64,000 nucleotides of DNA, from contig NC_071395.1 in assembly GCF_022682495.2 (NCBI RefSeq), positions 55,815,242-55,879,241 of the forward strand. The letters run 5' to 3'. How positions within the stretch are numbered: position 1 is the stretch's first letter; each line of letters begins with the position of its first letter. This DNA comes from Desmodus rotundus (taxonomy: Eukaryota > Chordata > Mammalia > Chiroptera > Phyllostomidae). The position numbers and the translations under genes are program-made. The notes beneath the pieces were generated by a model. It had not been told where the DNA came from. It saw nothing but the letters and a program-made list of their open reading frames with translations, and did not search any database. Positions 1 through 64,000 of the stretch are shown here, in pieces.

Positions 1-480
1 AGAAAGGAACAGGTGCCAATGAGAATAACAGGAACTCTCCATTAAATCTCCAAGTGTTCTCTAACAACCTGCTGGGCAGAGCCACCAGCACTAAGGAGAG
101 GCCAGTAAAGGGATTTAAGCAGGGAACACATAATCAGATTTTCCTTTTCATAAAGTCATTCTGGATTGAAGAATTAAGCCACTGAAGGCAAGGAAACAAT
201 TGGGAGCTATTGCACTGGGCCCTCAGGTGAAGAAGGTTAATGAACAGGGATTTGAAGAGGTGAAGTGAAGAGATTTTTAGGAGATGGAGTCCACAGAACA
301 TGGTGATTCAATTGGAGGAGAGTGGGAGGAGAGAGAGTAAAAGGGCAAAGACACTGGAAGGCATAGTTCAGGGTGCCTTAGATAAGGAATTCAGGGGAGA
401 GCAGGTTTGTAGGGAGAATTTTCTTGGGGCATGTTGAGTTCTAGTAGCCTGTAGGATTTATACCTGGACTGGCCCGGGGC
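1..480 (+). repeat. Ancient interspersed repeat, family unassigned
   Basis: Non-coding. The stretch around 105-230 (GGGATTTAAGCAGG, then TCATTCTGG, then GGGAGCTATTGCA) lines up in order with 41775-41900 of this window (GGTTTTGAGAAGG, AAAGTCACTGG, GGAGACTGTTGCA). The two are therefore diverged copies of one old repeat. It resembles a widespread ancient mammalian repeat that I know by sequence but cannot name safely. The left edge is cut by the window and the right edge is approximate. Confidence 0.4.
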
Positions 481-569
481 ACTGGCAGTTAAAATTTTAA
501 GTCAGGGCTTTAGGGTACACCATTGTCCTGGATGAAGACATATATTTGGGGATTTTTAGATCATAGTGT

Positions 570-1437
570 TTTTTAAAAAATATATATATAGTTTTATTAG
601 TATTATCAAAAATGTTAACATTAACTTAAGTGAATATTCTACACTGCTGAGAATGTAGAGAGAAATGTAGATCTGACTGAATTTTCTGGAAAATAATTTT
701 TTTGATATATTTATTGATTATGCTATTACAGTTGTCCCATTTCCACCCCTTCACTCAACTCCATCCTGCCCATCCCCTCCCTCCCACATTCCCCCCCTAT
801 AGTTCATGTCTATGGGTCATACTTATAAGTTCTTTGGCTTCTACATTTCCGACACTATTCTTACCCTCCCCCTGTCTATTTTCCACCTATCATTTATGCT
901 ACTTATTCTCTGTACCTTTCCCCCCTCTCTTCCCCTCCCAATCCCCTATTGACAACCCTCCATGTGATCTCCATTTCTGTGGTTCTGTTCCTGTTCTAGT
1001 TGTTTGCTTAGTTTGCTTTTGTTTTTGTTTTAGGTGTGGTTGTTAATAACTGTGAGTTTGCTGTCATTTTTACTGTTCATATTTTTTTATCTTCTTTTTC
1101 TTAGGTAAGTCCCTTTAACATTTCATATAATAATGGCTTGATGATGATGAACTCCTTTAACTTGACCTTATCTGAGAAGCACTTTATCTGCTCTTCCATT
1201 CTAAATGATAGCTTTGCTGGATACAGTAATCTTGGGTGTAGGCCCTTGCCTTTCATGACTTGGAATACTTCTTGCCAGTCCCTTCTTGCCTGTAAGATCT
1301 CTTTTGAGAAATCAGCTGACAGTCTTATGGGAACTCCTTTGTAGGTAACCGTGTCCTTTTCTCTTGCTGCTTCTAAGATTCTCTCCTTCTGTTTAATCTT
1401 GGGTAATGTAATTATGATGTGCCTTGGTGTGTTCCTC
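570..1437 (-). mobile_element. HAL1 (ORF1-only L1 derivative), 5'-truncated, with 3' transduction
   Basis: Read on the minus strand this holds the last part of ORF1, the whole HAL1 3'UTR with AATAAATATAT, and a short A tail (plus-strand T run 697-703). A further 127 bp of unrelated sequence (570-696) follows. It carries its own AATAAA (plus-strand TTTATT at 593-598) about 20 bases before a second, short A run. A perfect 15-bp direct repeat, TTTAGATCATAGTGT, sits at 555-569 and 1438-1452, so the extra segment lies inside the insertion. The simplest reading is read-through transcription past the weak HAL1 polyadenylation signal. The copy breaks off inside ORF1 where other copies continue with GGGTCCAGC. 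Confidence 0.9.
1101..1437 (-). pseudogene. HAL1 ORF1 C-terminal fragment
   Basis: Encodes the end of an L1 ORF1p-like protein: the last part of the RRM and the whole C-terminal domain, ending in the family's terminal LLYEMLKGLT and a stop. Readable motifs include TPRHIIITLPKIK, YKGVPIRLSADFS, LQARRDWQEVF and LYPAKLSFRM. The coiled coil and most of the RRM are missing through 5' truncation. It keeps the domain segment that the copies at 24011 and 47936 have lost, but shares their ITLPKIK signature. That makes it a good proxy for their ancestor. The open frame extends into flank up to about 1490, which is not element sequence. Confidence 0.85.
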
Positions 1438-1452
1438 TTTAGATCATAGTGT

Positions 1453-2348
1453 CTTAAAGGCATAATGTGGAACTGCATGTGGAGAGACATTTTGTGTTGT
1501 CAAAATGACTGGAAAGGGTGCTACTGGCCTTTAAAATCAATGGGGAAGGAAAGAAGGATGCTAGACTCTTATAAAACCAAAGATGAGGAACTGGACATCT
1601 GAATACCAATTAGGACTCTTAAAAAATGGTGAGTGTGGTGGTGGAAACCATAAACCTGTGTAGAAGGGCACAGAACTCTATCATCGCTTATCTGTCTATC
1701 AACATTCTAAGCAAGGGAAACTGCCAATTAAAATCTTGCAACTACATGTGTATCCAGAGGTAATCATAGCAAGTCATCTGGAGGTACATTCTTTAATATG
1801 GTAAATGTCAATAGGTTTGCTTTCTGTAAGTTTATAAATACAAGGGAAGACATTTTACTCTCTGAGGGAGGGTGTTAGAAGACTCTTTGCTTTGCCTTTC
1901 TCTCTCTGACTTGGTAAATTCTGTCCTTCCCCAAACTGCTTAAGATGCAGAAATCTGGGTGGGAGGTATGGGTATCATCAAATATTTTGTATAAGGGACT
2001 CAGAGGGAGAAAGGGCCATGAAATTTTCCTACCTCCTCTTCTCAAGTTCAAAGTTAGAACAATCTGTTTGTAAAACTTGGAGGACCCTGGTCAAAACTCT
2101 AGGGCAGTAGAGGGCAAGAAAATCCCAAATAAAATGACTTTGGGTCTGGAAATAGATGTTACCAGCGGGCTGACCCTTGCTCTGGAGGCAAAAAAGGTCA
2201 GTTCCAGGGCTCTGAGGTGGCAGGTAACTGAATGCAGCACTGGTTCTCCACACGGCACACCAAAAAAATATGAGTGGAAGTAACCAGCAGATTAAATAAC
2301 TCTGAATCCCTAGGAGTAGGCGCAGGCATGAATATTATTAAAACAGTC
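1453..2348. other. Unannotated single-copy-like DNA
   Basis: I recognise no gene or repeat here. The short open frames have no familiar motif and overlap one another on both strands. Confidence 0.4.
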
Positions 2349-2679
2349 TCCAACCTATAGGGTAGGAGAAAATATTGGCAAATCATATATATCTGATTAG
2401 GACCTTGTATCTAGAATATGTTGCAGGTTTTTTTGCAATTTTTTTAATAATTCAAAAATAAAAAGACAACCCAATTGAAAATGGAAAAATAACCTGAATA
2501 GACATTTCTCCAAATAAGATAAGCACATGGCCAATAAACACAGGAAAAGATATGCTCTATATCATTAGCCATCAGGTTGCAAATCAAATAAGAAACTTTG
2601 CATTCATGAGGCAACTAGAACCAAAAAGTCTGATAATAACAAGTGTGGGTGAACATATGGAGAAAGCAGAACTCTTATA
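2349..2679 (+). mobile_element. Old L1 ORF2 3' part, left piece
   Basis: Contains typical diverged L1 ORF2 text: GAGAAAATATTGGCAAATCA, then GACATTTCTCCAAATAAGAT, then ATCATTAGCCATCAGG. The frame is badly broken. The copy is interrupted at 2680 by a Tigger and resumes at 3161. Divergence suggests an L1M-age element much older than the HAL1 copies. Confidence 0.85.
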
Positions 2680-3160
2680 CAGTAGTCCCCTTTACTCATG
2701 GGGGATAGGTTCCAACACCCCCAGTGGATGCCTGAAACCACAGGTAGTACCAAACCTGATATATGTTTTTTGCTATGTATATATACTTATGATAAAGTTT
2801 AATTTATAAATTAGGCACAGTAAGAGATTAACAGCAACTAATAATACAATAAAATGATTATAACAACACAGTAAGGGTTACTTGAACACAAGCACAATCT
2901 ATCTGATAACTGAGATGACTACTAAGTGATTAACAGGAGGGGAGAGGATGCAGTGTGGATACGCTGGACAAAGAGATGTTTACTCCTTGCAAGACCAAAC
3001 AGGATGCTGAGAGATTCATCACGCTAGTCAGAACATCGTTCAATTTAAAACTTAGGAATTGTTGATTTCTGGAATTTTCTATTGAATATTTTCAGACCAC
3101 AGTTGACCGTGGTTAATGACAGCCACAGAGAGAAAAGCCACAGATGAGAGGGTGCTACTA
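2680..3160. mobile_element. Tigger-type (Tc1/mariner) non-autonomous DNA transposon
   Basis: Begins CAGTAGTCCCC and ends GGGTGCTACTA, a diverged terminal inverted repeat pair, and is flanked by the dinucleotide TA (2678-2679 and 3161-3162). The inner ends (CAGTGGATGCCTGAAACCAC near the left, CACAGTTGACCGTGGTTAA near the right) are the familiar text of Tigger-derived elements. It is 481 bp and has no transposase frame. It sits inside an old L1, so it is younger than that L1. Confidence 0.85.
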
Positions 3161-3756
3161 TAAATGGCTGATAGAAATGTAAAATTGTGCAGTCATCTTG
3201 GAAAACAATCTTGAAATTCCTTAAAAGTTAAACATAGAGTTGCCATTCAACCCAGCAATTATACTCTTAGATATATAGGCAAGAGAATTGAAGACTTATA
3301 TCCACATAAAAACTTGTTTATAGCAACATTATTCATAACAGCTAAAAGGTAGAAATAACCCAAGTGTCCATCAATTGATGGATGGTTAAACAAAATGTGG
3401 TATATTCATATAATGGAATATTCTTTGGCCATAAAAAGGAATGAAGTACTAATATGTGCTATAATATGGATAAAGTTTGAGAACATTATGCTACTTGAAG
3501 GAAGCTAGTTACCAAAGACTACATATTATATGATTCCATTGTATGAAATATCCCAAATAGGTGAACTCTAGAGACAGACAGTAGATCAGTGGTTGATTAG
3601 GGCTGGGAGAATGGGGTAGGGTGGTGAGTGAGGGGAGTGAGAGCTAAAAACTAGAGGGTTTCTTTTTAAGATTATAAAAATATTCTAAAATCAATTGTGT
3701 TGAAGTTTACACAACTGATGAATTATATCTCAATTAAACTGCTACCAAATAATATT
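3161..3756 (+). mobile_element. Old L1 3' end, right piece
   Basis: Continues the L1 interrupted at 2680: GAAATGTAAAATTGTGCAG, CAACCCAGCAATTATACTC, AAGTGTCCATCAATTGATGG, ATAAAAAGGAATGAAGTAC, and finally an L1 3'UTR ending near GAATTATATCTCAATTAAAC. It contains many stops and no intact frame. The two pieces together show the Tigger landed between TCTTATA and the GATAGAAATG text of one element. Confidence 0.85.
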
Positions 3757-3805
3757 AAGGAGATTCTGATGTTCAACTAGAGTTGAGAACCTCCACCTTA
3801 ATCTA
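3757..3805 (+). repeat. MER5-like (hAT) fragment
   Basis: GATTCTGATGTTCAACTAG followed by GTTGAGAACC resembles the 3' end of MER5-type hAT elements. The piece is short and diverged, so the assignment is weak. Confidence 0.4.
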
Positions 3806-4996
3806 TTCTAATTCACCCTGGAGGACAGAGGTTTTGGCAAGGTGGGCTGAAGGGAGGGATAAGCAGTTCTTAAACCTTTGTGAGCTGTAACTTGGGGAAA
3901 CCAGGTTGGTTTGGCATGGGACATCTTTGATTGCATTTCACAGTGGAAGTGGTGGCTGTGGGCCTCCCTCTATTACAACATCACAGTAGCTTTGGTAGGT
4001 TGCTATAACTGCAGGCTCAGTCTGCTCAGTGTCACCTCACATTTGGGAAAACAGGCTGGAGCAGGAGTGGTACCTCACAAACAAGTGTCTACTGCATCCC
4101 TTTAGGGACAGATGGAGTTGTGAACAGCCAGAACTACTTGCTAATAGTCCATAATAGCCCATAATTCTTCCCTCAGCTAAAATGCTGACATGCCCTTTAT
4201 ATAAGGACAATGTCATTCAGGAAAGTATGCGGTGAGAAGAAAAGAAAACTATGAACCAATCTGTTTCTTTAATTAATTTTCATGATGCCGACATGGTGCT
4301 AAGTCAATGGAGAAAAGTCCATCTGTTGAGTAAGAAGAAAATCAGAGTCACAGAATTTTACACATGGATTATTCCTCAAGGAGGATTAAATCTAACAATA
4401 TTTTCTGATGATTAAACAGGGGTACTGGAAATTCAGCTGACCACCCAGCACATCATAAACATTAAAAAATCTGCTTACAGGACTCCTTCTAACTTGAGAT
4501 GGCAACCAGAGCATTGCCTGGACAAGAGCCATATTTATTGTCTTTTGGGTCCCATGGACCCAGACCTTGCACAGGAAGCCCAGTGTCAGGTGTATGTATG
4601 ACAGGGTCTGGCATTTCAATGCTGAGCATTGGTGCACATGCTTCCTGATACCCCAGAGCAAGAGCCCTGAGTAGGCTAGAAATTTCTTAATGCACAAGTC
4701 CCAGGAGAACACTGTCCATGAGCATACAATGGAGGCTTAGAGAATGGTAAGATCAGTGTTGTCCACAGCAGGTGGAAGTGTCGTGAACAAAGTGGCACCT
4801 TGGAGAAAGACAGCTTTCCTGAGTGGACAGGAGAAGGAAGGCGATCTGTGGAGAGAGTGGCATGAACAAAGATACAGTCTGCCTGAGGAAGCGGGTGGAG
4901 TACAGGAGAAAAAATCTAATGGCACCCCAGTACCCGCTGGAAACAGGAAGAAACACAACAGGTAGAGATGACACGTTAGAAATTAAAGGATTTATA
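3806..4996. other. Unannotated single-copy-like DNA
   Basis: No gene or repeat recognised. The small overlapping open frames around 4392-4970 lie on both strands and show no conserved motif. Confidence 0.4.
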
Positions 4997-5312
4997 GTAG
5001 TTCCTGAAAATCCCTCTCCCCACTATCCCCTCCCCACTCCCCTCTGCCTATTGTAAGATTGTTCTTAACTTCAATGTCTCTGGTTATATTTTGTTTGTTT
5101 TTTTTCTTTTGTTGATTATGTTCCAGTTAAAGGTGAGATCATATGGTATTTGTCCCTCAACCCCTGGCTTATTTCATTTAGCATAATGCTCTCCAGTTCC
5201 ATCCATGCTGTTGAAAAGGGTATAAGCTCCTTCTTTCTCTCTGCTGAGTAGAATTCCATTGTGTAAATGTACCATAGTTTTTTGATCCACTCATTTGGAC
5301 ATCACACTTAGT
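4997..5312 (-). mobile_element. L1 3' end fragment
   Basis: On the minus strand this is the end of bat L1 ORF2 plus the start of its 3'UTR. It matches 57680-57965 closely, for example GTTCCAGTTAAAGGTGAGAT and AGCATAATGCTCTCCAGTT on the plus strand. The 3' tail is missing (it starts inside the 3'UTR) and the ORF2 side stops near 5312. No clear TSD was found. Confidence 0.85.
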
Positions 5313-5926
5313 CTGATAAAAATGGCCTTCTAGGAAGAGTTGTCTGTATGTTCAGTGTAACACTTGGAGATAAAGAAATGGTTGGAGCATTAGGCTCCAT
5401 GGCTCCCATGTACTCAGTCACCTAAACAATCATGATTAAATGTATCTCACTTAAAATATAGTAATGGAAACTAATTCAGTAATAACAAAAATTTGATTTT
5501 GTTCTGTTCATTATGTGCTGAGAAAATTAAGAAGCAAACTCTGTGGGCTTTATGTGCATTTCAGAAGTATATCCCCATTTTTACACATGGCAAAGAGAGC
5601 AATGGTTGTAGGATGTCATGTAATAATGTCATCACATAATCTTAAGAACTGATGTAAGGATCATTTTAACTCAATTTTAATATTCTATTCTTTTCTTTTT
5701 TATATTCTAGCAATAGTATATACTACTGCTATTAGTCTTGAAATATACTTGTACTCTGGGAATATTTCTCTTTTACTCACTTTTTATTTGTAGCCCAACT
5801 TTGCAAGGAAAAATGTTCTCTTAATAACTGAAAAACTGCAATATGCTAACTGTTTACATTTTACCAGCACTGTCTCTCCCCAGTGCATGCCGAAGAGCAG
5901 GGCCACTGCATCGTCACAGCAGAATA
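5313..5926. other. Unannotated AT-rich DNA
   Basis: No gene or recognisable repeat. A minus-strand open frame (5784-6107) runs on into the small inverted-repeat element and has no known motif. Confidence 0.35.
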
Positions 5927-6092
5927 CCCTCATTTTTTCATGTGTAATGTGCACTTCTTTGCCCAATTTTTTGAGGGAAAAATAAGGATGTGAACTATAC
6001 ATGGGTATAATGATTATATACCATGGGTATAATAATCCTGTGTATAATGTGCACTCATGTTTTGTGTGCACTATACATGGCAAAATGAGGTA
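5927..6092. mobile_element. MITE-like element with terminal inverted repeats
   Basis: CCTCATTTTTTCATGTGTAA (from 5928) is matched on the opposite strand by the sequence ending ATACATGGCAAAATGAGG at 6090. The inverted repeats are about 27 bp with few mismatches, and a TGTGCAC box lies near each inner end. The interior is AT-rich with palindromic repeats of TATAATG-like text. There is no coding capacity. The family is not assigned, and target duplication is unclear beyond a possible TA on the right. Confidence 0.6.
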
Positions 6093-6570
6093 ACTGCCAT
6101 TTTCCAATTCAGCCCCAGCACCAAATGGAGAAATGTGTAAGTTATTTTACAACTGAGATTTCTCAGATCTTACATATGTAGTGTACTTTTGTAGGACAAA
6201 TGATTCTAATGTTATCCCCAGATATTAAAAAGGAACAGGTAGGCCCAATACTCAGAGCCACATTGTAATTCCTTTAGAAAGATTAAGAAGATGATGATAT
6301 CCATAAGATATTGAGTGTAAACTTGAATATAATATCCGTATGAAGTGATGGACAGCTGCCTGAAGACATCAGCAGAGTGTGTGAAATTCCAGAGTGGAAT
6401 AGTGCATGGCCCGTAGCTTTACAAAAGAGAGTTTTTAATCTAAATTTAAAAAGCAGTAATATCCCACGTGAGAACTTTTTTCCCCAGAGAACTAAGAAAG
6501 AAAACTCAGAACAGTTATGAAATAACGTTCTGAAATTATGAAAAATTAACGTTTCATTGATTCCTGCCCA

Positions 6571-6582
6571 CCCCCCCCCCCC
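6571..6582. repeat. Poly-C run
   Basis: Twelve consecutive C residues after CCTGCCCA. A likely length-variable homopolymer. Confidence 0.9.
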
Positions 6583-7076
6583 AGTGGAAGTACATTATTA
6601 GTAGTTTTGCTCTTGTTCCTTGTGTTTTGGGTAAAAATTCCTTACACAGGATCTGATTCCTGTTTCAGGTTTAAGTGGCAATTAAAATAAAATAATATAT
6701 GACTTTCTGTTGTTCCATATAACTAACTTCAAGATACAATAACTGAAATTGATCAGAGTAGTGGTTTTTTAATGTGAAACTGAAAGTCCAGCTTACACAG
6801 CTACTCTGCATTTCACTGCGCCGCTGGCAAAACTGTGGGGACTCAGTGGGGAGCCCGACCCAGCACACCCCAATCAAATCACACCCTGTGCGCCTGAGTC
6901 CCACTTCACCACCGACTCTCTGGCTTCCAGTACACACAGAAGAAATACAAGATAGCAATGGTGGGGGAAGGGGCAAAACACCGATTTTTCTGTTGCCAAC
7001 TCTGGACTGGAGAATATGACTTGAACCTGAGAGCAAATGGAGCCTTTCGCTCCTGCCTCTGAATTTGTGATAACTG

Positions 7077-7089
7077 CCCCCCCCCCCCC
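7077..7089. repeat. Poly-C run
   Basis: Thirteen consecutive C residues, followed by GCCC. A likely length-variable homopolymer. Confidence 0.9.
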
Positions 7090-8574
7090 GCCCAAGGAGA
7101 AGAGGGCTGAGGTTATATATTCACCCAGAGCTTGGAACAAAGAAGCAGAGACCCGGCCAGGGCTGGCAGAGCAGTGAGAGCCAGGTCTGCACACCCTAGG
7201 AGATAGATGGGTGCGGAGGGCTAATCACTGAACTCAAGACAGCCAGGCAAAGGGAGTCTGGGTTGCTTTCCTAACTTGGGAGCAGAGAATACACCTGACT
7301 CACACCTGTCCCTCACCCCACCTGCAGTCCCACTTTCCTAACTGGAGATGGAGGAGACAGGGAAGTTGGGAGTAAAGTTTCCCCCAACATGAAGTGTAAA
7401 TGGAAAAAAATTATTTTCAAGTTTCCAGTAACTGCTGCTTCCCTGATTGAATACAGTATAGCAAAATGGCTATGGGAATTCTGTTTATAAAGTTGTCTTG
7501 TAGTTTAATAAACTTAAACTGTCTTTACAATCAGTAGTGTGAGATGAGCATCTGAGTTCTCCTGGGACTTGTCAGTAGATGTTTCTGTCGTACACGTGAA
7601 CATGTCAGAAAATAAAAACACTGTTTTTCCAGCATGAAATCATAAACAACAAAACAAAACAAAAATAACCCAAAATAAAACCAATGAAACATATATTTTA
7701 TCCTTAGATGGGTGACTGATGCTATCTAGTTATGTGACAAACTGTAAAATGATAAGCAATTCTAAATAACTTAGAGCACTAAGTTCAGTGCAAGTAATAA
7801 ATCCTTTGGTCTGAGCTCAATGAAAGAGATACACAGTTACATTCATCACTGAAATTGATTTCTGGACACCACATGTTGCAGCCTGGCCATGCCTGTCCTG
7901 GTGTGAGGCTGGGCAACCTCAGGATCTGCAACCTGGGGAAATATTCAGAAAGGAAAGGGGAGGTGAAGGTGGGGAATTACTGTTTTTCATTTTAATATTA
8001 TATAATACTAGTTAAAACACACCACCTCCCCAGTTCTTCCTGCATGTTAGGGCTCAGAATGGTAATGCCAGGATTTGTTAGGATTGGGCACATGAAGTAA
8101 GTGTCCTCCATCCCACTTGCTTATTTACACCCTATGACACATTTATCAGTTCTTTTTCAAAGATATTCATATCCAGGGATATTATTAAAATCTGTCCATG
8201 TCAAAGAAATTGGTTTTTTATAAAGCTTGAGGTAGCAATTTACTGAATTTAATAAGCTTATTACCTTAAAACTGGAAAGTGTTCAAGGTTACTCTGCTCA
8301 TGTTAAGATAGACCACAAACGGATTTGCAGGAACACTAACAACAAAAAATTAGAAGGAGGAGAGAGTCACTTTGCTCATATTGCCAGTAGACTACTTGGC
8401 AAGGTCTTCCCCTCCTTTTCGTCACTGTTCCTGTGAGCTCATTTTGGGGTACACTTTGACAAGACGCTCTCCTAGTTTCTTCAAAGAAAGTATGAGTGAG
8501 CATCTTCTCCACTGTCTTCTCTGAAACAATGATTTTTTTTTTTATGGGAATGACTGCTTGTCACTTACCACTGG

Positions 8575-8715
8575 CACGATGAAGACCCTGGTCTGTGCTT
8601 TACAGTCATGCATGTACTTGACCCTCACGATAAACCATACAAAGAAGGTTACTACTTTTATCTCCTTTCACAGATGATAAAATGAGGGGCACGGGAATTA
8701 ATACTGGAGATTCCA
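8575..8715 (-). repeat. MIR-like SINE fragment
   Basis: Plus-strand text GTGCTTTACAGTCATGCATG, then CCTCACGATAAACC, then CACAGATGATAAAATGAGG follows the order of a MIR read in reverse. It is diverged and the edges are approximate. Confidence 0.45.
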
Positions 8716-8999
8716 GCTCACACTCAACAATCAGGCTAACTTCCCACTCTTGACCGCCTTTTCAGTGGCCTTTCTCAGAGGACTCACGTATGGACCCTTT
8801 CCTTGAGTACTTTTCCCATAAAGGATTCTGGTAACTCTCAAAGAGCTTAAATAACTGGCTAAAATTTGCAGTGAGCAAGTGGTGAAGCTCAACTTCAATG
8901 CAGGCTGTCTGATCTTATTTTCCAATCTTATTTTTTAATGACATCACACTTGTGGATATGGCCAAAGTTTTCAATTTAGGAGAAATTGGCTCCAAAACA

Positions 9000-9245
9000 A
9001 AATAGCTGGCACTATTTCACTTCTTTCAGAAATAAATTCCAGATGGATTTAAGAATTAAATCTTACAAATTAAACCATAAAAGTATTGGAGGAAGATTTA
9101 TGTAGATATATATGTAGTCTTGGGTGGCAAAGGCAGTTCTAAAAATGGCCTTAAAGCAGGAAAGATGGATATATTAGTTTTCATAAAAATAAAAAGTCAG
9201 TATGTCAAAAACAGTGTGAATAAAAAGGAAATGCAAACAACTCAG
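9000..9245 (+). mobile_element. Old L1 ORF2 fragment
   Basis: Text such as TTAAACCATAAAAGTATTGG, GTAGTCTTGGGTGGCAAAGG and TCATAAAAATAAAAAGTCAG follows the C-terminal ORF2 region of old L1s. It is strongly diverged and has no usable frame. Confidence 0.7.
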
Positions 9246-9269
9246 TTCAGGAAAGCAATTCTCTTTTTG

Positions 9270-10255
9270 TTGATTCATGAATTTATTCATTTCAAAAATA
9301 TTGACAATGGAGTAAAATGGTGATAGAAAAGAGATATGGCTCCTGCCTCTATGCAGTTATAGTCCAGAGGAGTCAGAAACTGATCCATGAACGTGCCATG
9401 ACATGAACAAAGGGAGTCCTCAGTGCTATGGGAGTGGGTGGCATATGAACCTGATGGGCACAGAGATGCCAGGGCCAGCTTCCATGGAGTGATGCTTGGG
9501 TGGAGTTCAGAAAGATGAGTCCACGTGCAGTGCACGGCAGCAAGGGGAAGTCTGCAGACAGAAAAGAGCATGCCCTTTCGAGGAAGACAGCACGGTTCAT
9601 TTGAAGAACAAAGAGAAGGCCTGGATGGCCCAAAACCAGAGAGCACGGTGAAGAGAGGTAGCTGGGGGATGAGGCAGAGGGGAAGGGGCCATTCCCCAGT
9701 ACAGCAACCCCAAAAGATGAGTGGGTTTGGACAGGATGGATGATCAAGAATTTGACCTTGGGCACGATAAATTGGAGAGACCCTTGAGTGGAGACTTCAA
9801 GGAAGTAGTTGTATGTAAGGAGCCAATGTGTAAAGAATAGGACTGATCAAAAGATGTAATTTCAGCATTTCATGGTGAAGTAGAGGATGAGTCCACAGAG
9901 GGGCCTAAGGAGACTGAGCCAGCAGGAAAGCCCTGGAGAGGGTGATGTTGTGGAAGCCAGAAAAGTGTTTCAAAAACAGAAGAGAGAACAGTGCCAAATG
10001 CTATTTAAAGGTCAAATAAGGTTAGATGTGTGCTGGAAACTTCCCATTGCATTTAGAAACTGAAATGTCACTAACGATTGTAGCAAATGCTTTTCTGGTA
10101 GAATAAGGACAGGAACCTTTTGGAGCTGGCTGAGGGGTGAGTCAGTGGGGAGGAAAGAGACTGAACTGACAAGCACAGAATGAGTCTAAGAGAGTAGTCT
10201 CTGGGCAAGAGAAGTACATGAGTGAGAGCAGAGGAAGAAGTGGGATGAAGGAAAT
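9270..10255 (+). repeat. Ancient interspersed repeat, family unassigned
   Basis: Contains the same kind of G/A-rich ancient repeat text as 1-480 and 41740-42150, for example GGAGACTGAGCCAGCAGG and GAAAAGTGTTTCAAAAACAG, followed by a GGTCAAATAAGG motif. I read it as another part of that family. Diverged and non-coding. The left boundary is uncertain. Confidence 0.4.
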
Positions 10256-13200
10256 CTTTTCAAATTAATTTATTTTAGGTAGAGGAGACTTGGGGGTATA
10301 GTGGTATGAATCAGAATTTGCAAATTCAGTGTGCAGGATATATAACTTTTCTTAATTTTTCTAACGCTGTGTTTAATTTTTATCAGGTCTCATGTCGTGA
10401 GACTGGTAGAAGTTTAAGGTCAGTTAATTCAGAACAGCCTCTCTTGCCCTGAGGCCCTGGGTAGGTCCACTCAGTTATCTCTGTGCTCCCAGGGCCTCTC
10501 CACAAGGATACCAAGTCTGCCCCAGACATGTCCTACAGGCTCTGCTTCTGTTGCCCAGCAGTAGAGGACTCCCTGCTTTGAGACCCCCAGAACTGTCTCT
10601 CTGTGTCCCTCCTCAGCCTCTTCTAACCCTGTGTAGGGCCTCTCTTCCTAGTCTGGGTGATGAGGGTATGGCAGAGGGTAACGTCCTCTGCTTCTCTAAC
10701 ACTGCTCTCAGCTCCTCTGTGAGCTGGTCTAGGAACTAGGAAGTCTTCAAGACATTCTGTTTTCTGTCCTGCCTCCTACCTTTACTGCTACTAAAATTCA
10801 TGTAGGTCATAGTTTTGATCTCTCATTAGCAAGACTGAGTATAACCTCTTGGAAGGCAGAGTGGGCTGTCTCCTGTACTTAGAACAGTGTCTGGTAATAA
10901 CAAGCTCCTAATGACCATCTGCTACATTTTTTTTTTCAAGAAGTAAGGAAGAAAATTAGTGTGGAAAGAAAGGAAGAAAGGAGGGAGGGGGAGGAAAACA
11001 GAACTAGTTAACGAATGAAAGTGGTGTGTATTTCACCCCTCAATGCCAAATGGAAGGTGAGAGCTAGCTTTCAATCTTCCCACCTGCAGCCCCAGGAAAC
11101 CCCAGAGGCCCTGTGCACGTGCCTTCCAGGTGGGCTTTTCCTCCTAATAGGATGACTCTCAGGTGGGCTGTTCACCTTCCTGGCACTTGGACAGCGCTCT
11201 CCTCTAGTTTCCGGTGCAATACAGACTTTCACCCATGCTGGGTTCTTAGGCCGTTTCAGTTGGCATTCTAAAACGAGAGATAAGTGAACATGTGATTCCC
11301 ACCTTGAGTCAGAGTCTGTGTAACTTAGCAAACTTCCACTCCGGAGCAGCCCTGGAAAGGGAAGCTGCTTCTCGTCCAGTCTCGCCAGTGGACTCTTGCA
11401 AAAGGCTGTGGCCCTTGAGCTCTAACTCCAGGTTGTGTTATTAGAGCCAGAAACAACTGGTGGGCAAAAGACTGCCCAACAGTGTTTCCACTCAGGGGCA
11501 CTTAAGCTGCCTTTCTTTTCCTTGCCAGAAAGTGAGTGCCCTCAAGGCCAAAGAGAAGGGAACTGGAGCAATAAATAGAAAGCAGTTGCCGAGAGGGAGA
11601 GGGCTTGCTCTAGCTGTGCCCAGGACAACCTGTCCGACACACCTGCCAAGTTGTCTGGGCCCCAGTGGAGGAGTAAGGGCCCAGCGGAGGAGTAAGGGCC
11701 CGGGGGAAGCACAGTATGTGCCTGCAGAGCCCTTCCAGGCCAGCGCTGAGGCCCCACTTCTGTAAGATGAAGGGTTTTACAAAAGTGTAAGAAGGAGCAT
11801 TTGGAACCTTCTCTCATTCTTTTCCTGTTTCCACCTTGCTTAGCATGAGGCAAGCTCTCTAACCTCTGATGGAAACAGCCTAAACAGTGGTCTCCAGTGC
11901 CCTGCCCCAACCCCTCCGCCATGGAACGTTTGCCAATGGCTGATTATCATGGTTGTGGGGGGATTATTGCTACTGGAATCTAGGATGCTGTCCAACCTTC
12001 CCAGTGCACAGGACACCCCCATGGCAAGGAATGATCCAGCCAAGGCTGAGGGCCCTGTTCACCAGCAGTTTGCATCCATTTCTGCTGCTGAAGTTTTTTG
12101 AGGCTTTGTCCCAAAATAAAAATTATATTGATTTAATGGAATAGTAGTTTTTCCCCACCATCTTTAAATTATTTCAGTTTATGTCTTTTATTTTTATAAC
12201 CGATTGATTTTACTTGTTTCTGAGAATAAATTTATATGGTTTGACTTAATTTCCCAGAAATGCCTGTAAAAATTCTTTGTTCTTGCTTTAAAAGTCACTT
12301 TGAATTATGAGCACAGGTTTTAGTAAATGGTCACTATTTTTTCATGAAGGACATCCAGATGGCTTGGAAATTACTCAAACTGGGATTCCAAAAATAAAAG
12401 TAGACACATGTTTGACGGCTGGTGAACTATCTCTTCCAAGGCAGTTTGAGGATCTCTGATTCCGTCCACGTTCATGTGGTTTGCCACTAGGAATCGCATT
12501 TGCTTGTCACTGGAAGGAATGAATGCTGGCTTGAGCAGACAGAATTTTATTTTTTCACTCTTAAAATAGGTCTGGAGACAGGCAGGCGGGGACTAATGTG
12601 GATGGTGGCCTCACACTGTCCTCCCAGTCGGACTGAAGCTCTGCACTTGGAGTTGCTTTCTTCTGGGCACTGGCAGTCTGTGTTCTGGGTCCCCAGAGGT
12701 CATGTTGCAGCTGGCACTCTAGCATCACCTGTGCCTTCCAGGCCTGAGCAGAGGAAACAAGGGGGACCAAAGTGTGACTCTGCCGTTTAAGAAGCCATCT
12801 CAGGAGTCTCTTGTAATACTTTGCCGACATCTCATGGCCAGAACTTAATCTCTGGGAGGGAGGCTGGCAAGTGTAGTCTTTGGCCGGGTATGTTGCCATC
12901 TCAAGCAAGATGAGAATTATTCTATGAATGAGGAAAGGGAAGTGAAAAGGTAAAATATGCAGTTAACAGTCTCAGCCACAAGTATTTCAATTTTCAAACC
13001 TTTAAAGCTAAGCAACTTTTTTTATTTGTCTTTTTTGGGAACCCACTTCTTTTCACTGATTTCCTCTGACACTACTTTTCCTGTTGCTCCTCCCCAGGTT
13101 CTGGAAGATACCCATAGACTCCTAAGAATTACATGGGTTTGAAACTTCATACCCAAGATAATTTCAAGGAGTATGTACATCTTTAAAAATTCTGATTCTT

Positions 13201-13284
13201 TGATTTTGTTGATTTCTAAGACAGGTAATTTCTAAAACTCAGAAAGAGTTCTACATTTTAGCACTGACATGAGAAGTTGTAGGA
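10256..13284. other. Unannotated DNA
   Basis: No exon recognised. A weak L2-like piece lies at about 10795-10925 (GGCAGAGTGGGCTGTCTCCT, then CTTAGAACAGTGTCTGG). An about 19-bp unit containing GGAGGAGTAAGGGCCC is duplicated in tandem at 11663-11702. Open frames at 11460-11922 and 12500-12908 overlap on opposite strands with no known motif. Confidence 0.35.
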
Positions 13285-13460
13285 AGAACATGGGTGTTGA
13301 GAGTACACATCCTTATACTCAAATATTGTTCCTGCCACTTAATAGCAAATTAATTTTCCTGAAAGTTTCTTTATTTATAAAATTAATTACAATAATCTAC
13401 TTTATTGATTTTAGAGTCAGATGAAATCATGCATTATTGGTACTCTATAAATGTTACTTT
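13285..13460 (+). repeat. MIR-like SINE fragment
   Basis: Order of motifs as in MIR: CCTGCCACTTAATAGC, then TTTCCTGAAAGTTTCTTTAT, then ACTCTATAAATGTTAC. Diverged, with approximate edges. Confidence 0.5.
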
Positions 13461-14795
13461 CCTTTAAGAGGGTAGAAGTCATTTACATCATGAGTAAGCT
13501 TTAATATCCTTCTTGGAAAGTAAAGAACCAAAGGGAGATGAGTGTGTGGAAGGCGTCAGAACCATTAAAATGACTGGGTCTGGGAATTCCTGTTGAAGAG
13601 TCAAGGAGTCAGCCATTATAAGACATAGGTTAGTGTCTTTACCTTGATTTTACATATAATTTCATTCATGTGTGCGCACACACACAAACACACACTATGT
13701 GAATATGAAACATGAAGCAACAACAGAAACATGACAGCAAAGAAAATTCAAATTTTCTAAAACTGTACCCTACTTGTGATTCTAAAACTTTTTGGCTTCA
13801 GAAAGTGGCATGCTTCTGATTTAAGTTTAATCTTGGCTGTTACACGAAAACAGCAGGTCTGGCCAAAGGCTAAATTCTGAATCTTTCAACTTTGACTTTG
13901 GCAAGGCCTCTCCTTTCAGCACCTTCCTGAACTCCAGAACAGGGTAGAGGAAAACAAAGGGGAGGTAGTGACTCAGAAAGGGGGGTTGTGCCTGAGCATC
14001 AGTACCAGCTTCAGGGATGGGAGGAAACAGTTCAGCACACACCACCCTGGGGTGCAGAGTTCCCACCTGGAGAAACACCACCTTAGGAGAAAGCTCCAAA
14101 ATGTGATCATTAGCATTGTGAGACAATAGCTGATCAAAATTTCTCACCATTCCAGCTCAGAGTGAGTTGCAAACATAGTAAAGGTATTTCATGAACACAT
14201 CTGTCAAGCAAATCACAAGATTCACTCTCTACACAAGCTTTTGCTCTCTCTTCATGTATCCCTTCTGTCATTTATCAACTATTCTTTATTCAACCCATTT
14301 CCTAGGTATTGTTTTCATTCTACCTGCAATCTCCAACCTTGCCAGCTATGAGGACTTAATACTCTAAAAGGTTTAGACAGCCAAGGCCCTGCAGCAGCCT
14401 GAGAATCCAGAGGCAGTTTTGCTCCCTCATTCCACATATTCAGTGTCTGGTTTGAATTACTTTATGTGGTTGGGTGTCTGCCTTGGTTTCCTGATCCAGC
14501 TCCTCTTAAGTCTGGTCTTGAACTTCATTTGTTGTGCTGGAGCCTTGATGCCGCTGACCAAGTTGAGCTCCCTTTCATGGGGGACAACCTCATTCTTCCC
14601 AGCCCAGCCTTTCTAGCTGAGGCTTTTCCCAAATGTTTCCTCTCATTGGAGGCTTGTGAATTTCTATTGTCTGAACCATTCATTGCAGCAAATTCTCTTC
14701 CCTATCACTGTGATAGAAATGGTTGCTCACCCCTTTAGGGGCCAATTATATGGAGAAGTTAGACATTTAACATCAGCCAAACCAGGCTGTGTGGC
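13461..14795. other. Unannotated DNA with short AC repeat
   Basis: No gene recognised. A short GC/CA dinucleotide tract (GTGTGCGCACACACACAAAC) lies at about 13671-13694. The open frames at 14419-14877 overlap in different frames and resemble no known protein. Confidence 0.35.
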
Positions 14796-15588
14796 CAAAG
14801 CCAACATGTCCCATGACATTGAAAAGAAAAATAGTCAATTGAAACAATCCAAAACTGGCACAGATGTAGATAAGTAACAGATAAGGACAGTAAAACAGTT
14901 ACTACCATTGAATCCTATATGTTAAAAATGTTAAAAACTAACATGGAATTATTTTTAAAATCTAAACAAAACATTTAGAGGTAAAAACTAAAATAAATGA
15001 GATGGCAAATACGTGGAGTGATTACTGGCAGATTAGACATTTCAGAAAAAAAGATCATAAAATTTGAAGACAAAGCAATAAAAACTATCAAAATTAGACA
15101 CACAAGGAAAAAATTCAAGTGAAAAGAGCATGAGTAAACTATAAAATATTATTAAATAACCTGTATATGTAATTAAGTGTCTGAAGGAAAGGAGAGAAAT
15201 AGAAAAACTTATTTAAGTGTTTTCCAAATTCAATGAAAATTGTAAACCCATAGCTCCAAATTTCTAAAACAAACCCTAAGCAAAAGAAATTAAGAAAACT
15301 ACAGCAAGTCATGTTTTAAGCAAATTGCTCAAAACCAGTGATAAAGAGAAAGTTTAAAAACAGACACAAAAAAACTATATATAGAGGGACAAAGATAAAG
15401 ATGAAAGATTTCTTGCCAGAAATAATTCAAGCAAGTTAGTAAAGCAATGTCTTGAAAACACTGAAAGAAAATGTTGTCAAATTGTAATTATCTACCCAGA
15501 AAAAAATCTTTAAAAAATGAGAGCAAAGTAAAAACTTTTTCAGATGTAAATGAGATTAAAGATGTTATCATTACCTGATCCATACATC
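14796..15588 (+). mobile_element. Old L1 (L1M-age) 5' part and ORF1 relic
   Basis: Diverged L1 5' and ORF1 text, for example CAGATAAGGACAGTAAAACA, GCAGATTAGACATTTCAGAA, and near the end CACTGAAAGAAAATGTTGTC followed by ATCTACCCAGAAAAA (the ancestral ORF1 reads 'LYPAK' there). It is cut at 15588 by the HAL1 insertion and resumes at 17628. No intact frame. Confidence 0.75.
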
Positions 15589-15617
15589 AAGAAATAATAA
15601 AGTCGGAGTCGAGACCC

Positions 15618-15628
15618 AAGATGGCGGC
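15618..15628 (+). promoter_or_regulatory. YY1-like site at HAL1 5' end
   Basis: AAGATGGCGGC lies about 14 bases from the 5' end of the insertion, the position and sequence of the YY1 site that sets the start of L1 transcription in primates. Function here is inferred from motif and position. Confidence 0.6.
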
Positions 15629-16353
15629 ATAGGTAGACACATTGCACCTCCTCGCACAAACAGAACTGACAGAAAATTGAATGACAACGAAGTCCGACAC
15701 CAAGGAGATAAAAAATAAACATTCATCCAGACCAGTAGGAGGGGCAGAGACGGGCACCGGGGCGGAGAGGACTCCCATGGCCATGGCTGGACGGAGACTG
15801 GTGGAGTGTGGGACGAACGGGGCAGGCAGTCTGACCACTAGCAGACCTGGCGGCCCCACATTCGCACACAGATAAACCGAGAGGGCCAGACTCAGAGTGG
15901 CAGAGAATGGGGCAGGCAGAGCGGCGGGTAGCAGACCCCACGGCTCCACATTCGCGCATAGATAAACCAGATGAATGGCGGTGAGCGAAGCCGGCCACAT
16001 AACCCAGGGCTCCAGCGCGACGAAATAAAACCTCAAACCTCTGAATGAAAATACCTGTGGGGGTTGGGGCGGCAGAAGGAGAGACTCCCATCCTCACAGG
16101 AGAGGTCATTGGAGAGACCCACAGGGGCCTAGAGTGTGCACAAGCCCACCCACTCAGGAACCAGCACCAGAGGGGCCCAATTTGATTGTGGGTAGCACAG
16201 CGAGTAACTGAAACCCAGTGGAGAGTGGAGCAAGCGCCATTACTCCCTCTCGGCCCCTCCCCCACATACAGCGTCACAGTACAGCGACCAGCGTTACCCC
16301 ACCCCGGGGAACACCTAAAGCTCCGCCCCTTTACATAACAGACGCGCCAAGAC

Positions 16354-16373
16354 AAAAAAAAAAAAAAAAAAAA
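16354..16373 (+). repeat. Internal A-tract between HAL1 5'UTR and ORF1
   Basis: Twenty A residues eight bases upstream of the ORF1 ATG. An A-tract is present at the same place in every complete copy (24, 21, 16, 12 and 10 bases in the others), so it belongs to the element and is not a random microsatellite. Confidence 0.95.
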
Positions 16374-16380
16374 GGTCCAA

Positions 16381-17212
16381 ATGACAGAACACTTCAAAGC
16401 TCCAGAAAAAATACAACTAAGTGAGGAAGAGATAGCCAACCTATCGGATGCACAGTTCAAAACACTGGTTATTAAGACGCTCACAGAATTGGTTGAATTT
16501 GGTCAAAAAACAGATGAAAAAATGAAGCCTATGCTAAGAGAAACAAAGGAAAATGTGCAGGGAACCAATAGTGATGAGAAGGAAACTGGGACTCAAATCA
16601 ATGGTGTGGACCAGAAGGAAGAAAGAAACATCCAACCAGAAAAGAATGAAGAAACAAGAATTTGGAAAAATGAGGAGAGGCTTAGGAACCTCCAGGACAC
16701 CTTGAAATGTTCCAACATCCAAATTACAGGGGTGCCAGAAGGAGAAGAGGAAGAACAAAAAAATTGAAAACTTATTTGAACAAATAATGAAGGAGAACTT
16801 CCCCAGTCTGGCAAAGGAAATAGACTTCCAGGAAGTCCAGGAAGCTCAGAGAGTCCCAAAGAAGAGGGACCCAAGGAGGAACACACCAAGGCACATCATA
16901 AGTACATTAGCCAAGATGAAACAGAAGGAGAGAATCTTAGAAGCAGCAAGAGAAAAGAACACAGTTACCTACAAAGGAGTTTGCATAAGACTGTCAGCTG
17001 ATTTCTCAAAAGAGACCTTACAGGCAAGAAGGGGCTGGCAAGAAGTATTCCAAATCATGAAAGGCAAGGACCTACATCCAAGATTTCTCTATCCAGCAAA
17101 GCTTTCATTTAGAATGAAAGGGCAGATAAAGTGCTTCTCAGATAAGGTCAAGTTAAAGAAGTTCATCATCACCAAGCCCTTATTATATGAAATGTTAAAG
17201 GGACTTACCTAA
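16381..17212 (+). pseudogene. HAL1 ORF1, one-base frameshift
   Basis: L1 ORF1p-like RNA-binding protein, about 276 residues if read through. It has an acidic, charged N-terminal part likely to form a coiled coil, an RRM (about 105-185, with NIQITGVPEGEEEEQ and TPRHIISTLAKMK), and a C-terminal domain (about 187-276, with YKGVCIRLSADFS, LQARRGWQEVF, LYPAKLSFRM). The frame is broken at 16758-16764, where a run of seven A replaces the six seen in sister copies, so the first frame ends at 16767 and the second frame runs from there. The family protein forms trimers and coats L1 RNA. No ORF2 follows. Confidence 0.9.
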
Positions 17213-17627
17213 GAAAAAGAAGATAAAAAAATATGAACAGTAAAAATGACAGCAAACTCACAGTTATTAACAACCACACCTAAAACAAAAACAAAAGCAA
17301 ACTAAGCCAACAACGAGAACAGGAACAGAACCACAGAAGTGGAGATCACGTGGAGGGTTATCAACAGGGGATTGGGAGGGGGAGGGGGGGGAAAGGTACA
17401 GAGAATAAGTAGCATAAATGATAGGTGGAAAATAGACAGGGGGAGGGTAAGAGTAGTATAGGAAATGCAGAAGCCAAAGAACTTATAAGTATGACCCATG
17501 GACATGAACTATAGGGGGGGAATATGGGAGGGAGGGGGTGGGCAGGATGGAGTGGAGTGGGGGGGGAAATGAGACAACTGTAATAGCATAATCAATAAAT
17601 ATATTTAAAAAAAGAAATAATAAAGTC

Positions 17628-19625
17628 AAGCAGAAAAAAAATTATACCAGGTAAAAACTGGAGACTAGATAAAGGAATAAAGTAGAATGGAAATATGAAT
17701 TACACAGGTAAATATATATAATTTTTATTAACACTTAAACATTGTTAAAATGTAATGGACTTTAACAAAAACAAAAACATTGTATTATGAAGTGTACAAC
17801 ATATGTATAAGTGTTGTAAAATGTATGATAAAAATAGCATAAAGGGCAGGAGTGGGAAACTGGGAATATGCTGTCTATGCTTTATGCTTTTTTTTTTTTT
17901 TTACTATAAAGCAGTGGTATAATACTGCTTGAAAGGAGCCTGTAACAAGATTTAAAAATTTACTATAAAACCTGAAGCAAAGCTAAAATGACAAAATAAA
18001 CAAATATAGCTCATAAACCAATAATGGAGTTAAATTAACAACTAAAAATGCTCAAATTACCCCATAAAAGGCTAAAAAAGAGTGAAAGGGGAGCAAAAAA
18101 TAGATGGTGCATCTAAAAACTGAATAGGAAGACAATAGATGTGAGCCTAACCATATCAATACTCACATTCAGTGTAAATAGTCCAAGCACTCCAATTAAA
18201 GTGCAGAGGTTGTCAGACTGGACAAAATGTATGCTAACAAGAATACGTTTTTAATACAAAGACATAAAAAAGCTAAAAATAAAAAGATGGAAAAGATATA
18301 CCATGCTATCAACAAAAAAAGAGAAAGCTGAAGTGGCTATAGTAAAATCAGATGAAGTAGGTTTCAAAGGAAAAATATTATCAGGGATAAATATGATGAT
18401 TTTATCATAATGAAGGGTTCATTTCGTTAAGAGGATATAACATTTCCTAAAATCCTAAGCATTTATTCACCTAGTGGCAGCACTTCTAAATACATGAAGC
18501 CAAATCTGATAGAATTGCAAGGAGAAATAGACAAATCCATGGTTATAGTTGGATATTTCTATGTTATCACTTAATAATTGATAGAACATTTATATAGAAA
18601 ATCAGTAAGGATATAAAAGACTTTAACAGCACTATGTATCAACTTAACCTACTGGAGATTTATAGGACAGTCTGGCAACAGAAAGATACACATTAGTTCC
18701 AAATGCACATAGAACATTTACAAGATAAAAATATACTCAGAGCCACACAGCAAGACTAAATAAGTTTGAAAGAATTGAAGTATTACAAAGTGTGTTTCCT
18801 CAATTCAAATAAATTAAATAAAAAAATAATAATAATAGTAACTGAAAGACCTTTTTAACAATTACAAAATATTTGGAAAGTAAATAGCATACCTCTAAAT
18901 AACTCAAGGATTGAAAAGAAATCAAAAGGAAAATTAGAAAGTATTTTAACAGAATTAAATAAGAATGCAGAAAATCAAAATACATAGGATGTCACTAGAA
19001 TAGAATTTAGGGTGGAATTTAGAATTTAGAATCTAAATTTAGAATTTGTAGTACTGAACAAACTATATTATAAAAGAAGTTCTCAAGTCAATGATCTCTG
19101 CTCAGAATTTAAGAAACTAAAAAGAAAGAGCAAATAAAACCCAAAGAGGACAGGAAAAAAGTAGGAATAAAAATCAGAGCAGAAATGAATAATAAAGAAA
19201 CAGAACAACATTATATAAAATCATTAAAATTAAAAGTCAGTTTATTTGAGAAAAGTTATAAAATTTATAAACCTTTAGAGATACTAGATAAAACCCCACA
19301 AATTGACACTATAAAAATGAGAGGAGTAATATCACTAGAGAGTCTAAAGATATTAAAAGATAATACAGAAATATAAGCATCCTATGTCAATGCCTTCATT
19401 AATTTAGATCAATTGGATAAATCCCTTGAAAGACACAACCACCAAAGTTTGCTCAAGAAGAAATAGAAGTAAGCTTTTGGAATTGTGCCCTAAGAAGCTC
19501 AGTCGACCCACTCTCCAACAAAACAAGTGTAACTGGAGAAATTTATTTAAAATACTTAACCATTTATATCTCTGGAAATAAGGCTATACAGCAAGTAAAG
19601 CAATAATTAGTAAAGAAAATCTGCT
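17628..19625 (+). mobile_element. Old L1, end of ORF1 to ORF2 endonuclease and early RT region
   Basis: Continues the element cut at 15588. Diverged ORF2 text appears in order: CCAACTAATATTG-like inter-ORF text, ACTCACATTCAGTGTAAATA, GAAAAGATATACCATGCTAT, TTCACCTAGTGGCAGCACTT, ATAATTGATAGAACATTTAT, AAATCCCTTGAAAGACACAA. Stops and indels are frequent, and it ends near 19625 before the rest of RT. It includes a pure T run at about 17889-17902. Confidence 0.75.
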
Positions 19626-21734
19626 CACTCTTAGTAAGAGTCTGCGGCACTTGTGCCATGACATGCTCTCTCCTCCCATAGCCTGTACCTCCACACGATG
19701 AAAGTCCCACTCTGTGCAGGTGTGATCAGGAAGATAGGACTCCCTTTACCCGAAGTCAAAGGCTGTGGTGTCTCCCTGGAAGAAAGAGGTTGCCAGCATT
19801 TCTTATTCCTCCTTTCCACGTTATAGAGGTGAGATTCCAGACTTGTGCATTAAGTGGTTAGTAAGATTCCTTTCTCCTAAGGCCCATTTATTCCTCATCT
19901 TCTTGTTCTTTCATGTCAGCAGCTCTCAGAGGGCTTCTACTGAGATTTGCTTTCATTTTCTGCTACCTCTAACTACTTTCTCAATATGAGAATCTGTGGA
20001 TAAGTTATCCATTCTTTTATCGGGTTCCATAGGCACTAAATCTAGAACCAGATTCCCTAGCTGTTTCATGCCACTCGCCCAGCTGTGCTGGCAGGAGGGC
20101 TCGGAGTGAGGACTACGCTGCCCCCACAGTCTTCCCCAGATACTTGTTTTGTGGGAAACAGTTATTTGCCTACCAGGTTACCAGGCACTTATGTAGGCGC
20201 TTTGAATGTCAATCATTTAATCTCTAAAACAACTCTGATACTGTTCAAGAGCATACTGTTGACAATAGGACACAAGCAAGTTCAAGCTCTAGTTTGTTAT
20301 TTCCAAATACAACCTTCCCCTCTCTTAAGTTGTCTTGTATGTAGTCATTTTAGTAAAATGAAAAGTGTTTTTTTTTCAGGCCTGAAAACTAGCTGATCCT
20401 TTTTTATAAATCATGTCCAGATGTTCAACCTTGCTCATGAATATATGTGTATATTTATTTTTCCTTAAATTAACCACACTTTGGCTGAAACCTTCACTTT
20501 GCTCTTCTCTGGCCTCTGTAGAGATGAACTATGGCCTGATATTCATAATGAAACAAAAATAACCCACCAAACAAACCTCCCACAAAAGACAAAATCCTTT
20601 GTATTTGGTGGTATACTTAGAGTCACTTTTAGCATTGAATGTAGTGGGAGAAGCCTTCCTATGTCTTTTGGGGGACTGAGCAAGGAACTCCACTGCCCTG
20701 TACCTGAGATTCACTCATTAAGTGATGCTATTAGGTTGGATTAATTCTATTATAAATTTCATATTTCCTCTAGTATTCACTAATTCCAGACACCTATAGA
20801 TCTCCTACAATATGCACACTGATCACCCACATACAAATAACCCTCCCCACCATGCTCAGCTTTATGAGTGACTAATATTATTAGTCTGTAGCTTGGATTC
20901 TACTTAATGGAATACTTGGAATGAAGATCAATATAGAGATTTAAAGATTTGGATGGTTGAAGATGCTGGAGAGGCTTTCTTTTGGTTCTTTTAATATTAG
21001 TAAGTAATGACAATGCTGATTAATTCACTGGTATGGTTTGTTCCCTAAGGAAATGTCAGTGCTCTGATGCAGTGCTCTGGGCCAGGCACACTTGCTGACC
21101 TCAGGGTTCTTATAATTTAGTTTCTCCTCCTGCTGAGTCACATTGCTCTAATGGCCTGAATCAGTTCTCCTTTTAGGTCCTTTGCCCTTTATTCTAATTT
21201 CCCTGCTGAGACACTCCTTGTCTGCATCTTAAAAACAAAAGATTGGGGATTTTAACTAGAGAACTGGAGAACTACTGAATGAGTGGGCAATTAGTTGCTG
21301 AAGGATGTGCCAAGTGTCACTGGAAATATAATTCTCCCAAGATTTGCAGTAAGGGATTCAGTTACAGAGTGCTTCTCCACAATGGCTATTTGCACTATTG
21401 CACTTGTCAGGTCTGTGAATAGGCACCTGAATTTCATATTTTTGGATCAATATGTAAGAGTCTGCAATTTATTGTATTAAGTATGTCTTCAAATTTAGTT
21501 TCAAGTATTAGTGATTGTGTGATTAAAAATACAGAAAAGTGGCCACTTCCTCTTCACTATTTTGTGAAAATCACATTAGGGATCTCTGTAGATAGATAAA
21601 TGTGCCCTAAATATTATTACACTCTTCTATTTTGGAATCATTGGCCATCTATCCTCTTTTTGGGAAAGAAATTGTCAAAAAGAAGGCTAATGTTCTCCAT
21701 CAAACTAAATAACTTTAGAGACAATAAAAGCTTT
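19626..21734. other. Unannotated DNA with one MIR-like piece
   Basis: At about 20175-20290 the text AGGCACTTATGTAGGCGCTT ... ACAACTCTGATACTG ... GGACACAAGCAAGTTCAAG reads as a reversed MIR. Otherwise I recognise no gene or repeat. The open frames around 20085-20744 have no familiar motif. Confidence 0.4.
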
Positions 21735-21860
21735 AGAGATGGTAGCCATCTCATTTTACAGATAAAGAAACCATGATGCTGGGACATTGAATGTCATTGT
21801 TCAGGGTCACAGAGCTGGTTATTGGATAGAGCCACATCCAGTGTCTCTTCAGTCTAGTGC
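21735..21860 (-). repeat. MIR SINE fragment
   Basis: CATTTTACAGATAAAGAAAC, then GTTCAGGGTCACAGAGCTGG, then CAGTCTAGTGCTCTCC is the reverse-oriented core of MIR. Edges are approximate. Confidence 0.6.
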
Positions 21861-22292
21861 TCTCCTCTCCAACTCACATGGTCTGTCAAAGCAGGGGTGC
21901 CAAAAGGATGGGCTTGGAAAACAGCACCAAGCCAAATAGGATTATTATTGAGCCTCATAATTGAATGGAATTTTCCCTGCTATCTTGGAGACTTGCTTGA
22001 ACTCATGACTTCTTTCTCCATTGTGAAATGGGAATGACTATCCAGTGCCTGTCCCACCACTGCATTTTAGGAACAGATAACTTGTTTTCTGGTCAGACAG
22101 GTTCACATTTGCATATCAATTTTGACTCAAGATGAATAATTCCTCAAGTGTCACTCATATCTGATTTGAATGGTATTTAGATAAGATTTTGGACTTTGAG
22201 TGGATACCAGAATAGGTTGACTTTCAAGGTGGTTGGAATGGGGTGAATGTATTCTGCATATGAGGACATAAATTTGGGGCACCAGAAGGTTG

Positions 22293-22640
22293 AGTTTATG
22301 GGTGAAACTGTGTTCTCCCCAAATTCCTATGTTAAAGTCCTACCATCAGTACCTCATAATGTGACTATTTGGAGATAGGGACTTTAAAGAGGCAGTTAAA
22401 GTAAAATGGGGCCTTATGGGTAAACCCTAATCTAGTAAGAGAAAATTAGGACACAGGCATACACAGAAGGAAGACCAAGCAGGCAGGGGTCTTGCAAAGA
22501 GAAGACAACTGTCCACAAGCCAAGGAAGACATCATCCTTGCTGACATTTTGCTCTTGGACTTCTAGCCTCCCAAGCTGTGAGAAAATACACTTCTGTTTG
22601 TTGAGGCCAATACTATAGCCCTAGAAAACTAACACATCAC
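22293..22640 (+). mobile_element. MaLR (MLT1-type) solo LTR
   Basis: Classic MaLR text in order: GTGTTCTCCCCAAATTCCTA, CAGTACCTCATAATGTGAC, AAATTAGGACACAGGCATAC, CAAGCCAAGGAAGACATC, CTAGCCTCCCAAGCTGTGAG, and ACTAACACATCA at the end. A non-autonomous ERVL-related LTR with no internal sequence beside it. Confidence 0.85.
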
Positions 22641-22649
22641 CTTTGATTA

Positions 22650-22993
22650 TACTGTCATGTGCCCCATAATGACCTTTCAGTCAATGATGGGCTGCATATA
22701 TGACTGTAGTCCCATAGACTGTAATGGAGCTGAAAAATTCCTGTCACCTAATGATGCTATAGTGGACATAGCTTCATGGCACAATGCATTATTCACATGT
22801 TTGAGGTGATGCTGATGCAAACAAACCTGTTGTGCTGCCAGTTGTGTAAAAGTGTAGCACGTACAATTTCTGCAGTAGGCTACCCCATCTAGGTGTGTGT
22901 GGGTGCACTCAATGATGTTCACACAATGACGAAAATAGCCTAACAGTGCATTTCTCAGAATGGGTCCCCTTGTTAAGTGGTGTGTGACTGGAC
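22650..22993. mobile_element. Tigger-related non-autonomous DNA transposon
   Basis: The left end (CATGTGCCCCATAATGACC) and right end (CCCCTTGTTAAGTGGTGTGT) are the two ends of a Tc1/mariner Tigger-class element I recognise. The interior has CAGTAGGCTACCCCATCTAGG-like text and GCATTTCTCAGAATGGGTCC. The minus-strand open frame across it (22677-23006) is incidental. TA flanks are plausible but the exact ends are diverged. Confidence 0.75.
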
Positions 22994-23282
22994 CATCCAA
23001 GCACAATCAGTATATCTGGATGATCACGTGTTTCTGCTCCAGTTTCTTTACACGTGTTGTTGGAGGGTTCTTGTTACTCATCCCTTGCACATTAAGGCTG
23101 TGGCTATCTATAATAACCAAGGATGTGGATGGAAAATTAAAAATAAAATAACAACTTTGAACTTCACATTCCCAGGTTATTTATAAAAATGAAATCTTTC
23201 TTCTTATTTAAAAGACATGTGCCTAATGAGGGAATGACTAAACTGAGAAGCTGTGCATTTCTGCCTCTTTTCAGGGTACTGG

Positions 23283-23760
23283 TGTAACGGAACAGAAAGA
23301 GTCCATCCCTTCCGGTGCACAACAGAGCCAAACACTGAGCACAAAGAATTGCAGTGGAGAAACCAGAATCTCTTTATTGCTGGGTACCACACAAGGAAAT
23401 TCGGGAAGCTATTGCTCAAAACCTAAACTCCCTAATGGCTAACAATCAGAGGGTTTTAAGGTGTTAGGAGGAACAGGAATGTGGAAGTGCTGGAGGGGCA
23501 AGTTTTAATTGGAGAACCTTGAAACCTGGACACTGGATCTTCCTGGACAATGAACCCAACACTTCTGAAAGGTTCTGGTGTTCGGGTCCCAGTCATGTTT
23601 CAGTCCTTTCATTCCACAGAGTATGGTGAGGCTTGGGTTCCTGGTGAAGCTGAAGGACAGGGGTGGCACAGGTGCAGCACTGTCTGTCAATAATGCAAGG
23701 ACTGCATTAAGCTGGGCAGTGTGATTTGTGTGCTGTTTTCCTGGGTCAGTTGGCAATTCA
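23283..23760 (-). mobile_element. Endogenous retrovirus LTR (probable solo LTR)
   Basis: On the minus strand there is a polyadenylation signal (plus-strand TTTATT at about 23372), followed by R/U5-like text rich in TCTTTCTGTTCCG and ending at the CA that pairs with TGTAACGG at 23283. No retroviral coding region is seen beside it. The family is not named, and the far edge and the target duplication are unclear. Confidence 0.55.
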
Positions 23761-24010
23761 TGAAAGAAATGGTGATTTCATGCTGAGGATATAATATAAC
23801 TACATAGAACTAAAAGAACAGAATCTTTCCCTTTACTGTGTCTTATTTTAAGCAAAGCCAAAACTGTCTACCTAGTTACCCGGTGCTTTGGAGATTAGTT
23901 TGAATGTTTTAGATAAAAAGAATGATTTGGACTTCTTTCATTCTCAGTTCATCTGCTGCACTTTGTGCTTTATTAAGGCTAATTGGAAGCAGACTGAGAA
24001 CTTTTTTTTT

Positions 24011-25881
24011 TTACTTTTTTTTAAAATATATTTATTGATTATGCTATTAAAGTCGTCCCATTTCCCGCCCCCCACTCCACTCCATCCTGCCCACCCCCTC
24101 CCTCCCACATTCCCCCCTATAGTTCATGTCCATGGATCACACTTATAAGTTCTTTGCCTTCTACATTTCCTACACTATTCTTACCCTCCCCCTGTCTATT
24201 TTCCACCTATCATCTATGCTACTTATTCTCTGTACCTTTCCCCCCCTCTCCCTCTCCCACTCCCCTATTGACACCCTCCATGTGATCTCCATCTCTATGG
24301 TTCTGTTCCTGGTCTAGTTGTTTGCCTAGTTTGCTCTTGCTTTTGTTTTAGATGTGGTCGTTAATAACTGTGAGTTTGCTGTCATTTTTACTGTTCCTAT
24401 TTTTGATCTTCTTTTTCTTAGGTAACTCCCTTTAACATTTCATATAATAAGGGCTTGGTGATGATGAACTTCTTTAACTTGACCTTATCTGAGAAGCATT
24501 TTATCTTCCCTTCCATTCTAAATGATAGCTTTGCTGGATACAGTAATCTTGGATGTAGGTCCTTGCGTTTAATCTTGGGTAATGTAATTATGATGTGCCT
24601 TGGTGTGTTCCTCCTTGGGTCCAGCTTCTTTGGGACTCTCTGAGCTTCCTGGACTTCCTGGAAGTCTATTTCCTTTGCCATATTAGGGAAGTTCTCCTTC
24701 ATTATTTGTTCAAATAAGTTTTCCATTTTTTGTTCTTCCTCTTCTCCTTCTGGCACCCCTATAATTCGGATGTTGGAACGTTTCGAGATGTCCTGGAGGT
24801 TCCTATGACTCTCCTCATTTTTCCGAGTTCTTGTTTCTTCATTCTTTTCTGGTTGGATGTTTGTTTCTTCCTTCTGGTCCACACCGTTGATTTGAGTCCC
24901 AGTTTCCTTCGCATCACTATTGGTTCCCTGTACATTTTCCTTTGTTTCTATTTGCATAGGCTTCATTTTTTCATCTACTTTTAGAACAGATTCAACCAAT
25001 TCTGTGAGAATATTGATAACCAGTGCTTTGAACTGTGCATCCGATAGGTTGGTTATCTCTCCCTCGCTTAGTTGTATTTTTTCTGGAGCTTTGAAGTGTT
25101 CTGTCATTTGGGCCATTTTTTTTTTTTTTTTTTTTTTTTGGTCTTGGCTCTTCTGTTACTTTAAGGGGCGGAGCCTTAGGTGTTCACCGGGGCAGGTAAC
25201 ACTGGTCACTGCACTGTGACGCTGTATGTGGGGGAGGGGCCGAGAGGGAGCAATGGCGCCCGCCTCACTCTCCTCCAGATTTCAGTCCTTCACTCTGTTA
25301 CCCACAATCAAACTGGGCCCCTCTGGTGCTGGTTCCCCAGTGGGTGGGCTTGTGCACACTCTAGGCCCCTGTGAGTCTCTCCAACGACCTCTCCCATGAG
25401 GCTGGGAGTCTCTCCTGCTGCCGCCCCAACCCCCACGGGAGCTTTCAATCAGAGGTTTGAGGCTTTATTTCCCCGGAGCTGGAGCCCTGGGTTGCGCAGT
25501 CTGCTTCGCTCCCCGCTGTTCGCCCAGTTTATCTGTGTGCGAATGTGGGGCCCTGGGGTGCTACCCACTGCTCTGCCTGCCCCGCTCTCCGCCACTCCGA
25601 GTCCGGCCCTCTCGGTTTATCTGCACAAATGTAGGGTTGCAGGGTCTGCTAGTGCTTGGACTGCCTGCCCCTTTCGTCCCACACTCTACCAGTCTCAGTC
25701 CCGCCATGGCCACGTGAGTCCTCTCCACCCCGGTGCCCGTCTCCGCCCCTCCTACCAGTCTGGATGAATGTTTATTTTGTATTTCCTTGGTGTTGGACCC
25801 CCTTGCCGTTCTATTTTCTGTCAGTTCTGGTTGTGCGAGGAGGTGCAGTGTGTCTACCTACGCTGCCATCTTGGTTCTCCG
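24011..25881 (-). mobile_element. HAL1, full length, deleted-ORF1 subfamily
   Basis: Minus-strand element from a YY1-like CCAAGATGGCAGC at the 25.87-kb end to an AATAAATATATTT and A tail at the left. Order: 5'UTR about 760 bp, A-tract of 24 (plus-strand T run 25116-25139), ORF1 24418-25116, 3'UTR. There is no ORF2. It is about 95% alike by eye to 47936-49787 and shares that copy's ORF1 deletion junction exactly. A TSD is not clear because both flanks are A/T homopolymer-rich. Confidence 0.92.
24418..25116 (-). CDS. HAL1 ORF1p, intact but lacking half of the C-terminal domain
   Basis: An uninterrupted 232-codon frame encoding an L1 ORF1p-like protein. The charged N-terminal region (1-105) starts MAQMTEHFKAPEK. 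The RRM follows (about 108-188, NIRIIGVPEGEEEEQ, TPRHIIITLPKIK). Then comes an abrupt join KIKRKDLHPRLLYPAK into the last third of the C-terminal domain. Compared with full copies, 47 codons are missing in frame, including YKGVPIRLSADFS and the LQARR arginine pair. The same junction occurs at 48691-49389. The start is the ATG directly abutting the A-tract; a second ATG lies three codons in. Family role: trimeric RNA chaperone of L1 particles. Whether this short form binds RNA is doubtful. Confidence 0.85.
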   Translation of the reverse strand: MAQMTEHFKAPEKIQLSEGEITNLSDAQFKALVINILTELVESVLKVDEKMKPMQIETKENVQGTNSDAKETGTQINGVDQKEETNIQPEKNEETRTRKNEESHRNLQDISKRSNIRIIGVPEGEEEEQKMENLFEQIMKENFPNMAKEIDFQEVQEAQRVPKKLDPRRNTPRHIIITLPKIKRKDLHPRLLYPAKLSFRMEGKIKCFSDKVKLKKFIITKPLLYEMLKGVT

Positions 25882-27154
25882 CATCCCTTTTTTTTCTTTG
25901 TACTTCATTGACTCTCCCATCACATCCTGTAATCATTTTCATTGATCCAGCCATGGCTCCTCTGAAGATCTTATTGGAAAAGACAGGGATCATCGGCTCA
26001 CACCTTTGCCTCCACTGGACAGTGACTACTGGGCAAATTTCCCTGCAGGACCTGGGCACAGACCCCTCTGCACTAAGGCTTTCCCCTGGATCAGAGTTGC
26101 CCACAAGCTGGACAGCCTACATTACTTAGTTCCCAGATTAGTGAGGGGGAGCAGAGTTTTCAACCCCATAATATGCCTTTTTTGAATATTAATTATTTTA
26201 AGATGGTTATTTTTAAGAAATAAAAGACTCAGGAAGAACCCTTGACATTCCCTACAACTGCCTAAAAGAATTTAGATGGATGACCTGCTCTGGGAAGGGG
26301 CTCTCATCCCAGGGAACTGTAGTTTAATAGGAGCTGGTGTGTGATGGACAGGGAGGGACCCAGAGAGGCCTCTTTGATCCAAGTCTTCCCTGTGGCCCAT
26401 TGTTAGAGATAGACCAGCAAACATTTGTTTTCCAAACATTGGCCTCTCCATCTCCATGTGAATTACCCTCTTGCCCTTTGAAGTCTAAACCACTAGCCCC
26501 CTTTCTCCATAGCTCAAGGTGACATATAAACCTTAACCGCCAGATTTGTTCTCAGGTCCCATATTCTTACAGAACCCCCATATGTACATATATAATTACA
26601 TTTGGTTATTTTCTCATGTTAATCTGTCTCACTTCAATTTTGTTATTAGATCAGACAGAAAAACTTGGAGGGAAAATTTCCCTCTCTCCCCACACCTGTC
26701 CATCTTTTGCTTTCAGCACTGAAGGTCCTACCTAAATGAAAATGATGTTCAGGAAAGAAAACCAAGAGCAGGTAGGGGCTTCCAGAGAAGGAGCCAGTGA
26801 CTTAGGGAGCAGGATATCATGTTAGTCTCTGGACTGGCCTCCTCATCCAGTTCCTGACCCTTTGCTACTTAAGTTATTACAGGCAGCTGGGGAAGCTCTG
26901 GAACAATTTTAAAAGTATTTCTTTCTTCTCTATCAGATATACTCCTAGCCATTAAGTAGCTCTTTTCATGGGTGTCTGCCTCTCTCCCAGCAGCTTTGGG
27001 TTCTCCCTACTGGTGTTATGTCTTACCCATGACTCCTAGCCCTGCACCATCAAAATTTAGACATCAGCTAAAAGAAAGAAGCTAACCTCTCAAAACCAGA
27101 GTGGGTCGTGTCTCTGGGAAATGACTATGATCTTGCACATTGCACATCCTGGGA
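25882..27154. other. Unannotated DNA
   Basis: No exon recognised. Around 26560-26700 the sequence has LTR-like text (TGTTAATCTGTCTCACTTC, GTTATTAGATCAGACAG) that may be a degraded LTR, but I cannot support a boundary. Confidence 0.3.
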
Positions 27155-27308
27155 AGACACCTGACTCTGTGCCCAACACTGTGGTAATACCTGCATTGTC
27201 TTATTCAACCTCCACAACAACTGAAGGAGGAGAGTCTATTATCAGCCCTTTGTCACATGGGGCCATAGCACAGAGTGCTTAAGTCACTTGCCCAGAGTCA
27301 CAGAGTAG
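27155..27308 (-). repeat. MIR SINE fragment
   Basis: Reverse-oriented MIR core in the expected order: GTGCCCAACACTGTGG, TTATTCAACCTCCACAACAA, CTATTATCAGCCC, TTAAGTCACTTGCCCAGAGT, CACAGAGTAG. Confidence 0.75.
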
Positions 27309-27518
27309 TGGACTTCCCCAAAGTATGGATATTTTCATCTATCTTACCTACCTACTTTTTGGAATGAGAAAGGATGGAGTATTTTGAAGTAATCCAAGTG
27401 AAGACATGATATTTCACCTATTTCTGAATATATTCTTAACAGACAAGAAGTTTAAAGGGAAACATAACCACAAATCATTACCACCCTTAATAATATTAAA
27501 AAGAACCATAATTCTTTT

Positions 27519-29493
27519 TTTAAATATGTATACTGATTATGCTATTACAGTTGTCCCATTTCCTCCCTTTCACTCCACTCCATCCTGCCCACCCTTTCCC
27601 TCCCACATTCCCCCCCTATAGTTCATGTCCATGGGTCATACTTATAAGTTCTTTGGCTTCTGCATTTCCTATACTACTCTTACCCTCCCCCTGTCTATTT
27701 TCTACCTACCATTTATGCTACTTATTCTCTGTACTTTCCCCCCCTTTATCCCCCTCCCACTCCCCTATTGATAACCCTCCACGTGATCTCCATTTCTGTG
27801 GTTCTGTTCCTGTTCTAGTTGTTGGCTTAGTTTGCTTTTGTTTTTGTTTTAGGTGTGGTTGTTAATAACTATGAGTTTGCTGTCATTTTTACTGTTCATA
27901 TTTTTTATCTTCTTTTTCTTAGGTAACTCCCTTTAACATTTCATATAATAAGGGCTTGGTGATGATGAACTTCTTTAACTTGACCTTATCTGAGAAGCAC
28001 TTTATCTGCCCTTCCATTCTAAATGATAGCTTTGCTGGATACAGTAATCTTGGATGTAGGTCCTTGCCTTTCATGACTTGGAATACTTCTTTCCAGCTCC
28101 TTCTTGCCTGTAAGGTCTCTTTTGAGAAATCAGCTGACAGTCTTACGGGAACTTCTTTGGAGGTAACCGTGTCCTTTTCTCTTGCTGCTTCTAAGATTCT
28201 CATCTTCTGTTTCATCTTGGCTAATGTAAATATGTTGTGCCTTGATGTGTTCCTCCTTGGGTCCAGCTTCTTTGGGACTCTCTGAGCTTCCTGGACTTCC
28301 TGGAAGTCTATTTCCTTTGCCATATTAGGGAAGTTCTCCTGTATTATTTGTTCAAATAAGTTTGCAATTTGTTGCTCTTCCTCTTCTCCTTCTGGTACCC
28401 CTATGGTTAGGATGTTGGAATGTTTCAAGATATCCTGGAGGTTCCTAAGCCTCTTCTCATTTTTTTTTTGAATTCTTGTTTCTTCATTTTTTTCTGGTTG
28501 AATGTTTCTTTCTTCCTTCTGGTCCACACCATTGATTTGAGTTCCAGTTTCCTTCCCATCCCTGTTGGTTCCCTGTACATTTTCCTTCATTTCACTCAGC
28601 ATAGCCTTCATCCTTTCATCTAATTTGCAACCAAATTCAACCAATTCTGTGAGAGTCTTGATAACCAGTGTTTTGAACTGTGCATCTCATAGGTTGGCTA
28701 TCTGTTCGTTGCTTAGTTTAATTATTTCTGGGGCTTTGATCTGTTCTTTCATTTGGGCCTTTTTTTTTTTTTTTTTTTTTGGTCTCAGCGTGCCTGTTAT
28801 GTAAATGGACAGAGCCTTAGGTGTTCACCAGGGTGGGGTAATGCTGGTCCCTGTGCTGTGATGCTGTATGTGGGGGAGGGGCCGAGAGGGAGCAATGGCA
28901 CCTGCTCCACTCTCTGCCGGATTTCAGTCACTCCCTCAGCTACCCACAATCAAATTGGGCCCCTCTAGTGCTGATTCCCAAGTGGGTGGGTTTGTGCATG
29001 CTCTAGGCCCCTGTGGGTCTCTCCAATGACCTCTCCTGTGAGGCTGGGAGTTTCTCCTGCTGCCGCCTCAACCCCCACGGGTGTTTTCAATCAGAGGTTT
29101 GAGGCTTTATTTCCCGGAGCTGGAGCCCTGGGTTGCACAGTCTGTTTTGCTTCCCTGCCATTCCTCCCAGTTTACCTATGTGCAAATGTGGGGCCGCGGG
29201 GTCTGCTACTGGTCGCACTGCCTGCCCTGTAGGTCCCACAGTCCACCAGTGTCTGGGTCCGGCCATGTTGCCACGAGTTCCGTCAGCCCCGGCTGCCCAT
29301 CTCTGCCCCTCCTACCGGTCTGGACGAATGTTTCTTCTTTATCTCCTTGGTTGTCGGACTTCCGTGCAGTTCAATTTTCTGTCAGTTCTGATTGGTTTTT
29401 GTTTTTAAATTGTTGTTGTCCTTCTTTTGGTTGTGTGAGGAGGCACAGTGTGTCTACGTACACCTCCATCTTGGTTTCCTCCCTATTTAGTGC
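27519..29493 (-). mobile_element. HAL1, full length, divergent copy
   Basis: Minus-strand element with YY1-like CCAAGATGGAGG near 29474, GC-rich 5'UTR, A-tract of 21 (T run 28760-28780), ORF1 27919-28752, and G-rich 3'UTR ending in AATCAGTATACATATTT-like text. Flanks AGAACCATAATTCTTTT (27502-27518) and AGAACCACAATCCTTTT (29494-29510) are a 17-bp TSD with two mismatches. It has more substitutions and a distinct ORF1 N-terminus, so it is probably the oldest of the complete copies. Confidence 0.9.
27919..28752 (-). pseudogene. HAL1 ORF1, nonsense codon near the N-terminus
   Basis: Full-domain ORF1p-like frame from an ATG at 28752 to a TAA at 27919. The start reads MKEQIKAPEIIKLSNEQIANL, unlike MTEHFKAPEKIQLSEEEIANL of the others. 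An in-frame TGA at 28687-28689 sits where a sister copy has TGG and others TCG/TCA. Downstream of it a 241-residue frame stays open, with RRM text ILTIGVPEGEEEEQ and the complete C-terminal domain (VPVRLSADFS, LQARRSWKEVF, LYPAKLSFRM). One extra lysine is present in RIQKKNEKR. Confidence 0.88.
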
Positions 29494-29712
29494 AGAACCA
29501 CAATCCTTTTTAACAGCTGTATACATCACATGAATAAGCCATGATTTATTTAGTAAATTCATAGTATATGGACAATTAGTTTCTAATTTAGGGCTACTAT
29601 AAAGAATATTGTGTTCAAGGTCCTTGTAACTAAAGCTCAGCAGAATTCTTTAGCATTTTTCTCATGATAAATTCCTAGAGGGAAAACTGTTGCAAAGGTT
29701 ATGTTCATTTTA

Positions 29713-29914
29713 TTTTTATTTATTTTTTAATCCTTGCTGAGGATACATTTATTGATTTCTTCCTTTCTTTTTCTTTTTTAGAGAGAGAAAAACGTCAATG
29801 TGAGAAAGAAACATTGATTGGCTGTTTCCCATACATGTCCCAACCAGGGATCAAACCCACAACCCTCCAGTGCACGAGACGATGCTCCAACCAGCTGAGC
29901 CACCTGGCCAGGGT
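29713..29914 (-). mobile_element. Ves-type bat SINE
   Basis: On the minus strand it begins CCCTGGCCAGGTGGCTCAGC (tRNA-like A box) and contains GGGTTTGATCCCTGG (B box), the CAATGTTTCTTTC block and an A-rich tail. TSD GGTTATGTTCATTTTA (29697-29712) and GGTTATGCTCATTTTA (29915-29930) has one mismatch. Transcribed by Pol III and mobilised by L1 in this family. Confidence 0.92.
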
Positions 29915-29930
29915 GGTTATGCTCATTTTA

Positions 29931-31113
29931 AAGGTGTGTATAATATATGTAATTGAGACTCTTTTCCAGAAAGATAAGAGTCTTTTGACTTTTGTCAAAA
30001 GAGGGAGGCCATCATCAGTATCTGAGTATCTATTCCTCTGCATCTTTACCAAGACTGAATACTAACATTCATTGGTCATTTTGGGGGCTATTATAATAGC
30101 TGAAAATGAAACTGCATTGAGCTTGCATTTCAGTGCTAATTGGAGACAACTAATTTTAAGATGTTTACTGGCCATCTGCGTTTCTCATGTGGTAAATTGC
30201 CTGCCTATGCATTTTGTCTGTTTTGAAAAAGGCCCTCATCTTTTTCCTGAATTTTAAAGGCTCTCTTATATTAATATGTTCATCTTTTTTTTGTGTTGTA
30301 AATACTTTCCTAGTTTATTTGTTTCTATCTGTTGGCTTTATTTTTGTTTTGGGACAGTCATGGCTATCAATCTTTTATTTTGCACTTGCTCTGAGATCAT
30401 ATTTATAAGACCCAAGATTATACAGTTATGTATATTTTATTCTAGTATTTTATTTAAAAGTTTATCATCCTTAATTTTGGGGTCCTTACTGATATAAATT
30501 ATAATTGACATGTGACTATTATTTTATGTATTTCATATTCAATTTTTTAAGATTATATACTTATAAGTAGATTATATATATGAAGATTACATATATCTTT
30601 TCTCATGTTTATTATTGACCATATGTTGTTTTCTTTTCCCTTCTCTATAATCCCTGTAGTTGACCACAATTACAGAGCTCCTACAGTGTTCCATGTGCTG
30701 TGAATGACAGGTGCTGAGGGCACCTTTGTCAACAAAACAGAAACAGGCTCTTCCATTTTGGAGATTAGACCAAAAAAGAGGAGGGGGCAATGAAAAGGAA
30801 ACAATAGATAAGCAATTGAGTTTTAATGCTCTAGAGGAAAATAAAGGAAGGCAAAGGAAGGCAAAGGCAAAGGAATAAGAGAGTGACAGGACAGGTGGGG
30901 ATTCCTTCAGGAAGTCAAAGAAGGCTTCTTGGAGGAGGAACATTTAGCAGGATTATGGTTAGTTATGGCATTTGTGTTTTATCGGTCTTTTAAAAGAATG
31001 AGCCCTTGGATTTATCTGTCAACTCTACTGGATTTCTATTTCTTTATTCATTAATTTCTGTTTGCATATGTATTTAATTCCTATTTTATAACTTCTGTTA
31101 TTTGTTCAAAGTC
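29931..31113. other. Unannotated AT-rich DNA
   Basis: No exon or repeat recognised. A GGCAAAGGAAGGCAAAGG-type imperfect tandem lies near 30845-30870. Confidence 0.35.
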
Positions 31114-31450
31114 TGTGTACCCAATGCTTTACAAGGCTAAAACTCAAAGTGTTAGAGTTTGGAGTAAGGAAAGGTTTATTGATCAAGAAGGTGCTAACCT
31201 GGAAGATGGGGACCCTAATCCTCAAGTCCATCTTTAAAGAGTACTGAGTTCAGGAAAGGGAAAATGGGAGGGGCTGTTCCATAATAACTCAAGCCCCAAG
31301 TGGAATTCCTCTCCTGGTTAGCTTGTGTAAAGTAGGAACTATTAGCCTGAAAGTATTGGGAACAGCAGGCTTGAACGAGATAGAGTTGGGGGATGGAACA
31401 TTTTACTCTGTTACACTCCTAGAGAGGCTTGGGGGCATTCTGGACAGGAC
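31114..31450 (-). mobile_element. Endogenous retrovirus LTR (probable solo LTR)
   Basis: Minus-strand reading gives a polyadenylation signal AATAAA (plus-strand TTTATT at about 31172) followed by CCTTTCCTTACTCCAAACTC and a U5 ending near ...GGGTACA at 31114, a layout typical of gamma-type ERV LTRs. No internal retroviral sequence is seen next to it. The upstream edge is uncertain. Confidence 0.5.
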
Positions 31451-33029
31451 ATGACTAAAAGAGCTCAATTCCATCCTTTGGCTGGGCTGGCAGGCACTGG
31501 TTTGAGAGAACACGCTTTCCTGCTGGGCTCCAGGAAGGGGCACATTGAACAGTGGCAGTATAGTCCACACTCCCTCCCTCAAAGTACTCTGCCCTCTGAC
31601 TGTAATGAGAAGACTTACAGGCCATCATTGAAATGGTTACTCTGTTCTCTAGAACCTCTTTTTCCCTGGAAAGAGAAGATTTCTTTTCCCTGACAGTTTT
31701 GGGGGATTCAGCAGTCTGCAGACTGCAAGGAACAGAGAACATTCTTTTACCCCGAGGATAGAGCTTTTATGTGGTTGGCACTTGCTGAACTGAAGCTTTT
31801 GCAGCTTTAATTGCAGCCTGGAGTAGAAATCTATCTACAAGGAAGTGACTTTCATGCTCATTTTACATTCAGGATTCATACTACCAAAGAGAATGAAGAA
31901 CGTGCTGTGTGAAATAGCACTGGTTCTATTTGAAACTGGGAGCTTCGCTGAGTTCTTGTTCCCACACGAGGCTAGTCCATTTGCCCAGTTGTCTTTCATG
32001 CTCACAGAAAACTCACTTGCCCATTTTACTATTCAGGGTGATTTTTAAAATTGTGTAGCACCTGTTCAAAAGCTGAGAGAAAGCACAGAGACTGTATTAA
32101 AGATGGCAAGTATCATAAAATCAGAAAAATAATGACAGGCAGCCCTGAAAACTGCCCATCAGAAAGCAACAATGAGCCCAGATGTTGCCACATCTAGAGA
32201 CTGGAGCTCATCATTGTGAAATGGGGCTTAGGTTATTTTCATCAGTGGGCAGAGAGGTTGTTTCTTTGCACATTGATATAGAGTTTATGCTTATTCATCT
32301 ATTTCGGAGTATGTACTAGTTTGTTCATTTGAAATGCAGATGAAAAGCTTCTTTTCTCAATTTTTGTACTATACTTCTGTATTGACACATGTACTGTTTT
32401 ATCTGAAGGTCTCTTTAGGGAGGAGAGGAGCATGCTGGTGAAGGGGTGGGTAGAGCACAGGCTGAGAGTGAGCTCCCCCCACCCCCTGCCACCCAAAGTC
32501 AGTCTCCAAGCTCCATGAAGAAGGTACAGGCACACACCTGGGCCTGCCCTCTGTGATTCCTGTTTTTCTGAAGGTAGCAGGGGCTGAGGGACTTGGCAAG
32601 CCAAGGACCCACTCCTGCTGTTTCGTGTAAGGGCCAGTGCCTAAGTCTGGTTCTGGGGAGAGAAAGGAGCAGCCAAAACCCCTTGGACTCCCAGTCTTCC
32701 TCGTCCTCCAGGTGGCTACGGTGCAGGAGGCAGAGGCAGGATGGAGTCTGACCTTTGGCAGAAAGTTCCTCCTGGCCCCTCATGGGCCCCTGTCCCAGAC
32801 TGTTTCCCAGAGACACCTCTGGACCTCAACACCAGCTCATTAAAGAGATCTGACATCAGGTCCCCTCCTTGGCTGGAGGTTCTCACTTGCTCCTGCTCCT
32901 TCTGTTTCTTCTTCTCAGGGTGCAGTCCTGGAGCTGTGGGAGAGCTTGGCCTGGAAGGTTCCCTGGCCTGTCAGGGTCCACAACTCAGCAGCAGGGAAAT
33001 GGCCTTAGCCATAAAGTATAACCAAACAT
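31451..33029. other. Unannotated DNA
   Basis: No exon or repeat recognised with confidence. Overlapping open frames at 32299-33058 lie on both strands and lack known motifs. Confidence 0.35.
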
Positions 33030-33225
33030 TTGGCCTGCATGGAAGCAATAGTCAATAATACTATAACAATTATGCATGGTGTCAGAAGGGTACTAGAAAT
33101 ATGGGGGAGGGACACTTTGTAAAGTATATGGTTGTCTAACCACTATGCTGTACACTTGAAACTAGTACAAAATAATATTGGATATAAAATGTAATTGAAA
33201 AATTAAATTTAAAGTAGAAAAAATT
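33030..33225 (+). mobile_element. Old L1 3'UTR end
   Basis: GGAAGCAATAGTCAATAATA, TTATGCATGGTGTCAG, GTTGTCTAACCACTATGCTG and TACACTTGAAACTAGTACAA are the 3' end of an L1MA-age element, followed by an A-rich tail. Confidence 0.7.
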
Positions 33226-33339
33226 AGTCATTAAGTAAAAAATTTGGTTGAATAGCCCTGAATTTCTTTTTAAGATGAAATTAATTGGTTTTCATTTGTC
33301 CCAATCCTCTATTCTGGAACTTCTAAAAACATTGTTTTT

Positions 33340-33505
33340 AAAAGTATAAGTAGAGGAGAGAAAGAGAAGAGGGGAGAGGAAAAAAGGAGGGGAGGGGATG
33401 GGAAGGGAGGGGGAAGAGAGTGAAAAGAGGCAAAAGAGGAGGGGAAAGGATGGGGAAGGGGAGGGGAGGGGAAAGGAGAGGACAACAGAGAAGAGGAGAG
33501 ATAGA
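33340..33505. repeat. Purine-rich (GGGGA/GGAAA)n tract
   Basis: About 165 bp that is nearly all G and A on the plus strand, with repeated GAGGGGA and AGGAGAGG units. Potential triplex or G-quadruplex former. Non-coding. The open frame on the opposite strand is a low-complexity artefact. Confidence 0.85.
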
Positions 33506-34182
33506 TTTTGGAAACATATTTTACTGTCATCTCTTTCTTAGGGATTTACCACCTATATCTTTGTAACAAAGACTGAAAAAATCCAACAGTGAAGAAACTT
33601 ACTTTATTTCATCTAGCATTTTCCATACATTTTTAAGGAATCAATATTTAATGGAAAATACTGTTCTCTGCCCCTTTCATCTTGCTGAGTAGAACACTTC
33701 AGTAATTTATGACACATTCTTTGATAGTTGCCCGATTAACATGGTGCCACGAGCTTACCTTGGTTTTTAGTCTTTTTTTCCTTTTTAAAAAAATATATTT
33801 ATGATTATGCTATTACAGTTGTCCGATTTCCCCCCCTACTCCATTCCATCCTGCCCACCCCCTTCCTCCCACATTCCCCCCCTATAGTTCATGTCCATGG
33901 GTCATACTTATAAGTTCTTTGGCTTCTACATTTCCTATACTATTCTTACCCTCCCCCTGTCTATTTTCCACCTATTATCTATGCTACTTATTCTCTGTAC
34001 CTTTCCCCCCTCTCCCCCTCCCACTCGCCTATTGACAACCCTCCATGTGATCTCCATCTCTATGGTTCTGTTCCTGTTCTAGTTGTTTGCCTAGTTTGCT
34101 CTTGTTTTTGTTTTAGGTGTGGTTGTTAATAACTGTGAGTTTGCTGTCATTTTTACTGTTCCTATTTTTTAACTTCTTTTTC

Positions 34183-35013
34183 TTAGTTAAGTCCCTTTAA
34201 CATTTCATATAATAAGGGCTTGGTGATGATGAACTTCTTTAACTTGACCTTATCTGAGAAGCACTTTATCTGCCCTTCCATTCTAAATGATAGCTTTGCT
34301 GGATACAGTAATCTTGGATGTAGGTCCTTGCCTTTCATGACTTGGAATACTTCTTGCCAGCCCTTTCTTGCCTATAAGGTCTCTTTTGAGAAATCAGCTG
34401 ACAGTCTTATGGGAACTCCTTTGTAGGTAACTGTCTCCTTTTCTCTTGCTGCTTCTAAGATTCTCATCTTCTGTTTCATCTTGGCTAATGTACTTATGAT
34501 GTGCCTTGGTGTGTTCCTCCTTGGGTCCAGCTTCTTTGGGACTCTCTGAGCTTCCTGGACTTCCTGGAAGTCTATTTCCTTTGCCAGATTAGGGAAGTTC
34601 TCCTTCATTATTTGTTCAAATAAGTTTTCAATTTTTTGCTCTTCCTCTTCTCCTTCTGGCACCCCTATAATTTGGATGTTGGAATGTTTCAAGATGTCCT
34701 GGAGGTTCCTAAGCCTCTCCTCATTTTTCTGAATGCTTGTTGCTTGATTCTTTTCTGGTGGGATGTTTCTTCCTTCCTTCTGGTCCACACCATTGATTTG
34801 AGTCCCAGTTTCCTTCCCATCCCTGTTGGTTCCCTGTACATTTTCCTTCATTTCACTCAGCATAGCCTTCATCTTTTCATCTAATTTGCAACCAAATTCA
34901 ACCAATTCTGTGAGCGTCTTGATAACCAGTGTTTTGAACTGTGTATCCCATAGGTTAGCTATCTCTTCCTCGCTTAGTTGTATTTTTTCTGGAGCTTTGA
35001 AGTGTTCTGTCAT
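34183..35013 (-). pseudogene. HAL1 ORF1, late nonsense codon
   Basis: Frame of 277 codons including the stop, from ATG at 35013. It reads MTEHFKAPEKIQLSEEE, the RRM with NIQIIGVPEGEEEEQ and TPRHIISTLAKMK, and the first part of the C-terminal domain (YKGVPIRLSADFSKETL). A TAG at 34372-34374 replaces the CAG of sister copies directly before the ARR arginine pair, leaving 213 residues. The rest of the domain (IPAKLSF-type region and LLYEMLKG-like end) is still recognisable after it. Confidence 0.9.
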
Positions 35014-35758
35014 TTGGGCCTTTTTTTTTTTTTTTTGTCTTGGCGTGTCTGTTGCTTAAAGGGGCGGAGCCTCAGGTGTTCCCAGGGGCGGGGTAATGCT
35101 GGTTGCTGCACTGTGACGCTGTATGTGGGGGAGGGGATGAGAGGAAGCAATGGCGCCCGCTCCCCTCTCCAGGGGATCTCAGTCACTCCCTCCGCCACCC
35201 ACAATCAAACTGGGCCCCTGTGGTGCTGGTTTCCGAGTGGGTGGGCTTGTGCACGCCCTAGGCCCCTGTGGGTCTCTCCAATGACCTCTCCTGTGAGGCT
35301 GGGAGTCTCTCCTGCTGCTGCCCCAACCCCCACGGGAGTTTTCAATCAGAGGTTTGAGGCTTTATTTCCCCACACTGGAGCCCTGGGTTGCGAGGTCTGC
35401 TTTGCTCCCTGCCATTCCTCCCAGTTTACCTATGTGCAAATGTGGGGCCTCAGGGTGCTACCCCTCACTCTGCCTGCCCTGTTCTCCACCACTCTGATTC
35501 CGGCCCTCTCCGTTTATCTGCGCGAATGCGGGGCCGCAGGGTCTGCCAGTGGTCAGACTGCCTGCCCCATTGGTCCCACACTCCACCAGTCTTGGTCCCT
35601 CCACAGCCACCCGAGTCCTCTCCACCCCGGCTGCCCGTCTCCGTCCCTCCTACTGGTCTGGATGAATGTTTATTTTTATTTCCCTGGTGTCGGACTTCCT
35701 TGCCATTTGATTTTCTGTCAGTTCTGGTTGTGCAAGGAGGTGCAGTGTGTCTACCTAC

Positions 35759-35769
35759 ACCGCCATCTT
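35759..35769 (-). promoter_or_regulatory. YY1-like site at HAL1 5' end
   Basis: Minus strand AAGATGGCGGT, eight bases inside the 5' end of the insertion. Same place and core as in the other full copies. Function inferred. Confidence 0.55.
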
Positions 35770-35915
35770 GGCTCTCCGGTTTTTAGTCTTTTAAACCACC
35801 ATAGAAAATATTGCTGTTCTGATCAATTTTTCTATTTTATACTCTTCACACAAAGGTGCTTCTGTCACAATTCTTAAAACTCTACATGTGACATCTCCAC
35901 CTAAAAAAGGTTTTC

Positions 35916-36141
35916 TTCCTTTTTTAAAAAAAGTTTTTTAAAAGATTTTATTTATATATTTTTAGAGAGAGGGGAAGAGAGGAAGAAAGAGCAGGAGAGA
36001 AACATTGGTCAGTTACCTCTCCCATGCCTTCAACTGGGGGCAGGGCATACAACCCATGCACGTGCCCTGACTGGGATTGCAACTGGTGACCTTTCAATTT
36101 GCAGGCCAGTGCTCAGTCCACTGAGGCACACCAGCCATGGC
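35916..36141 (-). mobile_element. Ves-type bat SINE
   Basis: Minus strand: GCTGGTGTGCCTCAGTGGAC (A box region), GAAAGGTCACCAGTTGCAAT (degraded B box), the CCAATGTTTCTC block and an A-rich tail. Flanks AAAAGGTTTTCT (35905-35915 area) and AACAGGTTTTCT (36144-36153 area) are a short imperfect TSD. Confidence 0.85.
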
Positions 36142-36469
36142 AAACAGGTTTTCTAATGATGATTTTCTAGTTCTGAAACCAGAATATTTAAGAATTCACA
36201 AAAGTAGATTTGGGGAATAGTACTTAAGTCCATTCATAATTTTAAAAAATGGTTTGAAGAGATTAAAATACTTTCAAGCCCAGTTTAGTGAGGCCCTTTG
36301 AATTTCTGTCTCCTCAGTGATGTCTTGATCACAGGTTCACAAGCTTCTTGGGGCCAGGAGAGATTCGGGTTGCAAAGCTGGTGGGGGTGCTAAGGACCCT
36401 GCTGGCTTCCACATCACTCTGTGGCCAGGTGTTTCCACCTGCAAGTTCAGCTTTGCTCCAATTAGGTCC

Positions 36470-36580
36470 CAGCTCTGGATGCACATTCAAATCCCTTGAC
36501 CTAAAAACAACACCTGGGACCATAGTTAAATCAAAACTCTTGGGAAGTGGGGATTTGATATTACGTGTTTAATTTTTTTA
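36470..36580. repeat. MER5-like (hAT) fragment
   Basis: GCACATTCAAATCCCTTGAC, then AAATCAAAACTCTTGGGAAG, then TGGGGATTTGATATTACG resembles the end of MER5-type hAT elements. Diverged. Confidence 0.45.
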
Positions 36581-37204
36581 ATCTCCTACCTGAATTTTAA
36601 TGTGTGGGTAAATTTTCTATACAGAGAATCAATGGGATAGAGGTTCAGTTTAATAGATCATCAAAAGGAATTAACAACCTCTAAGGTGCAATCTTTTGTG
36701 GAACTCAACATCCAGCCAACTTGCTTTTGCTCTTAATCCTGTGTCCAAGTTCTAGAACTCTCTCTTCTGCCTTATTCCCTATAACTCAACTTGACCTTTT
36801 TACCCCCTAACTCAATTATCCTTCCCAGACTTTAAAATGATGATTCATATAGTGACTCTGTATAGTGGAAATCTCCTCAGAACCTAACTGTTTCTGAGCT
36901 GGGTTGTTGTCTTGCTTCTCAGTTTCCCCAGAGAGCAAAGTTCTGTGCAGGTCAACCACTAACCCAACACATTCTGTGATCCCTGCCCAGGCATCCCTAC
37001 TCCCCATGATTCTGGCAGGAGGAAGTCCCTTCTCTCAGACTCTTCAGAGTGGGCCTTGCTGAGGGCTCATGCTGCCTCGGACTCACCTCTGCCTCCCCAC
37101 AGTTCCCACAGCACTTGGACATTTTAGACAAATACAAAAGACGTTGAACCAATGAGCAATTTAATAGTTTATTTTTCTTCATTTATGGAGAAAGTACAGA
37201 TTAG

Positions 37205-37395
37205 TTGAAATTGCCATTGGAATTGGAGACAGGAGATTCAGGTCTAGTCCTCCCAGACCACTAACTGGTTCTAAGTTCTTTGAAAATCCATTAACCTGAG
37301 CTCTGTGCTTCAGGTTCTTCATCTGTTAAATCAAAATGATATAATCCATTCACCAGGATGTGTTGAAAGAGTTATGAATACTGTATAAATGGAAA
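37205..37395 (+). repeat. MIR SINE fragment
   Basis: MIR order: GGAGATTCAGGTCTAGTCC, CCATTAACCTGAGCTCTGTG, TTCTTCATCTGTTAAATC, GAGTTATGAATACTGTATAA. Diverged. Confidence 0.55.
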
Positions 37396-37525
37396 ATAAT
37401 TTTGTTGACATTATACCTGCTCCTTCTAATACAGAAAGCTTTGGCTTTTGTGTAAACTGAAAGCTACCATAGAATCAAAAGCTAAGGCCAGGGAGAGGGT
37501 AATTTGGCACCATGTTGATATTATG

Positions 37526-37555
37526 GATATGATCAAATATGATCAAATATGATCA
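37526..37555. repeat. Short tandem repeat, ATATGATCAA unit
   Basis: Three near-identical consecutive copies of a 10-base ATATGATCAA unit. Confidence 0.85.
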
Positions 37556-38190
37556 GGGAGAAGGAGGCAGGTGAGTCAGGGTACTGGATGGGGCTAGTTC
37601 TAGGCAAAGTTGTGAAGTAACAAACTTGGTCACCTGTCTGCATTCATTCTCTTTATTGATTATGTTCTTTTCAAGGAAGTCAGTACTTTTATACTACTGT
37701 TTTTTAGAAGAAAGCAGCCTGAACAATTTATATGGAGAAAGTTTCTAGGGACTCAGTGGTGCTAAGAAAATTCAACTAGGTAGATTTGAAGAGCTAATTG
37801 ACTTTATTCAATGATTCATGAGTTGTGAGTAAGTCAGGCCATATTTGATTCCTGGAAAGTGCTATTCAATACAATGAAAATATAACTTCTAATAAAATAT
37901 CCCATCTAGCAAGTAGAAAGGAGGTCTGAGGAGCTGCACAAACTGGGAGGCTTTAATAGTCAGAAGGGAGCAGCAAAAGGAAGGTTCTAGCAACATGGAT
38001 TGTTGCAAGCAAGGTCACCTTCCTTTGTGTGCAGGGGGAGCATCTATCATGAAGATGACCTCACAGAGCCCATCAGTCATTCCAAATTTACTGCTTAAAG
38101 GTCACATTCCTGGGAGAGGCCGTATCTTGGTTAAGTATTGGTTTGCTGACTGACATGGGGCTCAGTGCCAGTGACCCCATTTTGAGTCTG
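37556..38190 (-). mobile_element. LTR element, ERVL-like
   Basis: Minus-strand LTR-like text with a polyadenylation signal (plus-strand CTTTATTCAATGATTCATGA at about 37800). Segments GGAGAAGGAGGCAGG (37557) and GTGCTATTCAATACAATG (37858) recur in the same order and orientation at 39293 and 39630. The pair probably belongs to one LTR family. Internal edges and family are uncertain. Confidence 0.5.
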
Positions 38191-38404
38191 TTTTTTTTTT
38201 AACAGTGGATCTTGTTTACTTTATGAAGAAGGCAATAGTTAACTTGAAAAATGAATCCTTAATTGTGAAATTTCAGCTATTAAGAAGGACTAGGGAAATC
38301 TTATTAGCCCCTTTATTCAATACCTAGATATATATTTTTTTACATGCAAACACTGTGATATAAATATATAGACCTATTATAAAGTAGACTTGCACTGGTC
38401 ATGT

Positions 38405-38762
38405 TAGTGGGATTGAGAGCTCTCAGTTCTTGACTTCTTGCAGGAAAGATTTCATGATATGAGTCCAGGTGATGTTGAGAGCACATTTATTAAAGCTGGG
38501 GGCAATGAAGCAAAGGAAAGGCTTAAGATAGAAGAGGCAAGATCACAGCAACAGGAGTGAGTCTAGGTAGAGCTGTCTTGGCCCTTTGGAAACATGAGGA
38601 AAAGTGTAGCTTAGGCAGAACTGTCTTGGCCCTTTGGAAAGAAAGTCACAGAGGCAGAGCCAGATGGGCTCCATGGACTCAGGAAACAAGTTACCGAGGC
38701 CAAAGAAGGGCTATTGGAGAAAGAAAGCAAAGATATGTGGCTTAGGAAAGGAGGAGAAAGTA

Positions 38763-38816
<54 letters not shown>

Positions 38817-39100
38817 TGTGTGTATGGGGGGGGTGACAGAGAGAGGGGAGGGAGGAAGGAAAGAAAGAAGGAAGGAAAGAAGGAAGGAAGGAATGAACGA
38901 ACGAACGATGGAAGAGAAAAAGTGCCCTGGGCCCTTTGTCTTAAGAGTTTTTGTCTGTTCTCTAAAGGCAGGAATTTTAGAGAAGGTCTCAGGGGAGAAT
39001 TTCAATAGAGTACTCATCACCTTCATGATCTCTATTGATTGGTCAGCACTAGGGTCAGGGGTCATTTGTTATTGCAGCTGGTCCTGATGCCAGTCATGGT
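38405..39100 (-). mobile_element. LTR-like sequence carrying a microsatellite
   Basis: TTGAGAGCTCTCAGTTCTTG and GAGAGCACATTTATTAAAGC look like the end of a minus-strand LTR (polyadenylation signal as TTTATT on the plus strand). A GCTGTCTTGGCCCTTTGGAAA block is duplicated 48 bp apart at about 38570 and 38620. The family is not named. Confidence 0.4.
38763..38912. repeat. Compound microsatellite (GA)n-(GT)n-(GAAG)n-(GAAC)n
   Basis: About 50 bases of pure GA repeat, then GTGTGTGT, a run of eight G, GGAAGGAAAGAAAG-type units and finally GAACGAACGAAC. Open frames across it are low-complexity artefacts. Confidence 0.95.
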
Positions 39101-39291
39101 GTTTCTTCTTCTGGTTTTTCTGCTTTCCTGGGTCTGGAGCTGAAACACAACTGAGGCCTAGATGTCATCTCCAGTTTGGCCAACACTCTGTCTCTGTGGT
39201 CAGCATACCTGATGCTTTGATCCTAAGGTCATTTGATGCTGATCAGAGCCTGTTTGTCCTGAGGACTTAATGCTTTAGGGAGTGGACTACA

Positions 39292-39665
39292 GGGAGAAGG
39301 AGGCAGGGGAGTCAGGGTGCTGAATGGGGCCAGTTTACTCACCTCTCTGTCTCAGTTTCCCCATGCCACTTGCCCAGGAATTTTCCTAACTTCTTAATAT
39401 CCTGCTTCAGTCACAGTTTATATGGCAAAGAAGCAGAGTATGACAGCTGCCTAGCTCAAAACCTATTCTCTTTTAAAACCTGCACATTATGACATCATGC
39501 ATGTTCAGTAGCACATAACCCCAGACCTCCAGATGTTTAGACAAGCAATGGATTCATTGAATTCTTTATTCTCCTTTTGAATGAGAGTTTTAAGGCAGTC
39601 CAGCCATGTTTGACTCCTAGACAGTGCTATTCAATGTAAATAAAATGTGAGTTCTAATAAAGACT
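39292..39665 (-). mobile_element. LTR fragment related to 37556-38190
   Basis: Shares GGAGAAGGAGGCAGG..GAGTCAGGGT at 39293 and GTGCTATTCAATGTAAAT followed by GTTCTAATAAAG at 39632 with the copy about 1.74 kb to the left, same order and orientation. Could be the second LTR of a decayed provirus or a second solo LTR. Confidence 0.45.
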
Positions 39666-39744
39666 ATTGGAAAATGTGATATTTGAGCTGTTTCTTACTA
39701 CCAACACTTCTGACACCAAGTATGTAGGGGTTTTTTCCCCACAC

Positions 39745-40450
39745 CAACCAATTCTCCAACACTCTGGACAGTAATGGAGTGTGCCACAATTCAGTTTGAT
39801 TCTGGCACCACCTGGAGATCACGCCGACCCCACAGGTTAAGGGCTCAGTCTCACAAGACCTCGCTCATTTCAGATGCCAATTCCAAGTCTGGGCCACCTG
39901 TGTTTCTGACTGACTAGAAATGAGGGGTTTCCATGATACCCTCCTCAGTTTCTGTAATTTACTAGAATGGCTCACAGGATTCAGGAAAATGCTTTACTTA
40001 CTATTATCAGTTAATAAGAAAGGATACAATCCAGGAACAGCCAAGTGGTATGCCATAGGGCAAGATATAAGGGGAAGGTGCAGAACTCCCACACCACCAC
40101 ACTCCCATGTGTTCACCAAACCAGAAGCTCCCTGAACCCCTCAGCTAGGGGTTTACAGAGGCTCTATTACATGGGCATGATGGACCAAGTCACTGACCAT
40201 CAGTGGTGACTAACTCAATCTCCAGCCCCTCTGCCCTCCCAGGTGATCGGGAATTGGGGGATGAAGAAAGGCTGGAAGTTCTAAACCTCTAATCCCATAG
40301 TTGATTCCTCTGGTAACAAACCCCTTCCTGTTTACCACCAACTCATTAGCACAAACTCAAGTAAGGTTGAAAAGGGCTTATTATGAATAATCTCTCTCAT
40401 TGTTACTCAGGAAACTCCAAGGGTTTTAGGAGCTCTGTATCAGGAAACAG
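39745..40450 (-). mobile_element. Ancient LTR-like repeat, family unassigned
   Basis: Contains GATTCTGGCACCACCTGGAG, TAGAATGGCTCACAGGATTC, CTCAATCTCCAGCCCCTCTG and GAAACTCCAAGGGTTTTAGG, in the order of an old mammalian LTR I recognise but cannot name. Non-coding. Confidence 0.5.
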
Positions 40451-40560
40451 AAACCATATATCTATATATGAAGATTATATATAGATGTATAGATATAGGT
40501 ATAGGTAGAGATATATCTATGTACATCTATATAGGGAGGGGTATAGATACATCTTATTAT
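40450..40560. repeat. AT-rich degenerate tandem (ATATAGAT-like)
   Basis: Repeated TATATCTATATATG, AGATATAGGTATAGGTAGAG and similar units. Confidence 0.8.
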
Positions 40561-40599
40561 ACCACAAATGATATAGTATGAATAGTTAGGAGCAAAGAT

Positions 40600-40765
40600 A
40601 GAAAGAGATTGCTTGTGTTCTATCTTGGACTCTTAATTATTAAATGGGTATCCAGAACAAGCTAGTTCAACTTTCTGTGTCTCAGTTTCTTTGTTAATAA
40701 AATAGAGATAACTATAATACTGACCTTCTTGACTTTGTATCCAGATTATAAATTTAAAAATATAA
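40600..40765 (+). repeat. MIR SINE fragment
   Basis: ATCTTGGACTC, then AGTTCAACTTTCTGTGTCTC, then AGTTTCTTTGTTAATAAAAT, then TGACCTTCTTGAC follows MIR order. Diverged. Confidence 0.5.
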
Positions 40766-41244
40766 ACTTACTGTCAGTTCTACCGTAATACTTGTTTTGA
40801 AAACAAAAATTTGGCCAAGCATGATTCATATATTAGGGAACAATTTAAGCATTCACTTGAATTTTGCATCAGTTTATCGGCAATTTTACCATTAAGAAAC
40901 ACTAGATGAACACAGGAAACTGCACTCTGGTGAATGGTGGGAATACACAATGTGTGCATGGACATGTACCCACACACATGCACACACACCCCCTTTAAAC
41001 TCTTCCATCTCCCTCAGTTCACCGTATGCACTGTGAGTTGTATCTGGTGTTTCAATTTCTACCCCATTTCACAATACCTCACAACAGGCTACATCCATCC
41101 CAAAGTCCAATTCCACAGGCAAACTCCAAGCCTTGTTAGATGCAAAAGGACATATTTATTGTAGTATCATATGAGATGTTTTTCTAATGTCTCATACATA
41201 TCAAAGTGTGTTACACATTATTAGTGGTTTTTCTATCTTTTTAA

Positions 41245-41376
41245 AAATATATCTATTGATTATGCTATTACAGTTGTCCCATTTCCTCCCCTTCACTACA
41301 CTCCATCCTGCCCATCCCCTCCCTCCCACATTCCCCCCCTATAGTTCATGTCCATGGGTCATACTTATAAGTTCTT
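41245..41376 (-). mobile_element. HAL1, very short 3' end only, with TSD
   Basis: About 132 bp of the HAL1 3'UTR end (plus strand ATCTATTGATTATGCTATTA ... CATGTCCATGGGTC). It is bracketed by GGTTTTTCTATCTTTTTAA at 41226-41244 and 41378-41396, a perfect 19-bp TSD. The sense target reads CTT/AAAAAGAT. The few bases GTTCTTTGG fit both the element and the target, so the 5' join has microhomology. Confidence 0.92.
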
Positions 41377-41739
41377 TGGTTTTTCTATCTTTTTAAGTAT
41401 GTCACTGATGAAGTTTTGGAGTGTTGTGCCCCAACTCCATTTTCCCCATAAGGGTGTGCATTGCAGGCTTTTGCATAGCTCGGTGATTTTTTGCAATGCA
41501 AATATCACATTACCACAGAATTGACTGTATTTGCAACAGTGGCAGGTACATGATAAAACATTCAATAAATCAAAGCTATTAGTATGCCCAACATATAGGC
41601 GGCCTGGAAGGAAGGAATATCAGCACACTAGGGGAATGAAGGCAGGTTCTCTTGCCTTTGCAAGCTGCAACAAGGAGGAGTAAAAGGGAGTGTCTTCTAG
41701 CAGCAACTTTAGAAGTGCCTGGTAAAATCAAGTAAGAAC

Positions 41740-42150
41740 TTTGAACTTTATTCTAAAAGTGATGGGAGGCGGTTGAAAGGTTTTGAGAAGGGAATTCAGA
41801 TGATCAGAGTTTCCCTTTAGAAAGTCACTGGCTTTAAGTGAATAGTGGACTGGGAAGAGAGAAGTCCAGCGGCAGATCAACCAGTTTTAGGAGACTGTTG
41901 CACAAATATGGGCAAAAAATAATGTTTCACCAACTGGGGAAGTGAAAGTGAGAGAAATTGGAAAGCAAGGAGGTGAAATAAACAGGATTTGGTGGAATGG
42001 CAAGAAGTGAGGGGGACATAGGATTTAAGATTATTTCCAAGTTCTGGAAGGGGTAGTGTGAGAAAGGTGCCGTTTCCCAAGAAAACAAACCTGAAAGGGA
42101 AAAAACAGATTTGGGGGAGAAAATGACAAATTTCGAGTACCTGGTGCTTT
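41740..42150 (+). repeat. Ancient interspersed repeat, family unassigned
   Basis: Aligns in order with 100-230 of this window (GGTTTTGAGAAGG, AAAGTCACTGG, GGAGACTGTTGCA) and continues with CAGGATTTGGTGGAATGG. The same family I read at 9270-10255. Non-coding. Confidence 0.45.
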
Positions 42151-42755
42151 AATTATGGAATTATCATGGGACCAAGACCCACACAGGATGGAAGGGCATA
42201 AGCCCGCAGTTCCTTAGTGTTCAGATGGGATAGATAGTACATCTCAGATAGACTGAAAACCCAAGGGACATTTTAATCCAATTTTATTTGCCAAAACATG
42301 ACTTTGTGTTTCCAAGAAGAAAGTGTCTGTTAGAGTCTGCAGCAAGATTCTGGAATCCAGTAACTTTTATAAGCAAGAGTGTTTGGTTTTATTTTAGACC
42401 ATCCAGATACCCTGTGAAAAGTTTTGATGAGGTAAGTGTAAATGAATCTGAAACTGATATAAATATTTACATAGTCACTTAAAAATGAAAAGGAAGAGTC
42501 TTTAGGACAAAGTACATTCTGAGTTTCTCTGAACCCAAAACATTTTTTAAAAGGTATGAAATGTGCAAAGACAGCCAACTGAGGCCCATCCATCCTCAAT
42601 TATAACAGTAACATTAATAGAAACTAAAAGATATAACCCAACTTGCTTCCTTGAATGGCAATAAAAATCCAGTGAAAAACCCCATTTTTCTGTTTTTTAC
42701 CTTAGTAGGTATCAAACTCTAGAGGGATGAAAAATACAGAGATTTTATTTCTTTT

Positions 42756-42925
42756 TTCTTTAAATTTTTATTTATTGACTTGAGAGAGAGAGAGAAACAT
42801 CGATTTGTTGTTCCAATTATTGGTGCATTCATCAGTTGATTCTTATGTGTGCTCTGACTGGGGATTGAACCAGAAATCTTGGCATGTTGGGATAACGCTC
42901 TAAACTGAGCACCTGGCCAGGGCCT
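42756..42925 (-). mobile_element. Ves-type bat SINE
   Basis: Minus strand CCCTGGCCAGGTGCTCAG, then GGTTCAATCCCCAGTCAGAG (B box), then CGATGTTTCTCTCTC and an A-rich tail. Shorter and more diverged than the others. Only a weak TTTTATTT-type flank repeat. Confidence 0.85.
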
Positions 42926-43817
42926 TTATTTATTTTAAAAGCATTATTGTTTTGTAATTTTATTTATAACTGGGAAGAATCTGTAGAATAAACTGGTAGG
43001 CTGACTAGATGTAGCTTAGTTTTCAGCCAACCTTAGCAAACAAGGGGGTAAAGTGTGGCATCACTGTAATTACGGTCCCTGAGTGTGTGCGGTTTCAGAT
43101 GTGCTCTATCATTACGCAGTGTGTGTCATGCTGAAGCAAACACTTGGTTGTCTGCAAACAGTGCTTACAGAAAACAGCTAATTGCAATTTACCTTTGTTC
43201 TCCTTGTGGGGTTTATCTTAGTACATGCCAACTGAGTTCTTATAAAGATCCTTAAAAAGAAACATGTACCTTTGTCAGATCTGGAAAAAAAAAAAAACAA
43301 CCCAAAACAGTAGCTAACTGCATTTAATTTGGTTTTGTGAAAGCATAACATGAAATTAGAGATTTAAATTTTTTCACAATAATTACTGTCTGGTGAACTG
43401 ATAAGGACCAGGGATTTACAAGTAGTTTTAAAATTTTCTGTCTTTGAAACTTGTTCTTACTTGTGGATTTTAAGTGAAGAGAAAATAATCTATTCTCAAT
43501 TTGACTTTAAATCATTTATGGACAAAGGGAGTCATGGACAACACATTTCAGAAGCCTTTAGGAGGGCAGAGGAAAGCAGGCCAAGCTGGCAGACAGCAAA
43601 GTGTGAGCAGACACAGGCCCATGAGCCTCCCATGCACACCCAGCTGCAGATGGCTATGGCCACCTGCAAGGTGGACACAAGGAGGGCTGTGTAGGGTGAG
43701 CCTTTTCATATCTGAATGGTAGGAGACCCAGTTATTCATCAACAGTTAAAGGTTCAGCCAGGAATTAGAAATTGTTCATTTTGGTTTGTCCCTCTGGTGT
43801 AATTGTGGAGAGGGCTC

Positions 43818-43838
43818 GTGTATGTGTGTGTGTGTGTT
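43818..43838. repeat. (TG)n microsatellite
   Basis: TGTATGTGTGTGTGTGTGTG. Confidence 0.9.
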
Positions 43839-43997
43839 CGAGGGGGCTGTGAGAGCAGGTTATAAGACATAATGAAATTTATTTGACAAATGGCTAAACA
43901 GGACCCATAGTTAGAAATAGCGTAGGAGAAGCCATTAGGTTTCCTCCAGAATGTGACCACATGCACCCTGGATGAAGAAGATTGTGTTGTGTAGGGT

Positions 43998-44235
43998 GAT
44001 TAAGAACGTGGCACCTGTAGTCACACTTCCTGGGACGTAATGCTGCCTCTCATTTTGTGACCTTGGGCAAGTCACCTCACCCCTCAAAACCTCAGTCTCC
44101 TCATTGGTAGAATGGGAATAGTCATAGTACCCACCTCACCTTCAGATTGTACTGAAGATTCATTGTCAGTCTGAGTACAAGACTTGGCTTAGGGCTTGTC
44201 ATGTAGGAGATGCTTCTTCCACAAGTGTCAGTTCC
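43998..44235 (+). repeat. MIR SINE, nearly full length
   Basis: MIR motifs in order: GATTAAGAACGTGGC, GTGACCTTGGGCAAGTCACC, CCTCAGTCTCCTCATTGGTA, GAATGGGAATAGTCATAGTA, ACCCACCTCACC, and CTTGGCTTAGGGCTTGTCAT at the 3' side. Confidence 0.85.
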
Positions 44236-44654
44236 CAAAATGACACTTTTGGTTCTTGTTATTATTTTACTTTTGTCCATCAGTTTCCTCATCCTGCTTT
44301 CTTCTGATCACTTAGGGTTGTTTTTTCTAGTTCCTTGTGCTATCTGCTTTGTTTATTTATTTTTTAAAATGTTCCTTGATTAAAAATATAAACACTTAAA
44401 GCTACACACTTTTATCCAAAAAATTGCAGTTATATCCATGAGATTTGATGTCACAATGGTCTTATCTTCAAATAGTCTGTCACTATAGTTTTTATTTCCC
44501 TTTTCACATGTGTTATTGAGGATAATTTATTTTTATTTATTTATTTTATGCAGGGTTTCTGTGCTCCAGAAAACATGGCTTGTACAAGTTCTGCTTTTTG
44601 GAATTTACTAAGGTTGTGATTTAGTGCTTAATAATAGTTAATACTTATGAAAAA

Positions 44655-44845
44655 CTTAATACTTAAGAGATATTTTAAGTTCTTTATATGCAGGTTTTTA
44701 TTAAGTCTCACAATAATACTATGATGTAGGCATAATTATTATCCAAATTATACAGGTGAGAACACTGATGTTTAAAGAGATTGAATAACCCACCCAAGAT
44801 TTCACAGCCTTAAGAGCGGAGGGTTAAGCCCAAACTAGGAGCCAA
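44655..44845 (-). repeat. MIR SINE fragment
   Basis: Reverse MIR: TTTTAAGTTCTTTATATGCA, CTCACAATAATACTATGATG, GTGAGAACACTGATGTTTAA, CCCACCCAAGATTTCACAGC. Confidence 0.7.
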
Positions 44846-44892
44846 AAAATGAGTTAGGCAAATGGACAATGACCCAGGGCACTACACTACCA

Positions 44893-45352
44893 AGGGTGAT
44901 GTATTAGTCTTCAGTGACATGGTACCAAAGACTGTGCTGCTTAAACAAAAGAAATGTATTGTCTCACAGTTCTGGAGGCTGGAAATCTGAGGTCAAGGTG
45001 TCAGCAGGGTTGGTTTCTCCTGAGGGCTGTGACAGAGAGGGACCCTTCCATGTTTCTCCTCCAGCATCTCGTGGTTTCAGTTAAACCTTGGCACTCTGTG
45101 GCTTGTGGTAGCACCCCTGGTCTGTGTTCCATCCTCATAGGGCATCTCCCTGTGCACATCTCTCAGTCCAAATTTGTCCTTCTTCTAAGGGCACCTGTCA
45201 TATCAGATTACACCCACCCCAAAGCCCTCATCTTAACTAGTTACATCTGCAATGACCCTATTGCCAAAGAAAGCTACATCCTCAGGTACTGGGGACTAGG
45301 GCTTCAGTATATGAATGGGGGGGTGGGACACAATTCAGCCCATAATGGGTGA
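44893..45352 (-). mobile_element. MaLR (MLT1/MST-type) solo LTR
   Basis: Plus-strand text is the reverse complement of a MaLR LTR: CACAGTTCTGGAGGCTGG, GTCAGCAGGGTTGGTTTCTC, GGTACTGGGGACTAGGGCTT, GACACAATTCAGCCCATAAT. The 132-residue plus-strand frame over it is antisense to the LTR and not a gene. Confidence 0.85.
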
Positions 45353-45438
45353 TAAATCCCCACAGAAATGAATTGAAAATAGCTTTTCACATTATTCAGG
45401 TTTCCAAGCAGGGCTTCTTAAAAAACTGCTGATCTGTG

Positions 45439-45651
45439 TGCCTTGGCCGGGTGGCTCAGCTGGTTAGAGCCTCGTCCTGTGCACCAAAAGTTTGTAGGTT
45501 TGATTCCAGGTGAGGGCACATACATGGGTTGTGGATTCGATCCCAGTTGGAACACATATGGGGGGCAGATCAATGTTTCTCTCTCACATTGGTCTGTCTC
45601 TCTCCATGTCTCTGTTTCTCTCTCATCAATGAACATTTTAATAAAAAGAAG
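45439..45651 (+). mobile_element. Ves-type bat SINE
   Basis: CCTTGGCCGGGTGGCTCAGC (A box), GTAGGTTTGATTCCAGG (B box), two GGGTTGTGGATTCGATCCC-like stretches, TCAATGTTTCTCTCTC and an ATAAAAAG tail. Flanks AAACTGCTGATCTGTG (45423-45438) and AAATTGCTGATGTGTA (45652-45667) are a TSD with three mismatches. Confidence 0.9.
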
Positions 45652-45747
45652 AAATTGCTGATGTGTAAATGGGCACTGCTCTGATGGGACAGACTGGAAT
45701 TGGTGAGGACATTAAAAACAAACAAACAGGTAGATAAATCTCCTCCC

Positions 45748-45946
45748 CAGTGTTATTTTTAGAGAGAGGGGAAGAGAGAGAGAAAGAGAGAGAGAAAGAG
45801 AGGTAGAGAAACATGATCGTCTGCCTCTCATATGGCCACAAGTGGGACCTGGCCCACAACCTATGCATGGACCCTGACCTGGAATTGAACCAGGACCTTT
45901 CAGTGTGTAGGACTACACCCAACCCACTGAGTCACACCAGTCAAGG
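45748..45946 (-). mobile_element. Ves-type bat SINE
   Basis: Minus strand CCTTGACTGGTGTGACTCAG, GAAAGGTCCTGGTTCAATTC (B box), GATCATGTTTCTCTACC and CTCTCTCTTTCTC tail region. TSD not convincing. Confidence 0.87.
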
Positions 45947-46213
45947 CTCCTTCCTTGTATTGAGCTGTTTCTTCAATTCTTTTTCTCTGCATCAAGCGTA
46001 GGCAAGATGTTGGCTGCAACTCTGGGCAGAGCCACTGTTTCTGAAGTTACGTGATACTGGCTCCAGCAGGAGCTACAATTTGAAACTAAATGAGGTGCAG
46101 TGCTTTTTATTAATAGTGAAGCATTTATTCCATAAAGTAAGTTTACACCTTTCAGTAGTACTCCCAAGAAACAATCTGGTCATAAATGTCACGTTTTAAA
46201 ATGAAGGCAATAT

Positions 46214-46413
46214 GCCCTGGCTGGTGTGGCCCAGTGGGTTGAGTGCCTGTGGAGCAAGGGCCACCGGTTCGATTCCCAGTCAGGGCACATATCTGGGTTG
46301 TAGGGCCCACTAGGGGGCACTTGAGAGGCAACCATCCAATGATGTTTCTCTCCCTCTCTTCCCTCCCTTCCCCTCTCTAAAAATAAATAAATACAAACTT
46401 TAAAAAATAAAAT
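46214..46413 (+). mobile_element. Ves-type bat SINE with TSD
   Basis: GCCCTGGCTGGTGTGGCCCA (A box), CCGGTTCGATTCCCAGTCAG (B box), GATGTTTCTCTCCCTC, AAATAAATAAAT tail. A perfect 16-bp TSD, AAAATGAAGGCAATAT, lies at 46198-46213 and 46414-46429, and the target reads TTT/AAAATG. Conserved Pol III boxes and the intact TSD suggest a fairly young insertion. Confidence 0.95.
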
Positions 46414-46451
46414 AAAATGAAGGCAATATATACCCAAAGAAATGCACATTT

Positions 46452-46574
46452 TAGGACAAAGACAACAGTGGGGAGGATTGAATATAGGAGGTGGGAGGTG
46501 GGTAGGGCAGGAGAGAGTAAAGGGGGAAAATGGGGACAACTGTAACTGAACAACAAAAAAATTAAAATATAAAA
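46452..46574 (+). mobile_element. L1 3' end, very short, with TSD
   Basis: 123 bp of the bat L1 3'UTR (G-rich, ending GACAACTGTAACTGAACAAC plus an A-rich tail). A perfect 16-bp TSD, AAAGAAATGCACATTT, lies at 46436-46451 and 46575-46590. It landed six bases beyond the right TSD of the SINE at 46214. Confidence 0.92.
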
Positions 46575-46590
46575 AAAGAAATGCACATTT

Positions 46591-47924
46591 ATGTTCCCCC
46601 CAAACGCAGGCACTAAAAAGTCTTTATACCACTGTTCCAAACCACAGGCCTGAATTCTATCAACAGATTCATGGAGAAACGACGTAATGACTCTCACAAA
46701 CATAATGGTGAGGAAAAGAGCCCAGGCACTGTATGACATCACTCATCCAAGTGTCAGAATAGGGGACAATTAGTTGTTGGATTTCAGGGGGTGGTTATCC
46801 TTAGGGAAGGGCTGTGACTGGAAAGGACAAAGGGGAGGTTCTGGGGAATAGGTAATGTTCTGGTTTCTGACCTGGTTGCTGAGTACATGGTATATTCAGT
46901 TTCTGAAAAAAATCATTGATCCACAGCCTATGACACAGATGTTTTTCTTTAAGTACATTATACTTCAACAAGGTTAAAATATTAAATCTCAATTTTTTTG
47001 TTTCATAAAAGTATTGGATTACATTTTTATTCTTGAATGTTAAAACTTTTAAAAATAGTAAATCATTTCTCTCTACCCCCACAATCCAGAAGCCAAGCAA
47101 ATATTTAGAGGGAAAGAACCAGCATTTATCCTGGGTTCTCTGTACAAACTGTGATACTGAAAACCAAATAGTAGAAGAGAGAAAGTGTCTGTTTGTAAAA
47201 AACATTTATCTAATAAATGAAAAGTAAATAATAGAATCAGAAAATCACAGTTTTGCAACCATCAGTGAGTAAATGGATCCGGACATTGGGTTTCAGCAGC
47301 TGCTAAAGGCCCCAGAAAGAGAGACAACCGGTGGATCTCTCCTGGTGAAAGTAATCATCACACAGCCTCACCAAAGGACTTGAACATGGGTCTGGTCACA
47401 TCTCTGGGTTCAGCCACCAATTTGCAGGAAACACAGAGGACAGAGAATTTGTACTATGAGTATGTAATAAACAGAATCCAGAGTGTACAATGTTTTATAG
47501 GGCAAAGCCTTGAATTCCTCAATAGATAAATTATAAGAAAAAGAAGGGATGGAGGGGAAAAATGTAGGTTAAAGTTGATATGAAATACTAATGCAAGTAA
47601 GATTAAACTGTAGTCTCCAGAAATGGATATTGGGTGACTTCTGCAAAAGTCTGTATTGTAGTTACGTTGGGGGCCCAGGGAGATTGTGATTGAAATGGTC
47701 ACATGTCTTCAACCAGATAGTAGCTACAAAAGGGCCTAATAATAAATCATTAGGTTATACATTTGTTTGGAAGGACCTTTTGTATTGTGGCCTGTTTTAT
47801 AATAAAATATTGTCAATAAAATTTCATATTAAATCATTTACAGTTCCTTTATTGTCCTCTGAAAGTAACACCCCTTGACCAGTTGCCTAAATATGTCCTC
47901 TTCTGGTAAGTTATTTACATATAT
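46591..47924. other. Unannotated DNA
   Basis: No exon or repeat family recognised with confidence. A minus-strand frame 46801-47205 (134 residues) is the longest here and has no motif I know. Confidence 0.35.
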
Positions 47925-47946
47925 AAAATGTGTTTGGGGGAGAACC

Positions 47947-47957
47947 AAGATGGCGGC
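47947..47957 (+). promoter_or_regulatory. YY1-like site at HAL1 5' end
   Basis: AAGATGGCGGC, 11 bases inside the element, matching the L1 YY1 site in sequence and position. Function inferred. Confidence 0.6.
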
Positions 47958-48679
47958 GTAGGTAGACACACTGCTCCTCCTTGCACAACCAGAACTGACA
48001 GAAAATCGAACGGCAAGGGGGTCCAACACCAAGGAAATACAAAATAAACATTCATCCAGACTGGTAGGAGGGGCGGAGACGGGCACCGGGGTGGAGAGGA
48101 CTCACGTGGCCATGGCTGGACTGAGACTGGCGGAGTGTGGGACAAACAGAGCAGGCAGTCCCAGCACTAGCAGACCCTGCAACCCTACATTTGTGCAGAT
48201 AAACCGAGAGGGCCGGACTCGTAGTGGTGGAGAACGGGGCAGGCAGAGCAGTGGGTAGCACCCCAGGGCCCCACATTCGCACACAGATAAACCAGGCGAA
48301 CGGCGGGGAGCGAAGCAGACTGCACAACCCAGGACTCCAGCTCCAGGAAATAAAGCCTCAAACCTCTGATTGAAAGCGCCCATGGGGGTTGGGGCAGCAG
48401 CAGGAGAGACTCCCAGCCTCACGGGAGAGGTCGTTGGAGAGACACACAGGGGCCTAGAGTGTGCACAAGCCCACCCACTGGGGAACCAGCACCAGAGGGG
48501 CCCAGTTTGATTGTGGGTAACGGAGTGAAGGACTGAAATCTGGAGGAGAGTGAGGCGGGCGCCATTGCTCCCTCTCGGCCCCTCCCCCACATACAGCGTC
48601 ACAGCACAGCCACCAGCGTTACCCCACCCCGGTGAACACCTAAGGCTCCGCCCCTTAAAGTAACAGACGAGCCAAGACC

Positions 48680-48691
48680 AAAAAAAAAAAA
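48680..48691 (+). repeat. Internal A-tract between HAL1 5'UTR and ORF1
   Basis: Twelve A residues that run into the first base of the ORF1 start codon. Homologous to the longer tracts of the other copies. Confidence 0.95.
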
Positions 48692-49389
48692 TGGCCCAAA
48701 TGACAGAACACTTCAAAGCTCCAGAAAAAATACAACTAAGCGAGAAAGAGATAGCCAACCTATCAGATGCACAGTTCAAAGCACTGGTTATCAATATGCT
48801 CACAGAATTGGTTGAATCTGTTCTAAAAGTAGATGAAAAAATGAAGCCTATGCAAATAGAAACAAAGGAAAATGTACAGGGAACCAATAGTGATGCGAAG
48901 GAAACTGGGACTCAAATCAACGGTGTGGACCAGAAGGAAGAAAGAAACATCCAACCAGAAAAGAATGAAGAAACAAGAACTCGGAAAAATGAGGAGAGGC
49001 ATAGGAACCTCCAGGACATCTCGAAACGTTCCAACATCCGAATTATAGGGGTGCCAGAAGAAGAAGAGGAAGAACAAAAAATGGAAAACTTATTTGAACA
49101 AATAATGAAGGAGAACTTCCCTAATCTGGCAAAGGAAATAGACTTCCAGGAAGTCCAGGAAGCTCAGAGAGTCCCAAAGAAGCTGGACCCAAGGAGGAAC
49201 ACACCAAGGCACATCATAATTACATTACCCAAGATTAAACGCAAGGACCTACATCCAAGATTACTGTATCCAGCAAAGCTATCATTTAGAATGGAAGGGA
49301 AGATAAAGTGCTTCTCAGATAAGGTCAAGTTAAAGAAGTTCATCATCACCAAGCCCTTATTATATGAAATGTTAAAGGGAGTTACCTAA
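48691..49389 (+). CDS. HAL1 ORF1p, intact but lacking half of the C-terminal domain
   Basis: Uninterrupted 232-codon L1 ORF1p-like frame. Residues 1-105 are acidic and glutamate/lysine rich (MAQMTEHFKAPEK onward), likely coiled coil. The RRM spans about 108-188 (NIRIIGVPEEEEEEQ, NLFEQIMKENFP, TPRHIIITLPKIK). The sequence then jumps through KIKRKDLHPR to LLYPAKLSFRM and the normal LLYEMLKGVT end. The missing 47 codons hold the YKGVPIRLSADFS and QARR segments. In sister copies those bases lie between ATTAAAC and GCAAGG; here the two are joined as ATTAAACGCAAGG with the frame kept. The protein should still trimerise, but RNA binding by the C-terminal domain should be impaired. Confidence 0.88.
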   Translation: MAQMTEHFKAPEKIQLSEKEIANLSDAQFKALVINMLTELVESVLKVDEKMKPMQIETKENVQGTNSDAKETGTQINGVDQKEERNIQPEKNEETRTRKNEERHRNLQDISKRSNIRIIGVPEEEEEEQKMENLFEQIMKENFPNLAKEIDFQEVQEAQRVPKKLDPRRNTPRHIIITLPKIKRKDLHPRLLYPAKLSFRMEGKIKCFSDKVKLKKFIITKPLLYEMLKGVT

Positions 49390-49538
49390 GAAAAAGAAGA
49401 TCAAAAATAGGAACAGTAAAAATGACAGCAAACTCACAGTTATTAACGACCACACCTAAAACAAAAACAAGAGCAAACTAGGCAAACAACTAGACCAGGA
49501 ACAGAACCATAGAGATGGAGATCACATGGAGGGGTGTC

Positions 49539-49745
49539 AATAGGGGAGTGGGAGAGGGAGAGGGGGGGAAAGGTACAGAGAATAAGTAGCATAGATGATA
49601 GGTGGAAAATAGACAGGGGGAGGGTAAGAATAGTGTAGGAAATGTAGAAGGCAAAGAACTTATAAGTGTGATCCATGGACATGAACTATAGGGGGGAATG
49701 TGGGAGGGAGGGGGTGGGCAGGATGGAGTGGAGTGGGGGGCGGGA
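49539..49745 (+). other. G-rich 3'UTR tract, possible G-quadruplex
   Basis: Several G runs (GGGAGAGGGAGAGGGGGGG, GGGGGAGGG, GGGGGGAATGTGGGAGGG, GGGGGTGGG) in the HAL1 3'UTR. They are retained at the same place in all copies that reach this part, as C-rich text in the minus-strand ones. L1 3'UTRs are known for such polypurine, quadruplex-forming tracts. Confidence 0.6.
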
Positions 49746-49808
49746 AATGGGTCAACTGTAATAGCATAATCAATAAATATATTTAAAAAAATGTGTTTTG
49801 AGTGTTTT

Positions 49809-50145
49809 GGGTTTCTTCCTTGGAGAGCATTATGCTAAGTGAAATAAGCCAGGTGGTGAGGGACAAATACCATATGATGTCACCTTTAACTGGAACAAAA
49901 TCAACAAAGCAAACAAAATATAACCAGAGACATTGAAGTTAAGAACAATCTAACAATAGCCAGAGGGGAGTGGGGAGGGGACAGTGGGAGAGGGGTTTAC
50001 AGGAGCTCCTGTAAAGGACACACAGACAAAATCAAGGGGGAGGGTGGAGGTGGGGGAGGAAGGTGGGTTTGCTGGGGTGGGGTGGAGGGATGGGGAGAAA
50101 ATGCAGACAACTGTAACTGAATAACAATAAAAATTAAAAATAAAT
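49809..50145 (+). mobile_element. L1 3' end with TSD shared by HAL1
   Basis: End of ORF2 (the text ending ISQVVRDKYHMMSPLTGT) and the 3'UTR down to GTAACTGAATAACAATAAAA and an A-rich tail. Bordered by about 21-bp repeats beginning AAAATGTGTTTT at 49788-49808 and 50146-50166, with two mismatches. The HAL1 at 47936 later inserted in the left repeat. Confidence 0.88.
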
Positions 50146-50589
50146 AAAATGTGTTTTTACTGTTTTCAGAAGAAATTGTTTAGTTATGCTCTGGTTTATG
50201 AGAAAACTTCATGAGCAGTATGCTAATTTTGTTGCTTAGTAAATTGTAATTGACCTAAGATTTCTTCCAGGCATTAAATGCCATTTTATTCATCAATATT
50301 TGGAATTTTTGTGTATTAACATTTATCATCAATCACATTTAAAACTTGAAAGGGTGACATTATTCTGACTATACAGGAAAGGAGGGACTAATAACAAAAC
50401 AAAAGAAGAACTTGAGCACTTGCGTTTGTGACAGTTCATGCTTCATGCTCTAGAGGAGCTGATGGCATTACACATCCGCTACCATAGATTTCTGGAGAAT
50501 TCCCTGAAGATGCTATGATTTGTCGTAAGGGCTGTTTTAAAAATCTAATTACACACTCTCTATTTGGGATTCAGCCTGTATTTCTAAAG

Positions 50590-51290
50590 AATTATTTTTT
50601 ATGGATGTGTAATTCACATACAACAAAACTCACCCTTCTAAAGTATACAGTTCAGTGTCTAGTAGTATATTCATAAAGTTGTGAAACCATTATCACTGTC
50701 TAATTCCAAAATATTTTCATCACCCCAGAAAGAAACTTTGTCTCCATTAGCAGTCATTCCTTATCCCTCCATTCTCTCAGCTTCTGGCAAACATCAGTCT
50801 ACCTCCTGTTTTTATAGATTGGCTTATTCTGAGCATTTCATAAATGGAATCATACAATACAGGCTTTTTGTGTCTGACTTCTTTCACTTTCTATAACATG
50901 GCATATCCATGTTGTAGCATGTATCAGTACTTACTTCTTTTTTTTATCTTCACCCAAGAATATTTTTCCATTGCTTTTTACAGAAAGAGAGGAAGGAAGA
51001 GAGATAGAAACATCAATGTGGAGAGAAATATCAATTGGTTGCCTCCTGTCAACACCTGGACTGGGGATCATTGTGCCCTATCTGGCCCACAACCTAGGCA
51101 TGTGCCCTGGAAAATTGAATGTGCAACCTTTTGGTTATGGGACTACGCTCCAATCAGCTGAGCCACACTGGCCAGGGCTTTATTTCTTTTTATAGCTGAA
51201 TAAATTTACATGTATTTATTCATTCATCTACTGATGGATATTCTGCTTGTTTCTACCTTGTACTTCCTTTTCCAGTACTTCTGTGGCATT
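50590..51290 (-). mobile_element. Old L1 (L1M-age) 3'UTR, split by a SINE
   Basis: Plus-strand text is the reverse of an old L1 3' region: ATGTGTAATTCACATACAAC, CAAAATATTTTCATCACCCC, GGAATCATACAATACAGGC, ATGTTGTAGCATGTATCAG, then after the SINE CTTTTTATAGCTGAATAAAT and CATCTACTGATGGATATTC. Confidence 0.8.
50943..51179 (-). mobile_element. Ves-type bat SINE inside old L1
   Basis: Minus strand CCCTGGCCAGTGTGGCTCAG, CATAACCAAAAGGTTGCACA, TTGATATTTCTCTCC and a CTTCCTCTC block. TSD TTACTTCTTTTT (50931-50942) and TTATTTCTTTTT (51180-51191), one mismatch. Confidence 0.88.
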
Positions 51291-51879
51291 TACAAAAAGA
51301 AGTTGTCATTTAGGCCACAAAAAAAATCTCAGTAAATTTCCCAAAGAGGAAACTATATCAGCAACAACTTCATAAAACAATTTTTTTAAAGTAAAAAAAA
51401 AACCCCAGTGCAATATAATTAGAAATTAAAAAAGACAAATGTTAATTCAAATAATTTAAACAGAAATTATAGAAGCCTTCTTCTATAGCAGCAGGCTACC
51501 TGGGCTGGAGCAGCAGCAGGGCCGACTGGGCTGACTGGGTGTTATGGGTGTTTGGAAGCAGCTAAGTTGACTGGAAAAAAAAAAGTAAACCCCAAATCCT
51601 TTCAATTCAAACTAGCCACCATGGACTGGCAGAATTCAACCCACCTACACCATGTTAGAAATGCAGAACCTCTCAGGCCCCTTCCCAGACTCATTCAATC
51701 CAATCCTGTATTTTCCCAAGATACTCCAGGCCCTTGTATGCACATTACATCATGTCAAATGCTGGTCTAAAGCGTCGCACAGAAAAGACGTGTGCTTCAC
51801 ATGGGTCACATAGACCCTCTGCTCACCTCAGTTAAAATTATCAAACCTGCTACGGGACTAGATCTTAATTACTCAAGCC
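51291..51879. other. Unannotated DNA
   Basis: No gene or repeat recognised. Short frames only. Confidence 0.35.
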
Positions 51880-52030
51880 ACTAAAAAAACCCAATAAATA
51901 TGTCATCATAGAGGTGCTAATTATGGCTACAATGGCCATCGTTTTACAATATATAAATGTATCAAATCAACATGTTGTACATCTTAAATCTGTCCAATTT
52001 TATAAGTCAAATGCATTTCAATTTTTAAAA
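51880..52030 (+). mobile_element. Old L1 3'UTR end
   Basis: GAGGTGCTAATTATGGCTAC, ATATATAAATGTATCAAATC, AACATGTTGTACATCTTAAA and ATGCATTTCAATTTTTAAAA follow the 3' end of an old L1. Confidence 0.65.
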
Positions 52031-52254
52031 ATCCACTAATTTTACTAAAAATAAAGGGGGAAACTTGCTTCTCTAAGGTATGACGTGACATGGGATATGT
52101 CAGACCCATGAGAACAGGCTCTGGGTTAACACACTGAGGTGGAGGTGGGCACTACAGCACTCATACCCCTCATCCCTGCAATGTCCTTCACTAGAATAAG
52201 GCGTTATAAGAAATGCAAGAGCAAGAAATGGGTGCCAAGTCCTATCTCTGGTCC

Positions 52255-52580
52255 ATTCAGGCTGCTGTAATAGAAATACCATACATTGGGTGACTTATAA
52301 ACACCAGAAATTTTTTCTCACAGCTTTGGAGGCTGTAAGTCTAAGATCAAGACACCGGCAAATTCGATGTCTGGTGAGAGCCCACCTCCTAGTCACAGAT
52401 GATCAACTTCTTACTGTGTCATCACCCAGCAAAAGGGGAAGAGAGCTCTCTGGGGTCTGTCCTCTGCTTCATGACCTAATCACCTGCTCATGGCTCCACC
52501 TGCCAGGACCATCACACTGGGGGTTAGGTTTCAACATGTGAATTTGGGGGGACACACAGATACAGTCTATGGCAGCTCTT
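52255..52580 (-). mobile_element. MaLR (MST/MLT1-type) solo LTR
   Basis: Plus strand GGCTGCTGTAATAGAAATAC, TCTCACAGCTTTGGAGGCTG, CATGACCTAATCACCTGCTC, GGGGTTAGGTTTCAACATG and GGACACACAGATACAGTCTA are the reverse complement of a MaLR LTR. Confidence 0.8.
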
Positions 52581-52586
52581 ATGCAT

Positions 52587-52975
52587 ATAAACTTTTTTAA
52601 ATGAGTTTCAGCTTTATATCCCACACATGAGTGAAATCATATGGTTCTTAGCTTTTTCTGACTGACTTATTTCACTTAGCATAATATTCTCAAGGTCCAC
52701 CCATGTTATTACAAATAGCAGTATTTCATCTTTTCTTATGGCTGAGTATTATTCAGACCAGAGGGAAGTATTAAGCTACCAGAGGGAAGGGAATGGGTGG
52801 GTAGTAGAAGGTAAAGGGGGCCAAATATGTAGTGACAGATGATTTGACTTTGGGTGGCAGGCACACAATGCAATATACAGATCAGGTATCATAGAAATGT
52901 ACACTTGAAACCTATATGATCTTATTAACCAATGCCACCCCAATAAATTTATTTTAAAATAAATAAATAAATAAA
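52587..52975 (+). mobile_element. L1 3' end with 5' inversion (twin priming)
   Basis: The first part (52587-52755) is L1 text in reverse orientation (CTGACTGACTTATTTCACTT, CTTATGGCTGAGTATTATTC). From about 52756 the text is forward (CCAGAGGGAAGGGAATGGGT, GACTTTGGGTGGCAGGCACA, ATAGAAATGTACACTTGAAA, CCAATAAATTTATTTTAAAA). Both parts come from adjoining regions of one L1 3' end, the hallmark of twin priming. No clear TSD was found. Confidence 0.78.
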
Positions 52976-53049
52976 ATAGACATTAAAAAAATGTGAAATG
53001 AAATCAGAAAGCAAATAATGAACACACAGCAGAAGACAAATTTGGCCTC

Positions 53050-53880
53050 AAAATAGGAGAGTTTTTTAAAACACCCATGATTTGAGAAGATTAAGGAAAC
53101 ATGGCTTCTTAAAAATAAGAGTTAGAAGGAGAGCTACAACAGATCAAGAGGGAGATGCTAAGCCCACAAAAGGCAATAAAAAAGTGAGCTGGCAGAGTTC
53201 AGGAGGAAAGTGAAAGAGAAAAATAAAACATTATGTAAATTACAACCATATTTCAAGCAGTGAGATTAGAACAAGAGTGTGAAGTTCAGAACACTGTAAG
53301 ACTGAACAGATTACAAATCTCCAGAGCTAAGATTTATGCAAGTCTCAGCACGAATGGGGAGCGTGATGTCCTCAGGAAATTTAAGCAGAGTGGCACAGCA
53401 CTGGTCAATATCCTGGCCATGTTCTTTGACCTCTGGGGTGAAGGAAGCATATTCTGAATCCTCAGTATAAATAGGCAAGTCATGCTGAAGAAATGGAAAG
53501 ACCAAATTGGTCTCAGACTGAGTCCCAGAAGCCCCCCAATGCCAGAGGACACTGGAACAACTAAAACATTATGAGGGAGGGAAAAAATGACCCAAGAATT
53601 TCATCCTGAGCTAAGTCATCTTTGAACAGATGAGCCTTTTCAGGTGTGCAAGAATTCAAGGAATAGAGTGCACATCAACTGTTCCTTCAAAAAAACACAA
53701 GAAGAAAAAATCAACACAAACCAATAAAGGAATCAAAATTAATAACTCAGAAATGTGAAGGCTGTTGGAAGAAAGGATGTTTCTGTGAATTGAATGCATT
53801 AAATTTAAAATTAAAGCTAAACCTCTGTGTTAATTATGATTGCCAAACAGAATAGTGAATGTTGTATATGTTGACAGCAT
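53050..53880 (+). repeat. Possible ancient LINE ORF1-type relic
   Basis: A-rich, purine-rich DNA with a stretch GACCCAAGAATTTCATCCTG that resembles the 'PRILYPAK' part of ancient ORF1s, followed by TCATCTTTGAAC. Weak. I see no frame. Confidence 0.3.
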
Positions 53881-53989
53881 AGAAAAAGATGGTATATTCA
53901 GACAACGAGGAGAGAAAATGGAAAAGTGGGTTCACCAAGGATGTCGCCTCAGCTTACCTCTTCTAAGGCAGTACCCCACCATTTCCCCC

Positions 53990-54205
53990 ATTACTGTTTG
54001 TCCCAGGATGATGTGTTCTCTTCTCCATCACACTGAAGTGAGGTCTCATGTGTTCATTTGTTCATTACCTGACTCTCCCCACTAGATGGCAAATTCCACG
54101 ACCCAGGGCATCTTGTCTGCCCCTTTCATCATTGTTTCCCCAGAGTCCAGAATAGAGCCTGGCACATAGTAGGTGCTCAGTAAAGATAGTGGAGTGAATT
54201 GACAA
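53990..54205 (+). repeat. L2 3' end
   Basis: CCCCACTAGATGGCAAATTC, GGCATCTTGTCTGCCC, CAGAGTCCAGAATAGAGCCT, GGCACATAGTAGGTGCTCAG, TAAAGATAG is the L2 3' terminal text. Confidence 0.78.
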
Positions 54206-54209
54206 ACAC

Positions 54210-54530
54210 AATTGAAAAGTGGGCAAATGACAAGAGCAAGCAATTCATAGAAAAAGAAATCCAAATAGAATACGTTACATAAAAAATAGCTTTAGAATAC
54301 GTTACATAAAAGTGGTTCAGTCACATTCAACACGAACAAAATGCAGCCTTGAAACTGGCTGTGTTGTTCTGCACCTGTCAGATCAGCAAAGATAGAGAGC
54401 CAGAGAGTGTGCAGCTGCGTGCAGGGCATGAGGAAGCAGCTGTTCTCGTGGATAACTGGTGGGAGCACAAACAGGTACTAGCTTTTTCGACAGCAATTGG
54501 GCAATAATTAAAATACACACATTTTTTGAA
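54210..54530 (+). mobile_element. Old L1 ORF2 C-terminal relic, left piece
   Basis: CAATTGAAAAGTGGGCAAAT, CACCTGTCAGATCAGCAAAG, GGGCATGAGGAAGCAGCTG, AACTGGTGGGAGCACAAACA, GACAGCAATTGGGCAATAAT: L1 ORF2-end text. A 27-base unit TAGAATACGTTACATAAAA... is tandemly duplicated at 54266-54311. Resumes at about 55190. Confidence 0.65.
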
Positions 54531-54549
54531 GTTTCCATGTTTATTTTTT

Positions 54550-54885
54550 TTATTGATAGATTTTATATTTCAGAAAAGTTTTAGGTTCACAGAGAAGTTG
54601 ACAGGAAGGTACAGAGATTTGCCCTATGCCCCCTGCCCTCACACACATAGCACCACTATCACCAACATCCCCATCAGAAGGGACATTTATTGTAATTGAT
54701 GAACCTACACTAACACATCATCATCACCCAGAGTCCATAGTTTATATTGGGTTCACTCTTAATGTTGTACATTCTGTGGGTTTGGACCAATGAATAATGA
54801 CACGCATAGACTATTACACTATCACACATATTAGTTTTATTACCCCCAAACTCCTCTGTGCTCTGCCTACTCACCCCTTTCACCC
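54550..54885 (-). mobile_element. Old L1 3'UTR insertion with TSD
   Basis: Plus-strand reverse L1M text: AAAGTTTTAGGTTCACAGAG, GGAAGGTACAGAGATTTGCC, ACCAACATCCCCATCAGAAG, AACACATCATCATCACCCAG, CTCTTAATGTTGTACATTCT. A perfect 15-bp TSD, CCATGTTTATTTTTT, lies at 54535-54549 and 54886-54900. Confidence 0.8.
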
Positions 54886-55189
54886 CCATGTTTATTTTTT
54901 GAAGGAAATTTTATGTAGAACATCAAAAATAAATACCAGTGTAGCTGCTCTCATTAGTGTGCCAGGAGGTCCAGAGCCTTCCCCTCGGCCTCCCCCAGTG
55001 GTCCCCAAGCTGCTGCCATCAGTGTGGGGGATCTAAAAGAAACAGTTCCAAATTATATTTTTCTAGTTGATGAGGGAAGAGAATTGATTTTTGCAATATT
55101 TTTCTATGTTTATAAATTTTCCAAATATAGATTTCCAATATTTCCCTATATATTTTCAAGATACTGAATATACTGTATTATGTTTTGGG

Positions 55190-55400
55190 CAAATATACAC
55201 ATTTTTGATTCAGCAACTTTATTTCTAGGACTATGTTTTATAGAACCTTACATAGTTTTCCATTTTACACAGAACATTTATGATTCAAAAACATGTGTGT
55301 ACAACAATATTTCTTGCAGCATTACTTGAAATAGCAAAGACTAGAAACAAAATAAATATTGTAATACAAAAAATTGAAGTAATAATAACCAATATCAAAA
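55190..55400 (+). mobile_element. Old L1 ORF2 C-terminal relic, right piece
   Basis: TTCAGCAACTTTATTTCTAG, AACAATATTTCTTGCAGCAT and AGCAAAGACTAGAAACAAAA continue the element at 54210-54530. ATACACACATTTTTT (about 54514) and ATACACATTTTTG (about 55195) flank the intervening 660 bp. Confidence 0.5.
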
Positions 55401-55589
55401 AGAGTGAGGAAAACACACTTTCAACTAGTGTTAATGCAAATATAAATTGATAAATTATCAGCAATTCTGCTTTTAAAAATTTAATTTATAAAACACTTGC
55501 ATTAAATATGTATATATACGCATGTTCATTATACAAGTGAAATGGAGAAAAAAATTGGAGGCAAACTAAATCTTCACTACACTTGTAGT

Positions 55590-55845
55590 GTTCTTGAACA
55601 GCAGGTTTTAATTTTAATGTAAATCAAATCTATTAATCTTTTCTTTTATACTTTGCCTTTAATGCCTTGTTGAAGAAATCCTTTCATACTCTGAGTTCAT
55701 AAACATAGTAGACATTTTCTTCTAAGAGTTTTTAAAGTTGTGCTTCATGATTTTAGGTTTTTAGCTACTTGGAGTTCATTTACTTGGGCGTCACATGAGG
55801 CGAGGTTCTAGTCCTATTCTTTTCCACAAGTACCATGCGGGGATG
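55590..55845 (-). mobile_element. Old L1 ORF2 fragment
   Basis: Plus-strand CCTTGTTGAAGAAATCCTTT, TTTTCTTCTAAGAGTTTTTA, GCTACTTGGAGTTCATTTAC, GGTTCTAGTCCTATTCTTTT are the reverse of mid-to-late ORF2 of an old L1. Diverged. Confidence 0.6.
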
Positions 55846-56996
55846 GGGGGATGGGACTTTTGTCACTGCCTTCTGTGAATCCAGGAACCCACGGAGGCCC
55901 TGGTTCTGCTCAGGGGCTGGTTTGCACTCCTGTTACTCATGGGGCCTTTTATGAGTTTGACACGGTACAGGAGGAAGTCGCGGCTACTTCTGGTTTCTTT
56001 GGCACTCAAAGGCTATCATAGCCATTGAGTCCTCACTGACCGGGCCACTTCAGAGCCATAAGGGGTTAATCTTTGTGTTTGTATTCATGCTTCATTTTCT
56101 ATTTCTTGACAGTATCTTTCAATATCCTATGCTTGGACTATGCTTACAGTAGAAGTGTCCTTAATAAAAGCTTTCAACTCTGTGGAGTCTAACAGATACA
56201 ATATCTACCATTCCTATGAATCCAAATAATTCCATTGAAGCTGAGACTGAAACTTGTGCCATCAACCGGAAAAGCTCAAAAGGTCATTCCTCATTCTATC
56301 ATGGTCATGCATTTGAATTCTAAGACCAATTATCCCTCTACCTAGATCAAAGGGGTGTAAAGCCTAGAAAAGTGTGCTTTGAATTTATCAATCCTGAGGT
56401 TCTTCTTAGGAAATCTGTGTTGGTTACATAATTTGTATGTGATAAGTGGTGCTCCACAGAAATATGAGTACCTCTAAAATAAAGACAACAAACTGTGCTG
56501 GTTTTGTAATGCCAGGGGAAATTGGATACTTTTTGTTATAGCCAGCTATTACATCATTTTCACATTAGTGATCTTTTAAATATAAAACAAAAAAGGTACT
56601 GTGGGAATATGCATAAAATATTGGAGACAATATAAAAACACAGCTCCTTCCCACTTTGCTAGTTATGGTCATCATGTCCTTTGGTCAATCAGAGTAGGAA
56701 GTTGTCTCATTCGTGGACAGGTCTTCCTTACACAGAAATCCTAGTGCAGATCAATTTTTTTCAATATTGTAATTACTTTCCAGAACTAGTTGCATTATTA
56801 GTGTTTTAGTCAGAGATGAGCTAAACTCTCCAAAATAAAAAATATATTGGGAGAAGTTGGCATCTGTTTCAAATCATTCACAGATGTTAAAATTCCAAGA
56901 GTTGGAATAATTTTTAATTTTGCAACCACATTCTTGAATTAAGATTAGAGTAGCTTAAAAAAATGCATCAATACCTTAAAAGAATTAACAGAATTT
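55846..56996. other. Unannotated DNA
   Basis: No gene or repeat recognised. No long open frame on either strand. Confidence 0.35.
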
Positions 56997-57006
56997 TTTT
57001 AAACTA

Positions 57007-57215
57007 GCCCTGGCTGGTGTGGCTCAGTAGATTGAGTTCTAGCCTGTGAACCAAAGGGTTGACGGTTCAATTCCCTATCAGGGCACGTGCCTGGGTTGTA
57101 GGCCAAGTCCCCAGTGAGGGGTGTATAAGAGGCAACCACACATGGATGTTTCTCTCTCCCTCTCTTCTCTCTCCCTCCCTTGCTCTCTAAAAATAAATAA
57201 AATCTTTTAAAAATA
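57007..57215 (+). mobile_element. Ves-type bat SINE with TSD
   Basis: GCCCTGGCTGGTGTGGCTCA (A box), GACGGTTCAATTCCCTATCA (B box), GGGTTGTAGGCCAAGTCCCC, GATGTTTCTCTCTCCC, AAAATAAATAAAATC tail. TSD TTTTAAACTA at 56997-57006 and 57216-57225. Confidence 0.93.
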
Positions 57216-57507
57216 TTTTAAACTAAAAAAACAAACATTTTTAGTTAAATGGAAAAAAATGTCAAACAACAGTTTCTTTTCCTACAGTAGTATGGAAAAA
57301 AATAATTTTGGGTGAAGAAAATAAAGCAAGAAAAGAAAAAAATTTTCTTTAGAAATGGAAAACCAATATGGTGGTTAAAGATTGCAGATTCAACTTGAAT
57401 ATTCATTTCTGCTCCCTCCAAAACCAGGAAAATGACAGAGAGCGGAGTATATTTATAATAAAAGGAATAAACCCACACAAGGAGAGTAGGAGAAGAGACC
57501 ATTTATT

Positions 57508-59301
57508 TTTTTTTAAGGTTTTTATTTTTTTTTTTTAATTTTTATTGCTATTCAAGTACAGTTGTATGCCTTTTCTCCCCATCCCTCCACCCCACCCCAA
57601 CTAAACCCACCTCCCTCCCCCACCTCCACCCTCCCCCTTGGTTTTGTCCATGTGTCCTCCATAGTAGTTCCTGTAATCCCCTCTTCCCACTGCCACTCCC
57701 CCCCGGCTATTGTTAGATTGTTCTCAACTTCAATGTCTCTGGTTATATTTTGTTTGCTTTTTTCTTCTATTGACTATGTTCCAGTTAAAGGTGAGATCAT
57801 ATGGTATTTGTCCCTCACCGCCTGGCTTATTTCACTTAGCATAATGCTCTCCAGTTTCATCCATGCTGTTGCAAAGGGTATAAGCTCCTTCTTTCTCTCT
57901 GCTTTGTACAATTCCATTGTGTAAATATACCATTGTTTTTGGATCCACTTGTTTGCTGATGGGCACTTAGGTTGCTTCCAGTACTTGGCTATTGTAAATT
58001 GTGCCACTATGAACATTGGGGTGCACAGGTTCTTTAGGATTGGTGTTTCAGGGTTCTTAGGGTATAATCCCAGCAGCGGAATTGCTGGGTCAAAGCACAG
58101 TTCCATTTTTAGTTTTCTGAGGAAATTCTATACTGTTTTCCACAGTGGCCTCACCAGTCTGCATTCCCACCAACAGTGCACTAGGGTTCCCTTTTCTCCT
58201 CATCCTCTCCAACATTTGTTTGTGGATGTGTTTATGTTGGCCACTCTGACTGGTATGAGATGGTATCTCATTGTGGTTTTAATTTGCATCTCTCTGATGG
58301 CTAGTGATGCTGAGCATCTTTTCATATATCTCTGGGCCCTCTGTATGTCTTCCTTGGAGAAGTGTCTGTTCAAGTCCTTTGCCCATTTTCTAATTGGGTT
58401 GTTTGTCTTCCTGGAGTGGAGTTGTGTGAGTTCTTTATATATTTTGGAGATCAGGCCCTTGTCTGAGATATCCTTGGCAAATATGTTTTCCCATACTGTT
58501 GGTTCTCTTTGTAATTTGGTGCTGTTTTCTTTAGCCATGCAGAAGCTTTTTATTTTGATGAGGTCCCATTTGTTTATTCTTTCCTTTATGTCCCTTGCTT
58601 TAGGGGATGTGTCTGTGAGGATGTTGCTGCGTGGAATGTCTGAGATTTTCCTGCCAATGTTTTCCTCAAGGACTTTTATGGTGTTACAACTTATATTTAA
58701 GTCTTTTATCCATCTTGAGTTTATTTTCGTGTATGGCGTTAAGTTGGTGATCGAGTTTCATTTTTTTGCACGTAGCTGTCCAGATCTCCCAACACCATGG
58801 CTGTTTTTGCTCCATTTTATGCTCCTTCCTCCTTTGTCAAATATTAATTGTCCGTATAGACTTGAGTTTCTTTCTGGGCTCTCTGTTCTCTTCCATTGGT
58901 CTATGTGCCTGTTTTTATGCCAGTGCCAGGCTGTTTTGATGACAGTGGCCTTGTAATACAATTTGATATCAGGTATTATGATCCCTCCTGCTTTGTTCTT
59001 CTTTCTCAAAATTGCTGCAGCTATTCGGTGTCATTTATGGTTCCATATAAATTTCTGAAATGTTTGTTCTATATCTGTGAAATATGTAATGGGTACTCTA
59101 ATAGGGATTGCATCGAATCTATAAATTGCTTTGGGTAGTATAGCCATTTTGATGATGTTAATTCTTCCAATCCATGAGCATGGTACATGCTTCCATTTGT
59201 TTGTGTCTTCCTTAATTTCTTTATTCAGTGTTGTGTAGTTTTCTGAGTACAGGTCTTTTACCTCCTTGGTTGGGTTTATTCCTAGGTACTTTATTTTTCT
59301 T
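57508..59301 (-). mobile_element. Bat L1, 5'-truncated 3' half, with TSD
   Basis: About 1.79 kb of L1 on the minus strand: last part of ORF2, then a G-rich 3'UTR ending AACTGTACTTGAATAGCAAT and an A-rich tail broken into blocks. A perfect 13-bp TSD, GAGACCATTTATT, lies at 57495-57507 and 59302-59314. Its 3'UTR differs from that of HAL1 (different end sequence), so HAL1 is not simply an internal deletion of this L1 subfamily. The 335-residue plus-strand frame at 57949-58956 is antisense. Confidence 0.93.
57774..59301 (-). pseudogene. L1 ORF2p C-terminal fragment
   Basis: C-terminal part of L1 ORF2p, after the reverse transcriptase core, including the cysteine-rich end region. Readable segments: [74 protein letters not shown] and [14 protein letters not shown]. 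One reading frame can be followed with in-frame stops at 59031-59033, 58758-58760, 58200-58202 and 57774-57776. The last replaces a lysine codon of the copy at 49809, so the native end lay further on. Not functional. Confidence 0.9.
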
Positions 59302-59314
59302 GAGACCATTTATT

Positions 59315-60079
59315 ATAAGACAAGACTTTTGTGACTGAAAAGCAGCAGGACAAATTGTGATCTGCTAATTAGACCTGCAGAGCTGACCGCCTCGCTGGCA
59401 GGAGGAACAGTGTCCCTCACAGTCCCCAAACCTTAGTGTTTAGACACCACTGTCCCCAAGTGTAAGGAATGTTTGAAAGTTGTTCATGAAGCATTTAGGA
59501 CCTTCCATCCCTGTATTAAAAAACCCTGAAATTTGTTCTCTGAAAAAAGTGTATGGGGGATGGGGGCAGTCAACACAGAAGAGGGAGGGAGTTAAGCAAA
59601 ATCTATTGTACCACCATTCCCCTCACTGGGTTTTTGAAACACCAGCACTGACATTTATATTCCCTGGGAAAGATGTTGAAAGATTTCTTCTGGGAAAGCT
59701 GACTAGGCCAAAAGGGGAAAAAAACAACTAAAAACTAAAACAACAACAACAACACAATAAACACTGGAGAGAGCAACATTGCGAGTTCACAATGAGATCT
59801 CAGCCAGGTGCCCACAAGGACAGGAAAGCACCCAAGCTCTGTCCAAAGAGCACAGCTTTTAATGAAAAGTACTCACACTTTAACTATAAGGAGAAAGCTA
59901 GAGATGGGCAGACTTGTGGGCAAAGATTCTGACAAAAATATTAGAGACAAAAACAAGCAGAAAAAAGCCACTTGATAGGAATAGACATTATCTAAGAAGA
60001 TGATAACTTTAAAACAATTACTAATATCTTTTGAGAGTTTTTTTAAAAGGCAATGCATCCAAGAAATAAGCACAGGATG
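59315..60079. other. Unannotated DNA
   Basis: No gene or repeat recognised. Contains AACAACAACAACA near 59738. Short frames only. Confidence 0.35.
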
Positions 60080-60560
60080 ATTATATATACATATAATTAC
60101 CAATATGTAAAACAAACAAACAAATAAATTAAAAAAGTATTGGAAATCATAAAAATAAAACATGAGAGCAGAAAAGGAAAAATTCAATATAGGATTTGGA
60201 AATAAATTTGAGGAAATATATCAGAAAGTAGGAAAAAAGGCAGAGACAAGAAACAGAAAAGGTGAAAGCACAAGACAATCAGAGGACTAGTTTAAGAGGT
60301 CTGAATACCTGAACAACCTGAGTTCCAGAAAGTGAGAATAGACAAAACAGAATGAAAGAAGTGATCAAAGAAATAATTCAACAAAATGTCCTGTAATGGA
60401 AGTACAAGGGTTTCCAGACTGAAAGAGCCCACTGAGCATTCTGAACAATGGTTACAAACAGAACCACATTAAGGCACATTATTATAAGGTATCAGAACAA
60501 TGGGGACAAAGATAAGACAGAAAAACAGACAGTGGGGAGGGGAGAATTTCTCTAGAGAAC
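60080..60560 (+). mobile_element. Ancient HAL1/L1 ORF1-type relic
   Basis: GTTTCCAGACTGAAAGAGCC, CACTGAGCATTCTGAACAAT, CAAACAGAACCACATTAAGG, CACATTATTATAAGG and CAATGGGGACAAAGATAAGA follow the RRM part of an ancient ORF1 (the CACATTAAGGCACAT stretch matches the TPRHII codons of the young HAL1s). Badly decayed, with no frame. Confidence 0.6.
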
Positions 60561-62447
60561 GCCGACTAAGGCAGTAGTATACAAGATAGTGTATCTTTTG
60601 CCTATGGTGAGAATTTTATTGGTTTAACTTAGACTTTATAGTGTTAGTCAAGAACTTTTCATAATGTTTTGGCTGAGAGAGAGGATGATGCTTAAGGTAT
60701 TTAATAACATTTCTCAGAAAAGATCTCCTCACACACAGATGCCTTGTGTAAGAACAAGATTTCTCCAATAATTTCACAATGATGTCAGCCTGCAGACTTT
60801 TCTATGTTCTCACAAGCTCAGGAAAATCTTTCTTTTTAAAAATGTATTTATTTTCTAAGCTGAAAGCCAACTTATTTATGTGAAACAAGGACAGGCTCTT
60901 CCAAGCTGTTGGCTCCACAGAAGCAGATAAATCAGGCTCCTGGCTTGAAGATTCTCAAATCCTCTTTAAGCTCATCCATCAGGACTCCATGACTTCCATG
61001 GGGTCCCATCAGAGACAGACTGTGTTTGCCCGTCAAACTACAGCCTGATGACAGTTTCCAGAAACTTCTCCGTTTCTCTTAAGTAAAAAGGGCTTTACTT
61101 ATTGAAAACTTGGTGCAAAATGCAGTAGAGATCAGACTCTTAGTTCCAACACCCAGAGTGGGCTTTGCTCTTGGATCCAGAGCCAAGACTGCTGGACGTG
61201 GCAACCAGCACCAGTGCCTACCCCTGCCAGTGTGCCTGACTCTCTGGTCGATCCTGCTTCAAAATATCCTAGCATTGCATGTCCAGCTGATACCTCATCA
61301 CTCACCCCATCCATACGCCTTGCTCCTGAGAGACAGTGGGAGTATCGTGGTGTAGCTCCCAGAAGTCTGCTGCTGATTGAGAACATGAGGAAGCTGACCT
61401 GGGCATGGGGGCTGCCAAGGCCCAGAAAGCCCTCAGAGCTCTTTCCTCCCAACCTCTTGTCCTAACTTTTGCATCACACTCTTCCTGTTCTCTCTCTTCT
61501 ATCCCCCTCCCACCCCACTTGTCTGGTATCTGTTCATCAATAACATAATCATTAGAGGTTCTTTATTTTGTAGTCCAATTTCACATGAATAATTCTTCAG
61601 ACATAACTCTGAGGATCTGCTGGACTGCAATAAAGCATTGTTGACAAGTTACCAAACCATGATTTAGATATACAATTCCTAAAAAAAATTCTAAATTTAA
61701 TTAGTTCACTGAAATAGAAATGTGTCTTTGTTGATCCTTTCCACAGCCAATTACCCTCTCTACCATCTCACCCAAAAGAAATTTGTCTTTTTTCCCCTCA
61801 GGTACATGATTTGCTAGCCTGGAAAGATGTAAAAATGTTGCAGTTAAAAATAAAACATGCTTCTATTTGGCATGGCAGAAATCAATTATTATTCTCACTT
61901 GAGGGTATGCCTAAAAAGATTGATGCATAACCAATAGTTCTTCTGAAATTTGTCACTAAAACACACAAAACACACATCTCTGCACACACATTCCAGCTGC
62001 AGTCCTTCCTGACTTCTATGGGATGACACAGTACCTATGAATTCTCAATGTTGGGCTGTTATCTGGAGTGAACTTTGTAATCTGATATCATTATAAAAAT
62101 TTGATAGGAAGGAGAGCAGACTTGTTGGTTGCACTATGCACACCTCCAGAAAGCTGTGTATTGTAGAAAACTGCAGCTTTCCTCCCACTGGGGCAACCAA
62201 AGGTAGGCAGTTCCTCCTCGCCATCTCTCAGCAGCCTGAGTGTAGTCACATGATGTAAGGTGACAAATCAATATTCCCGAAGAAGGAACCCAAAAGCAGA
62301 GGGTCAGTAGGGATTGTTGCTAATGGCTGCAGCCAAGTCATGAGCCTGGTGGCACCGGCACTATCACTGGCCACCCCTTCAGTCCTGTCCAAGCCTGTCT
62401 TGCTAGTCTTATTGTGTATCGTCAATCCCTTCATGTAAATTTTCTTT
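60561..62447. other. Unannotated DNA
   Basis: No exon or repeat recognised with confidence. Frames at 61110-61465 overlap on both strands with no familiar motif. Confidence 0.35.
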
Positions 62448-62632
62448 AAAGTTTTTTTTAATTTTGACCTGAGGACATGTGTATTGATTTTAGAGAGAGA
62501 GTAAGGGAGAGAGAGAAAGAGGGAGAAACATCAATCAGCCTCCCTCTGCACGCACCCTGACCGGGGATCGAACCTGCAACCCTTTGGTTTACTGGTTGAT
62601 GCTCCAACCAACTGATCCACCTGGCCAGGGCC
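62448..62632 (-). mobile_element. Ves-type bat SINE
   Basis: Minus strand CCCTGGCCAGGTGGATCAG, GGGTTGCAGGTTCGATCCCC (B box), GATTGATGTTTCTCCCTC and a CAAAATTAAAAAAAAC-like tail. Flanks GTAAATTTTCTTT (62435-62447) and GTAAATTCCCTTT (62633-62645), two mismatches. Confidence 0.9.
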
Positions 62633-62800
62633 GTAAATTCCCTTTTTAATAAGGTTTCAGATTCAGTTTCAGTTCTTTGTAACCAACAAATTATGATCCG
62701 TTCTGATAAAGTTTATGACTTTATGGCTGTCAACCAAACTTCTTTTGGGGATATCGAAAGAGTCTTGGCGTGTCTGTGCAAGATGAAAATTTAGAAAGCT

Positions 62801-64000
62801 CGGAGAACCAAATGGCGGCGTAGGTAGACACACTGCGCCTCCTCGCACAACCAGAACGGACAGAAAATTGAACGGCAAGGAAGTCCGACACCAAGGAAAT
62901 AAAAAATAAACATCCATCCAGACCGGTAGGAGGGGCAGAGACGGGCACAGGGACGGAGAGGACTCACGTGGCTGTGGCGGGACCCAGACTGGTGGAGTGT
63001 GGGACAAAACGGGCAGGCAGTCTGACCACTAGCAGGCCCTGAGGCCCTACATTCACGCACAGATAAACCGAGAGTGCTGGACTCAGAGTGGCCAGAACGG
63101 GGCAGGTAGAGCGGCGGGTACCACCTCGTGGCCACACATTCACCCACAGATAAACCGGACAAACGGCGGGAGCAAAGCAGACTGCGCAACCCAGGGCTCC
63201 AGTGCGGGGAAATAAAGCCTCAAACCTCTGAGTGAAAACACCCGTGGGGGTTGGGGTGGCAGCAGGAGAGACTCCCAGCCGCACAGGAGAGGTTGTTGGA
63301 GAGACACACAGGGGCCTAGGGCGTGCACAAGCCCACCCACTCGGAAACCAGCACCACAGGAGCCCAGTTTGATTGTGGGTGGTGGAGGGAGTGACAGATC
63401 CTGTGGAGAGGGGAGCAGGCACTATTGCTTCCTCTCAGCCCCTCCCCCACATACAGCATCACAGCGCAAGGACCAGCATTACCCCACCCCTGGGAACACC
63501 TGAGGCTCCGCCCCTTTAAGTAACAGATACACCAAGACAAAAAAAAAATGGCCCAAATGACAGAACACTTCAAAGCTCCAGAAAAAATACAACTAAGCGA
63601 GGAAGAGATAGCCAACCTATCAGATGCACAGTTCAAAACACTGGTTATCAAGATGCTCACCGAATTGGTTCAATCTGTTTGAAAACCAGATGAAAAAATG
63701 AAGCCTATGCTAAGAGAAACAAAGGAAAATGTGCAGGGAACCAATGGCGATGCGAAGGAAACTGGGACTCAAATCAACGGTGTGGACCAGAAGGAAGAAA
63801 GAAACATCCAACCAGAAAAGAATGAAGAAACAAGAATTCAGAAAAATGAGGAGAGGCTTAAGAACCTCCAGGACATCTTGAAATGTTCCAACATCCGAAT
63901 TATAGGGGTTCCAGAAGGAGAAGAGGAAGAACAAAAAATTGAAAACTTATTTGAACAAATAATGAAGGAGAACTTCCCCAGTCTGGCAAAGGAAATAGAC
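62801..64000 (+). mobile_element. HAL1, 5' part, continues past window end
   Basis: Begins GGAGAACCAAATGGCGGCG (the YY1-like core has lost one G), GC-rich 5'UTR to 63538, A-tract of 10 (63539-63548), ORF1 from 63548, and reaches the RRM at the window edge. The 3' end, TSD and presence or absence of the ORF1 deletion cannot be judged here. Confidence 0.92.
63548..64000 (+). pseudogene. HAL1 ORF1, early nonsense codon, cut by window
   Basis: Starts MAQMTEHFKAPEK at the ATG abutting the A-tract. After 44 codons an in-frame TGA (63680-63682) stops it where the intact copy at 48691 has a leucine codon (SVLKVDEK against SV-stop-KPDEK). The following sequence stays readable (EKMKPMLRETKENVQG, NIRIIGVPEGEEEEQ, KENFPSLAKEID) to the window end, as one frame. 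Confidence 0.9.

Follow-up and report, generated by a model that had tools for sequence, protein, structure and literature searches.

HAL1-like copies in the window

The window, which is the whole 64-kb stretch of DNA that was analysed, contains HAL1-like copies on both strands (Table 1). Two of them, C25m and C48p, are nearly full-length and carry an internally deleted ORF1 that is open over its whole length. About 400 bp separate ORF1 from the A-rich tail in the alignment of C16p, C25m, C28m, C34m, C48p and C1m, and no ORF2 was found between the two in any of these copies. When read on the element strand, the stretch after ORF1 gave no stop-to-stop frame of 100 aa in the frame list. Exact target-site duplications (TSDs) of 11, 15 and 16 bp flank C48p, C34m and C16p, respectively, and thus three of the five copies examined; a clean TSD was not found at the other two, C25m and C28m. 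The A-rich tails and the TSDs mark the elements as retrotransposed, like other HAL1s. Five copies also have antisense frames across the 5′UTR that stay open over 156-299 codons; these were dropped, and the C48p frame showed no clear codon-position bias (variable columns: 57 of 185, 53 of 185 and 64 of 186).

Table 1. Positions of the HAL1-like copies and of their features in the window
Feature	Positions	Strand	Basis
C1m, 5′-truncated HAL1 copy retaining the 141-bp segment	696..1437	-	blastn, alignment
3′ copy ATGAAAGGCAAGG of the imperfect 13-bp direct repeat, in C1m (undeleted)	1244..1256	-	
5′ copy ATTAAACAGAAGG of the imperfect 13-bp direct repeat, in C1m (undeleted)	1385..1397	-	
C16p, full-domain HAL1 copy, ORF1 frameshift at 16758-16764, exact 16-bp TSD	15611..17613	+	
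C25m, HAL1-like, nearly full-length, with 141-bp ORF1 deletion	24013..25880	-	blastn, alignment
ORF1 of C25m, internally deleted, open, 232 codons	24418..25116	-	ORF list
Junction ATTAAACGCAAGG in C25m	24561..24573	-	exact match
C28m, full-domain HAL1 copy, TGA at 28687-28689	27515..29483	-	
C34m, full-domain HAL1 copy, TAG at 34372-34374, exact 15-bp TSD	33791..35777	-	
HAL1 3′ end, 141 bp, 5′-truncated, between repeated AAAAAGATAGAAAAACCA	41238..41378	-	repeat read by eye
5′ TSD AAAATGTGTTT of C48p	47925..47935	+	exact 11-bp repeat either side
C48p, HAL1-like, nearly full-length, with the same 141-bp ORF1 deletion as C25m	47936..49795	+	blastn, alignment
ORF1 of C48p, internally deleted, open, 232 codons	48691..49389	+	ORF list, Pfam
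Junction ATTAAACGCAAGG in C48p	49234..49246	+	exact match
3′ TSD of C48p, overlapping the A tail	49788..49798	+	exact 11-bp repeat
C63p, HAL1 copy cut off by the window edge, TGA at 63680-63682	62802..64000	+	

Two copies share an identical in-frame deletion

According to the original prediction, C25m and C48p have the same in-frame breakpoint in ORF1, and this was confirmed. Within the window there are exactly two occurrences of the junction ATTAAACGCAAGG, one in each copy. On inspection, no shift of the breakpoint is possible, not even by a single base, and the two junctions are thus exactly identical. Measured against C1m, which retains the segment, the deletion is 141 bp long, that is, 47 codons in frame and not the predicted segment of about 48 residues. 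Upstream of the breakpoint, the stretch ATTACCC...ATTAAAC is common to C1m and the deleted pair, and within it C1m is the best proxy for the undeleted parent. The breakpoint lies within an imperfect 13-bp direct repeat, ATTAAACAGAAGG and ATGAAAGGCAAGG, whose members are identical at 9 of 13 positions; when three full copies were examined, no more than about 0.3% of their position pairs reached this level of identity. Given this location, slippage or template switching across the repeat, during reverse transcription or replication, probably created the deletion. By chance, one deletion in three would have an in-frame length, and such a length may point to selection that keeps the frame open.

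The deletion removes the border between two ORF1p domains

By their sequences, C25m and C48p are HAL1 members by descent that carry a shortened ORF1. The ORF of C48p matched the Pfam families Transposase_22 (2.1e-18) and Tnp_22_dsRBD (8.2e-13), but the match to the RRM-like profile stopped at position 74 of 98 and that to the dsRBD-like profile did not begin until position 17 of 65. The 47 missing codons cover the last part of the RRM-like domain and the first part of the C-terminal domain; neither member of the pair encodes a complete ORF1p with both domains. When mapped to the human ORF1p chains, the deletion was found to take out the positions of REKG235-238 and RR261-262; the human ORF1p mutants REKG235-238AAAA and RR261-262AA are described as defective (PMC2951350). 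Because these positions and the adjoining parts of the two domains are lost, the shortened ORF1p probably does not bind RNA. AlphaFold models of the deleted and the full-domain ORF1p, based on 4-sequence alignments, reached a mean pLDDT of 34.6 and 38.8, respectively, which is too poor for a comparison of folding.

Openness and selection in the shortened ORF1

The deleted copies had also been proposed to be the only ones with an open ORF1. This held in comparison with the four full-domain copies, C16p, C28m, C34m and C63p (the 62801 copy, cut at the RRM by the window end), and each of the defects predicted for them was found: an extra A in an A-run in C16p, a TGA in both C28m and C63p, and a TAG in C34m. 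Every broken copy had one disabling change in the part present. The proposal needs a qualification for C1m, in which the part of ORF1 that remains (about 110 codons) is open. With the 5′-truncated C1m outside the contrast, ORF1 was open in two of two deleted copies and in none of the four full-domain copies (Fisher p = 0.067). There were 5 and 2 private ORF1 substitutions in the deleted copies, with P(open) of 0.79 and 0.91, and with so few substitutions an open ORF1 is expected under neutral decay and can be explained without selection. From the substitution counts, stops alone would be expected to disable some 1.9 of the four full copies, and the observed three broken by stops and one by a frameshift were somewhat above this simple-rate expectation.

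Of the changes that separate the ORF1 sequences of C25m and C48p, 8 are nonsynonymous and 2 synonymous (dN/dS 1.29), where about 72% nonsynonymous, 23% synonymous and 4.5% stop changes are expected under neutrality with a kappa of 2. On the shared branch of the deleted pair, the two-state sites gave 9 nonsynonymous and 0 synonymous changes (p = 0.08). Thus, a dN/dS below 1 was not found in the deleted ORF1, within the pair or on its branch, both of which hold small numbers of changes. Among C16p, C28m, C34m and C63p the six pairs gave dN/dS values of 0.50-0.83 and the eight pairs of these copies with a deleted copy gave 0.87-1.38, although the pairs are not independent, and five comparisons with C1m over 64 codons ranged from 0.82 to 1.96 and blurred the contrast between full and deleted copies. 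Constraint on the shortened ORF1, which the original prediction had put forward as one possibility, was not supported by these counts, and the openness is what neutral decay predicts.

The same results bear on an alternative explanation, in which the shortened ORF1p is still functional, or newly functional, and the lineage is kept by selection in cis. Such a protein would fit the in-frame deletion, the 232 open codons in both copies and the Pfam recognition of parts of both nucleic-acid-binding domains, but it is unlikely because the deleted lineage shows no synonymous excess, the deletion takes away positions at which mutations disable human ORF1p, and the low number of mutations already predicts openness. 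We favour a shortened ORF1 that would be a passenger, still open because little time has elapsed.

C25m and C48p descend from one deleted source

C25m and C48p were 96.4% identical over 1870 aligned columns (blastn) and formed a clade in trees of five overlapping regions, with FastTree local support of 0.989-1.000. Nine ORF1 states were common to the two copies and absent from every other copy covering those sites. In contrast, their 2-kb flanks were unrelated, with one 52-bp match at 81% and five matches of at most 19 bp. The homology stopped at the element ends in the alignment, and the differences between the copies were distributed along the whole element. The predicted descent from one deleted source was borne out by the junction, the clade, the shared states and the flanks, and the flank comparison, proposed as a check for a segmental duplication, pointed to separate insertions. 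These comparisons indicate that C25m and C48p are separate insertions from one deleted source. The predicted amplification of the deleted lineage holds in a weak form, as two copies suffice for descent and at least two insertions but not for a successful family.

A segmental duplication or gene conversion between the loci, with a deletion that never retrotransposed twice, was rejected as very unlikely: the loci are less than 25 kb apart and C25m is without a clean TSD, but the unrelated flanks, the end of homology at the element ends, the 11-bp TSD of C48p and the scattered differences all argue against it. Two independent deletions, which the 9-of-13 repeat at the breakpoint could have allowed to recur, are very unlikely too, since the exact junction is found together with a shared clade and nine shared ORF1 states elsewhere, and since trees of other parts of the element group the two copies. 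The missing segment is almost certainly not an intron spliced from the source RNA, as might be thought for an exact deletion in an RNA-borne element, because it has AG at both ends and no shift gives GT-AG or GC-AG.

Divergence and age of the deleted copies

The K2P distance between C25m and C48p was 0.049 in the 5′UTR, 0.017 in ORF1 before the junction, 0.007 in ORF1 after the junction and 0.015 in the 3′UTR, compared to 0.133-0.189, 0.052-0.134, 0.007-0.071 and 0.053-0.114, respectively, for the other pairs. The predicted youth of the deleted copies was therefore upheld only as relative youth in most regions; after the junction, C48p was as near to C28m as to C25m (K2P 0.007 each). The 5′UTRs of the pair diverged more than the remainder even outside CpG sites (22/750 versus 14/1095), and CpG retention was 19 of 46 versus 27 of 98 with matched reference sets (p = 0.13). 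A much greater youth, as read from the count of private changes, was discarded because that count is biased: each deleted copy was sampled together with a close sister.

Discussion

The shared deletion is real but fairly ordinary. C25m and C48p probably represent a HAL1 sub-lineage that is fairly young, would be mobilised in trans and carries its ORF1 as a passenger. Its founder would be one HAL1 element whose ORF1 lost 141 bp, and its RNA would be copied in trans by the L1 machinery, that is, by ORF2p together with ORF1p from L1 or from full HAL1s.

It is quite improbable that this sub-lineage, lacking the RNA-binding core of ORF1p, is a large young family whose RNA parasitises L1 and full HAL1s and whose ORF1p possibly poisons trimers. 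If true, a parasite family would be thriving without an RNA-binding ORF1p of its own, and the truncated ORF1p, possibly still trimerising, might poison the trimers of its helpers. Extrapolated naively from 2 per 64 kb, the copy number for an assumed 2 Gb would lie between about 7,600 and 226,000 (95% Poisson range), an estimate that is inflated as the window was picked for the pair. Should the deleted form be a sizeable family, it would show in a natural setting whether an L1 derivative with ORF1 alone depends on an RNA-binding ORF1p of its own, and amplification without the RNA-binding core would argue that HAL1 RNA can be served in trans. Viral and prokaryotic contig collections, scanned with the junction, shared ORF1 and 3′UTR words and the protein, gave no relative and are uninformative on mammals; five stretches in the viral contigs fitted a peptide pattern and none was confirmed.

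SINEs and SVA are non-autonomous, trans-mobilised parasites of L1. Dependence on L1 ORF2p in trans, the mode that we infer for the deleted pair, would be common to both, but unlike SINEs and SVA the pair keeps a long ORF1 remnant and a long 5′UTR of its own. A full-domain copy aligns to human L1 ORF1p (PDB 2YKO, 2YKP, 2LDY) unbroken over the RRM and the C-terminal domain (E = 1.4e-47), whereas the alignment of the deleted form is split in two, and the positions of REKG235-238 and RR261-262 fall in the gap. According to the literature, HAL1s encode ORF1 only, depend on L1 and have arisen independently several times in mammals (PMC5753468, PMC5322556). An L1 ORF1p homologue is encoded here too, as seen from Pfam domains and matches to L1 ORF1p in the PDB. 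The GC-rich 5′UTR, the L1 RBD-like and dsRBD-like Pfam domains in ORF1 and the A-rich tail are the same, and C25m and C48p differ by the 47 codons missing at the border of the RRM and the C-terminal domain.

Two HAL1 insertions carry the same inherited ORF1 deletion

The window holds a dense set of eight insertions, on both strands, resembling HAL1 (half-L1, an ORF1-only L1 derivative). Seven of them were aligned, with the 141-bp piece at 41238 excluded. The same 141 bp of ORF1 was absent from two of the seven, C25m and C48p (the deleted pair), and the junction word ATTAAACGCAAGG was found exactly at 24561-24573 (-) and 49234-49246 (+) and at no other place in the window. Both deleted ORF1s were open for 232 codons. 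The original prediction had named the exact shared deletion, the two open frames and a list of ORF1 defects in the remaining copies, and all of these were found.

HAL1-like insertions and antisense frames across the HAL1 5′UTR
Feature	Position	Strand
C1m, 5′-truncated HAL1-like insertion retaining the 141-bp segment	696-1437	-
C16p, full-domain HAL1-like insertion	15611-17613	+
C25m, HAL1-like insertion with the deletion	24013-25880	-
C28m, full-domain HAL1-like insertion	27515-29483	-
C34m, full-domain HAL1-like insertion	33791-35777	-
Short HAL1 copy, 3′ end only, 141 bp	41238-41378	-
C48p, HAL1-like insertion with the deletion	47936-49795	+
C63p, full-domain HAL1-like insertion cut by the window end	62802-64000	+
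Antisense frame	15723-16502	-
Antisense frame	29042-29533	+
Antisense frame	34978-35877	+
Antisense frame	48102-48911	-
Antisense frame	62964-63434	-

C25m and C48p were 96.4% identical across the element, with K2P distances of 0.049 in the 5′UTR, 0.017 and 0.007 in ORF1 before and after the junction, and 0.015 in the 3′UTR. They formed a clade in all five overlapping region trees (FastTree local support 0.989-1.000), and nine ORF1 states, scored at two-state sites, were private to them among the copies covering those sites. This upheld the predicted descent from one deleted source. A segmental duplication of the pair was rejected because the 2-kb flanks shared only one 52-bp match at 81% and five matches of at most 19 bp, and because C48p is bounded by an exact target-site duplication of 11 bp; for C25m there was, by eye, at most a degenerate A-rich candidate. 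The clade, the shared states, the flanks and the target-site duplication of C48p together indicate that the two copies are most likely separate insertions from the deleted source. The proposed amplification of this lineage may also hold. The deletion in the two insertions is real, exact and inherited.

The short 5′-truncated insertion at 41238-41378 is flanked on both sides by the 18-bp repeat AAAAAGATAGAAAAACCA. An A-run of variable length, about 10-24 bases, lies immediately 5′ of the ORF1 start (just before 48691 in C48p) in all six copies that cover the point, and it might be the trace of an event that joined a 5′UTR module to ORF1.

Origin of the deletion

In C1m, the deletion ends fall within ATTAAACAGAAGG and ATGAAAGGCAAGG, which are spaced 141 bp apart and agree at 9 of 13 positions. 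In three full copies, roughly 0.3% of pairs of positions separated by 30-499 bp match at least this well. To its left the junction follows ATTAAACAGAAGG, and to its right ATGAAAGGCAAGG. The repeat match and the make-up of the junction would fit an origin by slippage or template switching, either while the RNA was reverse transcribed or during replication. The stretch ATTACCC...ATTAAAC directly upstream of the breakpoint is common to C1m and the deleted pair and differs in C16p, C28m and C34m; for this stretch, C1m is the best stand-in for the parent. A GT-AG intron was excluded as the origin, since the absent piece starts and ends with AG and the junction is not shiftable. In C28m, at about 29195 (-), a separate 5′UTR deletion joins, as judged by eye, two similar GGCCCCACATT segments and is another slippage-like loss among these HAL1s.

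Constraint and age of the deleted lineage

Constraint on the short ORF1, which had also been proposed, was not borne out by the present data. The ten base differences between the ORF1s of C25m and C48p comprised eight nonsynonymous and two synonymous changes; under neutrality (kappa 2), 72% of changes would be nonsynonymous, 23% would be synonymous and 4.5% would create stops. On the branch to the deleted pair, counted at two-state sites with sites of three or more states excluded, nonsynonymous to synonymous changes were 9:0, compared to 20:10 for other shared changes (p = 0.08). Pairwise dN/dS, counted over 146-228 codons in pairs that are not independent, was 1.29 for C25m and C48p, 0.50-0.83 in six comparisons among the four full-domain copies, and 0.87-1.38 in eight comparisons of a full-domain with a deleted copy; comparisons with C1m gave 0.82-1.96 (five comparisons, 64 codons). 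A value below 1, as constraint would give, was not seen in the deleted pair. The pattern weakly suggests mild constraint in the full-domain lineages that was lost in the deleted lineage, which is the reverse of that expected from constraint on the short ORF1.

Selection is not needed to explain the open deleted ORF1s, because with only 5 and 2 private substitutions their probabilities of staying open were 0.79 and 0.91. The four full copies had 16, 32, 11 and 5 private substitutions (the last over 453 bp), and by our own arithmetic with the same formula stops alone were predicted to break about 1.9 of the four. In fact, three carried a stop and one a frameshift, with one disabling change per copy in the stretch that is present. 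ORF1 was open in 2/2 deleted and 0/4 full copies (p = 0.067).

The predicted youth of the lineage stood in part: low pair divergence supports a relatively young deleted pair, but CpG retention against matched references was 19/46 compared to 27/98 in the four full copies (p = 0.13), and the count of private changes is biased toward copies with a close sister. Outside CpG sites, the pair differed at 22/750 positions in the 5′UTR and 14/1095 in the rest, an approximately twofold difference. Of its 35 5′UTR substitutions, 15 were at sites where both states are present in other copies, and the excess could stem from recurrent mutation or from mixing between lineages.

Mosaic copies, antisense frames and neighbouring L1s

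The four full-domain copies have a mosaic look. The tree partner of C34m was C63p in the 5′UTR (0.987) and C28m in the 5′ portion of ORF1 (0.997), while its 3′UTR was placed next to the deleted pair (0.962). Given these discordant region trees, HAL1 sources in the window seem to have swapped parts. The antisense 5′UTR frames, found in five copies, span 156-299 codons; no clear codon-position bias in their substitutions was found, and they are therefore probably a by-product of GC-rich sequence. Two elements at about 49830-50153 (+) and 57500-58757 (-), which we take to be autonomous L1-like 3′ ends with ORF2 C-terminal remnants, have 3′UTRs about 60-72% similar to that of HAL1 over 114-173 bp.

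The shortened ORF1 protein and known HAL1s

In Pfam comparisons, the RRM-like profile ended at 74/98 and the dsRBD-like profile began at 17/65 in the ORF at 48691, compared to 98/98 and position 2/65 in a full-domain copy. The full-domain ORF1 protein (ORF1p) aligned throughout with human L1 ORF1p chains, and the deleted one aligned in two pieces that omitted the AAREKG and LQARREW segments. With a single offset of 103, these contain REKG235-238 and RR261-262 in the numbering of PMC2951350. As described there, the L1 mutants that are defective in retrotransposition and show fewer cytoplasmic foci include mutants at both sites. In RNPs, RR261-262AA causes a severe reduction of ORF1p but not of ORF2p, which was read as ORF2p being able to join its RNA even when ORF1p is not bound. 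With these positions lost, the shortened ORF1p would be expected not to bind RNA. Structure models of ORF1p were too poor in quality to add information.

Among the literature matches listed, no title or abstract opening described an internally deleted HAL1 ORF1, and its novelty is uncertain. According to a 2011 table, marmoset and guinea pig have young HAL1 families, and the table's Myotis lucifugus row has no HAL1 family below 1% divergence (PMC3183009). Most likely, the deleted ORF1 is a passenger in a trans-mobilised, fairly young HAL1 sub-lineage. In the literature, HAL1s are L1 derivatives that carry only ORF1, depend on L1 and originated on several occasions in mammals (PMC5753468, PMC5322556, PMC4161310).
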